From: Scenedesmus sp. ARA3
Taxonomy: Eukaryota > Chlorophyta > Chlorophyceae > Sphaeropleales > Scenedesmaceae
Assembly: GCA_004335835.1 (NCBI GenBank)
Contig: RWJK01001672.1
Location: forward strand, 133,866-197,865
Direction of reading: 5' to 3'
DNA: 64,000 bases
Notes under the pieces: model-generated
The model's input: the letters and a program-made list of their open reading frames with translations, nothing else
The model's database searches: none
What the model was told of the DNA's origin: nothing
Made by a program: the position numbers and the translations under genes
In this document: piece by piece, positions 1 through 64,000 of the stretch
Numbering within the stretch: position 1 is the first letter of the stretch
Layout of the letters: every line of letters starts with the position of its first letter

Positions 1-149
1 TGTGGCCGCCTGCTTCGGCTGTCAGCGCTGGCGCTACTTCAGGGTGTTGTGGCTGGCAGGGTGGGGAGCAGCGCCCTCTCAGCAGTAAGACATGTGCTTA
101 CAACAATCATGTGTCACTGCCCCCACCGCTGCTGCTGCTGCTGCTGCAG

Positions 150-2785
150 GCGACGAGAGCCGCAAGCAGCTGGGCGCCTTCCTGATGCAGGCGCAGTTCC
201 AGTCGTCGGTGCACAGCAGCAACTTTGTGATGACAGCGGCTGCGCAGAACCTGCTGTGCTTGCAGATGGCTGCCAGTGTGGGCGTGTCGCTGGGTGACCC
301 ATTCATGACCTGGCTGGCAGGTTCCAGCGTGCCGGTGCTACTAGGTGAACACAGCAACAGTAGCCACTGTGACTAGCATTTTGTCCCTGCAGTATGCATG
401 CTGCAGTTGGCATGCTGGTAGCTTGTCTCTGGGGACGTACTTGAGCCTTGCTGTATGCCTTGTGCTGCATTGCTTGGCTTTATTGGTGCAATGTATACTC
501 AATAACTTGCTGCTGCTGTACTGCTTCCTACTGCCTGCAGGTGTAGTGCTCACCCCTTGCGTGCTGTACTGGCTGTGGCCGCCCGCCATCACCAGCACGC
601 CACACGCGCCAGCGGCAGCTAGAGCGCGCTTGCAGGAAATGGGGCCACTGTCAGCAGATGAGGGGGTGATGCTCGGTGCAGTGACGCTGGCTGTGGGGCT
701 GTGGGTGGGTGACACTGCACCGGTGACACGGTGGCTGGTGACACTCTGGCTGGTGACACTGTGGCTGGCGACACTGCACGAGTGACACTGTGTTACAAAC
801 CGCTGGTCTCGTGATATCGTTTGTGACTGACAAGTTGGAGTTATGGCGCTGTCCATGCCGCCAAGCTTGCTGCATATGGACCAGCAAAATCTTAAACATC
901 AAGCATCTGCATATAAACCAGCAAGCACTTTGACAGTTGTTCTCTGCCATCAATCCCTTTGCTTTGCTGGCTGCCTACCTCGCTGGCTGCCTGTCTAATC
1001 TTCCACCCTGCAGGTGTTTGGTGGGCAGCTGGGTGTTGCACCCGTGACAGCTGCCATGTGTGCGCTGGGTGTGCTGCTGGCCAGTGGCGTGCTGAGCTGG
1101 CAGGACTGCCTGCAGTACACACCAGCCTGGGACACACTCATCTGGTTCACAGGTGGGCAACATGCCTCACTATCTGCTTTGCTTCACGATGTTGTGTCAT
1201 GATGGGTTAGGACTGGGGTGATTATTCATTGGGCAATCGCGGGATTGCATGGCAGCCAGACATGTTTTGACAAGGGACGTGGTCTGGCCGTCTGGGACAC
1301 ACTCATCTGGTTCACAGGTGGGATCAGGCATGGGCTCACTGCTCAGCCGGTTATGCATGCTTTCATGGCGTTCGGTCGGATTTGACTTGCGGTTGTTGTC
1401 ATGTTAGCCACACCAGCTGTGCGCGTGCCGGATAGGGGTTGCTGTTGCTTGCAAATGCACGCCAGCCAACAGAAGCAGTTCCTGTTGGCTGTGTTTCAAA
1501 GCCCAGCCAAGCAAGGCTGCAAACCGATCACACCATCCGACAAGCTCACAGAGTACACCACGCCTCTGCTGAACTTTTTCCTCCTGCTGCTGCTGCTGCT
1601 CCTGCTCCTGCTGCCGCCGCAGTGCTCGTGAGCATGGCTGGAGGCCTGCAGTCTCTGGGTGTGATCGACCTGTTCTCAGGCTGGGCAGGGGGCCAGCTGT
1701 CAGGCCTAGACCTGCCCTGGCCGGCGCTGTTTGCTGGGCTGCACCTGCTGTTCTTTGCCATGCACTACATGTTTGCCTCGCAGACGGCGCACGTGGGGGC
1801 GCTGTTTGCTGCCTTCTGCTCGCTGATGATATCGGCAGGTAAGCCTCATCCTGTGTTTGTGGTGTGAGATGAACTGACGGACTTCAACAGTCGGTCACAG
1901 TTCATTGGCGAGTCAGCGCAGTGGTTGTAGCATGCTTCGTCAGCTGTCCATTGAGCTGTGATGCAGCAAGTGCTTGCAGCGCCCAGCAGCCGGTGCATCA
2001 TGCCAGCTTTTATTAAGTCTGCTGTCACCCCTGTTTGCTGATGACCGTAGATGATGAGTACACCGCATTAATGTATGATTCTGCTGTTGTGCGCTGCCTG
2101 CTGTGCTGCCTGCTGTGCTGCCTGCTGTGCTGCCTGCTGTGCTGCCTGCTGTGCTNNNNNNNNNNNNNNNNNNNNNNNNNNNNNNNNNNNNNNNNNNNNN
2201 NNNNNNNNNNNNNNNNNNNNNNNNNNNNNNNNNNNNNNNNNNNNNNNNNTGCCTGCTGTGCTGCCTGCTGTGCTGCTTGCTGTGCTGCCTGCTGTGCTGC
2301 CTGCTGTGCTGCAGGCGTGCCACCTCAGCTGGCTGCCATGTCGCTGGCCTACAATGTGAACCTGTTTGGCAGTCTCACACACTACGCCTCAGGCCAGGCT
2401 GCGGTAAGCGAGGCTGCTGCTGCAGCTGTTCACTTACATCCAGTGGATCTGCCTGCATCATGCTGCAGTGTGTCTCTGGAGCAAGGCAGTCATTTTGGGA
2501 ACCGGTGTTGTTCACTCTAGCAGTGGCGGAGCAAGCCAATCTTGCACAGACTTCTCAGTTTTGAGCTTTGAAATACGCATGCCGCCTCCCTTTGTGTGCT
2601 GACCTGCTCTGGATAAGCACCTGCACATGGCTTTCGTGCGTGTTTTTGTCTTGCAGGTTTACTTTGGCGCCGGCTACCTAAAGACTGAGGACGTGTTCCT
2701 GCAAGGGGCAGCCTGTGCAGCCGCAAACCTGCTGCTGTGGGGCAGCGTGGGCATGCTCTGGTGGAAGGTGCTGGGCTGGTACTGA
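150..2785 (+). CDS. Plastid 2-oxoglutarate/malate translocator (DiT1/DASS family), 3' part
   Basis: Exons 150-344, 541-704, 1014-1152, 1623-1838, 2315-2403 and 2657-2785 join in frame to the last 309 residues of a multi-pass carrier. The 5' part lies outside the window or upstream of base 150, where I could not place an exon. The family (divalent anion:Na+ symporters; plant DiT1) exchanges stromal malate for cytosolic 2-oxoglutarate across the inner plastid envelope and supplies carbon skeletons for ammonia assimilation. Visible signatures are TAAAQNLLCLQ, AWDTLIWFT, HYMFASQTAHVGALF, NLFGSLTHYASGQAAVYFG and the terminal WWKVLGWY. These match the plant DiT1 C-terminal half in order and spacing. 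All introns are GT-AG. The second intron starts with short imperfect repeats (about 705-790) of the donor region. The intron before exon 2315 contains the assembly gap. Confidence 0.9.
1292..1322 (+). repeat. Duplicate of a DiT1 exon 3' edge
   Basis: About 31 bp repeat the 3' end of exon 1014-1152 plus its GT donor (original 1127-1157). Both copies encode GT(L)-type DTLIWFT followed by AG/GTGGG. The copy lies 165 bp downstream in the following intron and has no exon upstream of it, so it is a non-coding half-exon relic carrying a decoy donor. Confidence 0.85.
2091..2314 (+). repeat. CTGTGCTGC-type satellite abutting a 3' splice site
   Basis: A 12-bp unit (TGCCTGCTGTGC) repeats on both sides of the run of N and ends exactly at the acceptor CAG of exon 2315. 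The array occupies the place of the polypyrimidine tract. Its true length is unknown because the assembly breaks inside it. Confidence 0.9.
2156..2249. other. Assembly gap (94 N)
   Basis: A run of N interrupts the 12-bp repeat array. The gap is intronic, so it does not affect the reading frame of the flanking exons. Confidence 0.99.
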
Positions 2786-3936
2786 CCGCTTACGGCTAAA
2801 CCACGATTGTTCAGGACCCGTGATGGACCAGTTCCAGAGTGATCGGGGCGTACTGGCACTCACAGCTTGTTGCCGGAATGGAGGATTGCAATGCATTATT
2901 GTCGGGGTTGTGGGATGTGGAGATGTGTCTGGTGGGTGTACAATAGGTGGTGAGGGGTGCTCACCTGCACCTGTACATGTGGGTTGTTTGCGACACTGTG
3001 GGACAACTCAACACACAACACACGCAAACTAGCTGCCAGAAACAAAACCTGGAGGCTTGAAATGTCTCGGTGGCAGTTGTTGAAGGTCACGTTTTGTGCA
3101 TACACGTACTTTTGGTTGTGGCGCAGGCTCTGCTGTTTTTCTCTCCCTGTCTGCAGCATGTTTTGCAAGTGCCGCCGCGGCTGCAGTTCCTCAGCTGTAG
3201 CCACAGACGTTTTGCCAACTCTGGCACGGGAGACGGTTGCAAGTTTTGTTGTCGTTGCTGCTGCAGCTGCAGCCTAATTTCTTTGGTAAAACCTCGCTGT
3301 ATGACTGTGAGTGTTCTGGTTTCAAGATGCAGCCACGCTCAAGGGATTGCGCGGGAAACTGTGTGATTCTCACAATATGATCCACTGGGGAGTCCATGAG
3401 GGCCGCTCGCGTGCATTCATACATGTGCATGCGCTGCAGCGAACGTGCTTCTGGTATAGCTGACTGCTGCTGACAGCACAGCGCCCGCAGCAAACCGCAT
3501 TTGACGCAGACGCATGCGCAGCCAGAACAAAGGTGCTTGCAATTATGGTGTAATATATTACCCTCGCATTCCAATACTGAGGACTTGCAACACGTTCCCA
3601 GTGGAACAGCTGCTAGCAATGACAGAAGGTGACAGTCGAAGGGTCTGGCACACCAAATCACTCATAAGCCTGTGCTTGCAGGCAGGGGAAGATGGAAGCG
3701 CTGCAAGCAGTAACTGTACACAGCATGTACATACTACAGAAGATAATGCCGATCACTATAGTCTCACTTCTGTCATACTGATGACATGCTTGCATATGAG
3801 GTGTTGAGCCTTGGATGTGGACCGCACCAACATCTACTGTACGCGTAAAAAAAACCATTCCAGCTACGCTTGCCTGCATTTAGGAGCACAATGCAGAACC
3901 ACCAGAGCTCAACGCGACACCGACCACATGCCCACA
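2786..3936. other. Convergent intergenic region / 3' UTRs
   Basis: I see no supported gene here. The segment lies between the converging ends of the translocator and carboxypeptidase genes. It is visibly less GC-rich in parts (around 3500-3600) and presumably holds two long 3' UTRs. Confidence 0.6.
3549..3553 (+). terminator. TGTAA poly(A)-like signal
   Basis: TGTAA is the usual green-algal polyadenylation signal. This copy is about 760 bp after the translocator stop. Function is inferred from the motif and position only. Confidence 0.35.
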
Positions 3937-6900
3937 TTAGTTGGCGAACCAAGCATGTGCAGACTTGCTGCGCCTGCGCCGCCCCATGATGCCGGCAGGG
4001 GCACCACTGGCCACTGTTGCAGCTGCTGCTGACTGCTGCCCCGGCTCGCCAGCGCCACCCCCGCCTATTACAGCAGCTGCAGCTACAGCCGCAGCCAGCG
4101 ATGGCGACGCATCTGCCTTCGCCCACAAGCTGCTGCTCCTGCTGATGCCAAGCGCACCGCTAGGAGGCTGAGCACTGCCACTGCCCAACCCTGCTGCAGC
4201 TGCTGCACCTGGAGTGGCAGGCACGCCTTTGCTGTTGAAGCTGCTGGTGGTATGTGCACTCCTGCTGCTCCTGCTGCTGCTGCCAGATGGACACTGTGCC
4301 CAGGGATCATCTATACTGCTTGACACAAGCACTCCGCCGGTGTGGCGCTTCTGCTTGTCCAGCAAGTCCATGTAGCGCTCAGCATCAAGCAGAGCACCAC
4401 CTCTGCTGCCTGCAGTGTTGGCGCGCCTGCCTGATCTTATGCAGCCTGCCCAGTCGCTGCTGCTGCTGCCGTCTGGTGCTGTGGCGCTGCCAGGTGCTGC
4501 TGCTGCGCTGCTGTAGTCTTCAACATCTCCCTCGTCTGCTGCTGCTGCATCTTCATCATCAAAGCCCAGCAGCGACCTGTTCACAGCAGCAACAACACGC
4601 ACAGCCGCTTGACCTGTTGGTACAGTAAACAGCAGCACAGCATGCCTCTGCCTAGCACAGCCAATCAGCACTGCATTACGCTGCAGTAATGGTAGGACCG
4701 CCCACACAGCAGATCTGCCAGGAAACCTAGCATGCCATCTTGCGCCACTCACCCCAGCTCAGGCAGTGCTGCTGCCAGGCTCGCATCTGCCTTTGCCCTT
4801 GCAGCGCGCAGCACTTCAGGGTTGCCATACCTAGCAGGCCACAGCAGCAGCAAGATACAGCAGACACATCAGGCGTGGCCATACATGTTGCGACAGCTTG
4901 TAAAAGCATACATGTTGCTGCTGCAGACTGTTTTTGACACAACATATTGTATCCCCTCAGTTTGGTCTTACCTTGCCAGCCCTCTCTGCTTGCCTTTCTT
5001 CTTGGTACTTTTGCTGCTGCTGCTGCCAGCTGCCGCAGCGCCAACCGCCTCAGTCAGCGCCGCCTGCTCCTGGACCAGCTGCTGCAGCAGCTCCAGCAGG
5101 CCGGGCACGGCCACCAGGGCAGCCTCCTCCTGGCTGAGCTGCGCTGGCCCTGACCCTGCACTACCAGCACCAGCAGCTGCTGCTGCTGACTGAGTAGTGC
5201 CTGCACAAGAAACACCACAATGGCTCATTTCCTGTAAAGCCACTGCCTGATAAACTGAATGGATGGCATGCTGCTGCTTTGGTGAATGCGTCATAGCCAC
5301 GCCCGTGCTGCCGCAGCAATCGGTGTAAACAGCAGGTAGCCAACATGCACACGGTTCAACATCAACAGCACGTACCACTTGTGGCTGCTCCTGGCCCTTC
5401 AGGCAGCATGCAGCCAGGCCCTGCAGATGCAGGTGACCACCTTGTACTGCCAGCGCCTTCACAGCCAGCAGCTGCTGTTGACACTGTAAGGGCTACAGCA
5501 CCAACTGCAGCCTGCTCTTGCTGCTGCTGTGCTGTAGACCTCCACTGTACTACACCAGCTGACCCTGCTGTACCCACTACTGCTGCTGCTGCTGCTGCTC
5601 CAGCACCTGCTGCAGCAGCACTGCTGCTGCTAGTACCAGCTGCTGCAGCTCCGGCTGCACTGCCATCAGCGCCAGTGGCAGCAGCACCCTGCTGCAGTTT
5701 TGCCTTGGCCGCCAGCAACTTGCCGAGCAGCGCATGTGCTGCAGCACCAGCTGCCAAAGCTGCTGCATGGTTGGGCTGCTTTACCGCGCTGCTGCTGTTG
5801 CTGCTGCTGCTACTTATACTGCTACTACCCTGCACCTGTTGACTACCTGCATTCCTGCTACTGCTGCGCCGGGTGCTAATGCTGTTGCTGCTGCTACCAC
5901 CAGCTGCTTTGCCTGAAGGGGCATCCACTGACCCTGATGCTGCTTTGAAGGCTGACAGCAATGATGCTACAGCTGATCCTGAGCTCGCCGCAGTGCTGTC
6001 AGCACCCACAACACTGCTGCTGGCAGTGCTGCTTGGCTTTGAGTCTATTGTGGTGCCAGCCAGCATAGCCACTAACTGGTTGCTAAGCTGTGCTACATTG
6101 CTGCTGATTGCGGCAGCAGCAGCAGCCGCAGCTGCAGCTGCTGCTGCAGCACTGCCAGCAGCATCAGCAGGCGCCACTGGCACCTGCAAGCGGCCACTGC
6201 TTTTGCTGCGCTGCAGCTGCGCGCTTGCATTGCTGCTGCTTTGCTGTGGCTGCGGCGGCTGCTTTTCCTCTTCAGAAGACGACTCGTCATCACTGTCGGT
6301 GCATACATCATCATCCTCTGCTGCTCCAGCAGTATCAGCAACCAGTCCAAGCGCAGACTGCGCAGCTGCTGCTGCGCTGCTGCCGCTGCCTGCTGCCTGC
6401 AGCTGCGCTGAAAGCTCTGCGGCACTGCTGAGCTCGGCTGGTGCCCAGTAGTCCACCAGAGTGCGCACCAGTGCTGCACCCATGTCTTCCAAGTGGCCTG
6501 CAGCAGCAAGCACAACGCAGCAGCTGTCGATTGAGGCAGCTGTGTGAGTCGCATTCCTCCTGGCAGCAACTTGCAGCAGAGCAGTGTGGCTAAGAAGGCT
6601 ATGCATGCTCGTTCGCTGCATGGTGATTGATCATAGTCATCACACAGGTAGCTGCCAGGTGGGCGGCACTCAAGGCACCTCCCCTCCGCGAAATGCTCCG
6701 TGCGTCTGTACTTAGCCGTATGCACCCAACCTCAGCCTACCTGTGTTGAAGTGCTGCTTTGCGTACTTGCCCACTGATGCGCCACAGAAGGAGGCCTCAA
6801 TGGTGTATGCATTCACCAGCCCCAGCTCCCTGAACCCCACCACGCGGCCCGTGCCAGCCTTGGACTTCTGGACCTGCAGAGCAGCAGCCAGCAGCAACAC

Positions 6901-9900
6901 CAACGTAGCAGGCATGTGTTACTCTGAGCAGCTTACTTTGCACGAGCTGTCAACACCGCTGGGGCCAAGGGCATGCCACCATTAGTAATCCTGCTGCTTA
7001 CTAAGAATTGCATGAGAGTATGCTGCTGATGACGCAGTCAAGCTGCAGGGCGGCACCCCGCACAGCCCACCTTGAAGTTGCAGGACTTGAAGCTGAAGAG
7101 GTCTGGTGTGTTGATGTACAGCATCAGCGGGAACAGCCGCTCCAGGCTCTTTGCTGGAACGCCTGCTCGCACGCACAACACACACAGCACCAGAAAACGC
7201 AGCCCATCATGGTCTTGATTAAAGCGTGCAGGTTCAAATTGTTGCCGTGGTTTCTGCATGTAGCAGCCAGCAAAGAGTGATGTGCAGCATCTCAAACTGA
7301 ACACGGCAATGCCCATGCACCGGCTGTCACGCATCACCCACTCCAAGCACCCACCCACCTGGCAGGCCGCCAACAGATCCAGGCACGGGCCAGCCAGTCA
7401 CATGCGGGACGCTGTCCCTGATTGCCTTCTTCTCACAGCCGTAGCAGAACACACCATACTTGCGCGAGTGGCCGTGCATGTCCACAAATAGCACCACCTG
7501 CAGCAGCAACAGCAGCAGCAGTCATGCAGCCAACGCTCACAACATTGCATGCAGGCTAGCTTGAGGCTTGCCAGCGCTTTGGCTCGCTCTGTCTGCCTCA
7601 CAGAGTCTGCCTGGTGATCCGACAGTGCTCACTTATACAAACAAACCAGAGCTACAGTAGCAGCTGCATGCCTGGCAGCGCACCTCCCGCTCCTGCATGA
7701 AGGCCTTGATCATGCCCTTGAAGGCGCAGATCACAGGCTGCAGCCGCGCATCAGGCTCCTGCCACACGCGGTTGAGGTCCAGGCCTGCCAGGCTGCAGCG
7801 GTAGTTGCCCACCACCACGCCATCAGGGTTGAGCATGGGCACAACCTGCAGTGTGGTTCAAACCGCACCATTGAGCCCAGGATACAATAGTCAGCCGCAG
7901 CCACTTAACCATTTGGGCAAGGGCACAAGTGCACATGGCACCCAAAGATGGAGCCCAGCACAGCATTTGGGTTGTAAGCACATGCGGAGCACCCCACCTT
8001 GAACACAAACTGCTCCAGCAGCTGCGCAGCCTCTGCGCTGCTGCCCAGCAGCTGGTGCAGGGCGCCCTTCATCATCCAGCTGGCGTTAGTCTCCCCAGGA
8101 TGCACCCGCGCTGCAGCAGCAGGAACCAGAGTGCGGCAGACGCAACAGTCACATTACATCGAGGATGGCACAACAACTGGCAACATCACTCAGAAATTCA
8201 GTCAGCAGCAACTGTCTAAAATGCACAGTTTCTCCTCACTCCATGCAGCATCAGCATGCTGTCAGAGCAGTAGCATGCTGCACAGCAATGCTTGCCTGAC
8301 AGCACCACGCCCTGCCGCTGGCTGAGTGGCTTGCCGCAGCCCTCTGGGGCTGTGATGGTCAGCACGTCAACGGCGTTGCCAGCAAGGCTGGTGGCCATGC
8401 AGGCACGCTGCATAACGGCCGTGTTGCTGGGCTCCTGTAGGTGCAGGAAACATGCCAGTTTCGTTTACCAGGATGCAAGCTGGCGCGGGCATGGCTGGTA
8501 CAGACCTGCTAGTACTGCAGAGTACACTGGCTGCAACAAGCCACTACTAGTTAGTAATATGTATCATGCCTGCGAGCAAGCTAGCAGCACAGATTCGAGT
8601 CAATGTCCTTTCTGGCTGTGGCACTAAGGCACTCACCTTCAGCAGCACGTACAGATGGTTCTGCAGATCGCTGTACGAGTACGGGTAGCAATGCGTCAAG
8701 TGCACCGTGTCGTCCTCATGCGGGAACTCCATTGTGAAGGTGAGCGTGAAGTAGGTCTGCTGCTTGCCGCGCTTGATGCTGTTGGGGCCGTAGTACACAT
8801 CACTACCTGCACGCACCCAGCCGATACCCTGCAGCAACACCATGGCACGATAGAACACTCGTATACAACCATGCGGCTGTTGCAGCACAACACTAGGCTA
8901 GATATGCTGCTACAGTTTCCAGCCTGTGCAACTTTGCATTTGATACGCCAAACGGTCGGCCATTTGCCACATCCTCATTGAAAGTCGCCCAGCAGCACAG
9001 CAGCACGCAGCAGCTGCCATGCAGCGCACCTTGCGCCGCATCTGCTGCGCGGAGTGCAGCAGCGGCAGCATGCCCATGTTGTACAGGCTGTCGGGCTTCT
9101 GCAGGTTGATGATGTTGAAGATGTACGCCTGGCCTGGCCGCATGTTGCGCACAGAGAAGTAGTACCACTGTGTGTGGCCGCGCGTGTTGATGTCCGGCTG
9201 CAGCACCAGGTCATACTCGAAGCGATACACCTGCGGTACAGCGGAACATATTGAGCCATGGTCATCATGGCAGTGCCCGACTTAAACAAGCGTTATTGTC
9301 AACAGGCCAGGCACAAAGCTATTCAAACCTTGCAGACTCTTCAAACCTTGCAGAAAATTCAGTACTGTTTGCACAACTGAGCTGCACACCACCTGATGCA
9401 GCAGCCTGCCCTTGAAAGGCATGTATGTCATTGCTATGGCTTGGATGCAGCCTACAGGCTGGAACAAATGCCTGGTGCAACCCACACACCTGCACAACAC
9501 GTCTCAGGTTGCCGCACTCGAACCTGCTCTCAAACACTAGCGTGGGGTCATCAGGCCCCTGAGGCACATACCACGCGGCAGGAGCAGCTGGTTCTGCACC
9601 TTGACTACTGTCACCAACATCGCTGCTGCCCGCGACTGCTGCTGTGCCACCTGCAGCTGCATCTTCACGCACACTCGAATTGCTGCGAGTGGTGCCGCCA
9701 GACCCTGTGGTCCTGCAGCTGCTGCTGGCGCTGCTGGTGCTGCTGCTGCTGCAGCTGCTGCCAAAGCAAACAGCTGCAGCTGCATCGCTGGCAGTTGCAG
9801 TTGCGGGTGGCTCCAAGCTATCATACACCAGCCTGTTCATGAGGCCCCCTGGCTCCAACACCCGCTGCGACTGCCGCTCTGCAGGTGACACACAATACAG

Positions 9901-11495
9901 CAACGCAAGCGCAGCCACCACTTGAGGAAACATCCATGTAGACTCCTGTCAGTAGTATGAGGCGGTTGCAGGCACTGCCTTGCTGTGACAGCTAGAAGCT
10001 ACATGCGCAGCGCATATATGCTGGCCGTCGTCTGCTGTTGCCAAACGGTCCTCAAGGTGCCTGCAAGGTGCCGAAGGCATGTGGTACTGTCACTCGCAGT
10101 GAACACCGCAAAGCAGACATGCCTGCAGTCACTACTCACGGGCTAGTATCACTTTCGCATCTGGGTCCATTGCTACCAGCGGCTCCGGCATGGGTGGCGG
10201 GCAGCAGCTGCCTGGAAACATTGCTGCTGGCGGCAGCACAGTTCCTGCAAGCCCTGACTTGGCTGGCAGGTTTGGCACTGCTGCTTGCTCTTCTGGGTTA
10301 CCAGGGCGCGGCAGGTACCCAGGCCTGTGCTGAGGGCCATGATCTGGTGGGGCCATGCCTGCAGTAGCAGTGCGTGTTTGTGTGGGTGTGCATGTGTATG
10401 CACATGCCTTGTGCTAAAACTGAGGCTGCACATGGGCGTGGCCGTATGCATGATGAGCTGCAATGGCAGCTGCAAATTTCTGCTCGACTTGCTGGACATG
10501 TTGACTGACATGACATACCGTTGCGGACTGCCTGCTTGCAGGATGCCAACAACATATATGTTACGCTGCTGACCACATCACTACTTGCGGCAGGGACAGC
10601 CGCCGTTAATGCTAGCACAAGCTGCTGCTGCTGGTATATGGGCTCTGCTGCTGTGAACGGCTTACCAGTGGGTCTGCTTTTCAGAGCAAAGCCGGGCTTG
10701 CTGCCACTTGGCTGCTGCCCTGATGGCTGCTGGCCAGTACTCAAGCCCAGATACTGCCGGCGGTATGCTGCCACTGCTGCTGCGGCAGCGGAGCTTGCAA
10801 GAAGGCTGCTGCAATTCAGCATGGCATAACAGACGACAGCACAGTGCTGAGCATGAGCACCTGCATTCAAGTGCCTAATTTGTGCACCAACGGCCAAACA
10901 CCGTGGCTAATGCAATTGCTTTTTCTTGGCAGGGCTTGGAGATTGGCACAACAGTATGCTTGCTGCTGGCTACACAAACAGCATGGCAGTTGGCACACAC
11001 TGCAGCAGGATACAGTACACCCCGGGTGCCCTGTTCACACACCTGCTGCTACTGTTGCTGTCTACAGATGCCTGTGTTGCTGCTGGTGCATTGCTACTGG
11101 TGGTCTGACCACCGGTAGGGATGCTCCACTGCGCTTGTTGCTTGCCCTGCTGCGACTCCCGTGCAGCTGCTGTGGCTGCCAGTGTCTCCCCTGAAACAGA
11201 CAGACACCAAGTGCAGCAACATTACAAACCCAGCCTGAGGATGGCAGCATAAAGCATGCAGCACAGCATACGGATGATGCCAGTGGCTCCTCGCTGATAA
11301 CATGTTGAAAGAGCACAGCACAGTACAGGGAACGTTGACGCACGTACCGCTTTGCTTTGTTGCTGACACGCAGTACACCTCATCCAGCAGCAAGGGGTCT
11401 GTGTTGTTGGCCAATCTGCTAGCAGCCGTTTGCACTGCTCCATTGTCCTGGCTATGCCTCCAGTCTGGCTGCAAGAGCTGCAGCTCACTCTGCAT
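3937..11495 (-). CDS. Cytosolic carboxypeptidase (M14 CCP/AGBL family), tubulin-deglutamylase type
   Basis: Seventeen exons on the minus strand join in frame to about 1471 aa: 11348-11495, 11043-11190, 10666-10808, 10140-10358, 9490-9878, 9030-9230, 8637-8828, 8296-8434, 7998-8110, 7684-7845, 7359-7497, 7071-7153, 6741-6873, 5376-6497, 4972-5200, 4753-4830 and 3937-4714. The start is the first ATG after an in-frame TAG. The CCP N-domain (RFEYDLVLQPD, HTQWYYFSVRNM) precedes the zinc carboxypeptidase. Zinc ligands are in HPGETNASW and DMHGHS, the substrate region is GLDLNRVW, and the catalytic Glu is in YTIEASFCG. Known family members remove glutamates from tubulin tails in cilia and cytoplasm. 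Beyond the catalytic domain lie about 700 residues of Ala/Ser/Gln-rich sequence of unknown role, ending RRRRSKSAHAWFAN. The exon 6 donor is GC (8296), and one intron (4715-4752) is only 38 nt. Confidence 0.93.
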
Positions 11496-12491
11496 GTCAG
11501 TCGCAACGACTGTGATGAGCTATGCTATGAATTCTGCTGCATGCTGCATCAGCTGTGGTTTGAGTTTGCTGCCCAGCTCACCAGCAGGTCTGCCATTCAT
11601 CCCAAACCAGCTGAGTATGGCTACATGGAACGATGTTTCAACTAAGCGTTTCCGTTAGTGCACCTCTCAAAGCACTCCAGAGGACAGGCAGCAGTGGCCT
11701 GTTGTGAAGATGTGATGGTCACATGCACCTGGTGCATGGACAGATGCAAAGGCTGGCAGATATCATATGATACTTTAGTTCCGCTGTTGAAACAAGTGCT
11801 ACCTTTTGAACCGGCAAGTGATAGGCAAGGTTGACTGTTCCCCAGGTGTCATGTTTTACGCACGTCATTCAGCGAAGGCGGCGTTTTTGAGAGGAGAACG
11901 ATCTATGTAGGCTGTCAATCGATTTAGTTTGGGTTGGCAACAGGTAACAACCCTGCTGCAACCGTGACCCTTGTTCACGGTGGCACTGGCAGCAGCGGCA
12001 CGATCAGTTGAATTGGAGGCAGGCGCTGCTATGAGTTGAACCAACGGAATAAGGTTCCACAGTTGCAAGCCATGCAGTCAACACATGATCATGCAAGGTG
12101 TGCACATGGCCAAACCCTAGTTGGAGCACAACACTTGATGCAGTGCAATGCATGTGGGTAGGGCCTACCACAGCTCTGAGACGCATTCTTTTCGCGCCAT
12201 CTAGTATAATTGGCCTGTTGGAGGCGGTTTCCCTGCAGCACAACCACCGATTGCTGTTGCATAACCAGATACCTGGCTCATGCTCATAAGCCGACCACTG
12301 TGCACATATGCGTCTCATCAGCTAGCTGATGTATCAGAACACAAACGATATGTGCCTATCAAACCACTGTGTGGTCAACCATGCACCAGCGGAGGTGTGT
12401 GAAACGTGTTCGGTATAAAAGTCACAGTCTGCTGTACACTGGTGGCACCACAACGCTTCATATGTGTTGATGCCGTTCTTGCAGCGGCCTG
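11496..12491. other. Intergenic region between two minus-strand genes
   Basis: No gene is supported. It must contain the carboxypeptidase 5' UTR and promoter and the DUF2358 3' UTR. Open stretches on either strand lack family similarity or splice logic that I can defend. Confidence 0.5.
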
Positions 12492-14505
12492 CTACTGCCG
12501 GGGCCCCGGCGTGACAATCTGCAGCAGCGCCTGCCATGCGGACACATTCCAGGACTCCACGTGTCGCACCACCTGCAGCACACACAGCATTGCAGGCCAG
12601 GCGGCAAGGAGTTGATGCCTGATACAGATTTAAACTTCCGACGTACGCACAATCAACAAGCACAACAGGAAATGGTTCAACATACAGTGCCATGATTACA
12701 GCAAAATGAGCAGCTACAATGCAATCATGCAGTGCAAAGCACCATGTGAACACAGCCTACACAGCCAGCCTGTCTCGCATCACTGTGGTCATCAGCGGAG
12801 AGGCTGAAACCTGCAAAAACCCGGTAACAAAAAAGATGCCTGCAGACATGGTAAATGATAGAGTCTGCCGTCTGTTGTACTGGCCTACATATCAGGCACG
12901 CTGCGGCATTCAACCCACCTTGTTTGCGTCACTGTTGAGTGTGTAGATGGTGCTGCCGAGTATGCTGACGCGTGGCCGCCACGGCAGCGATATCACTGTG
13001 TCTAGCGTCCACTCTGCCTGCAAGCAGCGGCGGCAGCAGCAACAGCAACAGCAGCTGTTAGAGAGCGTTTGTGCAATTGCTTACTTAGGTGCTTAATCCA
13101 CACAACACATGGTGATGTCAAGTGCTACCGCCAAAACACGTGCTGGTTAGCAGCCATCTGCTGGCTCACCTGTATCTGCTCAGCCCCTTGGCTATTTGGC
13201 CCTAGGCTGCTTATTGACATGAGCTCTATGCGGGGCTTGATAAAAAACGGCACCAGCAGCTGCAGGTTACGCTTCCATAGGTCCAGCCCTGCTCAGCAGC
13301 AGAGCAGCAGCAGCAGCAGCAGCAGCAAGCATTGTCACACTCATGACAGACATGGACATAGTGCAACTGCTAGCAAATGAAAGCAAGGTTGGTTGCAGGA
13401 CGCCTGCCTGTGCTACATTGCAGCACCTTTAAAGGCCCTGCTGCTTGCACCTGCTTCTGGATCAACTGGATGCATTACACTCGCGTGTCTTCCTGGCAAA
13501 GCACAAGCTACCGCAACCCACCAGAGAACTGCACTGTGGGGTCAACAAATGTGCACCCCTGCAGGAGCAACACAGTGCAGCTCAAAGTCAGCAGCCACAC
13601 CATCCCTCCAAGTACTGGCTCAAACCTGGCCACCAGGCAACCACTGCATGCAACCACAAGTCATGTCAAGCTGTGACGCAGCTTGACTGAACTGACAGCC
13701 GCGCTGCTGCGGAGCAGATCTGCTTGGGTCACTGGCCGCTGAGCAGGTAGGCATGGCTTACTGGCTGTTGCGCATGGTGGCACGGGTGTCACACTGGCTG
13801 TTGCGCATGGTGGCACGGGTGTCACACTGGCTGTTGCGCATGGTGGCACGGGTGTCACACTGGCTGTTGCGCATGGTGGCACGGGTGTCACACTGGCTGT
13901 TGCACATGGTGGCACGGGTGTCACACTGGCTGCTGCGCGCACCTGGTCATAGATGCTGTCATCTATGACACCTGCAACAGCCAGCATGACACATGCAACA
14001 CAGTTCACAGGCGTGAGCAGGAGGACAATGCAAGCAAAGTCAGCAGTGCTTGCATACCGTAGAAGCTGAACATCGGCAAGCTGTGGCTACAGCCACTGCA
14101 GTCAGGCTGTTTGTTTGCGCTGCAATGTGTTTGCAACAGATGTTTGGCACCCTCGAGCTCCTCTGGCAAAGCATTTGCAAAGCACACCACCAGCAAAGTT
14201 AATGTTGCAAAACCAACCTGCCCACCTGTCACAAAATAGGCCTGCTGGTAATCCTGCTGGATGCGCTCAATGACGCCCTGCACATCGCCTGCGGCCAGTG
14301 GCGGGTTGGGGCTGGGCTGCACTGCTATCTGCTGGTACTGCTGCTTCCTGGATTCGCAGCCGCAGCAGCAGTTGAACAGCTTATAATATAAAGTATGTAA
14401 CTTGGCTTCACTGCAACTGAACTGAGGGCAAGAATAAATGCAGGTCAGGCTTGCTTACCGTGTTGCAAGAGCAACTGTCTGACCTGGCATTGCAGTGCTA
14501 GTCAT
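12492..14505 (-). CDS. DUF2358 / NTF2-like plastid protein
   Basis: Seven exons join to a complete 198-aa protein: 14459-14505, 14226-14410, 13943-13971, 13522-13558, 13170-13288, 12919-13017 and 12492-12572. Two exons are tiny (29 and 37 nt). The series of segments QQDYQQAYFVTG, DDSIYDQ, CTFVDPTVQFSG, LWKRNLQLLVPFF, LPWRPRVSILGSTIY and VVRHVESWNVSAW matches, in order, the plant/algal DUF2358 family, which has an NTF2/SnoaL-like cone fold and no assigned reaction. The N-terminus (MTSTAMPGQTVALATR) is short, hydroxylated and free of acidic residues, compatible with an organelle transit peptide. The first intron is only about 48 nt. A 33-bp minisatellite begins at the donor of the third exon (see separate entry). 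The molecular function is unknown. Family assignment is from memory of the conserved pattern. Confidence 0.88.
13761..13941 (-). repeat. 33-bp minisatellite at a DUF2358 donor site
   Basis: Five full units and one partial unit (starts at 13761, 13794, 13827, 13860, 13893, 13926) of CTGGCTGTTGCGCATGG... lie in the intron and begin immediately beyond the donor of exon 13943-13971. Because 33 is a multiple of three and the units have no stop, intron retention would read out an 11-residue repeat (ASVTPVPPCAT) in frame with the exon. Confidence 0.92.
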
Positions 14506-15776
14506 GGCAGCAGCGCGAGCATGATCGGTTGCGCACCCGACGCCCAGCACCCGCAGCGACTCTGTCATTGCAGACACCAGGCCGCTGACCAGCACGTTCT
14601 CCCCTCCTGCGCTTGTCAGCAACCATCAACATGTTGCAGTGGTGTGTGGTTGCAAGCCAGGCCGCAAGCAGCTGATCGTCCTGCCAGCTACAACACCATT
14701 GCCGCCCATGACCAACCTGACTGGTGCATGACGACATTCCTGTGATGTCTACAAAGCCTTTGTGTTTGGCAGAGCTGCTGTTGCTGCTGGGCATGGGAGG
14801 GTAGGGTGCGCCGTGCTGCTGCTACTGTTGGTGTTCCGGTCACAGGCTTGCGCCCCAGCTGGTGTTGGCCAGAGCATGTGTTGATTGGCAACATTATGAG
14901 CAACACAATTGTAGCAAGCTGGTATCGCCAGGTGGGCTCACAAAGACGGTCCAGGACGGCCAGGACAGCAGGCAATAATGCCACCAGTACCGGTAGGCCA
15001 GGCTCATAACAAGTTCCAGGACGGTGACACGACTGACAGTGACAACGGCGACAACCCCGGCCATTGATGTTCGGAATCGTTTCATGGGCTTTGGTATTGC
15101 TGATTTCAGGCCCCTGTACTTCTGCACACGCCCCTGGCTGTAACCACGACTCCGTTCCGGGCAGGCGTTCCCCTGGCATCTGCGCTTGTACCTGCCGTTG
15201 CAGCTCTTTGGAAGGCTTTTAGCGTCTTATTTCATCTCCACCAACGATCTTACATCCCCACGTGCGGCAAGATTTTGCCTGACAGCAGCTCCTATGCAGG
15301 CCTTGGGTGTTCGCTGGGTAAGGATACTGTATTGCACGGTACATCCGTGTAACATCTGCCTGAGTCACACTATTGACAGGCTACGCTGCTGTGTGCTGCA
15401 GGCAGACTGCAGCAGCAACTGCAGCATCAGGGCTGGTGGTGCTTCTGGCCATGGCAGCAGCAGCAGCAGCATAAGGAAGCCGCTGCTGTCACATGCTGGC
15501 AGCAGCTTGACCGCTCGAGCTGGAAAGCATAAAGAACATGTCACACATGATAAAGCACAGCCGAGGTAGGCGGAAATCTTGATAGGGCCAACCTGCGCTG
15601 GCAGCAGCAGCGACCAGCAGCAGCAGCAGCATGGTGCTGCTGTTGCTACCATGCGCTGTTCTCCTGCTGCTCGACTGCTGTTGCTGCTACTGCTACTGCT
15701 ACTGCTGCTGCTACTGCTGCTGCGCGCATTGACTTCATGCTGGTGTACACAACAATGTAGTCACTGTGTCAACAAC
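14506..15776. other. Divergent intergenic region
   Basis: No gene is supported. The region separates the DUF2358 start (minus) from the coiled-coil/ABM gene (plus) and presumably carries both promoters. Around 15651 an in-frame ATG followed by a run of about 16 Leu codons could extend the plus gene. I treat this run as a CTG/CTA microsatellite instead. Confidence 0.45.
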
Positions 15777-16475
15777 ATGCATCCACACGCAACATATCTG
15801 TCATCAGCAAACCACCAGGCTTTGCTCCACTTGGTGCCGCATAACACATCATCCGGTGATTGCCGCCTCTCATCGTTACACACCAGCAGGACCGGCAGCA
15901 CACAGCGCCACCGCAGCAGCAGCGCCTCCAACAAACCCAGCCGCCGCAGCAGCAGCAGCGCAGGAGGTACAGTCGACCCCAACAGCGCCCCCAGCTGGCC
16001 GCAGCGCATGGCAAGCATACAGGCACTGATGACCCGTGTACAACAGCAGCTGCAGGGTATGGATGCGCTGGAGGCCTCACAGCCGCAGCTAGCCAAGGAG
16101 CTCAGGGCAAAGGCAGCGGCCCACCTGGACCTGCTGATGCAGCTGGCAGAGGCAGAGCAGAAGTGAGTCGCAGGTGTTGGTGTACGTGTTTCAAACCTGT
16201 TTGTGTGTGGGGTGCAAAACATTCTGCTGCGGAGCAGAGCAGCGTCCATGCTGCAAGGTTGATTGTGCAACGGTCGTCGATGTGCTCGCAACATATCATG
16301 AGCTGCGCAATTCTGCTTTCTGTCTGGCATACACATGACAAGCTGCTGATGTGCGCGGTCACCACTGCAGGCACATCACTGGCGACTTGGGGTCAGAAGA
16401 GCTGCAGCAGATGCTGGATGAGATGCAACAGCAGCTTGATCAAGAGCAGCAGGAGGCCCTGGCTGCTGCTGCACC

Positions 16476-16517
<42 letters not shown>

Positions 16518-19500
16518 ATCAAGCGCAGCAGCTGCTCAACCCCGCAGCACTAGCACAGCAACTACAGGCAGCAGCAACACGAGCAGCAGCAGCGCCGCAG
16601 GTGTTCCTGCAAGCACCGGCTTGCAGGATGATGCAGCACAGCAGAAGCGCAGCGAGCTGCTTGGCTCAAATGAGCAGCTGCGGGCAGCAGTAGGCCGTTC
16701 CTCTGCGGACCTGAAGCAGCAGCAGGCAGCGGCAGCCTCAGCAGATGGCAGCAACGAGCAGCTGCAGGAGAGGATACTGGTGGGTGACAGGGTTTGACTG
16801 TGTTGACTGTCCTGCAAGCATCACTCAGCAGTAGTAGCTGCCTTATCAGTTAGGCTGACTCTCGGCTTTTACTTGATGTAGCTGGGCCAGCTCTCAGCAC
16901 AAACGCTTTAGGCTTCGGTGGGCTGCCCTACTTTGAATGATTTGCTGTCACCTGCAAGTGGATTGGCAAACACGACTACCACTGTGGCTTGCTTGTGTGC
17001 TGTTTCCTCTGAGATCATTGTGCAGTGACATATGCCGAGGTATGCAAACACACCAAACCTTGTCACCTGGTCAACTTTGTTCAACCCTGCAGGTTTTGCA
17101 GGAGCAGCTGGAGACAGCAGATCTCGCCTTGCAGGACAGCCAGCAGATGCGCATGGAGTATGACAGGATGTGCCAGCAAGCATACGAGCTGTCGCGCAAG
17201 CTGTCGCAAGCTCAGTCAGCGAAAGGGGAGCTGCAGCGGGAGCTGGCAGATGCCAGGTGCGGCTGGCATGCTGCAGCTGCTTGTGATGAATGAATGGCTG
17301 CGCTGGATTCATGCGGAAGCTTGGAGCATCACACAACCCGAACTCCAGCCTGCTGTTCCTTCAGCACAAGTTGTCTGCACCATGAACAGCAGTAGTTGAG
17401 CCGCGGCCATGCTGCATCAAGTATCTGCATCTGATGAAGTTTACGGGCTGCTGCAACGAGGCAGCCCCATACTGTTGTGTACCACAAGCTGCACAGCGGC
17501 GGTTGCCTGCTGTGCACCCCTCAAGTCCAAGCACTGACTGTTGTCATCTCTGCCACATGCACGGTTGATGCTGATGTTGCATGCTGCCATGCAGGGCCCA
17601 GCTGGCTGCTGCAGCGGAGGAGCTCTCAGAGCACCGGGAGCTGCAGATGACACATGACAAGTTGTGCCAGGACGTGTACCGCATGCGCATGATGCTGCAG
17701 CAGGCGCAGTCCCATGGCAACGATGTCGCACAGGTGCGATGAGTCACCTCTCCTGCGAGTGAACAGCACAGGTGCAGCTGCGTCTAGCGTGCTTCCCGCG
17801 CTGAGCTGCTAGCAACGCAACTCTTCCTGCAAAACTGTTTGCTGGTTGGATGTCAATCCAACTCTGCTCGCTGGTGCTGGTGCTGGCCATCGCTGCTTGC
17901 AGGACGCTGCTGCTACTGCCAGCAAGCACAAGCAGGATGTGCAGTGGCTCATGCAGGACCATCGCAGGGAGCTTGCAGAGGCACACAGGAAGAACCAGGA
18001 GCTGATCCAAGACACGCAGCAGCTGCGCATGCGGGTGCTAGAGCTAGAACAGCAGCTCTGGGGCGGTGCAGCTGCACCTGCTGCGCCTGCAGCACAGGCT
18101 GCAAGCGCTGCAGCGCCTGCAGGCGCTGCTGCAGTGGATGCGGAAGCGCAGGCAGCAGCTGCTGCGCTGGTGGTGCAACAGCAGGAGCAGCTGGAGCTGC
18201 TGCAGACTGCTACGCTGCAGCTGACACAGGAGAAGCAACAGCTGATGAAGAACCTGCAGGTGGGCTTGCAATCTTCTGCTGTCCTTTTTGTGGTTGCTGT
18301 GGTCGCTCACCTGTGCTGTGGGTGGTCCTGACATGTTTGGGATCAGCCTCTAGTGGCTGAGATGGTCGTTCACGACAGCAACGCGCACACGAGCGGGTAG
18401 CTGACATGCATGTGTGACTTGACTCTGCAGGATATGCAGCGGCAGCAAGCAGTGTTGCTGGTGGAGCTGCAGCAGCTGCGCCAGTCTGATGCAGACACAG
18501 CAGCAGCAGTAGCTGCAGCAGCAGCAGCAGCACCCGCCGGACCAACTGCTGCAGAGCTTGACCTTATCACGAAACTGGAGGCTGCTGACGAGCAGCGCAG
18601 CAGCTTGATCCAGCAGGTGCAGCAGCTCGAGCAAAGTCTGCAGTCGGCGCGCGAAGCAGCAGCAGCTGCAGAGGCCGCCAAAAAGCAGCAGCAGGACGCA
18701 GCAGCGGCAGCACTGGCTCTGACACCTGGTGGGGCTGCAGATGCAGTCAAGCTGGCAGAAGTGAAGGCGGAGATGGTGCAGCTGCGAGGCCAGCTGGCTG
18801 CAACCAGGTCTGTGCCGAGCCAACCCAGGTGGTGCAACAGGCGCTTGCCCAGCAGTGCTGCCAGCACCGTTGCTTGCTGTGCTGGCGCCTCGCTGCGCAT
18901 TTCGTTGTGTTGCTTGTGCGATGCTTATTATGTCTCCTCCAGCGTTGCATGCACTTGTAAAACAATTTATGCGTCCATTCGTTATCGTTTCACCGCCCGT
19001 TGCTCCTGCAGGCGCGAGCTGCAGCAAGTGGCTGGTCGCGCCGCAGCAGCAGAGGCGGCCCTGCAGCAGCAGGCAGCAGAGTACGAGGCGCGCCTGACAC
19101 AGCTGCAGGCCTGGTACGGCAAGCAGGCCGTGGTGGCTGGTCGGCTGCGTAAGGGACGGCAGCCTGCGGACGGGTCGGTGGGCTTCACCAACACCAACAG
19201 GTGGGAGCGCGGCGGTTGCGGAACAGCTGCAGATACCTAGTGGCTGTGCTGCAATGCATTGCATCATATGATGCTGTAGTGGATGGGAGATGAAGAGCCG
19301 TGGCTGTGATTGCTGTACAGGAGGCTTCTTGCTGAGCCTTGCTTTCATAGTGGAAGTGGAAGCGGAGCTAACTTCAAAACCAGCCGTAATATGTTGCCTG
19401 CTCTCCATCCCCTGCGCCCAGCAGCAACTTGGAATAGCCTGCCCTCGAAACTTCACCTTCTGTGTTTGGCTGTCACATACGGCATTCGAATTCCTTGTAA

Positions 19501-20721
19501 CAAGTATGCAACAACCTGCTGCCTGGCCCCTGCTGCAGGTTCTGGGTGGGCCAGGAGCTGCTGTTTGACTTCCTGAAGCACTGGGTGGGCCGCGAGGCAC
19601 AGCTGCAGCAGCAGCCGGGCTTCCTGGGCCTGCAGGTGTGATGCTGTTGCTGGCTGGATGCTGTTTACCTGATGGATGCCTTATGAGCAGAGGCAATGCT
19701 GCACATGTGTGTGCACAGCAGAATCCAGCTCCTGTGCCGCATGCGAGCCACTGGCAGGACTATCATCTGGCGTTGCAGCCTACCTTCTGTTGCCCTGCAT
19801 TCATGCTGTGCACATCCTGTGGTGCCTGGTGTCAGCATTCATCTGCTGTCGACATGCTAGCTACCTGCTTCTGCTAATCATAGCACAGCCCATGTGCTGC
19901 ATTCAACCACCCTGCAGGTCACACCAGTGCCTGGTGTGAGCGATGATGGCGGTGTGGATGTGCTGGTGGCCAGCCTATGGGAGAGCATCCCTCAGTACGA
20001 GGCGTGGCGCAACAGCAGCGGGGCCATCGGCAGCCACCTGCCCAGCGGCACCTACCAGTACGTGCCCAAGAAGGGGGAGGGCTTCCCAGGTGGGTGGGGG
20101 TTGTGGCGGCACATCATCCTAAAGGTATGCGTATACATGTGTTGTTGCAGGAAATGCTGTATTGGTGTTGAGTTGTCATCATGCACTGTGTGGTTCCCTG
20201 CGGCGCGCAACACCATGGTGCCAACATGGCAGAGGCTGCTCAGTTTTGCCAGGTTGTTATTGAATATAAGTAACAAATGCAGATTGGCAGCCACCTGCCC
20301 AGCGGAACTTACCAGTACGTGCCCAAGAAGGGGGAGGGCTTCCCAGGTGGGTGGGGTTGAGGCGGCAATGGTTTAACACAGATTGAATCTTTAATAATAT
20401 TCGAGCTGGATTATGCGGTCCGCTCTAGTGTTGTTGCTGTTGCGCAGCGGCATATGACAACATGATCAACACCCTGGGGGGAAGTTTCAGGTCTGCCCTT
20501 TCTGTGCATGTGCAGTGATGCACCTACTGTATCAACGTACAGCTTGATCAGCGCACAACCTACTGTATGCTGTGGTCAGTGCTGCACAGCACCTTGAGCT
20601 GCTGCGCTGCCTGCCTGCTGCGCTGCCTGCCTGCTGCGCTGCCTGCCTGCTGCGCTGCCTGCCTGCAGAGGACTTCATCCCGTTCAGGGACTACGACCAG
20701 GCAGTGAATGCAAAGTACTAG
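15777..20721 (+). CDS. Coiled-coil protein with C-terminal antibiotic-biosynthesis-monooxygenase-like domain
   Basis: Ten exons join to about 780 aa: 15777-16162, 16371-16779, 17093-17256, 17595-17733, 17903-18259, 18431-18807, 19012-19200, 19539-19635, 19918-20089 and 20669-20721. The start at 15777 gives a Ser/Arg-rich, acid-poor leader that looks like a plastid transit peptide. An in-frame ATG at 15651 is the alternative. Residues about 80-660 are heptad-rich with long Gln/Ala/Glu segments (LDEMQQQLDQEQQ, QLQTAELEEQL-like), predicted coiled coil. The last 130 residues (FWVGQELLFDFLKHW, QQQPGFLGLQVTP, VLVASLWESIPQYEAW) have the pattern of the dimeric alpha-beta barrel ABM fold, in which a quoted GFLGL-type strand and a WESIPQYEAW helix are typical. 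Family members include heme-degrading and quinol-oxidising enzymes, but no catalytic residues can be assigned here. The fusion suggests a dimeric, scaffolded protein; this is inference. Confidence 0.8.
20281..20357 (+). repeat. Duplicated 3' half of exon 19918-20089
   Basis: About 75 bp repeat the end of the ABM-domain exon together with its donor (original 20027-20100). Both encode IGSHLPSGTYQYVPKKGEGF followed by CCAG/GTGGG. The copy differs at only a few positions, so it is recent. It has acquired an upstream TGCAG acceptor. Used as an exon (64 nt) it would shift the frame. Confidence 0.9.
20601..20664 (+). repeat. 16-bp CTGCGCTGCCTGCCTG array before the last exon
   Basis: About four tandem units of a 16-bp CT-rich repeat run up to the acceptor of the final exon (20669). 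This is another case of a simple array standing in the polypyrimidine position. Confidence 0.85.
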
Positions 20722-20804
20722 AGCACAGGTGTCAACAGGCTGGTGGCTTGGCCAGCATAGCCAACACTGGCAGCAGCAAGATGCGGATGTCCGCAGCAGC
20801 AACA

Positions 20805-20840
<36 letters not shown>

Positions 20841-21279
20841 GAAGCAGGAGAAAGGTGGTGAAGCAGCATTCACTGCGAGATACATTGTTGAATGTCAAGA
20901 GTTTCGGCAGGTGCTGCCAGGCGCGCAGGACATCAGCAGTGCACCAGAAATGTGTACGGATGTTGCTGGTGCGCACATTGGTTTCTTGCGCCACACGAAT
21001 GGCATGAAGGGGGCTTACATATGACTTATGCAAGCATGGCGTTGGTCTGTGTCATGCACCTCCTGCAGCTGCACTTCAACTTCGCATCAGCTGTACAGCA
21101 GCTGTACCTAGTTGAAGTTTGACGCTAGGCAGTACACATGGTCCATGCACAGCATAGATGCAGGCACCAACAATCTTCTTTCAGTTGTGGTGGTGCACCT
21201 GTATTTCTCAAGTGAAGAGCTGTGCTAGAATGTTGTTGGTGGGAGGTGTTTATCTTGGTTTGACTCATGCATTGGTGCA

Positions 21280-21284
21280 TGTAA
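21280..21284 (+). terminator. TGTAA poly(A)-like signal
   Basis: The motif lies about 560 bp after the stop of the coiled-coil/ABM gene. It is a candidate polyadenylation signal by motif only. Confidence 0.3.
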
Positions 21285-21576
21285 TGGCGGCTTGTGTGCA
21301 GCGCTGCTTCATCAGGTGGCCGCATGAAGTGGATGCAGTCACTGGCAGCTTGCGCCAATGCAGCGTTCGGCATTTCACAGTGACTCAACCCTGGCGACTG
21401 CTGCGCGTCCAAGTTGCTTGAGAACTGCATGGCGCCTTACCTGTTGCTTTTTCAGAAGAAGCAGAGCCACCTGCCAGTTCTTGAACAGCCCCGTTGTGGC
21501 ACATTATGAGGCGGGCGGTGCACAGGGCAAGTCCGCGCAACCTGGTAGTTTGGATTTGGGTCGAGCCGCCATTGTC

Positions 21577-21640
21577 AGCCTGAATGAGTCTGTGCTTGGA
21601 ACCAGACGTTTTGATTCCAAGCACAGACTCAGGTCAGGCT
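21577..21640. repeat. 64-nt hairpin (inverted repeat)
   Basis: The left arm is 21577-21601 and the right arm 21615-21640, around a 13-nt loop. Seventeen contiguous base pairs (21585-21601 with 21615-21631) are followed by a one-against-two bulge and seven more pairs. The structure is intergenic, about 650 bp upstream of the ATP-grasp ATG. Confidence 0.85.
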
Positions 21641-22288
21641 TGAAGTTTGGAATGTGTACCAACGGTAGTCGCCATACATTCGGTGCGTGTGGATGCCTCA
21701 GGCCAGGCTGGATAGCTGGTGGTAGCCGGCATTGGATCCAATCAAGTACAACACAACATCGTCTTGTCTGCTGCTTGGTGCGTCTGTTCCCTGTCGCATG
21801 CTGCGTTCCTTGTTGGTGTAGCAGCAACAGGAAGTAGAGCAGCTGTAGGAGTGACACCGGCGCAAGGATACTCATTTACCCTGTAGCTCGTGACCATAGT
21901 TGTTATAGTTTGGGTCCACACTTGTTGCAGTCTCTGGTGTGTGCGCTGCTGGCCTGCAGCTGGCTGAAGAAGTACCCAACAGTCGGGTGACAAGTGCTGG
22001 TAGGGTCCGCTGACTACTTGGCGACTACGTCAATTTGTCGCACAGATCGTCAGATGAAGACTGTGCTTCTGGGTGAAGTGGCTGAAATGAAGGCAAGTGG
22101 CTCCCTGTGAGCAGTAAACGACTTGACACGTGATCGCCGCTCCAACTCCTCTCAGTGTTCTGTGGATCGCAAGTTACCCTCCAGCACGCTCACAATCGAG
22201 GCACAAACAATTTAAACGTTGAATTTGGTGTGTAATTTTTAAAGCCTGCCGTGCCTCACTGCTGGCAGTGGAGTGAGAGTGAGGCAGT

Positions 22289-25200
22289 ATGTCTGGAGGA
22301 GCTCCCAAGAAGTCGCTGCTGAGTGCAGCACTCAGCGGTGCACCCACGCCAACAACACCAGCAGTTCCCCCCACTGTGGGGCTGTCGGGGTTGGGCTCGC
22401 TCGAGGCCTTCCCCTGCTTGCTGCACGCACCGGACGATGGAACAGCCCTGGATGGCATCGTGGGGGGCATCGAGTCGATGGATCTCAGCAAAGTGCACGT
22501 CGTGGGCTCCGTGCCAACCAACACAATGCTGCCAAACGGCAAGCAGCTGGTGGGTGCGGTTCCAAGTTCTGCATGGTAGTAGCAGCAGCAGCTGTTGCTG
22601 CTACAGCATCTTGCAGGACTGGTCAGGAGCGCGAGCTGAGCTGCTGCTGCTGTTGGTTGCAGGCAGATTACCCTCTAGACCCATACAGGCGCCGTGGGGG
22701 CAAGGAGTGCCTGTCATCAAGCTTCAGCGTCACAAGCCCTATGAGCATGGTGCGTTGCCAAAGTGTGGAAGCAGCCAGAAGTTTGCTCTGCACTTGCTGC
22801 TCTTCAGCAGACGGCAACACCGAACATACAGCTGCTGATGGTCACAGACCGCAACGCGTTTGTGATGGCACCAGCAGGTTGCGTGCGATGCAAGACAGCA
22901 AGCGCAGCGGCGAAACCCTAGTCAGAGCCGGTTGGTTCACACGCAGCTGCCACTGCAGCAGGAAGCGTGTGGCTCTCCCATCAGCACCCTGCTGCCTGCT
23001 GTCTCTCGCCATTCTCTTGATCTCTCCATTCCTGCACGGATCAGCAGCAGGAGGTTTTAACACAAACTCTTGCTGCACTCAAGACTTTAGTAATGCTCAC
23101 CCTTCCGCCGCTGCTGCTGCTGCTGCTGCTGCTCCTGCTGCGCCAGGGTGAGGATAAGATGGGCCGCATGCTGTCTGGCAGCCTGAGCCAGCACTACGAG
23201 GCCGTCATGGGCAGCCTGCCCAAGGGGCTCACCAGCGATGAGCGGCTGCGCGTGAGGCAGAGCGCGCCCATGAGCCCCGCAGTGGGCTCGCTGAAGCAGC
23301 TGCCACAGGTGGGGTTGTGTTACAAATGGGTCCGGGGGTGTTGTTGTTGTAGGTGTGTTGCCCAGGGCGGGCAGCAGCAGCTGTGAGCTCGCTGAAGCAG
23401 CTGCCACAGGTGCGGCTCGCTTGCTGCTGTTCTTTTAATGGTTTTTGCTGGTATGTTGCATAGGTTCGTGCCTCTCAAGGCAGTGCTGCAGGGGCTCGCT
23501 GAAGCAGCTGCCACAGGTGCGGGGTTGCTCTGGCTGTTGTTTCAATGTTGCTGCTGGTTTGTTGTGTGTGGTTTGGTTCCTGATGGCAGACAGGACCAGC
23601 AGTGGGCTCGCTGAAGCAGCTGCCACAAGTGGGGCAATTGGCGCAACTTTTACAGGGCACCAGCAGGCACGCACTGGCAGCTGGCAACTTCTGATGTATG
23701 GATGTTGCATGCTTTGCTGCTGGCTGTCCTGCACACATGACAAGGTGGGCGCGCCCCCCAGTGAGGGCCGCCGGCTGCGCCTCTGTGCACAACTATACAA
23801 TTAAATTGTGCCGCATAACTCACATGTGCATGTGTCGAATGGCTGTGCTGGACATACTCTCAGCTGCGCCGCTGTGTGAAGATATACACATACTGCACTG
23901 CCTAACCCACATGTATCTGTGTCAATGTGTGATGCTGTGTTTACTCTCAGGACAAGGGGGGCACGCACACAATCGAGGGCCGCAATTTATACAGATAGTG
24001 CACCCTGTTACAAACACAGTGTATGTCGGTTTGCCGTGCTGTTTGGCTTTGCAGGACAAGGTGGGCGCGCGCACCATTGAGGGCCGCAAGCTGCGCCGCT
24101 CCGTGCTGAAGGGCAGCGTGATCGCCTTCGTCACGGCAGGCTACAGCGGCAAGCGCTTCATCTTCGAGAAGGCCGCGGAGCTGGGGGTGAGCAGCAGCGG
24201 CAACGGTAGCAGCAGATGCCGCACACAGCGGCGGTGGCAGCAGTGGCGGCGGCGGCAGCATCTAGCGGTGCTAGCAGCAGCTGCAAGCTGTGTTTGCCTC
24301 GTGCTTGCGTGCAGGCTGCAGCATGCTTGACAGCCTATGTATCCTGCTGGTCTCTGGTCACTGCTGCATGCTGACCGGTGTGCTGCCTGCTGCACAACTG
24401 ATGGCATCTCCTGTGCAGGTGAAGTGCATTGTGCTGGACGGCCCTGACAGCTGGGCGCAGCTGATGCAGCGCGAGGGCGTCATCGCCAAGTTCTGCCCCA
24501 TCGACTTCTCCGACGCGGAGCACGTGTTTGAGAACTGCAGGAAGGTGCGCTACGCAGCACCTCTGCTGTCCACGTGTTGGACTGGCAGCATGCATTGATT
24601 ATGGGCTGCAGATGTGGATAGCTGCATCATTACCTGCTGCAATCATACTCGAGCAGTGCAGCAGCCATCACCAGCAGTGTGCACACTGTGCCAAAGGCAC
24701 ACAGTTGTGAGACACACAAACGCTCTTCATATGCTGCTGCAAGCCATCCGCGCAGCACCAGCCGAGCTGGGCGGGCTGGACGCATGCACGCTGTGCACAA
24801 AACGCATTTTGTGACACAACCGCTGTGCATGCACGCATGTTGCCCCAGGCCATCCGCGCAGCATCAGCTTTGCTGGGTGGGCTAGACGCATGCACACTGT
24901 CAAAAAGCAAGGTTTACCACACCTTTCTGCTCCCTAATGCTGGTGCAGGCAATCCGCGCAGCATCAGCCGAGCTGGGTGGGCTCGACGGCATCACCACCT
25001 TCTGCGAGATGGCGGTGCCGCTGGTGGCGCGCCTCACTGAGGCACTGGGGCTGCCTGGCAACACACCAGACGCGGTGGACGCAGCACGCGACAAGGTGCG
25101 CCAAGATTGTGGTTTTAGCCTTATTGCAGCTGAAATTTCAGGTCTCTGTGCTCTTAGTCTAGTTGCGCGACTCACCGAGGCGCTGAGCCTGCCTGGCAAC

Positions 25201-26532
25201 ACACCAGACGCGGTGGACGCAGCACGCGACAAGGTGCGCCAAGATTGTGGTTTTAGCCTTATTGCAGCTGAGATTTCAGGTCTCTGTGCTCTTAGTCTAG
25301 TCGCGCGACTCACCGAGGCGCTGAGCCTGCCTGGTAACACACCAGATGCAGTAGACGCGGCACGCGACAAGGTGCGCCGGTATTTGTGGTTTAAGCCTTA
25401 TTGCAGCTGCGATTTCAGGTACCTATGCTCTCAGTCTAGTCGCGCGACTCACCGAGGCGCTGAGCCTGCCTGGTAACACGCCGGACGCAGTGGACGCGGC
25501 ACGCGACAAGGTAGGTGCTGTGCATGCACGTATCTCGTGCCGCAGTGTGGCTGTAGTGCTGAGGCATGCGGGTGTGGTGTGCTGTGGTGTATTTCTGCGT
25601 GCCAGTGCGGCTGCGGCTGACGTGCGACGTGCCAGACGTGCAGCGGACACAGCACATGCAGCGTGGACATCGCACACACATCTGTCATGCAGCGCTGTGC
25701 ATGCTAATGCCTTGGCAGATGCTCACGAAGCCGCATTGCATCTTTTCGCTGCTGCAGTACACAACACGCACCTGCATGGCCCAAGCCGGCCTGCCCACGC
25801 CGCGCAACTCGCGCATCAGCGCCCCTGGTGACGTGGCAGCAGCAGCAGCCCATGTGGGTTTCCCCAGCGTCATCAAGCCCGTGTCAGGCGCTGCCAGCAT
25901 TGGTGTGATCCGCGTGGACAATGAGGAGCAGCTGCAGAAGGCGTATGAGCGCGTGGTGCGGGACCTCAGTAGAGCCAAGGTGGGTGCTGACAGTGCAGCA
26001 GCAGCTGTCAAACAGGGTGGATTAGTTGCGGTTGGAATGCCCACTACTGCTTGTTCAGCCTGTTTCCGTCAGTTGCTCTGTAGCGTGGTTGGCCAGGCGC
26101 GTTCTACAGCATCCTGTGGTTCAGTTCATTTCAAAGGCGTGGTGCCGTTGCTGCTGCTGCTGCTGTTGCCGCAGGTTGTGGCTGGCGCGCTGGTGGAGGG
26201 CAACGAGGAGGACGAGGATGATGCAGCAGCAGGCAACGCGGGCAGCTGGATCAAGGTGGAGCTCATGCTGGAGGAGGTGAGCGCAGATGCGGAGGAAGCA
26301 CGGATCGCAACTTCAACCTGTGCTTTGACTGTTTGAGGGTGTTGAGGACACACGCAGGGTCAAACGCCGAGCCAGAACCAACAGCACATTAAAGGAGGGG
26401 CACAGGTGCACGGTTATCTGTGTTCACATGATCAGCGGAGTGAGCACAGGGTGTGCATGCATGCAGGTGCGAGTGTCAAAGGACTAACTGCTGTTGCTGT
26501 TGCTGAAGCTGGCATTTCAGCTCACGTTGTTG

Positions 26533-26575
<43 letters not shown>

Positions 26576-28479
26576 AGTACCTTGATGGCCCTGAGGTGGA
26601 CTGTGACCTGGTGGTCAGCGAGGGCCGCATTGTGTACGGCGCCGTCACTGACAACTGGCCCACGGTGAGCAAATGATATGTAACATGTGATAACATGTTA
26701 TGTCACTACCTATGTCATCACAGCATCATGCAGGCTGTCTCAGCACCTGTCAAGCACTTGGGGCAAGCGTGTAGCCTGCATCAGCTGTTGCGCCCTCTTG
26801 CATGCCACTGTGCAGGGTCGTATTACGTAGGGGCAGGTTTGATACAGCTGGTTGAAACTCCACAGCTGCTGGGAGTGCAAATACCTAAGCGTTTGTGCGA
26901 CTGTGTTTGTGCTCATCTGCCGCTTGCCTGCTGCTGCATTGTTATCTTTGCTCAATCACGCATCAGGTGGAGCCCTACTTCAACGAGACCGGCAGCAACT
27001 GCCCCTCCATCCTGCCACGTCAGCAGCAGAAGGAGCTGCTGGAGCTGAGCGTGAACAGCGTCAAGGTGATTGGCGGGGGAGTATAGGGGTTTTGTTAGGG
27101 GTGGCTGAACCCAGGGCCTGGGGTTGCACATGATGCCTACCTGATCTCTCTTGTGTTGCCAGTGCTGTTGAATTACTTAAGCTCTGGGCCTGCCGCCGTT
27201 GCAGGAAGCTGCTTGCTGGCAGCTGTTCCTATTGAATAGACACAGTCGACCGTTGTGGCAGCGTTGTGCCTATGTATGTACTAACGATGTCTTCCTGGCA
27301 TCTGTCCGTTGTTATGGCACTGTTGCGGTCCAGATGCTGGCTTCAACAACGGGCTTGTTCATCATAAAAGCATACGCAACATTGTATCATTTTGCTTACT
27401 AGAGGCCGATACACTGCTGCTGCTGCTGCTGCTGCAGGCGCTGGGGTTCACCATGGGTGTGTTCCACGTGGAGTGCAAGTACACCAGCAGGGGCGCACGC
27501 CTCATAGAGGTCAACGCACGCATGGGCGGAGGCCCAGTGCGGTGAGCAGCACTACTTCCAGCAGGCAGCTGCTGGCGTGTTGTTGCGCTGAAACCGATCA
27601 CTCTGCATGTTTGTATGCTGGGGTAGTGGAGGAGCGCTGCATCTGATGCGGTGATCACTGCATCGCGCTGCATGCACTGCCTGTACCTCACAGCTACACT
27701 GCACTGTACTGCCCGGCCATTGCAGTAGTGCCTGTACCGCATGTGCTTGTACTGCTGCAGTGACACCATTCTGCTGGTGTGGGGTGTGGACCTGGTGGAG
27801 GAGCACCTCATGTGCATCACAGCACTGTACTGCCTGTGGCTCAAACTTGTACTGCCTGCACTGCCTGTTCTTGCACCTGTACTGCTGCAGTGACACCAAC
27901 CTGCTGGTGTGGGGTGTGGACCTGGTGGAGGAGCACCTCATGACCAGTGCAGGCATCCCGGCACGCCCACCAGTGGCGCAGCGGCCGCTGGTGCAGGTGC
28001 GAGGCTGCTGCAGTGCATTGACAGCATCACGCCAAACCCAGTCTGACTCTTTACTTCATGCTGAGTTTGCACAAGCCTGCGCATGCACAGCTTGCCGTTT
28101 GTGAAGCTGCGTTTCAGGCGGCTGTACGAATCAGTTTTACGGTTCGGTGACAGTGTGCAGTATGATCTCCACTCCTGCTGCTGCCGCTGCTGCTGCTGCT
28201 GCTGCCGTGCACCCCCAGATGGCCGAGTACAGCATCAACGCCAAGCGCACCGGCATCCTGCGCAGCACCTCCTTCCTGGACAAGTGGGTCAAGCACCCTG
28301 ATGTGCTGTATGCACGGGCCCTTGTGGAGGCTGGCAGCAAAGTTGTGTGTGTGGCTGATGGGCTGCCTACCTGGGTGTGTGAGCTGATGGTGGTCAAGCC
28401 CACCGTGCAGGAGGCAATCGACTTCATCAACAGCATAGAGGCAGACCTGGACATCCCCATCGACCCGCTGCCGAAGTAA
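22289..28479 (+). CDS. ATP-grasp ligase related to carnosine synthase (CARNS1-like)
   Basis: Thirteen exons, twelve of whose junctions are phase 0 or simple, join to about 631 aa: 22289-22549, 22663-22749, 23147-23308, 24055-24186, 24419-24544, 24949-25095, 25758-25979, 26175-26276, 26578-26664, 26967-27065, 27438-27541, 27891-27996 and 28219-28479. After a 130-residue variable N-terminus comes a pre-ATP-grasp region (VIAFVTAGYSGKRFIFEKA, KCIVLDGPDSWAQL). The ATP-grasp fold follows: PSVIKPVSGAASIGVIRV binds the phosphates, EYLDGPEVDCDLVVSEGRIV lies in the central sheet, and HVECKYTSRGARLIEVNARM carries the metal-binding Glu/Asn. The terminal domain has GVDLVEEHL and ILRSTSFLDKWV. Family members couple a carboxylate to an amino acid using ATP. 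The substrate here cannot be read from sequence. Five of its exons have duplicated edges in neighbouring introns. Confidence 0.88.
23384..23636 (+). repeat. Three extra copies of the exon 23147-23308 3' edge
   Basis: The end of the exon with its donor (23278-23312, encoding VGSLKQLPQ then GTGGG) recurs at 23384-23415, 23491-23524 and 23599-23636. The period is about 107-109 bp. All three copies keep a GTGCGG- or GTGGGG-type donor; the last has CAAG/GT instead of CAG/GT. Confidence 0.92.
23739..23985 (+). repeat. Two decayed copies of the exon 24055 5' edge
   Basis: The start of exon 24055-24186 (encoding DKVGARTIEGRKLR) is preceded in the intron by relics at 23739-23783 and 23951-23985. The first keeps DKVGAP then loses the frame; the second has GGGGG for GGTGG and a changed tail. 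Both are non-coding. Confidence 0.88.
24743..24900 (+). repeat. Two copies of the exon 24949 5' edge
   Basis: Copies at 24743-24797 and 24849-24900 repeat the start of exon 24949-25095 (AIRAASAELGGLDG). The two relics share a downstream GACGCATGCACNCTGT stretch absent from the true exon, so one was copied from the other after the first duplication. Confidence 0.88.
25021..25510 (+). repeat. 138-bp tandem array covering an exon end and its intron
   Basis: Copies start at about 25021, 25159, 25297 and 25435 (periods 138, 138, 139). Each holds the exon end encoding VARLTEAL-LPGNTPDAVDAARDK, a GTGCGC or GTAGGT donor, and about 65 bp of intron. Copies 1-3 are open and in frame with each other, so donors 1, 2 and 3 (25095, 25233, 25371) would all splice in frame to exon 25758. 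Donor 4 (25510) would not. Confidence 0.95.
26526..26577 (+). repeat. (CTG)n tract at a 3' splice site
   Basis: About sixteen CTG-type triplets end in the CTGCAG acceptor of exon 26578-26664. The tract fills the whole polypyrimidine and acceptor position. Similar but shorter CTG tracts precede exons 150, 1623, 23147, 27438 and 28219. Confidence 0.9.
27762..27811 (+). repeat. Duplicate of the exon 27891 5' edge
   Basis: About 50 bp including the CTGCAG acceptor repeat the start of exon 27891-27996 (original 27891-27940). Both encode DT-LLVWGVDLVEEHLM with a single N-to-I difference. The copy has no donor after it, so it is a half-exon relic. Confidence 0.93.
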
Positions 28480-30085
28480 CAAGTGTTATGACAACTGGTG
28501 TAACAAGTCTTGTACCAGCTGGGTGTTTGCAGCAGAAGCAGCAGCAGCAGCAGCAGCAGGAGAAGAAGGCGTTGGCATCTAGCGGCTGCGGCCGCCAGCT
28601 GCGCCAATGACATTATGCAATGCAGGGTTGATTGAAGCAGCGCGGCTGTGGGTTGAGGTGCTGCAGCTGCTGTACGATAACCGGGGATGTTGCTGCGGTC
28701 AGCAGGCAGGACAGTAGCAGCGGCAGGGCCTTGCTTGGTACGGCTGCTGGTTACGGTCGGCGGGCTTTGAACACCATCAGCAGCTGTTGTTATGATTTGC
28801 GATCAGACATGTTTATATAGGCGCCTGCAGTCACCAGTGTTGCACTGCAGGCTGCAGGTTTCTGGGTTGGATTGTGTGACCTGCCAAGCTGGCCTAGGCC
28901 TATAATGATTTGGCCTGGCTTTGCTTCATTTAGGTTGCACGCAGCACTGCCTGCATCACTGCGGCGCAAGGGGCGCTGCTCTTACTTGCGTTGCCTCCCC
29001 GTTGGCTGCAGTACTCGTGCGGTCCATGCGTGTTTTCTACTGTCAAGTAGTTTGTCTGGCCTCCAAGCAGCAGGCTGTTTGGCTGCTGCCCTCGTTACGC
29101 TGCCTTGGCACTGTACACACGGCACGCTGCTTGCCTGGTGCTGAAGCAACGAGTGAAGGTGTGGCATTGCTGCAAGTGGCGCAGCATACAATCAAGCTGC
29201 CACGGACGCTGCGATGCCCTGGTCAGCCTCGAGAGTGCGTGGTCATCAGGTGCGCAAGCGGTTTTGCATGGCGTTGGCAGGCATGCGTCTTAAAGTGAGC
29301 ACAGCCGCACAGGGCCCTTTCAGAGTTGTATTCCTGGCTGTGGCGGTCTCACTGTGTCTTGCATCATCAGCCCGCTAACTGCTAGTTGGTTGGTGAGCTG
29401 CAGGAGCATCTGCCAGGTGGCATGGCACGCGCTGCTGCTGCTGCTGCTGATGTGGCCTGTCTATTTGCTGTAGTGGCCGCTGGCATTGATGTAGGCTGCA
29501 GTGCCATTGCACCGTTTTTTTATTGTTGACAGAAAAAATTGTGTGCCGGTGGCTCTGCAGTGACGCGGCGCACTGCCAGTGTGTCTGCTGTGATTGCAGC
29601 ACCAGGTATTGGGGCATTACTGTAGTGCGGCATGATTTCCAGCTGTGTTGTTTGGGTTCTGCCTTCACCTAAACTCCATACAGTAGGTGCCACTGCGGCA
29701 GAGGGTAACAATTCAAACCACGGGCTAGTGCAAGTTGCTGCAAGCAGAATCCATCAAAGTCTAAACTTGCAAACACAATACAACATTATACTTAGTCAGA
29801 TGCTTGTATGAGACCTTGCATTGCTTGTGTGGAAGATTAGTTACCAAGCCTTGCAACGCCGCCAGCTAAGTAGCACCTATCGCGTCGCGTTCTGCTCCTG
29901 CTGACAGCTGCTGCAGCCCAAGCAGCAGCCGCAGCAGCACGCGCGCAGCCCCCAGTTGCGCGCCGCTGCCGCCCTGCTGCTGCTGTCTCCTTCGTCCACC
30001 CCACTGCAAGCCAGCCTCAGCAGCTGCAGCAAGCCCTCGCCTGGCCAACACACAGCCGCTGCTGCCGAAACCGCGCAGCAGCTGC
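28480..30085. other. Convergent intergenic region / 3' UTRs
   Basis: No gene is supported between the converging ATP-grasp and eS4 genes. The sequence is locally T-rich (29500-29850) and shows no long conserved frame. Confidence 0.55.
28499..28503 (+). terminator. TGTAA poly(A)-like signal
   Basis: The motif lies only 20 bp after the ATP-grasp stop codon. If used, the 3' UTR would be unusually short for an alga, so a chance match is possible. Confidence 0.25.
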
Positions 30086-33000
30086 TTATGCAGTGTAGCG
30101 CTTGGCCTGCTCCTGCAGGATGGTCAGGCGCACCCCCTTGCCCTTGGGCAGGCTGATGAGGGGCTTGTTGCCCTTGCCGATCACAAACACGTTGCTGATG
30201 CGGGTGGCGAAGCGGTTGCCGGCAGCGTCCTCAATGTGCACGATGTCGTGACCGCCCCTGCACACCAAACACGGCGCAGCAGACAAAGCATGGATGAGGA
30301 GAACAGCTCGATTAGCATGGCTCGCGGCCGCAATAGGAATTGGCAGATGAAAGTGCAGCTGCTAGCAAGGTCGCCAGGCTTATGCGACACAAGCAGCTCA
30401 CAAGACAAGTCTGCCAGTCACTGCACACTGCTCCACAAGCACAGCCATACTGCAGCAGTCTCAAGCTTGTAAAACCAGCAGCAGCTGCTAATCACACAAA
30501 ACATCGCCGTCCTGCAAACAAGGTTGTTAGGGTTTGTCAGCCGCCGCACCTGTGGCGCTCCTTGTGCACGATGGTGCCCACGCGGCCGTTGTTGTGGCCG
30601 CCAGTCACCATGGCCAGGTTGCCCAGGTCAAACTTGATGAAGTCCTTGATCTTGCCTGCAATAGTCAAAGTTTGACCAGAGTTTGACCAAGCATGACAGT
30701 CAGGTGTTATGTGCTTGTGAATGTTCAGAGGCTGCCAGGGGCAGAAGGCGCTAGCCAGGCATGCAGCAGCAGCACGTTAAAACTGGCAGTGACGCTAGAT
30801 GCTGCAGCGCATGCAGCGGTGACTGTGGCTGGGAGCCAGCCTCGTGTCCTGATGGCTGGGCAAGGTGGCTGCCGCTGACTTCAAAGCCAGCAGATCAGCG
30901 CCATCTGCTGACACCCAGCAAGCTCCTCCCTGAGCACTTACAATCAAGTCAAACTAACGACTCAAACTAACAACAACTCACCGGTCTCCAGGTCCAGCAT
31001 GACGGTGTCCTGCTCCTTGATGTCGGGGTCAGGGTAGCGCAGCGTGCGGCCGTCGTGTGTGGCGATGTAGGGGATGCCTCCCTTGCCAAACTGCATGCGG
31101 CGCACCTTGCACAGCTTGTAGCTGGCCTCCTCGGGGGTGATGCGGTGCACCACAAAGCGGCCCTTGGTGTCGAACACCAGCCTGCGCAGGAGCAGCAAGT
31201 GGAGGGCATGTTAGTGACATGTTTTGATGGCACGTGTTAACAGCATGTTTTGATGGCATGTTCTGATGGCGAGTTACTGGCCGGTGATGCGGTGCACCAC
31301 AAAGCGGCCCTTGGTGTCAAACACCAGCCTGCAGAAACATGCGGCGTCAGCAGCGGCAGATCGATTGCGTGTTGATGGTTAAACGGTGATGCGGTGCACC
31401 ACGAAGCGGCCCTTGGTGTCAAACACCAGCCTGCGAGGGAAGAAGCAGGCACAGCAAGTGGAGGACATGTTAATGGCATGTTTCGAATGGCATGTTTGAT
31501 TGCGGGTGATGCGGTGCACCACGAAACCGCCCTTGGTGTCAAACACCAGCCTGCGGGTGTGAAAAGAGGCAGAGCAAGCAGCAGGGTGAGTTAGTGCAGT
31601 GTTTGAGAGTGTGAAACGACCTGTCACACCTGCAAACACTGCACTCACTCATCCTGCAAGTGCTGGGTGCCAGTTGCAGCTCTGGACTACCAGCTACACT
31701 GCCAACTGCTTCAACAGCACCCCAACCCACTGCCACCCCAACCCACTGCCAGCAGCCATGCGCAGAGGGTGTGCTGCAGGAAAGGGACAAACCCCCTGCT
31801 GCTGCTGTTGATGCCAACAGCGCCAGCCAGCAACTGTCGTTGATGCTTCTGCTCTTGCTGCTTCTGCTACGGTTGTTGCTGCTGGGATGGCGACAGGAAA
31901 ATCCCTCTGCAACCACTGCAGGAACCACAGCAACCGTTTACTGCTTGCTGCAGCTGCCGCAGCCCCTCGCAGGCGTTGCTGCAGTGCGCCTGTGCTGCTG
32001 CTGCCGACAAAGCTGATGGCTGCTGCCAGTCCGCTGCTTCTTGATCCAGCGTGAATCAGAGAAGGCAGCACCATCACTGCCTTTGCGCGCTGCTGCTGTG
32101 CCTGCTGCCGGTGCTCGCAGCCACTGCATGTCTGCAGGCAGCAGCTGCAACTGCTGCAATTGAGAAAGCTTCCAGGACAGCTGTCTTCGTTGAAATGCTA
32201 GGCCACTGCTGCAGGTCCAGAGCCCATGCCTGCTTGCCATTGCATGCAGAGGCCTATGACAATGCCTGACCACAGCACCCCAACATGCCCCAAACATGCA
32301 TTACGCCAGCCAATGAACATTCCCAAGCGCGAGCACAGCTGCAAGATGATCAACACACGCAAGAACACATCCCCAGCAGCCAGCATCCACTGGCTGTATC
32401 GCAGCGCTGCTGCCCCTGCAGAACCATTTGCACTGCTACACCAGGGCTAACAGTTTGTACTGCTGCACCGCCGCTAATCACCTGAAGTGCTCGTTGGTCT
32501 TCTCCAACTCAATGACGTCCATGAAGCCGGCGGGGTAGGTGGTGTCGGTGCGCACCTTGCCGTCCACGCGCACCAGGCGCTGCATCAGGATCATCTTCAC
32601 CTCCTTGCCGGTCAGCGCATACCTGCGGAGTGAGGCGGATACAAATGGCGCGTGTAGCACTGTTGAGGTGCTTGGTGATGGTGTTGAAGCATGGTGTAGG
32701 GATGCATGCACTGCAGCATGCAGGAACAGGGGCTGGCTATGGAGCTTCCCGCAGCTGCTGGGGAGACAGCAAGCAACAGCTAGTGGTTTTAGCTGTTCAT
32801 ACGCACTGCTGCTGTGGACTGGTCTGCAGCCTGCTGCCCTCATGGTCAGCTGGCCGCTAGTGGCTTCGCAGCTGCCCTGCTTTTTGTTGCTATGCATGCA
32901 CGCATTGATGTGCGTGATCGGCGGCATGCGCGCGCAGCCCAGCTGTGCTCGCAGCCCGGCTGTGCTGCAGCAGCCCTTGAAGGAGCGCACGCAACAGCAG

Positions 33001-33763
33001 CAGCTGCCACTGCCGCGCCAGCTACTTTGAGCTGCGCCCACGCCTGCTGCTGTGAGCTGCTTATCTTGAAGCTGCTGCGAAAGCCGTTGCAGCTGCTGTT
33101 GTTGCATCGCAGCTGCCGCTCGCTCCGGGCTGTGCTGCACCATTCGCGCAACGAGCAGTGCTGCTACTGCTGCACTACGCTCTGCCGCTGCTGCAGTTGC
33201 AGTTCCCGGCTGCAACTCCACCAAGCCCTGCTGCCACTAAGCCCTGCTGCCTGAGATATGACTGTGCCTGGTGCCGCTGCACTCACTTGAGGCGGTTGCG
33301 CAGCACCAGCAGCAGTGGCAGGCACTCGCGCTGCTTGTGCGGGCCAGGGGAAGGCTTGGGGGCCTGCATGCAGCACAAGCACCCAGATTAGCATCAACAA
33401 AGCTTTACAAGCCACCAAACGGCCGATGCAGCGTCCTCATGATGTTGAACGGTGGCGGGTCTGCTGGTGGGCTGCTGCTGTGAGCACCAAAGCGTCTGCT
33501 CCAGGTCACGGCTGCTATAACACCCGATCGCTGCTCCAGTAGTTTGTGTTTTGGTTCCGATCCGCACTGGCACTGCGCTAAGCTCCAGCAGGGCGTCGCA
33601 GCTGTATCATCTCAGCAGCCGTAGCAGCCTAACCCAGCAGCAGGCTGAGCCGGACTGCATGCGCGCCAGTTGTTTTACTCACGAAGATGCCACCCAGCTT
33701 GTCCAACATCCAGTGGGAGGGGGCATTCAGCCTCTTCATGTGCTTCTTGGGACCGCGCACCAT
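30086..33763 (-). CDS. RPS4: 40S ribosomal protein eS4
   Basis: Six exons join to a complete 258-aa protein, the normal length for the family: 33683-33763, 33287-33363, 32482-32622, 30982-31181, 30550-30655 and 30086-30257. It begins [20 protein letters not shown], where most homologues have MARGPKKHL. It continues through the S4 RNA-binding segment ([20 protein letters not shown]), the central domain ([20 protein letters not shown]) and the KOW-like segment ([20 protein letters not shown]), and ends in [11 protein letters not shown]. The protein sits in the small-subunit body and contacts 18S rRNA. The long intron before the fourth exon carries three extra copies of that exon's 5' edge. Confidence 0.97.
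31285..31557 (-). repeat. Three extra copies of the eS4 exon-4 5' edge
   Basis: The segment encoding [16 protein letters not shown] with its acceptor (original 31137-31185) recurs at 31285-31333, 31387-31436 and 31507-31557, at intervals of about 100-150 bp. The protein reading is still intact in the copies (one has GGF for GRF). No donor closes any copy, so they are relics within the intron. Confidence 0.95.
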
Positions 33764-36463
33764 CTTGTGGTGAGCCCCTTGGCAGCAAATACACACACAG
33801 GTGAATGTGCAGCTTCAGCTGCAAAAGGACCGAACTAGGTGCTGCGCTGGGCCTTAGCAGCACAGGCACTATGGTGGCTCGGGTTCAGGGCTCGAGCCGA
33901 ATTGCTTTTCATTACTGGCCCAAGCACACGGCTTATGTCTCTTGTTGAAAACGCTGCAATGTTGAACTTTGAGTTCTTGCAGTGTAGCAGTCTGCTTAGT
34001 GTGCTTACTTGCTGATGCTGTTCTGCTCAGCTGCCCTGTCGCAGTACACTCGGTGTGAATGAGCCCCGCTGTGCTTGTCTGTCCTCAGTAACACCTTTGT
34101 ATGCGCTGAGGCATAGCCGTCGCTGATGCTTGTGTGCTGGGTGCACTACCGCCACTTGCAGTGCTGTGTCAGATGATACCAGGGTGAGTACTGGCAGGTG
34201 CGCAGCTGGCTATCGCAAGTTTGGCTGCTGCAGCAGCAGCTTGGGGCGGTGTGCAGTACAGCATGCTGCAGGCAAGCATATTGCAGCAGCAGGATTACTC
34301 AACAGCGAAGGATTGCATGACCTTGATGTTTACAGCATTCTGCATGCCAATGCCAAATCCTTTCACAGCATCCTGCGAAGGGCGGCATGAACCCACGACC
34401 CTCAGAACCAGACGCAGCCGCTGCAGCTACCAGAGCATGGCACCCCCAAATGTGTGTACCATACTACTTCCATCTGCTTTACATGCTAAAAAAACTCTGA
34501 AAACTCCATGTTTGTTTGTTTTTAACTCCATGTTAACACCCACACGTCTCCACAGCTTGTTTCCACACCGCAAGCACACACAACTGTTCATCACCACGAT
34601 CCTCATAAACCTCTGCTCACTCCAAGCACAGTGATCACACAACCTCACCCCTGCGCAAAGTGCTTTAGCTCTGACAGCATGTCACCCTCACACTCTGGTG
34701 GTGACCAAGTCATCAGAGCATGTGTTTGCCGCCCCATCAAGTCTTGCAGTTCAAACAACGCACAGTACTTGGCACTGTCGACTGGTCAACGCTCTTAGCA
34801 CTAGCAGTGCACCATGCATGCATGCCAGCAACAGCCGCGTGTTGTGTCACCTCGACGTGTGGCAGTCTCCATGTCACGCAGCAACGCTGGCTTTTGGGTG
34901 CTTCTCGCGCAAAACGCATGTGCTTTGCAGATGACAGAGCTGACGTCAAGCTGCTCTCATATAGCCTGCTTATCTACAACAGCACAGTATGCTAGCGCTG
35001 GTGCCGCACCAGACATCAGCCCAACATGACCGCCAGTGTACACGCTCAAACCACGTACTCTGCAGACATGCAGTCAAGTGCCAAGCAGTAAGGGCAAACA
35101 AAGTTGGAGCTGCAGCAGCAGCAGCCTCACGCATGATTAGCCGTTGCAGCAACTGATTGCCGCAAGTGTTGTAGAACAACTGGCCAAGCGCAGGCTGAGT
35201 GTGCCGCACGTCAGCGTCACAACCAATTTGGCACATACAAAACCAGCAGGAGGCGGCCACAGCCACATGCGCCTGTCCTGTGCTGACAAATTGTCAGCAT
35301 GAGCAGTTCACACAACACAACGCTCGCACACGCACTGCGCCGAATAGGCCTGCTGTGCTGCGTCATATCCGCTGCAGCAAGCTGCTGGCGACTGAACGCC
35401 CACGTGGCGCAGCCAGACCTTCATCAAATGCAGAACTCAGCATCTGCTGTGCAGAACCATCATCATAGCGGTGCCCAAGTGACTGAGCAGCATGCACAGC
35501 AGCCTTCTTCAAGGCGGACAGTGGCTAGGAACAGTCAGGCAGGACATGCACGCCGCAGTGCACAGACGAATCAAATGGAACGTCAACACAATGTGCCTTG
35601 GGCAAAACGGTCTTCCATTGCACTCCCAGATAGTCAAGTATACCAGCTTTCCACAAACACCTGTATAACAGCACACAGTTTGCGGACACTCCAGGCCCGA
35701 ACATGGGGTAAAACCCCTGTCATAGACTGCTTCGCGCTCAGCAAGCCTGGCGCTGAGCGCAGTACATTCTGACAACAATCGTGAACGCAGACACTGTTTC
35801 TGCCAAAACAACAGTGCACACACGAAATCGGGAGTCACATGCCTGAAGCATCAGAGAATCGTCACCGTCACAGATAGGCAAGCAACCACCTTCCTGCGCT
35901 GATGCAGCAGGGTTGGGTTCGCAAAAGCAAGCACAAGGACAGTGCTGGCAAACCCACAACGTCAAGCAGGTCCAGAGAGAAGACTGCTCAATATCTTCGT
36001 AAAACCAGTGCTTCAAGTGCTCATTACCATTGCCCATGCCAACAACAGTTGTTCATGTCAGTGTCAGACTATATTGACGCAGAGACGTCTCTATGCCATC
36101 AACCTTCATACCCATTGCGCTTGTGAGCGTCCACATCACCAGCACACACGCTCGTATGCACACACTCAGACGCCGCAGGTCCTAGCATGCTCCAGCAGCC
36201 TGCTTGGGAGCTGCTGGCACCACCTGTCACTGTAGAAAGGCTCCACTCTTGGCAGCCATGCTGGTTTCATGGCATGCACACACAGCGCCATTGCAAGCCA
36301 TGCCCGTGGCATGCTGGCAATTGGCAGGCTGCTGCAGTGAGCAAGCCTCGTCACCAGAACAAAAACAACACTGCAAAGAACACTGCAAGCCCAGTAGTTC
36401 AGCACAAACCAAGGTGTTGTGAAGGTACACAAGGACGCTTTGCGTTCTGCTGCTCCCACCTTA
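33764..36463. other. Region without a supported gene
   Basis: It holds the eS4 promoter and 5' UTR and about 2.5 kb in which I see only short frames without family resemblance. GC is lower than in the neighbouring coding regions. I cannot exclude poorly conserved exons. Confidence 0.45.
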
Positions 36464-36861
36464 CTACTGCCGCCGCCTGAAGCTTGTGCCCAGCAGCATC
36501 CCCAGGCATGCCTCATCTCCAGCATACGTAGGCGTGCATGTCGCAGAGTCGCTGCTGTCAAAGTCAGTCTGGAAGCCTGGCTGCAGCTCCTCCTCGCTGC
36601 TGCTGCTGCTGCCGCTCAGAGGGGCATCTGCGCTGCTGCTGGCGCTGCTGGTCATGGGCTGCAGGGGAGGCAGCGCAGGCAAGCCGCCGGAGTTGCTGCT
36701 CCTGCTGCTGGCCTTGTCGCTGTGGGCGTTGCTGCCGTAGCTCTGCAGCAGCTCGTCTGCTGCCCTGGCGGGTGCAAGCGTGCCCTGGTGAGCCTTGAGC
36801 AGCAACTCCTGCTGCAGCTGGCGCCGTGCGTTGGCAAACTGCTGCTGCATGGGTGACTTGC
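36464..36861 (-). CDS. Probable terminal exon of an unidentified Ser/Gln-rich protein
   Basis: Downstream of a good acceptor (GCTGCAG at about 36862) a frame of about 132 codons runs to a TAG. It begins SKSPMQQQFANARRQLQQEL, is helical and Gln-rich at first, then becomes a Ser/Asp/Glu-rich tail. This composition is like the genuine coding sequence of the neighbouring genes. Possible upstream pieces on the same strand occur near 37210-37265 (VLYEAVGQATG) and 37455-37510 (KVAAVARMCKIPDTE followed by GTGAGT), but I could not join them in frame. The function is unknown. Confidence 0.35.
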
Positions 36862-38806
36862 TCTGCAGCAGTGCTGCGGTGTGATGGTGGTTCTGCCCCA
36901 CATGGTACCAACTGCAGCGGCATTGGCAGCAGCAGCAACAGAACCAGTGCAAGGTATGCAGACGACTCGTCCGAGCAGCTATCATACACTGGCTAATGAT
37001 GAACTTTCACTTGCTTGCCGTTGCATCATTCAAGCTAGATACGTTGCTCGTGCTGCACCTGCATCTGACGCACGAAGAATTGAAAGAGCTGCTGCTGCCA
37101 CCAGTCTTCAAATACGCTTTGTTGCAACTTACTGCCTGTGTTGCTTCTGCTTCATGTAGGTTGGCCCGTATGCTGTGCAAACCTCTATGTCTGGCACGCA
37201 GGAACTTCTGCGCCTGTAGGTACCAGTGGCCTGGCCGACAGCCTCATACAGCACCTGCAGGAACCAGGAAACAATTTGATGCTGCATGCAAAATACCAGG
37301 AAATCCGCGGGGATTTGTACCTATGCGCATGTTCAAGTGCTCTGGATGCCGTGCTGTGGCACTGCCAGCTGGTGCCCCAGGCCCTGCTGTTGCTGCTTCA
37401 CAAGCATTTCACCTGATGTCAAACTGTGCATGCTGCTGCCACTCACCTCTGTGTCAGGTATCTTGCACATTCTGGCCACAGCTGCCACTTTCTGCAATTG
37501 CACAGGAAGCCGTCTGTCAAAGATGCAAGACGGTGCGCCAGTGCAGGTGCAGCCAGCATTGCAGATGCTACTGCTTGTCATGCTGCTGTCCACGCAAACT
37601 GCCACACATCATGCACTTCCGGGAGTTTCTGAAATCAATGGCACTTGACATTGCTCAAGCAGAAACTACACACGACAGCGACAGTGCCATCAGAAGGGCG
37701 AGCGGGGAAGCGCGCGCAATCAGCTCTAGCTCTATCTTGCAGCTGCACTCACTGTAGCAAAGCTTCCAATGTCCCCTGTGTCGTGCTCTCCATCATCAGC
37801 GCATCCGTTCGTGTTCAGTGCGCTTGCAGCTTTTCTGATGTGTGAAGTCACCTCCTGCCTCATTGCTCTATGGCTGCACTGACACAGCAACGAAGCTATT
37901 ACAGTTGTAAACGCTCAATAGCTTTAGTTGAAATGGTAATCTGCTAGCCTAATGCTGCTTTGGCCGACTGTGCTCCGTATCTGCTATGACGCAAGTGGTC
38001 CCGAGTCAGTAGACGACAAAAGCTGAACGTGAAAACGATTGTGCAAACTTGACAAGAGCTCTTCAGCACCAATTGAAGCAGAGGATGCCGTGCGGTCTTG
38101 TTTCTGGCATGTAACTGTTCTTTTAGTCACGGTCCAACACTGATGACCGTTTAAGCAATCAGCCGTAGCATCGCAAAGGCGATGATGCCTGACTGGTTGA
38201 CCATTGCTGCTTTCGGACATACAGATCGCGATCTCCTCATTCAACACACGATCCCCTGCATTGACTACCACTCCAGAACCAACAGCACCACTCCTGCCAG
38301 GCTGGCTCGCATGCCAAGCACAATCAGCATCATCATCATGTTACCAACGCACCAAATGCTGTCCCTGGTGTGTGAGGCTCCCATATGCGACATTGCCAGC
38401 ATTGCACGAAGACACAAAGAGCGTGCCAAAACACAGAAGGCAACCGGGCTACAGTCCGGCAGGCGATGTTTCCTAGAAAGAGCTGGGAGGTGTGATGCTC
38501 TGGCAAACATACAGAAAGTTGTGCAGATGACACGCCATCCTTGTCCAGTGACTGCCATTGCTGTTTACTACCATCCAAGGCTAACGTGCCACGGGCATTG
38601 CAGCACCAACGGCAGACAAGACCCTGCTCTACGCACATTCACATGCATGCTGCATACACGACGCGGCCACGCCCAGCGCTGCTGCACCAACATGCGCTCA
38701 CCAAGCGCGCCTGCGTCCCAAACCACAAGCTCAACAACCACCGTGCACAGTGGTACACTACGACTTCCACAGCGCCCCTGCTGCGCCGCTGCAAGCACCA
38801 GCCAGC
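36862..38806. other. Region without a resolved gene
   Basis: It may contain upstream exons of the orphan minus-strand gene and the proteasome 3' UTR. No complete model could be built on either strand. Confidence 0.35.
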
Positions 38807-40775
38807 TCATCTCGAGGCAGGCGTAGGCAGCTCGCCGAACGTTGCTGCAAGCTTAGTGCCTGGGATGAAGTCCCGCTTCACGCCTGCCTGCGTGATGGTC
38901 ACTGTGCGCACGCAGCCGCCCGAGGAGGCATCACGCGCAATGGCGTGTGTCAGCGCCTTGACCACAAAGGCGCGCGCCTCCTCCTCAGTGAAGTCGTCCC
39001 GCCAGTACTTGTCGCACCAGCCTGCGACAAAAGGATGTCATACAAAGGATTAACAGCACAAAGATCATGTATATTGGTTCAGGACAAGAAAGTGAGCAAT
39101 ACCACGAGCAGTGGCTAACACGTGCAGCACCACGAAGGCAGTGCTGCTGCTGTTTGCGTGAATAGCATGTGAGCGCAAAGCGCTGGTGTGCGCGTGCTTT
39201 GGTGATATGTGCACTCGCATGTACGCCAACACATTGCAGCACTTGAAGCTGCTGGCCAGCCCCATGCACACCCACTATGCACTTGCAGGCACTCTGACCG
39301 CAACACAGCCTCTCCTGCAAGGTGCAGCAGCAGCGGCAGCTACAGCCCCTTCACTACAAGCATGGCAAGCTCATAGTCATGTGTGCAGCTGCCGCACCTG
39401 TGATGTATGCTGAGCCGCTGCCTCCAATTGTGTATGGCACCTTCAGCAGTGTGCCTCCCAGCGGGATGGCATACACGCTGCCGCCGCCCTGCTTGTCCCA
39501 GCCTGCACATCGACCAGCAAGCGCCATGGACCGCATTACACAGCGAGCAGCATGAGCAGAGCAGCACAGGTTGCTGCTGCCCTTGTGCACAGCTGCTGTT
39601 GTGTGTATCAAGCTGCTGCTGCTGCTTGAGATGTATAAAAGGAAGCGAGCCCCATCAGACGGCGCCTGCTGCTTCCAAGCAAAGCAGCCACGCCAATGGT
39701 TTACACACGGCCCAGTGCGTCACACCAGCAGCTGCGCTGTACTGCGTAACTGCCTATTCTAGGGCGTCTACCGAGTTGCTGACGACACCTCCCCGCTGCT
39801 CAGTACTGTATCTGGCTGCTGCTGCCGCTGCACATGCAGTGTGTTGCAGGGCCATATGCACTTGCACATCACTGCTGCTGTTGCTGCTGCAACCGCCCAA
39901 GCGCATCACCTGCTATGATCAGCCCCGCCTGCAGCATGTTCTTGTTGTTATATGACAGCTGCATCGCCAGGTTGGCTGCTGTGCTCACATCCACCGGCCC
40001 GTTCTTCTCTGCCTGGTGCTCTGCTATCCTGCAAGCACGAGCCAAGCAGCACGCAAACACCTTGTTAGGCCCTTGCAAAATACAGCAATGTGCAGACAGC
40101 AACAGGTTCTGCAGCTGCCGAGCTGCTTGGTTCCTATAAAACATACAATGAGAATGTTCGTCAACCTGCGGCCAGCAGAACGAAAAGATGACATGTGCAG
40201 GTGTGTGCGACGCGGCATGCTTGCTGCACTGGTACATAGTGTTGCTCGCTGGGCAGTGTACTGCGCCTTGCATGCAGGCACGTAGCACTTGCTAGCATAA
40301 ACACGGAGGCCAGCCGCAAACTTGCTGATCTGCTTGCTTTTGCTGCGCTTGCACAGTTGCAGCAACTGCCATGCTGCTCCCCAAGCACAACAGCACGAAG
40401 CTGGCAGTGTATAGCCTGGTTGAACTTGTGGAGCCACAAGAGCCTTGTGGTTTCAACTGCCAAAATTTAAGCTGCTCTTGTGGCTGCTCACAACCCTGCA
40501 GTGAAGTACAACAGCGCTGCATTACACATGCAGACTCACCAGTACTGTACGTAGCTGGCAATGGCTTGTGTGTCGCTGGCTGAGCCTGATCTGCACAGGT
40601 AGACTGTGTCTGCCAGTGGTGTGATCTTGTCCTGCACCCTATTAGCTACATAGCTGCCGCTGCTTGTCCTTGAATCAGCTCCAAGCACGACACCTCCTTT
40701 GAAGCTGACTGCTATGATGGATGTGCCCAAGGATATGTCCTGCATGTAAGACTGCGTGACATCGTAGTCCGCCAT
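38807..40775 (-). CDS. PBA1: 20S proteasome subunit beta-1 (PBA1/PSMB6 type)
   Basis: Four exons join to a complete 224-aa protein: 40540-40775, 39910-40028, 39398-39502 and 38807-39021. A short propeptide ([17 protein letters not shown]) precedes the mature N-terminal Thr of [11 protein letters not shown], the catalytic nucleophile of the caspase-like site. Other active-site elements are [21 protein letters not shown] (Lys33), GGSGSAY and [15 protein letters not shown]-like [19 protein letters not shown] identifies the beta-1 subunit rather than beta-2 or beta-5. It acts in the inner ring of the core particle in nucleus and cytosol. Introns are GT-AG and no exon duplication is evident, which contrasts with its neighbours. 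Confidence 0.96.
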
Positions 40776-43761
40776 GCTGCTACGCTGCTGCTTTTGTGTG
40801 CTGGAGGGCCGAGAGGCTATATGCGACGGAGTTGGACCAGGCACGAAGCAACTGAATGGTGACCAGCAAACTGCTTGCGCTTCTGGTGACAAAAAGCTTG
40901 ATCTGGTTGAACCTAAGTACTGTTGGCGTGTTGTTCATACAAGGCCCTGGTTCCGTTGGGAACTGCATGAGCACATGCCCCACCTCCCTGTGAGAACCCT
41001 CGATGTTCTTCACAGTGGCCACCCAGGCTTCACTGGTTTGTCCAGCCACGTTGTTTGCTGTATCATGTGAGTTGAATGGACAAAACACGCACTTGATGCT
41101 TGTGCCTTTGGCGAGTCGAGCTTGTGCTGTCTGCAGTACTGCTGAGCTGGCCAGAGTGCCACACAGCTGGTGCCCAGAAGCGCAATGCAGGGTAACCAAC
41201 TGCTCCACTTTGATTCAACATATAAATGATTTACATTCAAATGTCTGTCGCACCAATCATACTCTGCAAAAAGCATGGCCTGTCCAGGGTTCTTCTGCAT
41301 GTAACCCACACGTGACATGCTGAAAGGTTTCCTGCGATCCGTGCAATTTCCAGCAAGAGCCAAGCGCCCTGCAACACACCACACGCTACATCAGCTGAGA
41401 CACCAGCTGGCAGCCTGTTCAACCATACAGAACAGTGGCCTTCAGAACCATCCACTGGCGCGACATAGTGACAGTCTGGCCCAGAACATGCCAATCGTTG
41501 GCCATAAGCTGCACACGACTATGACGACACAACCCCCAATTGTCTACATACATGCCACAACCCAGCACCACACCATGTGAACAGCATGGATGTGACATGT
41601 TTGTACTTGTCAATGACCCCTAAACAGAGACGGGCTGCTGAATGTGCGCAGCAGTCAGCACCAACATACTCATTGCTTGCTGTGAGCTACTGCCACCGCT
41701 GCATACAAGCACTCCTGATAATCCGTGTGAGCTGGACATGAGTCGCCACATGCCTCCACCAGTGGCGGCTACAGTAACAATCAACATATGATGTTAACGT
41801 CTCTATCCCGGAACCCCGCGGACAATCACTACTGCTCGGCACATGAACCACCTCATGAACAATGGCAGCTTCTTCAGCTGCTGTGATGCTGCCATTTTGA
41901 GAGCTGCCATGCTTACACTGGGTGAGCTTTCAAACAGCTAGCAGCAGCACGGCTGCTGCTGGATTGTCAGGACGGCTGTCTGCACAAGCCATCATGAACA
42001 GCACAACACTCTCTATGGTACATGTCATGTTGGTACATGGCATATGTTGGGGTGCTCCAGAGCCTGGTTGCACAAGCAGCTGGTATGCAACACATGCTGT
42101 CTTCAGTTCCATTAAAACACCAGCCGACACCGCTGCCAATTGTCCATGTGGCGTTGACTGTATGGTACAAGCTGCGTTGCGGCAGCTGTCACAACATCTT
42201 GCGAGGTCCTTAGGAACTGCGTGATGGCGCATGATGGCGCTATCACACATGCGCAGTACAGTGCACGCACCTCATAATGCTGCGATGTTGCAGGCATCAT
42301 CCCGACTCATAACAAGCAGTTTCTGCAGCTGCGCAGGATGAGCAGTCAACACACATGCATGTGCATGCGGGACCAATGCCATGCCTGTCATGCTTCCAGT
42401 AGTAACTATGCTTTTGACTACAACTTCTGGCATAGTACAAGCAGACCAGCTGACTCGGATGCTCTCACGAGGTTGCAGCTGGCTGCAGCCAGCATCGAGC
42501 ATTGCACGTTGATTGGCCATTTTGCATGCAGCTTTTTGCACCATGCATGATGTGCACAGCATAAAACACATTTTTGCGGGTGTGGCAGCACTGGTGATAA
42601 ACTGCTTCCTTGCCCTGATGTCCCACAGACCACGCAGCATAAAGGGGGATCTCAACTAAACCCTGAAGCCCGATTGAAACACTAGGGCATGTGCCGGCTC
42701 CTGTGCTGCGCTGCTGACAGAGCCCTGCCACATGCATCACATGCACTGCCTGCATATACAAAAGCCACTTTGGCAAGTTCGAGGTGTAACAAACACGATG
42801 TAACATTATGCAGAGCCTGCATGACGACACATTCTATCAGACTGTTCCCCTCCCTTGCCCCCTCACTGCTCCCATAAACACCTGGAACTCCCACAAATAC
42901 GACACATGCCAAGCTCAGCGTGTGACCATCGCACAAACTGCTTCATTACTCCTGCTCGCCCTGCTCCGGTTGGCCCTCAGCATGCCTCTTGCAGGGCAAC
43001 AGGCCCAGCCTGCTGCGCCTGCTGCCATCGCTGCTACCGGCAGCACCTGCAGCCCTACCGGTCTCACCCACCACCACACCGCCCCCACCATTGCCACCAC
43101 CAGCCGGTGCAGCACCTGCTGCACTGCACCTCGCATCCAGTGCAGCAGCAGCAGCCTCTGCAGCAGCTGCCGTGGCTGGCAGGCAGCTGCTGCTGCCGGC
43201 TGCATGCGCAGGCATGCCGGAGCGCACTTCTCCTGCAGCCAGTGTGTCGGTGAGGCCGCCGAGGCCTCCGCCAGTGAGGGTGCTGTTGGCATTGGTGCTG
43301 CCAGGCAGGTTCAGGTGGCGGTAGCCCTCAATGTTGCTGCAGCAGCAGGACACAGAGTGCGGCAGAATGCAGTGGGACAGCAAGGCAGCAGCAGCAGCAG
43401 CAGCAATGGTGTTGGCATCAGCAAGTGCATGCAGTTGGGCTGGTGGTGCTGCTTGTACTGTGCACATAACCTCAGAGGCTGTCACTGCAGTGCTGTTGTC
43501 GAAGCCGTCACAGAGATGTACTGTGTGCGCGTGCCCTGGGCTTGCTGCATGCTGGTCGAGCGGCGGTGTCACCCCTGGTTTCACCACACCAGCAGCTGCG
43601 GCGGCAGCAATGGTGCCAGCTCGACAAGTGCCTATCCATTTCATAGACCAAAGCCTCACCTGATGTGCCTGCTGACGAAGCCCTGTCGCAGCGCTGCCAT
43701 CACTCGCAGCAGCACAATTGCTAGCAGTGACAGGCGCTCAACGAATTGTAATTTCAGCCGC
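40776..43761. other. Region with unassigned minus-strand frames
   Basis: Several open minus-strand stretches occur (about 40780-41380, 41930-42250, 42270-42655 and an Ala/Gly-rich one at 42946-43659). None matches a family that I recognise and I could not link them by splice sites. They may be exons of a fast-evolving gene, or untranslated sequence downstream of pyruvate decarboxylase and upstream of the proteasome gene. Confidence 0.3.
43659..43702 (-). repeat. Duplicate of the pyruvate decarboxylase C-terminus
   Basis: About 44 bp repeat the end of the last exon including the stop and following bases (original 43762-43805, reading ALRQGFVSRHFR then TGA). The copy reads QGFVSRHIR then TGA and lies just downstream of the true end. 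Confidence 0.88.
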
Positions 43762-46700
43762 TCACCTGAAGTGCCTGCTGACGAAGCCCTGCCTTAGCGC
43801 TGCAGCGCCTGGCGCAGCATCCCGCTTGTCCACCACCACCTCAATGAACACAAAGTGGCCACGCAGCTGCTTGGCGGCAGCAATCGCAGCACACGCCTGC
43901 GCCTCGGTGGTGACCTGGCGGCAGCAGCAGCAGCAGGCATGTGCAACCAAACTGGACACCGAGACGTGTTGTAGAGGTTAGGTTGGGCTGAGCATGTGTG
44001 GGTTTGCACACGCAAATAATGTGCCACATGCTGTTCTAGAAGACTAAAGGTGCACGAACAGGGTGTTGCAGCAGCAAACGGCAGAAGGGCCCCAGGTTTA
44101 AACCCATTGTATGCAGCAGTTGCAGGCCTGCCCACCTTGAAGACCTTGTACTTGCCGCTGCTGTTGCACATGCCCTCAGCCACCTTGCTGTAGTCCCAGC
44201 TGGGCAGGTAGTTGTAGCCTGGCACAGCAGCAACAGCATTCGCGAGTGTCAGGCATGCTGCAATGGATCATAGGCATGTTGCTGCAGTTGGCTGGAGATG
44301 TTACTCAACGTGCTGTACGGGATCAAGCAACACTTCAAAAGCCAGGCACAATGCAGGCTTCGCCACGAACGCCACACGAATACAACCTCAAACTGTACCT
44401 GAGTCAGGAATGGGTGACAGGTAGCGCTCAATCAGGTAGCCGTTATTATTGACCAAGATGATGATGGCATTGCTGCCACAGCGCGCATAGTTGCCGATCT
44501 CGCCAGCCGTCATCTGCAGCCCACCATCGCCCTGGCACACCAGCAGTCGCCGCCCCGCGCGCTGCTGTGCGAGAGAGAACCCTAGGCCGGCGGGCGTGGC
44601 CCAGCCGATGTTTCCTGCAAAGATCTGCAACAGGATCACAAGATCACAGCAGGGGAAGGTCCGGGAGAAAGTTGGTCAGCTGTTGCCCAATGTGCTGCAC
44701 ACCTGGCAGCAGCTGTGTTTGCTGCATAGTTATACGAACCTCAGGCACAAACACAAGTACGCATCAACACAGCGTGACAACAATGACATGGCAGCAGCAC
44801 AGCACGCAAACATTCACCCCATCCCACCTGCAGCTCGTAGGGAGTGCCTTCAGGCAGCTTCATTGTATGTGTGCGCAGCATGCTGTCCGATGTATCCACC
44901 ATGACAGCCATGGCCTCATCCCCCGCCAGCAGCTGCTGCTGCACTTGATCATACACATAGCTCAGTGTGAGGGGCACGCCTGGGGGCGCAGTGAAGTTTG
45001 GATCATGAGGGAAGGCAGGGGGGTCTGAGGGCAGGGCCTTGAAGAGCTGCAGGATGCCGCCGCTGCTGCTGCTGCTGCTGCTGCTGCTAGGCTCCAGGCG
45101 CCTGCAGCAACATGAGGCACAGTCCGGCAGTGGAAAACAGTTCAGCTACCTTCCTCTTTGATGCCGCAAGAAGGTGCAAGGCGGTGCAAGGGCCAGCATT
45201 GTTGCCAGCGGATCAGCGCAGCTGCACAAAGCACCTCCGTTCGACCTGTTTCCGCCATCTGCAGCATATATACAGATGATTAGCCCGCCTACCCTGCCAG
45301 GTGCAGCAGCAGCTCCTCAGTGGCCACCCCGTTGAAGGCATCTGTGTGTCCCACCAGCACGTGCTGCTTGTAGGCCACCACGCTGCGCTGCTCCAGCGCC
45401 TCATCTGGGGGCGACCCAAAGTTCATCTCGTTGAAGTGCGTGCCTGCAGGCACAGGCAGTGTGGCAGCAGCAGATGTGCAGCACACAGTAAGTGTGCAGT
45501 CGGCGCCTACATGACGTACAATGCAGTAGTAGTAGTAGTGCAGTGTGGTGAGTTGAGCTTGAGGCGGCAAGCAAATGAGCGAATGGCAGCTGCAGTGGCA
45601 GTGCAACGGCACCTGTGCATGCCCTCGGGCCAGCAGAAAGACCGAGCATGAGGAGGCTGTCCTGCAAGCACTATGTTGTACAGCTGTTTGTTGCAGCGGC
45701 AGTGAAGCCGGCACGCTGCTCTGGGTGCAGGATGCAAAGAGACGTGCTTGGCTCAGCATGTGCACACGTGTGCGGGAGTCGGTTTGATTTGGTGAGCAGC
45801 CGCTCACCCACGAAGAAGATAGCGTCTGCTGCCTCGTAGCAATGGGCGATGCTGGCTGGGCTGGAGAAGCCGGGGAAGTAGCAGCCGATGAAGGAGGGGT
45901 GGTCCTGCATGGCGGGAGAGTGCAAATGATGCTTCACAAGGGGCTTACACGTACAACACAGACACAAGACAGGGGGCTTATCTGCAGATGCTGACATGTG
46001 TTGGCAGCCGGAGAATCAGCAGCCGATGAAGGAGGGGTGGTCATGGGGTGAACAAGAACAACAAAGTCACAGACACAACGTAATGTATGGTTATGTAAGA
46101 GGACAGAAGCATATGTTGCAGCATGGAGCATTGTGGATAGAAGTATTTGAGACATTTGTGTGCCAGACACAGCATGCCTTGGCTTGCCCACACTTAACAG
46201 CGTAAGCCATCTGGAGCAGTGCCACTCTGTGCTACATGCAGCCACTGCTGCTGCTGCTGCTGCTGCTAAGTAACTGGTACTGACTGATTGGTCAAAGAGA
46301 AATAAACAGGCAGGGGCAAACGAACCCACCTCAGGGAACATGCCCTTAGCATCATGCTGCACCAGCAGCCCCCAGCCCACAGCAGACGTAAACTTGAGCA
46401 GCGCATCCTGGCACGTCCTGCAGCATAGCGCAGCCAGATAACCATAACAGCTCAACATGCTGTATACTGCACTGCATGCGGCAGCACATGCTTGCTGCAA
46501 TAGTCTCCAGCAGTTATCCCAAGCTGAGAGTCGCACAGTGGTGCATGCCAGTAATGGTCTTCTGCAGTAACTACAGCTCATGCTTCCACAAAAAGAAGCA
46601 CCGACAGCAACAGCATGCAAGCAGCTTTACAGTCACAGCCAATGCACAGGCCATAATGCATAGGGGTATAAGTTACATATTGCCCGCACCTGACGCGCCT

Positions 46701-47171
46701 GCCAGCCACAATAAGCGGCATCTTCTTGCCAGCAAAGAAGCGCTGCACCGCTGCGCCTGCGGCCTCTAGTGCTGCTGGGTCGCTGACCGTGCGTGGCAGC
46801 GCAAAGGGCGTCATGAGGGGCGGGCGCAGCCCAAAGGAGGAGTGCGGCTCCATGGGAATGTCCCTGCAGCATAACATGTTATGTTACATATGAATACGTC
46901 ATTCGACATGGCACAACACATTTGGCATCAGATTTGATGATGTTCCAAACATCGAGGCAATGCTTTTATGGGCCACAACGCAGCCACAATGACAAGCGCC
47001 GTTCACACGACAGCTGCACACCTGCACACCTCCAGCAGCACCGGCTTGCGCTGCTTGAGCGCCTTGGTGAGTGCCTTGTCTATGAGGTAGCGCGCATCAG
47101 TGAAGCTGCGCAGGATGGTCTGGTAGCAGGTCACGGGGCGGTAGCAGTCCACCTCCTGGCTCATGTCCTGC

Positions 47172-47209
<38 letters not shown>

Positions 47210-49000
47210 GAGGAAGAATGTATGTTGAGGGAGTAGCAGAAGATGCGCTGCACGCGCTGCATGGCGCCAGCCATCCAGCTGAGCAGCTGTGTTGAGTAGT
47301 GTGCCAGCTGGTGTTAATCCACCACTGCAGTTACCTGAAGAAAAAAAAACTGCCACCGCTGCTTGAACAGCTGTGCTCAGCGCCATGGCCAGGAGGTAAG
47401 GCATCCTAATACGATGCTGTTGATGAACACGTACACACATATGACAAGGCATATGCATGTGCAACACTATCCAGTCACATGAGGTTTTAACAATCATTGA
47501 ACATCACAGCTCACCTCTGCATTGCCCAGGGTGTGGTGCAAGCTGCACATGCCCTGGTACTGCCGTGTGGACGGCACGCCTGCAAGGCACCACACGCACG
47601 CAGCAGCCGCACACAGACAGCTTTCATCTACAGCAAATCAAACACCATCCAGCCATGCATGCAGCTTTAGCGGCAGCAAGCATTTGAATCGGTGGTTGTG
47701 ACAGCAGCTTATTGTGCTTGAGTGTTACCATACTACTAACATTGGCTTGCAGCAGGTTTGCATTGCAGCACGTGGGTGACAGGCCACGCCATAACAGCAG
47801 CAGCTAGCCTCATTGATAACAGCACACATCGCCATTTGTTGCTGCTGTGTGTTGGTGCTGTGCTGGTGCTTACCCACAATGGACAGCACAGGTATCTCCT
47901 CAGCGTAAGAGGCGGCAACGCCATTGATGGCAGACAGCGCGCCAACCTGTAAGCAAAAGGTGGCACGGCAACAACAACAACGGCAGCGTCGTGTGCAGCT
48001 TGGTCAAGGGAGCTGCCACAGTAAACAAGCCGCAGCGAGCATGCTGCCACTGCCAGTGCAACAAGTAACTTCCTGCAAAGCTTTGTGTATCCAGCTGATC
48101 GTTCAGGTTTCAGCCTCTGCATATAGTTATACTGCAACAACACCAAGTGATCATTTCAAGTGAAGTTCATGAAGCCGTACCAGGAAGGTGGTGACGCAGC
48201 AGCCCAGGCCACCAGTGGCCCTGGCAAATCCATCTGCAGCAGCAAGCGCGCAACAGCAGCGTGATCACCTGAGAGTCCATCCAAAGCAACCACTGAGCAC
48301 CATTCTTAGGTAGATGCAGTTGAATCGCAGCCAACGCGTTCTTTGCAGGAATTAGATCCTGCTGCAGCACTGCTGCGACCTGGAGATTTCAGCCAAAGGC
48401 ATATGCGCATGTGCTGTCCCCCAGAGGCCTGAACTGCATGAGCTGGATAGCTGGAAAGCATTAAGCGCCACCATAGAACCACGCCAAACCTCACTGGGTG
48501 CAGGTGGCCTCGGGTGGTCAGCAAGTTCATTTGAACCTCATGCAGAATGCTGGTACCGCTGCCGATACAGCCTGGCACTAGATCCCTACCTGCTGCGTAT
48601 GCTGAGTTCAGCTCGTTGCAGGTGTTGACTAGCGTAAGGCCTGGCACCTTGGCAAGGGAGTCCAGCAGGGGTAAGTTGAAGTCCCCAGGCACGTTGAACA
48701 CATGGGTGACACCCAGCTCCAGCAGCCTGGCATCAGCAGCAGCAGCAGCAGATGAAGCAGCAGTCGATTGGGGTGAAGCAAGTCCGGAAGTCGCCTGTTT
48801 TATGTTGGATGCGTTGTTTTCATTTAAGTGGAAACGCACGCAACGCCAGCCACGGGCTGCTGGCTGCACACGACACGCGGAGCCATCAAATTGGCGCCAC
48901 ATCAGCTAGCCTACTGCTGAAGGCAGTCAACGCCATCCAAGCACCTGTAACCAAGATATTCGCCCGCACAGAGGTAATCACGCGCGCCGGGGCTGTCCAT
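43762..49000 (-). CDS. PDC: Pyruvate decarboxylase (thiamine-diphosphate dependent)
   Basis: Fourteen exons join to a complete 591-aa protein: 48945-49000, 48590-48726, 48181-48233, 47874-47946, 47515-47579, 47022-47167, 46690-46863, 46330-46417, 45808-45904, 45293-45443, 44828-45101, 44399-44624, 44136-44218 and 43762-43914. It converts pyruvate to acetaldehyde and CO2, the first step of ethanol fermentation, using ThDP and Mg. The start exon gives GEYLGYRLLELGVTHVFNVP; the catalytic Glu is in CNELNSAYAADGFARA; the HH motif is LHHTLGN; the ThDP fold is GDGGLQMTAGEI...VNNNGY. A longer upstream frame starting at 48902 is rejected because splicing 48945 to 48726 restores the conserved N-terminus. 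There is no obvious targeting peptide, so a cytosolic location is likely. Confidence 0.96.
46008..46042 (-). repeat. Duplicate of a PDC exon 5' edge
   Basis: About 35 bp repeat the start of exon 45808-45904 (original 45868-45904, encoding DHPSFIGCYFPGF). The relic lies in the preceding intron; its acceptor has changed from GCAG to CCAT and is dead. Confidence 0.85.
47168..47206 (-). repeat. (CTG)n tract at a PDC 3' splice site
   Basis: On the coding strand about twelve CTG triplets followed by CCGCAG lead directly into exon 47022-47167. The tract replaces the polypyrimidine stretch. Confidence 0.9.
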
Positions 49001-49886
49001 GCTTGACCGTAAGTGGGTGTGCTTGCTTTTGCTAGCTAGCTGGCGTTACGGCAAAGAGCTCGTTGAGGCTGTCACGAAGGCAAAAAAATGCCAGGTACAG
49101 GCGTTGGGTAAGTTTGCAAGCGGATGATGGCTAGGAACGAAACAAATTTGCACTTGCGTAGTGTGTGCGATCAAGGCTGTGTTCAATTACAGCTTTCCAG
49201 CGGCAGACTATGTACCATCAGCAACAGGCTTGATGTTGATCAAGCAACTACAGTGTCCACGTGCTCGTTGTTATCCAAGCCACACGAGTGAGACGAAGGT
49301 GTAAGACTAATCCTTTGCGTGGACAGCAATACCTCTTCAGCTTCTGCTCAACAATCCTTTAACTCATCAAGTAAAGCACGGTCTGCAATATGCATGTATC
49401 AGTAGGTTGGCGTTTCACTTGCCATCACGCGCCAAAGCGCAAAGCGTGCAGTTTGCCCTTCTGACGCAGACGCGTTGACGTGGTGCATGCAGACATCAGA
49501 TCCGAGAGTTCACCACGTCATTTGCCAGTACGACATCAGTCACGTGCGCCAGCTCAAGCCCCACCAGCTGGCAGCTGCTGCTAGGTACAGGCTAGGTACA
49601 GCCGATTGGGTGGCCGACTTGCAAGCAAGCTGATGCCTTTGGCACACCACAATGTATTCGTCCCATCAAAGATGCCTGCAACATATCATATTGACATCAA
49701 CCACTGATCCACTGGCCCTGGCAGGGCCAGGCGCCACTGACGCATCCACAGCTCCCCGTCACTCTAACAGCACTGCTGCCCACGGAGAGCAATCAAAGCA
49801 ATCACACTGCTGCAATACACATGCATCAACTGCAACACAACACTAGCATGTCAATGCACGCAGCTGTACACACCCATCATGCCTGA
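49001..49886. other. Intergenic region between PDC and the DIS3L2-like gene
   Basis: No gene is supported. It contains the PDC promoter and 5' UTR and the 3' UTR of the upstream minus-strand gene. It has comparatively low GC and no triplet runs. Confidence 0.6.
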
Positions 49887-52800
49887 TCAATCTTCCAGTA
49901 ATGTCTCCAGCGCCATGGCACTCGGCACCACCTCTCCCTGCTGCGCCGCTGCTGCCGCTGCTGCTGCTGCTGCTGCCTGTTCCACGCTGCTGCCTGCGCC
50001 GCAGTCCAGCCAGATCTTGGCAGCCAGATCTGTTGGGTGGCATGTGACGCGGTTGATGACTGTGCCCACCACCACTGGCACGCGGCTGAACACTTGCAGC
50101 TGCAGACAGAAAGTGCAGGTCAAAGGGCACAGCAGCAGACGTGATGAGCGCACATGCAGGCACAGCAGCAGCAGCAGCAGCAGCAGTGGCAGTAGCAGAT
50201 ACAAGATGAGTGCAAACCTTGGCAGAAGGCCAGCAGCACCTTGCATTGACCTGCCACAATCTGGTGTGGCGTCGCAGGCTGGAAGGTATGACCATATCTC
50301 GCCTTGTACCTGGTCCATGCAAGGCAAGGTATGGTGGTAGGTGGCATACACAAGCATGTAACACACTGCATCAATCCACGACCAGGCTCAAGCCAGCTCC
50401 ACGCACCTGCAGCGGCAGCTGTGCGTGCCCAATATGCTGCCTGTTGCTCACGCCCTGCGGCAGCCGACGCAGCCACTGCTGCAGGTCAAAGTCAGTGCTG
50501 GCAAGCAACAGCTCCGGCGCTAGCTGCTGCTTCCGCTGCTGCAGCTCCTCCTCCTCCTGTACCGCTGCAGCGGGTTCAAGTGAGGCGCTGCTGCTGTCTT
50601 CATCCTGCTCTGGTGAGCTGCTGCTGCTGCTGCTGATGGTGAGGGTCTGGGTTGCCTCCTCGAAAGAGCCTGAGAGGGGCACCCCCATCTGGTCCAGGTA
50701 CATCTTAGTCCTGTTGTTGATCGCGTCATTTAGTACCAACAGCAGCAGCAGCAGCAGCAGCAGCGGCGACGGTCAGTGCTCAAAAAGATGGTAGCACGCA
50801 TATGGATGAAGCAGGTCAAGCACAGGCACGGCAGCACACCCCTCAGGCAACGCACATACAGAATGTGGCAGTTTGTCCTCCCAGCAGCAGCTGGCCAATG
50901 CGCATCAACCAATACAAGGCCAACACAAGCAATACTGATCATCAGCAAGCACTCACTCCTGGCCAAACTCCGGGAGGTAGCCTGTGAAGAACCTGTCCCC
51001 ACCTACTCCTGCCACCACTGCCCACGTCACCACAGGCTGCTGCTTCAACATGATGCACAGGTAGAGCTTGAGGCTCGCATCTGATGCCATGCGCGCAGAG
51101 TATTTGGTGTCGTTGCTGTGCTTGGCGATCCTGCACATCGTCTGCGCATCTGGCAGCTGGTGCTTGGCCAGCAGCGCTGCTGCAGCCGCTTCTTTTGCTG
51201 CATCTACTCCTGCTGCCTCTGCTGCCTCATCATCGCCTGCTGCTGCTGCTGCCGCATCACCAGCGCCGCCTGCTGCTGCTGAGCTTGCTGGTGCAGCAGC
51301 AGCACTGCTGCTGCTGCTGCTGCTGGGTGCTGCAACCACCTCCACTGGCTCAGGCACCTCTGCTGAGTCAGCAATGGGGGCCGTGAGCAGCTCTGCATTG
51401 TCAGGCTGCTGCAGCTGCTGCTGCAGCTCAAGGGCTGCTTGCAGCAGCCGGTGCACGATCACATCAGGGTAGCGCCTGCAACAGTGCGGATAAACAGCGC
51501 AGCAGCAGCAGCAGCACTGTGACCAGATCGCATGACACTATGGGCACGCCCTGCCCTGCAAGAAACTGCAGAAACAGCACTATGATTTTTAGAAACCACA
51601 TCATAACTCCTGTTATATACACCAGATGCGGAACCTTTTCGGTAGAAACAGGCAGAACCAGCAACCCTTGTGCACCCCAGCGCACTGTATGGGGCGGATC
51701 AAAGCGCGTGTCATCAACTCAAGCACACATACACACACACGAAAAGAAAACACACCTGATGGGGCTGGTGAAGAGTGTATACATGTCCATGGCCAGTGCG
51801 TAGTGCTGCCCTCCCCAAAATGCATGCTGCACACTTGCCAGAACACAACACAATAACAAACACCTACCTGATGGGGCTGGTGAAGTGTGTGTACATGTCC
51901 ATGGCCAGTGCGTAGTGCCTCCAAGCTGAGGGCAGCAACGCCTCCCCGGTGCAGAAGTACTGCGCCAGCTGCATGGGCTTGGTGGCCAGCAGCATAATGA
52001 CCTGGCAGCAGCAGCAGCAGCAGCAGCGGCGGCGGCAGCAGCATGATGACACAAAGCGGTATGCGGCGCCAGGGCTGGTGTGTTGTGCCAAACTTGCTGG
52101 CACAAAAAGAACACAGCGCTGACCTTAGAAGGTAAAGATGCATGTACCGCGACACCCCACAGCAGCGCTGCTCATAACAAGTCCAGCTACAATCAACAAC
52201 TGCAGGCTTGCCACGCTGCACCTCGCGTGCCGCATCGTCCTGGCAGGCTGCACGGATGGCGTCGAGGCTGGCAGTGCAACACAGAGCGTCAATTTTAGTT
52301 ACAGCCAACAACTGCAGGCTTGCCGCACCTCGCGTGCCGCGTCGTCCTGGCATGCAGCGCGGATGGCGTTGAGGCTGGCCTGCAGGGCCCCTGCGCTGCT
52401 GCTGTCCACTGTCACGCCCAGCATGGCAGCGGCCGCCTTAAACTCCTCAAGCTTGCGCTCGCTGGGAGGCGGGTGGCGCCTGCAAACGATTGTTGTGACA
52501 GCAATACCAACTAAGGATTCAAATATGTTTCTGGCAATACGTCGATGTCCACGCTCACGCCCAGCATGGCAGCAGCCGCCTTGAACTCCTCAAGCTTGCG
52601 CTCATTGGGCGGCGGGTGGCGCCTGCGGGTTGCATCCAAAAATAGGTGTTTGTGTTTGTGTGTGAGTCATTGTGGGTTTCAACATATGTTTGTACCGGGG
52701 AGTGGCGCATGTGAGTCAAGGCACCATCTGTTGTTTCAGCTGACCACTGTTACGCCCAGCAGGGCAGCTGCAGCAGCCTTGAACTCTTCCAGCTTGTGCT

Positions 52801-55800
52801 CACTGAGCAGCGGGTGGCGCCTGCGGTCATTGTGTATCAGATCACATAATGCGGCTTTTGTAAAATGTGTGGATGGGTATACACACAAATCGCATATCAC
52901 ATTCACATACATGTGTGTCGCAGGTCAGGCAAAGCAACAAGCCCACCTGAGCAGCGCGTGCTTGGGCAAGGCGCGCGCAATGATGCCCGCCACACGCGTA
53001 TTCTCCAGCAGCATGAACTCTTCCACCAAGTGATGTGTCCAGCCTGCACATCACCCTACATGCCTCAAACACCTCAATCCCTCGACTAGGCGCCAGCAAC
53101 AAACCTGAACTTCTGCACACACAGTTCATCAGCCATGACACGCAACATAACCTCAAAACATGCAGCACGCCGGACTCAACCCACCTCAGCAGCGCGCGCT
53201 TGGGGAAGGCGCGCGCAATGATGCCCGCCACGCGCATGTTCGCCAGCAGCATAAACTCCTCCACCAATTAATCAGCCGTGGCCTGCACATCACCCTACAT
53301 GCCTCAAACACCTCAATCCCTCGACTAGGCGCCAGCAACAAACCTAAACTTCTGCACACACAGTTCATCAGCCATGATACACCACATAACTTTGAGCCAT
53401 GCAGCACGCCAAACACAACCCACCTCAGCAGCGCGTGCTTTGGAAAGGCGCGCGCAATGATGCCCGCCACCCTCATATTCGCCAGCAGCATGAACTCTTC
53501 CACCAAGTGATTCGCCTCAGCCTGCACATAGGCGCTGGTGGACACCGGGTTGCCTCCCGTGTCCAGCGCGAAGCTGAGCTTGGTGTTGGTCAGGCGCAGC
53601 GCTCCGGAGCCGAACCGCGCGGAGCGCAGCCGCGTGGCGATGCCATGCAGTGCCATGCAGTCAAAGATGACCTGTTGTGTGTGGAGAAAGTGAGGAAGTA
53701 GCATGCAGCAGGTGCAGCGCACATGTCATCAGTTTGCGTGACCAGCTGGGCAGCGCTCCGGAGCCGAAGCAGGCGGAGCGCAGCCGCGTGGCAAATGCCG
53801 TGCAGCGCCATGCAGTCAAAGATGACCTGCATGAACAGAGGAATTGCGACAAAACAAAGCAGCTTTAAGAAACAGTGTTGGGAGAATTTGGCAAAAGCAC
53901 TGACGAATGCCGTGCAGCGCCAAGTAGTCTGAGGATGACCTGTGTGTGTTTGCGAGGAGCGAAGGCAGAGTGTGCAACGTGTTGGCGGTGGTCAACTTTG
54001 TGACGGCCACGCCACAGTGACAGACGGAACCCAGAATATGACGATATGGCCGCTCCAAACACATATCACCAGCACAGGAGGCTCACCTGCTCCCATGTGA
54101 CGCCGTGGAACAGCTTGACTGGCCACGTCCCCGGGTCAAAGCAGCCCTCAATCATCTGCTGCACCATCGGATAAGCCAGCTTGGCGCAGCTGTTGATGAT
54201 GCTGCGGCCCGCCCACTCCTTGTAGATGTGCCCGTTCTCATCCACCTCCCACACTATGCTGAAGGCGCATTTGGGGTCGCCGGGCTGCAGAGAACAGAGG
54301 TGCTCGCACAGCAGCCGCGGCAGCATCGGCAGCACGCGCTGCACGAGGTAGCTGAAGCACAGGAATAAGACAGTGGCAAAGGTTTGCAGGAACAATAAGC
54401 CAGGGCAGTGGATACAGCACCAGGTGGGTGCAGGGGTAGCAGAGGTTTGCAGGAGAGACGCGCACAAAGGTCAAAAGCAGTGCAGGGCAAAGTGAGGCTG
54501 CATGGACAGCAGCCGCAGCATCATCGGCAGCACGCGCTGCACCAGGTAGCTGCAGGGGTGGCAGAGGTTTGCAGAAGAGACACGCACAGAGGTCATGGCA
54601 GGGCAGGGAGAAGTAAGGCTGCTTGGACGGCAGCACGCGCTGCACCAGGTAGCTGCAGCAGCACAGGGAGGGGCAGGACAGCAATGTATTTGTGGCAAAA
54701 AGGCAGGTGGGGGGATTACATGAAGCAGCACAGGGAAGGGCGTGGACCAAATTTGCAGGAAGTTTGCAGGTAATGAGCACAACCACAGATTGAGGCAGTG
54801 CCAGGCAACATGAAGCGTGCAGCAATCGTCAACCTAACATACCATCCCAGCTCGCTGCTGCTGAGCTGAGTTACAAGCTATACTGCAATGTATGTTATGT
54901 GCTGCACGATGCAGCCTGCACTCACACGCTGGTGCCGCGCTGCTGCGCCTCCTCGTCCAGTGCAGTGCCGGGCTTCACGAAATTCGCCACGTCAGCAATG
55001 TGCACGCCCAGCCGCCACCCTGCCGCACTCACCAGCCAAACAAACAGCCCCAGCATGCAGCTGCTGCTGCCAGCCTTTCGCACGTGCTATCTAAAAAGGC
55101 TCATCAAGCAAGCACAGCACACACCACACAAAAAACACATGGTGCAGCACACAATGAAAAGGGCTTCTAAAGAACTCCGCACTCACACGCTGGTGCCGCG
55201 CTGCTGTGCCTCCTCGTCCAGTGCAGTGCCGGGCTTCACAAAACTCGCCACGTCAGCAATGTGCACGCCCAGCCGCCACCTGCCGCTTCCAAGCGGCTGG
55301 ATGCTCAGCGCGTCATCAAGGTCCCGAGCAGTGATGGGGTCGATGCTGAAGATGCGCCAGGCGCTGAAATCAGCGCGTGTTGCTGCATCGGCTGGCGAGA
55401 TGCTCCAAGGGACCTTGGGCAGGCAGGCGTACGTCTGTGGGGGCAGGAAGGTAAGCAGCCGCAGGAAAAGGACACGGCAGCGGTACAGCCTTGTCAGGCA
55501 CGAGCTGTGCAGATGCAATGTGTGAGGAGGTGAGGGGCTAAGCAAGGTGGCAACGTTTAGTCTCGAGCAGTGATGGGGTCGATGCTGAAGATGCGCCAGG
55601 CGCTGAAATCAGCACGTGTCACTGCGTCAGCTGAGGAGATGCTCCAGGGCACCTTGGGCAGGCAGGCGTACGTCTGCGCAGGCAGCAAGGTAGGCAACGG
55701 CAGGAAAGGGACACGGCAGCAAGTCCAGCTCTGTCACACATGACCTGTGTACAGACCTGTTCTTGTACCCCTCTCTGACCAGCAGCGCAAACTCACAGCC

Positions 55801-57733
55801 CAGATATGAGCACTGCAAGATGCCGATAGCCTCACCTCCAGGCAGAAGTCCTCCTCCCTGATTCCTTCACCCGCCAGCAGTGCAGCAGTGCCCGCCTCAA
55901 TGTCACCCGTGGGGCCCAGGCTGGTGCGCACGCTGACCAGGGGGAAGGCGCTGCCGGCTGGCCACTGGCTGATGGCTGCAGCCACAAAGGTGCGGCTGGT
56001 GAGGTCGGTGGCGGCTGCCTCAGCCCTGCAGAGGCACGAAAAGTTGCATGAAAGATGCAGATGAGATGATTCTGCTTGTCACCTGCACATTTCAAGCTTA
56101 GGATTGAGTGCCACAATAGCTGCGGCTGGCGAGGTTGCTGGAGCACTCAGGCCCAAAGGATATAGAACGGATGCATAACCGCAGAGCAGGCACTGCTGCT
56201 CATCAGCATGTGATGCAGGGATATGATGGTTGAGTGGCAAGCTGGCAGAGAAGGCAAGTTGTAAGGCAGGGGCAGGTGGTGGCTGTGGTAGTCAAGCTGC
56301 ACGAAATGTGGGTGGTAACCAGGGCATGGCTGCTCGTGAAACACCGTCGCAGCCTGGTGCTGCAGCTGCTTGCGCCAACATGCAGCTGCGTATGTCTGAG
56401 CAGAAAAACGACTGCAGCCCACCTTAGCTCCTCCGGCAGCTCCGCCACTGCTCCAGGGGGCAGCAGCCCCTTGGGCAGGCGGGGGTCCAGCGGCACCAGC
56501 ATCAGGCAGCCCTCATATGCACCAGATGCCAGCGCTGCCGCTGCAGCAGCAGCGGGCGGCGGCAGCGCTGCTGAGCTGCTGCTGCCACCTGCTGCTGCTG
56601 CTCCTGCCATGGCAGCTGCAGGGGTGAGCAGCACTCCTACGATGGCCTCCCTGCGGGGTGAGGGCTCCAGGACTGCCACGACTTTGCCTGAGGCATGGAA
56701 AATTGCAGGAGAGTGTGTGAAAACAGGAGCATAAGCGTTCAAGAGACAAGGAAAAGCACGTGTGCAATGCAGGCAGCGACAGCACGATCTATACTTACTA
56801 CTTTGCAACAGAGGCAGGCATACATGTATAAAAAAAGGGAAAAAAGGGTGTGGTGCCACGCTCTGCTCTTGAGGTGCACTGATGAGCTACACTTCACCAT
56901 CTCACGTGCCATGCGCTGCAGCGTGCTGTGGCTCAGGCACCCAAATTGCAAGCGATGTACATGCCATGTCAGCGCTGCACCAAGCACCATCAACAATGCA
57001 CACGAAAGTACATCCTGTCAAACCCCAAAAATCAAAGCAAGCGCCTTAGATCACACCTGTGACGCGCATGTCTGGCCTTGCACGCAGCGCATCTTCAATC
57101 ACTTTTAGCGCGGCCTCTGTCCCGCCCGCAACAGTCCAGGGCGACTGCGCCGCTGCCACGCCAGCGTCATCATTTGCTGCTATTGCCATGTTGGCTAGCT
57201 CCTCTGCCAGGGCCAGGGGGTCTACCTTGCCTTCTGGCAGCAGCCCTGCCTCTGCCAGCTGTGTGCGCAGCAGCAGGGTTGAAGGCACGAATAAACACAG
57301 CAAAAACACAGTAAGATTGAGTCAAAAATAGCAGGGTTTGATACATACAAACAGCAGCCAGCTCCTCTGCCAGGGCCAGGGGGTCTGCCTTGCCCTCCTG
57401 CAGCAGCCCTGCCCCGGCCAGCTGTGTGCACAGCAAGGACAACAGCAGGCTTGCCTTTGACAGATTGCGCCCGTTATCAACTGCAAGTGTTCCCGACCTT
57501 CATCATGCACAGCACCTGCTCCACAGCCTGCACCTCCGCCCAATGATGTTAAACACAGCATTGTTGAAAAAGATCACCAGCAGATGAAAAAGTATGTGTT
57601 TTACGTCAGACGTATGAACTATATACCCTTTCAATTATGTTCCAAGGCGCACCTTCTCCCGCTCCTTGTACACCACGAACCAGTCTTTGAGCTTGAAGGC
57701 CAGCACCACCACCTCATCGCCCTCAACAGCCCT

Positions 57734-57771
<38 letters not shown>

Positions 57772-59064
57772 CGGCCGCACTATCAACAACAGCGGCTCTG
57801 TGAAGATGCCTCTGTCTGACGCAATTTGGCAGGCAGCAAGAGTGTGAGCATTGTACAGAATGCATGTGCACGGTACCACCAACCAGCACCGGCGGCAGAC
57901 ATGCGCCAAACATGCTGCCGCCCGCTGCAGCATTCAGTGGAAGCTGCACACACACCTGTTGTGGTTGACTTCGCCGCGGATGGTCATGTCGCTAGGGAGG
58001 CCCTCCAGGGTGCAAAAAGCCTCAGTACGGTTGGAGGCATTCAACCGGAAGTTGGCCCTGCGCACAGCACATGATAGCAGGATGTGTTGCTGAGGCGTCA
58101 CCAGCAGTGCAGGCAACAAGCAGACATGACTGCTGCAGCGTTGCATGCAAGATGCTTACTGCTCAGCTGCAATTGAAAAACTAGCTAGCTACATGGGCTA
58201 AGCTGCATTAAAGTGTGGTGAATGCGCATGCGGGAGCCCAAGACACACACAACAGCCACATACACAGACACCCATGCTCACTGCTGCCGAGCACACTATG
58301 CACTTGAGCAGCTGCAGTAGTTGATATTCCATGCAGCTTGTGGCAAGACCAAGCCATACAAGTGATGTACCGCTTTCAAAGCAGCCCCCAACCTGCTGCA
58401 GCTGACCAGCTGCCACTGCCTGCGTGGCTCCATGCGTACATGCTGCTCTGTCAGGCCGTACCACAATTCACGAATGCCTCAGCCACACAAACTGTATGCA
58501 TCCTCCCATGCATCAGCTAACAGGGGTGACACGTACAAGCCTCAATGCACTCTTCTTGCTACACTCGCTAGACTCAAGCTGTCCCTGCCAGCCCCCTCAC
58601 CTGAAAACATGACCCCGCTTCATTGCATGTGACAGCTGCTCCCTGTCCATGTATGCAGGCCAGTTGAAAGTGAAGCCTTTGCCGCTGCCCTGCCTGCTGC
58701 TGCCGCCTACACCACCGCCTGCCGGGCTGCTGCCTGCTGATGGCCACTTGCCATAGCGGCGGTTGCGCATGCCGCTGCTGCGGTCTGCGGGGCTACTGCC
58801 CTGCTGGTGAGGGCTTGAGCCTGGCAGATGTGCTGCTCCAGGCGAGCCCAATGCTGCTGCATGGTCCCTGCTGCCACTGCCTCTGCTGTTGCCGCTGCTG
58901 CTGCTGCCAGTGCCGCGGCCCCTGGGGATTGCACGTGGGCCGCTTCTGCTGCTGCTGCTGCTGCTGTTGCCTACGCGGGATGCATGGTCCTGCTGCTCAT
59001 CTGATGCTCTGCGCGCCGCTGCTGGTGCATCTGCACGCGGTGCTGCCTTTGGCGGGGCTGACAT
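49887..59064 (-). CDS. DIS3L2-like 3'-5' exoribonuclease (RNase II/RNB family)
   Basis: Fifteen exons join to about 1139 aa: 58601-59064, 57956-58057, 57653-57731, 57498-57533, 57057-57258, 56423-56687, 55836-56025, 55187-55434, 54087-54351, 53424-53671, 52329-52479, 51868-52001, 50957-51475, 50407-50710 and 49887-50099. About 130 Ser/Gly-rich residues precede a cold-shock-type RNA-binding region ([30 protein letters not shown]). The RNB domain has the catalytic aspartates in [12 protein letters not shown], then [56 protein letters not shown], and a C-terminal S1-like part. There is no PIN domain, which separates it from DIS3 and fits the DIS3L2/SOV class that degrades cytoplasmic, often uridylated, RNA. 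Poly-Ala/Ser inserts sit in exons 6 and 13. At least nine exon edges are duplicated in its introns. Confidence 0.93.
51765..51822 (-). repeat. Duplicate of exon 51868-52001 3' edge
   Basis: About 58 bp repeat the end of the exon encoding [16 protein letters not shown] (original 51863-51920) with its donor, about 98 bp further into the following intron. The copy encodes [15 protein letters not shown] and retains a GTGTGTTT-like donor. Confidence 0.92.
52004..52029 (-). repeat. (CTG)n tract at a DIS3L2-like 3' splice site
   Basis: On the coding strand, CCGCCG then about seven CTG triplets and CCAG lead into exon 51868-52001. Confidence 0.85.
52190..52268 (-). repeat. Duplicate of exon 52329-52479 3' edge
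   Basis: About 75-80 bp (original 52305-52380) containing the exon end [20 protein letters not shown] coding, the donor and the start of the intron are repeated. A five-base insertion near the donor distinguishes the copy. Confidence 0.9.
52546..52824 (-). repeat. Two copies of exon 52329-52479 5' edge
   Basis: The segment encoding [20 protein letters not shown] (original 52405-52482) recurs at 52546-52626 and, more diverged, at 52742-52824 ([20 protein letters not shown]). The graded divergence implies two successive duplications. Both keep the CAGGCGCC acceptor context. Confidence 0.93.
52944..53418 (-). repeat. 238-bp tandem units with exon 53424-53671 3' edge
   Basis: The end of the exon (original 53419-53512, encoding [20 protein letters not shown]) and about 140 bp of intron are repeated at 53181-53418 and 52944-53180. 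Spacing is about 238 bp and similarity is high even in the intronic part (for example 53041-53180 against 53280-53418). Each copy retains a GTGGGTT-like donor. Confidence 0.95.
53749..53942 (-). repeat. Two copies of exon 53424-53671 5' edge
   Basis: The segment encoding [18 protein letters not shown] (original 53592-53675) recurs at 53749-53831 and, degenerate, at 53905-53942. The same exon therefore has relics on both sides. Confidence 0.92.
54437..54655 (-). repeat. Copies of exon 54087-54351 5' edge in a ~115-bp tandem
   Basis: The segment encoding [14 protein letters not shown] (original 54311-54355) recurs at 54508-54552 and 54628-54655. The flanking intron sequence (54437-54507 and 54552-54627) is repeated too, giving a unit of about 115 bp. 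Confidence 0.9.
54921..55018 (-). repeat. Duplicate of exon 55187-55434 3' edge
   Basis: About 98 bp (original 55180-55279) repeat the exon end encoding [20 protein letters not shown] and its GTGTGAGTG donor, about 260 bp downstream in the next intron. Identity is very high, so the event is recent. Confidence 0.94.
55564..55676 (-). repeat. Duplicate of exon 55187-55434 5' edge
   Basis: About 113 bp (original 55323-55436) repeat the exon start through the catalytic stretch IDPITARD, after which a stop follows. The copy has its own CAG acceptor and about 94 per cent apparent identity by eye. Confidence 0.94.
57360..57429 (-). repeat. Duplicate of exon 57057-57258 5' edge
   Basis: About 70 bp (original 57197-57266) encoding [20 protein letters not shown] recur as [20 protein letters not shown] with an intact ACACAG acceptor, about 163 bp upstream. 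I chose the copy at 57057-57258 as the exon because only it continues to a donor. Confidence 0.92.
57732..57769 (-). repeat. (CTG)n tract at a DIS3L2-like 3' splice site
   Basis: On the coding strand about eleven CTG triplets and CTCAG lead into exon 57653-57731, again in the polypyrimidine position. Confidence 0.9.
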
Positions 59065-59615
59065 GAAAGGGTGTAGCTACTATAAGGGTGGAACTGTGTA
59101 TCAGCAGACTGGGCTGTGGGTATATGTGGCTGTTGCACAACTTGGTGCACTGCTGCTGTTGTTGCCCAGGTCCTGGCTTGGCTCTGTCCGCAACAACGAC
59201 GTCAAGTTGTAGCAACAAGGTGAGTTTTCTGTGATTGATCCTGAGCTAATATAGCCTGTAAGATCAGGCTGATGCAGAGCTGTCACAGCACTGATGGGAT
59301 GCAGTACTTCACAGCACTGATAGGACTTGCCAACGTAATGACTCTCGAAGGTGATTGATCGTACTGATGCAACTTGCTTTGAACAAACTTTCAAACGCCA
59401 TAAACAACAAGTATTTGCTGTACCGCAATGCGATCGCAATCTTCGAAACCCTGTCATGGTGGTGCATCGAGTTGTTAGGGCGCACGGCTTGATCTATGTT
59501 CTCAGAACGGCAGCTGAACTAGGTCGAACGTTTTACAAGCTGCGCCAGGGCTGTCTTCGTTTTCTGCCGGCACAGCTTCAAGTGCAACTGTGAAAGGGGC
59601 AGCAGGTCGCCGGTC
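59065..59615. promoter_or_regulatory. Shared upstream region of two divergent genes
   Basis: The DIS3L2-like gene starts at 59064 on minus and the PLAT-type gene at 59616 on plus. The 551 bp between the two ATGs must hold both 5' UTRs and promoters. I see no clear TATA box. A run of short direct repeats (TCACAGCACTGAT... at 59282-59325) is present. Confidence 0.5.
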
Positions 59616-62600
59616 ATGACCGCTCACACCATGCATCAGCTGTCAACAGGGCGTGTTGGGGCGCTAGTGTGTCCGCATGTAGCGATACTGGCTTCCAGGC
59701 CAAAGCCGAGCTTCCGGCCGGTACTATGCAGAGGGCTTCCTGGTTTCGGTTCCTCTGGCTTACCCAAGGCCACATCCAACGAGTGGCAGGTGCCTTCAAA
59801 TCTACTGCCCAGCAGGAGCCCCGGATCTGCCGAGGTGGGTACTTTGGCGGGGTCCTTTTGCTGACTCGGCTAGGGTCATGTCACAGGTTGGTTTGGCGAA
59901 GGGTGTGCAAGCGACACGTGACTGTTGTGGTAGCTCAGCTCCTCGAAACGCTGTCGTTCCTGCTGCCTGCAGGGCTCTCCAAGCAGCAGCATAGACGGCA
60001 GCACCAACAGCAGCAGCAGAAGCAGCAGCAAGAGCACTGTTTACACAGTGCGCCTCACTACTAGCTGGGACCGTGGTGCCGCGCTTTCAGAGCCAATGGC
60101 AGGCGTCAACGTGTGCTTGATCAGCAAGGATGGCAGCGCTGTGCTGCACCGCATTGCGCCAGTGAATGATCCAAGGGACAACCTGCAGGTCATGCAGCAG
60201 ATTTGCAGCGTGAGTGGGCCGCTTGCAGGTGCCTGAGTACACATGCGAACTTGCGGCAGCATGCTGTGTCGCTGTGTGTGGCTCGAGGGGTCATTTCTTG
60301 TTGCAGCCCCTCAGTGCCTGCAGGTCATTTGAACTTGCACAGTGTCTAAGAGCAGCAGCGACTACCACTGCAGTGTGTACATGCACCACCTCTGGCAGTT
60401 TGCTGCTGTGCACCAATAGCACTGCTCCAGCTGCTCCCAGCTTGTACTTGATGTAACATGCCATACAATGTCCTGCTGCTGTGATGTGCTGCTGCAGTTG
60501 GTTGGTGAGGAGTCAGGCGCTGACTGCTCTTCTGTGAGCAGCATGGATGCACCAGCCTGGCCAGCAGGCAAGGAGCCAGTCGCAAAGCTGCGGTTCCAGG
60601 TGCGTGCGTATATGCAGCCACACAGCAGCGTGCTGTATCCTTAGCTATGCGTATATGCAGCCACGCAGCAGCGTGCTGTATCCTTAGCTGTGCGTATATG
60701 CAGCCACGCAGCAGCGTGCTGTATCCTTAGCTGTGCGTATATGCAGCCACACAGCAGCGTGCTGTATCCTTAGCTGTGCGTGTATGCAGCCACGCAGCAG
60801 CGTGCTGTATCCTTAGCTGTGCGTATATGCAGCCACACAGCAGCTTGCTGTATCCTTAGCATCTGCGGTACTACCCTGCTCTGCATGGCTTGCACCTTTC
60901 GCGCTTGTCGAGGTATGTGCGGTGCCCATGGCACAGCTGCCAAAGCGTGTAAGCAGTATGCTCTCTGGGAACACAGACATGCCGGGTCCCTGCCGTTGCA
61001 TCTGCTGCGTAACATGCTGGTTCTCTGCGTTGCATCTGCTTTGCATCTGCTCCGTAACTCCTTTGCTTTTGCATCTGTTACACTGCAGCTGCCGCAGGGG
61101 GTTGCAGCGCACGAGGTTCGCTTCGTATCTGCATCTTGTGCTGGTCCTGCTTGCATGTCGAATCTCATAACTTGAACCTGCTCTGTCGTGCAAATGCATT
61201 TGCAGGAGGGCGCAGTCGATGAGGTCAGCTTTGTTGCACAGGAGCTGGGTGACCTTGCAGCAATCATGCTGGCCCCAGAGGGCGGCAGCTGGATGTGCAA
61301 CGAGGTGGACGTGTCAAGCAGCCGCACCAGCCACACAGACAGGTGAGCAATTGTGGGAGAAGATACGATTCAGCCAGCAACAGTTGTTGTATGGTAGCAC
61401 CAACATGTGTGCAACGAGGTGGACGTGTGAAGCAGCCGCACCAGCCACACAGACAGGTGAGCAAGTGTGGGAGAAGATGCAGTTCAGCCAGCAACAGATG
61501 TTCTGTGATAGCACAAACATGTGTGCGAGAATATGGACGTGCAGGCAGCCACACAGGCAGGTGCGCTTGCTGACTGCTGATCTTCTGGCTCCTCGCGCTG
61601 CTGCCTCACAGCTTCCCCATTACTTCAATTCCGTTTCCTGCGCAATGCTCTGCTTTTCTGTTGGTGTTATCCGTTCTGCTGGCATCTGCGCAGCAGCAGC
61701 AATACACCAGCATGCTCTGGCTGGTCTGTTTTCCCACACAGCAGCATGTGGTGTTGTTGGGGTGCTTGATTACTACCGATATGAGTGCTGGGTTGGCTGC
61801 TTGCTTGCAGGTTTGTGTGCCGCAAGCGCCTGGGTGGGCGCAAGGGCGAGCCGGCAGCATACCTCACGCCTGTGCCACCAGATGCGGTCGTGTATGGCTC
61901 GGGAGAGACAGCACGTGTCATTACCAAGGTGTGTGCAAGGATGTGGCATGAATGTGTCATTGTTGGCCATAGCAGCAGCTGTAGTGGCAGCAGCAGCATT
62001 TGCAGCAGCAGCAGCAGCATGCCATGATTGTGCAGGATAGCAAGGTGCTTGGCGTGCTTTTGGGACACCAGCGAAACGCAAGCTTATTGTGCGATAGTTG
62101 GAGCTTGCCCTGACGTTGTCAGCGGTGCACGGTCTGCGTCAGGGCAGCTCTATTTGGCTTTGGGCAAGCTGTCAGACAGCATGCGCTTTCTGTTCTCGAT
62201 GTATCTTTTATTATAAGCATTGCTGCTTGTTTCCTCATGCTACCTGCTGCCCTCTGCACACCTGGCGGCGCTGCTGCGGACAACAGGAGCAGGCAGCCGT
62301 GCTGCAGGCAATGAGCCTCGCAGACTACTCAGCGCTCAAGTCACGGCTGCTGATCACCACAGCGCTACTCACGCTAGGCGGCAGCGGAGTAGCAGCAGTC
62401 GCAAGCGGCGTTGAAGCAGCTGTCCCCTTTGCAATTGGAGGCATGGCTGGGCTGCTGTACCAGCTGCTGCTGCAGCTGGGAGCGGATGCCGCAGTTGCTA
62501 CTGCAGCATCTCAGTCGGATGCAGCGCAGCCGGGCAGGGCTACTGGATCAGCAGCAGCAGCAGCAGGTGATGCGCAGCAGGGCTTCCAGGCGCGTATGCT

Positions 62601-63163
62601 GCAGCTGCTGGGCAGCTCTGCGGTGCGGCTGGCGCTGCTGACATCAGCGGCGCTGCTGGCGCTGTGGGCCGTGCAGGAGAGCGGTGAGTTGTTGGATAGA
62701 GAAACAGCATTCATTACAAGCATCTTCATGTAAGTGTGCGAGCGAAGGCGCTTGAGCAGTGGCGCGCGTATTGCAGTGCTGTGCAGTTGCTGTTCGGTGC
62801 GGCGATACCCCAGCGCAAAGCAGCAGCAGATACACACTTGGTCTTGATGGCAGCTGCAGTGTGCTGTGGCCAGCTGACGTAATGACCCGGCTTCCGCACC
62901 ACAGCAGCTGTCTTGCTGGCTGCATAAAAGGCAGATCACTAGTGTCACTTCTCACCATTCTGCGTGCATGTCTGCTTGCAGGAACCCGCGACGGCGCAGG
63001 CGAGGGTGTGCTGCTGCAGCTGACGCCTGTTGATGCCTGGCAGCTGGGGCTGGGGCTGTGCGGCTTCATGATGTACAAGATCGCTGTGCTGGGGGTGAGC
63101 CTGGTGCCTGTGCAGCAGGGCAAGGTGCCGCAGCCAGCGCAGCAGGTGGAGAAGAATGCGTGA
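59616..63163 (+). CDS. Plastid-type membrane protein: PLAT-like N-half and four-helix membrane C-half
   Basis: Seven exons join to 463 aa: 59616-59834, 59973-60209, 60498-60599, 61206-61342, 61811-61928, 62287-62683 and 62982-63163. The first exon (MTAHTMHQLSTGRVGALV, basic and Ser-rich) looks like a plastid transit peptide. Residues about 90-235 (YTVRLTTSWDRGAALSEPMA, KLRFQEGAVDEVSFVAQELG, GDLAAIMLAPEGGSWMCNEV) have the beta-strand pattern of PLAT/LH2-like domains of plant plastid proteins. The second half has likely membrane segments: ITTALLTLGGSGVAAVASGV, VPFAIGGMAGLLYQLLLQ, LALLTSAALLALWAV and WQLGLGLCGFMMYKIAVLG. The GGMAGLLYQLLLQ stretch resembles AtpI/CGL160-type helices, which is a weak inference. 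No enzymatic motif is seen and the function is unknown. Confidence 0.72.
60601..60861 (+). repeat. 43-bp minisatellite at a donor site
   Basis: Six units (landmark GTATATGCAG or GTGTATGCAG at 60608, 60651, 60694, 60737, 60780 and 60823) follow immediately after the donor of exon 60498-60599. The period is exactly 43 bp and the units differ at only a few sites. Confidence 0.95.
61405..61562 (+). repeat. Copies of exon 61206-61342 3' edge
   Basis: The exon end with its donor (original 61293-61365) is repeated 112 bp downstream at 61405-61477, with TCA changed to TGA so the reading now stops. A shorter degenerate copy lies at 61527-61562. Both keep ACAG/GTGAGC- or GCAG/GTGCGC-like donors. Confidence 0.92.
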
Positions 63164-64000
63164 GCTGTGCGCGTGAGAGTGTGCCTGCAAAGGAGTGCGT
63201 GATGCATTTCAGTGGCTGGCAGACCGAGCAGGCTGGAGCTACAGCTGCAGGTGGCTGGAAGCAAGCTGGGGTGTGCATTGCGCACTGCGCTTGCACGATG
63301 CGGGGTGCGTCTGGCAGGTCCCGGGTGTTTGTGCATTCTGTTTTGGGTACTGTAATTGGGCGTGTTGGGTTTGTGTGTGTCCTGCTGCTTTGAAGCGGTT
63401 ATGTTGAGGAGTGCTGTTATTGTGGCAGCGTGGGTTTGTGCATCCGTCTCTGTGTGAATGCAGCGGGATGGCGCGGCAGGAGCACAGCTGTGCTTGCTTG
63501 TTGGGCAGCTCCAGGGTCACCACCTAGAAGGAGGTGCCTCTGCAGTTGCCATGCACTGCTAGGAGCAGAGAAGCGTAACTTGTTGTCTATTACAGATGCT
63601 GAGGTGAAGGTGAAGCGGTTTGTGTCGGATGATGCTTGGGGTTCTGTCAGGTTACTGGTGTCTAGGTTCATTGCTGATTTTTTTGAAAAGGCTTGGGGTG
63701 TGCGTAATGCTTGCAAACACGAGGGCGTAGTTGCCGCTACATTGGGGCGCGGGGCCGATGGCGTTGATGCTATGGCTTGATGAGTAGCATGATGATGAGG
63801 AGCAGAGAAGCTTGCTATTCTGCAGTTGCTCTGGCTAGGCTGCTATGCAGGCAGGCTGTTGTGCACTGCATTGTTGCCAGCTCACTGTGCTGGATGCAGT
63901 AGCGGTCAGCATTACTTACTCACTTTGCACTCTCAGCACGGCACGCTGTGTGAATGTCGGCAGCAGTGAAGTGGGCTATATCATGGATAGTCTTGCGGTT
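63164..64000. other. 3' UTR and downstream sequence
   Basis: No gene is supported. A 116-codon open stretch at 63430-63780 has no recognisable family and lies where the 3' UTR is expected. Confidence 0.5.
63351..63355 (+). terminator. TGTAA poly(A)-like signal
   Basis: The motif is 188 bp after the stop of the PLAT-type gene, a normal distance for green-algal 3' UTRs. Confidence 0.5.

Follow-up and report, generated by a model that had tools for sequence, protein, structure and literature searches.

Introns in a 64-kb stretch of the Scenedesmus sp. ARA3 genome (hereafter the window) contain segments that resemble one end of an adjoining exon together with its splice site. Such half-exon copies raise the question of how they arise, whether they are truly tied to splice junctions, and what has governed their sequences since. 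We analysed the window (56.6% GC), part of a contig of 338 kb, together with 15 further stretches of the same assembly (87.27 Mb in 1567 contigs), 246,213 bases without N in total.

Genome sample and gene models

Exon edges were taken from the models of a purpose-written gene finder, self-trained on the sampled sequence; its coding fraction was still climbing at the final training round, and weak predicted exons are doubtful. Outside the window the gene finder is the sole source of the models. The nine models of the window include that of ribosomal protein eS4, 98% identical to a protein of Scenedesmus sp. NREL 46B-D3, and that of an RNB exoribonuclease, which over 83% of its length is 98% identical to a protein of Tetradesmus obliquus. 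These identities place the alga within the Scenedesmaceae, close to T. obliquus. Alignment of the eS4 model with the relative's protein P0002 gave six exons, five of them identical and one sharing one edge; for the RNB model, protein P0121 gave 14 exons (eight identical, six sharing one edge) and P0122 gave 16 (seven identical, seven sharing one edge and two unmatched). Eight of the ten copy-bearing edges in these two genes match P0002 or P0121 exactly, and two RNB edges were misplaced, by 34 and 16 bases (model 52445, corrected to 52479, and 53408, corrected to 53424). Other window models are backed by Pfam domains (Na/sulphate symporter, carboxypeptidase M14, DUF2358, ATP-grasp, proteasome, TPP enzyme and DUF7755).

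The gene finder itself called 42 short exons within copies of longer exons, and the relocation test therefore used a cleaned set, reduced from 392 to 350 by discarding any exon no longer than 110 bases that falls within such a copy. Pairs of repeats were used at shifts of up to 700 bases (up to 400 in the relocation and non-exonic-part tests). The copy set was drawn from pairs with at least 24 exon bases and an inner end in an exon, and comprises copies whose junction could be placed. A coding tandem repeat fills the initial 4.3 kb of stretch C1530; it was left out of the count of repeat loci, the ungapped scan, the copy set, the relocation and non-exonic-part tests, and the counts derived from these.

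Half-exon copies in the window and elsewhere

When the window was compared with itself by blastn (E≤1e-4), 43 pairs were found: 40 local direct repeats, one long-range pair and two self-inverted, palindromic stretches (21577-21640 and 31581-31657). With shifts limited to 1500 bases, the window yields 40 direct-repeat pairs and the other 15 stretches together 254, with no matches at all in a reversed-sequence control of all 16 sequences. A further 98 direct pairs have larger shifts, and 83 of these belong to the one predicted coding repeat of C1530 (its units about 85-95% alike, in C1530 20001-30000). Downstream of this repeat lies a gene with many copies at its later exons. With that repeat set aside, the 16 sequences hold 102 loci of local direct repeats with shifts of up to 700 bases.

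Because a lack of short shifts in blastn could be an artefact of the main diagonal, an ungapped diagonal scan was also run. It gave 25 segments below a shift of 50 bases, five at 50-90 and eight at 90-100, then 17-29 segments per ten bases between 100 and 150, with more rises at 200-280 and 350-450.

Across the whole sample there are 148 half-exon copies at 91 of 622 predicted splice edges (40 acceptor, 51 donor), a frequency of about one edge in seven. Fifty-five edges have one copy, 19 have two, 15 have three and two have five, so that 36 of the 91 bear two or more, and one array holds about ten. The distribution is uneven, with 12 copy-bearing edges in C890 and 11 in C1370 and none in C410, C490 or C650. 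These results confirm that the half-exon copies are real and that they extend beyond the window. A sequence-only reading had counted about twenty duplicated junction segments here, and our own models agree, with 32 copies at 21 edges of 17 exons. Where it named eight of ten genes, copies fall in seven of our nine models, one of them doubtful, since the two 'copies' at predicted exon 13906-13971 are a 33-bp minisatellite (13730-13938) that adjoins this weak exon and was scored as two exon-edge copies. The other copies of the window are as follows.

1292..1322, + strand: donor (3′ edge) copy of exon 1014-1152; original 1127-1157, 31/31 identical
20283..20367, + strand: 3′ edge copy of exon 19918-20089; 94% over 86 bases
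23380..23634, + strand: three 3′ edge copies of exon 23147-23308
23736..23985 (23736-23784 and 23948-23985), + strand: two acceptor (5′ edge) copies of exon 24055-24186
24680..24888, + strand: two 5′ edge copies upstream of exon 24949-25095
25159..25512, + strand: 3′ edge of exon 24949-25095 plus intron, in three tandem units of 138-139 bases, with differences nearly all at third positions
27697..27812, + strand: 5′ edge tandem copy of exon 27891-27996
31283-31332, 31385-31435 and 31504-31555, − strand: three 5′ edge copies of eS4 exon 30982-31181 (confirmed by P0002)
43655..43697, − strand: 3′ edge copy of exon 43766-43914 (TPP enzyme gene)
46006..46045, − strand: 5′ edge copy of exon 45808-45904; stop present, AG lost
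51731..51806, − strand: 3′ edge copy of RNB exon 51868-52001
52185..52272, − strand: 3′ edge copy of RNB exon 52329-52479
52546-52628 and 52741-52826, − strand: two 5′ edge copies of RNB exon 52329-52479
52937..53290, − strand: 3′ edge copies (238-base unit) of RNB exon 53424-53671
53750..53829, − strand: 5′ edge copy of RNB exon 53424-53671
54506-54555 and 54628-54660, − strand: two 5′ edge copies of RNB exon 54087-54351
54918..55026, − strand: 3′ edge copy of RNB exon 55187-55434; 96% over 109 bases, one base inserted
55560..55749, − strand: 5′ edge copy of RNB exon 55187-55434
57357..57435, − strand: 5′ edge copy of RNB exon 57057-57258
61408..61566, + strand: 3′ edge tandem copy of exon 61206-61342; stop present

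The description of the copies as tandem holds clearly for some of them only. In a head-to-tail test of 147 of the 148 copies (one was dropped from the flank and spacing analysis for its short flank), the intron flank is recognizably common in 61, not in 69 and unclear in 17. Repeats without a predicted exon also occur, such as a 43-base unit present six times, about 95% alike, at window positions 60604-60860, and about six units of 181-188 bases at roughly 5656-6814 of the C1210 stretch 30001-40000. The sole gap in the window, 94 N at 2156-2249, lies within an array of a 12-base unit.

Duplications are biased to splice junctions

An exon edge is included in 95 of 116 non-redundant pairs, compared with 49.9 ± 5.0 (maximum 66 in 500 runs) when positions are relocated; the remaining pairs are 15 wholly non-exonic and six other, where 48.8 and 17.3 are expected. 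Nine of the 15 wholly non-exonic pairs proved, on reading the list, to be two copies paired with each other. The junction bias thus survives, in this sample, a position-relocation test named beforehand. The accompanying 'rule', that copies of a 5′ edge lie in the preceding intron and those of a 3′ edge in the following one, follows of necessity whenever a duplicated segment crosses a junction: the geometry puts the copies on the intron side, and the bias to junctions does not follow from it.

The exon parts of pairs are better kept than the intron parts, which favours the detection of junction pairs. Tandem duplications placed uniformly could therefore appear biased, through slow exon decay and the purging of those internal to exons. 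This we consider very unlikely, because the excess stays when the comparison is restricted to pairs with a well-preserved non-exonic part of at least 35 bases. Where that part is at least 85% identical, 25 pairs include exon or copy sequence and four do not (36 and six at ≥80%, 11 and two at ≥90%), against about 1 to 1 expected, an approximate expectation in that the relocation behind it covers exon edges only. Slower decay of exons alone does not, then, make the bias. The earlier proposal that selection removes only wholly exonic duplications is likewise insufficient, as wholly intronic ones, which should be tolerated, are too few.

Spacing between exon and copy is also restricted. The intron part is shorter than 40 bases in only one of 91 nearest copies, where uniform breakpoints would give 32.4, a limit that may reflect selection. 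A single fixed period was considered as a cause and rejected, the exon and intron parts of the unit being uncorrelated (0.08 and −0.02). Introns with copies have a median length of 482 bases (n=70) and those without copies 258 (n=239), and the stretches from an exon edge to its farthest copy amount to 17.4% of intron bases. The copies had been put forward as a main source of intron growth; they do contribute, to a moderate degree.

Splice sites of the copies

As the sequence-only reading had noted, most copies keep their AG or GT (127 of 148; GT in 65 of 75 on the donor side and AG in 62 of 73 on the acceptor side). Those that do so score like real sites, with medians of 7.0 and 7.0 for donors and 5.3 and 5.8 for acceptors, whereas random intron sites score near 0.

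To be included as an exon, a half-exon needs a completing site on its other side, and such sites are depleted relative to distance-matched windows in copy-free introns. At a score of at least 3, five of 73 acceptor-side copies have a completing donor (control 21.9%, P 0.0009), and 19 of 75 donor-side copies have a completing acceptor (control 43.2%, P 0.0016). With the cut-off at 2 the donors remain depleted (13 of 73, control 34.7%, P 0.002) and the acceptors are not clearly so (34 of 75, control 56%, P 0.064). The suggestion that the copies feed alternative splicing as exons is thus not supported, complementary sites being rarer than in the control and not enriched, and the idea that they are mini-exons was dropped for the same reason. 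None of the three protein alignments of eS4 and RNB uses a copy as an exon. The depletion probably reflects selection against completed exons, in which case the copies would still be recognized by the spliceosome.

Seamless splicing at AGGT was rejected as well. Only 34 of 148 pairs would allow GT..AG joining in matched phase within the repeat, and AGGT is about as frequent per base inside the duplicated exon parts (0.0032) as outside (0.0029). Distances from junction to junction are not concentrated at multiples of three (50, 43 and 55 pairs in the three classes).

Coding-like divergence

Exons and their copies differ at 5.7, 4.5 and 19.0% of codon positions 1, 2 and 3 respectively. The ratio of positions 1-2 to position 3 is 0.27 (0.22-0.33 by bootstrap over edges), and a constrained exon with a neutral copy would predict a ratio near 0.5. 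Copies compared with each other (24 pairs, six of them from one C570 array beside a 4-kb predicted exon) show the same pattern, with 6.0, 5.2 and 18.6% at the three positions and 17.9% in the intron. In the 60 pairs with aligned intron, the intron differs by 17.7% and third positions by 21.0%, and positions 1-2 differ at a quarter of the intron rate (0.19-0.32). Third-position GC is 77.9% in copies, 80.1% in exons and 54.7% in introns. Base context does not lie behind the third-position bias (524 changes, 155 expected).

The ratio is stable across subsets: 0.25 where the intron flank is common and 0.29 where it is not, 0.24 on the acceptor and 0.30 on the donor side, 0.25 in the window and 0.27 outside it, 0.35 for single and 0.23 for multiple copies, and 0.28 for the 140 copies left once the minisatellite edge and all predicted exons longer than 1 kb are set aside. 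It is nevertheless somewhat heterogeneous (P 0.02), and in the 30 pairs lowest in third-position divergence, a bin chosen on position 3 itself, it reaches 1.21. Forty-seven of the 148 copies are broken by a stop, a frameshift or a lost dinucleotide. The picture of simple decaying relics is not supported all the same, as most of the differences fall at third codon positions and the retained splice sites are as strong as real ones.

Changes private to one member were sorted in 36 triplets, one of them without sites. Those private to the nearest copy fall 18, 17 and 59 at the three codon positions (ratio 0.30, 0.19-0.47), a distribution best fitted by constraint on the copy itself; changes private to the exon are far more constrained than these. 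At third positions the nearest copies have 37 private GC-to-AT and eight AT-to-GC changes, compared with 25 and 18 in exons.

A direct explanation would be that the copies are functional in place, their live sites and coding flanks entering minor isoforms under purifying selection. The third-position bias of the copies' private changes, which lack the GC preference of exons, and the strength of the retained sites are consistent with this. The depleted completing sites, the indifference to multiples of three, the scarcity of phase-matched joins, the broken copies and the eS4 and RNB alignments, which use no copy, all speak against it, and we regard it as improbable. Equally doubtful, in our opinion, is the converse proposal that the copies are neutral and slow and that live edges change several times faster at silent sites, for example through error-prone duplication. 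An edge about four times faster fits the exon-copy, copy-copy and triplet rates together, and the intron beside it differs much as third positions do and has many indels. The youngest copy, if the nearest is the youngest (an assumed age order), should however have private changes spread evenly over codon positions, contrary to the counts above.

The assembly offers another possibility, namely that diverged haplotypes were placed in series at exon ends and that both copies are real exons, belonging to different chromosomes. Both members of a pair do resemble a coding exon while their introns differ, the contigs contain N gaps, and relatives are described as diploid or as having a doubled assembly (PMC7955037, PMC5552973). 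Against this are the edges with two or more copies, the array of about ten, the 17 of 55 single copies that are broken, and the much stronger constraint on exon-private than on copy-private changes. Edges with three or more copies, and broken copies, mean that two serial haplotypes cannot be the whole cause. Some single-copy cases could be of this kind, but as a general account it is a long shot.

The explanation that we place first, with a probability of only about 0.35, is recurrent local duplication across junctions, filtered by splicing, with copies that exchange sequence with live exon ends. Segments of about 90-270 bases spanning one splice junction would be duplicated beside themselves again and again, so that an exon end and its splice site are copied, sometimes repeatedly, into the adjoining intron. 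A copy would persist only where splicing stays workable, which would require that at least some 40 bases of intron separate it from the exon and that no completing splice site adjoin it. Over the history of the lineage, copies and live ends would recombine, and a present copy may thus have served for long periods as the coding end of a live exon.

Exchange itself was not observed, and several results count against this step. Six exon queries of the whole assembly revealed no second allele among the best candidates scored. Among these candidates the extra matches adjoin the query's own exon (one of the six had no local copy to find), save for one weak place on C1155 (G000:C1155:4992-5039), a 48-base match of 85% to exon 24949-25095 and the sole match outside its own locus. 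Alternate haplotypes in a relative were recognized at >95% identity (PMC7955037), which leaves little silent divergence for exchange to import. The AT bias of copy-private changes looks to have been made after exon use ended, and the ratio of 1.21 in the least-diverged pairs is as neutral copies would give. We rank exchange first, at low confidence, because we see no route by which a copy's peptide could be used. Exchange, minor isoforms and fast silent edges all account for some of the observations, and all face a result that speaks against them.

Relationship to known duplications

Partial exon duplications are known as single cases. In tandem duplicated and mutually exclusive exons the entire exon is present, with a splice site at either end; the copies here likewise retain coding sense, but their completing sites are depleted and none is used in the eS4 and RNB alignments. 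Intronic minisatellites are head-to-tail arrays, as are some of ours with up to about ten units, and differ in having neither the exon-edge bias, nor the scarcity of shifts between 50 and 90 bases, nor the coding-like differences.

Intron gain by tandem duplication of an AGGT-bearing exon segment, as outlined in PMC4974935 and PMC3443670, is also a local duplication of exon sequence with splice sites, but there the new intron forms inside the exon, whereas here the copies are intronic and few have a phase-matched join. Tandem-repeat genes such as polyubiquitin, with dual-specific splice sites, carry splice-site sequence in each unit as well (PMC10809524); in that account whole coding units are spliced in variable number, and here the units are half-exons that lack a completing site. 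Introner elements, as summarized in PMC3879977, resemble the copies in their large contribution to intron content, but similar elements are dispersed, whereas each copy here is specific to its own exon, the weak C1155 place being the one exception among the best candidates scored. Searches of the open-access literature listed no paper whose title or abstract describes such half-exon copies.

Since the copies lack the tested defining features of AGGT intron gain, of introners and of cassette exons, we class them as a variant of partial tandem duplication, one that behaves as if screened by splicing and that evolves in an unexplained way. More speculative than our preferred explanation is the idea that the introns of this alga hold many thousands of half-exons that are splice-competent, constrained in amino acid sequence and yet incomplete, a class of constrained intronic sequence not known to us from elsewhere.

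Implications

A genome with copies at about one splice edge in seven would offer a means of measuring how junction duplications arise, which of them the spliceosome tolerates and how introns lengthen through them. The copies mislead gene predictors, as the short exons falsely called here illustrate. Their coding-like evolution contradicts a simple picture of debris and needs explaining.
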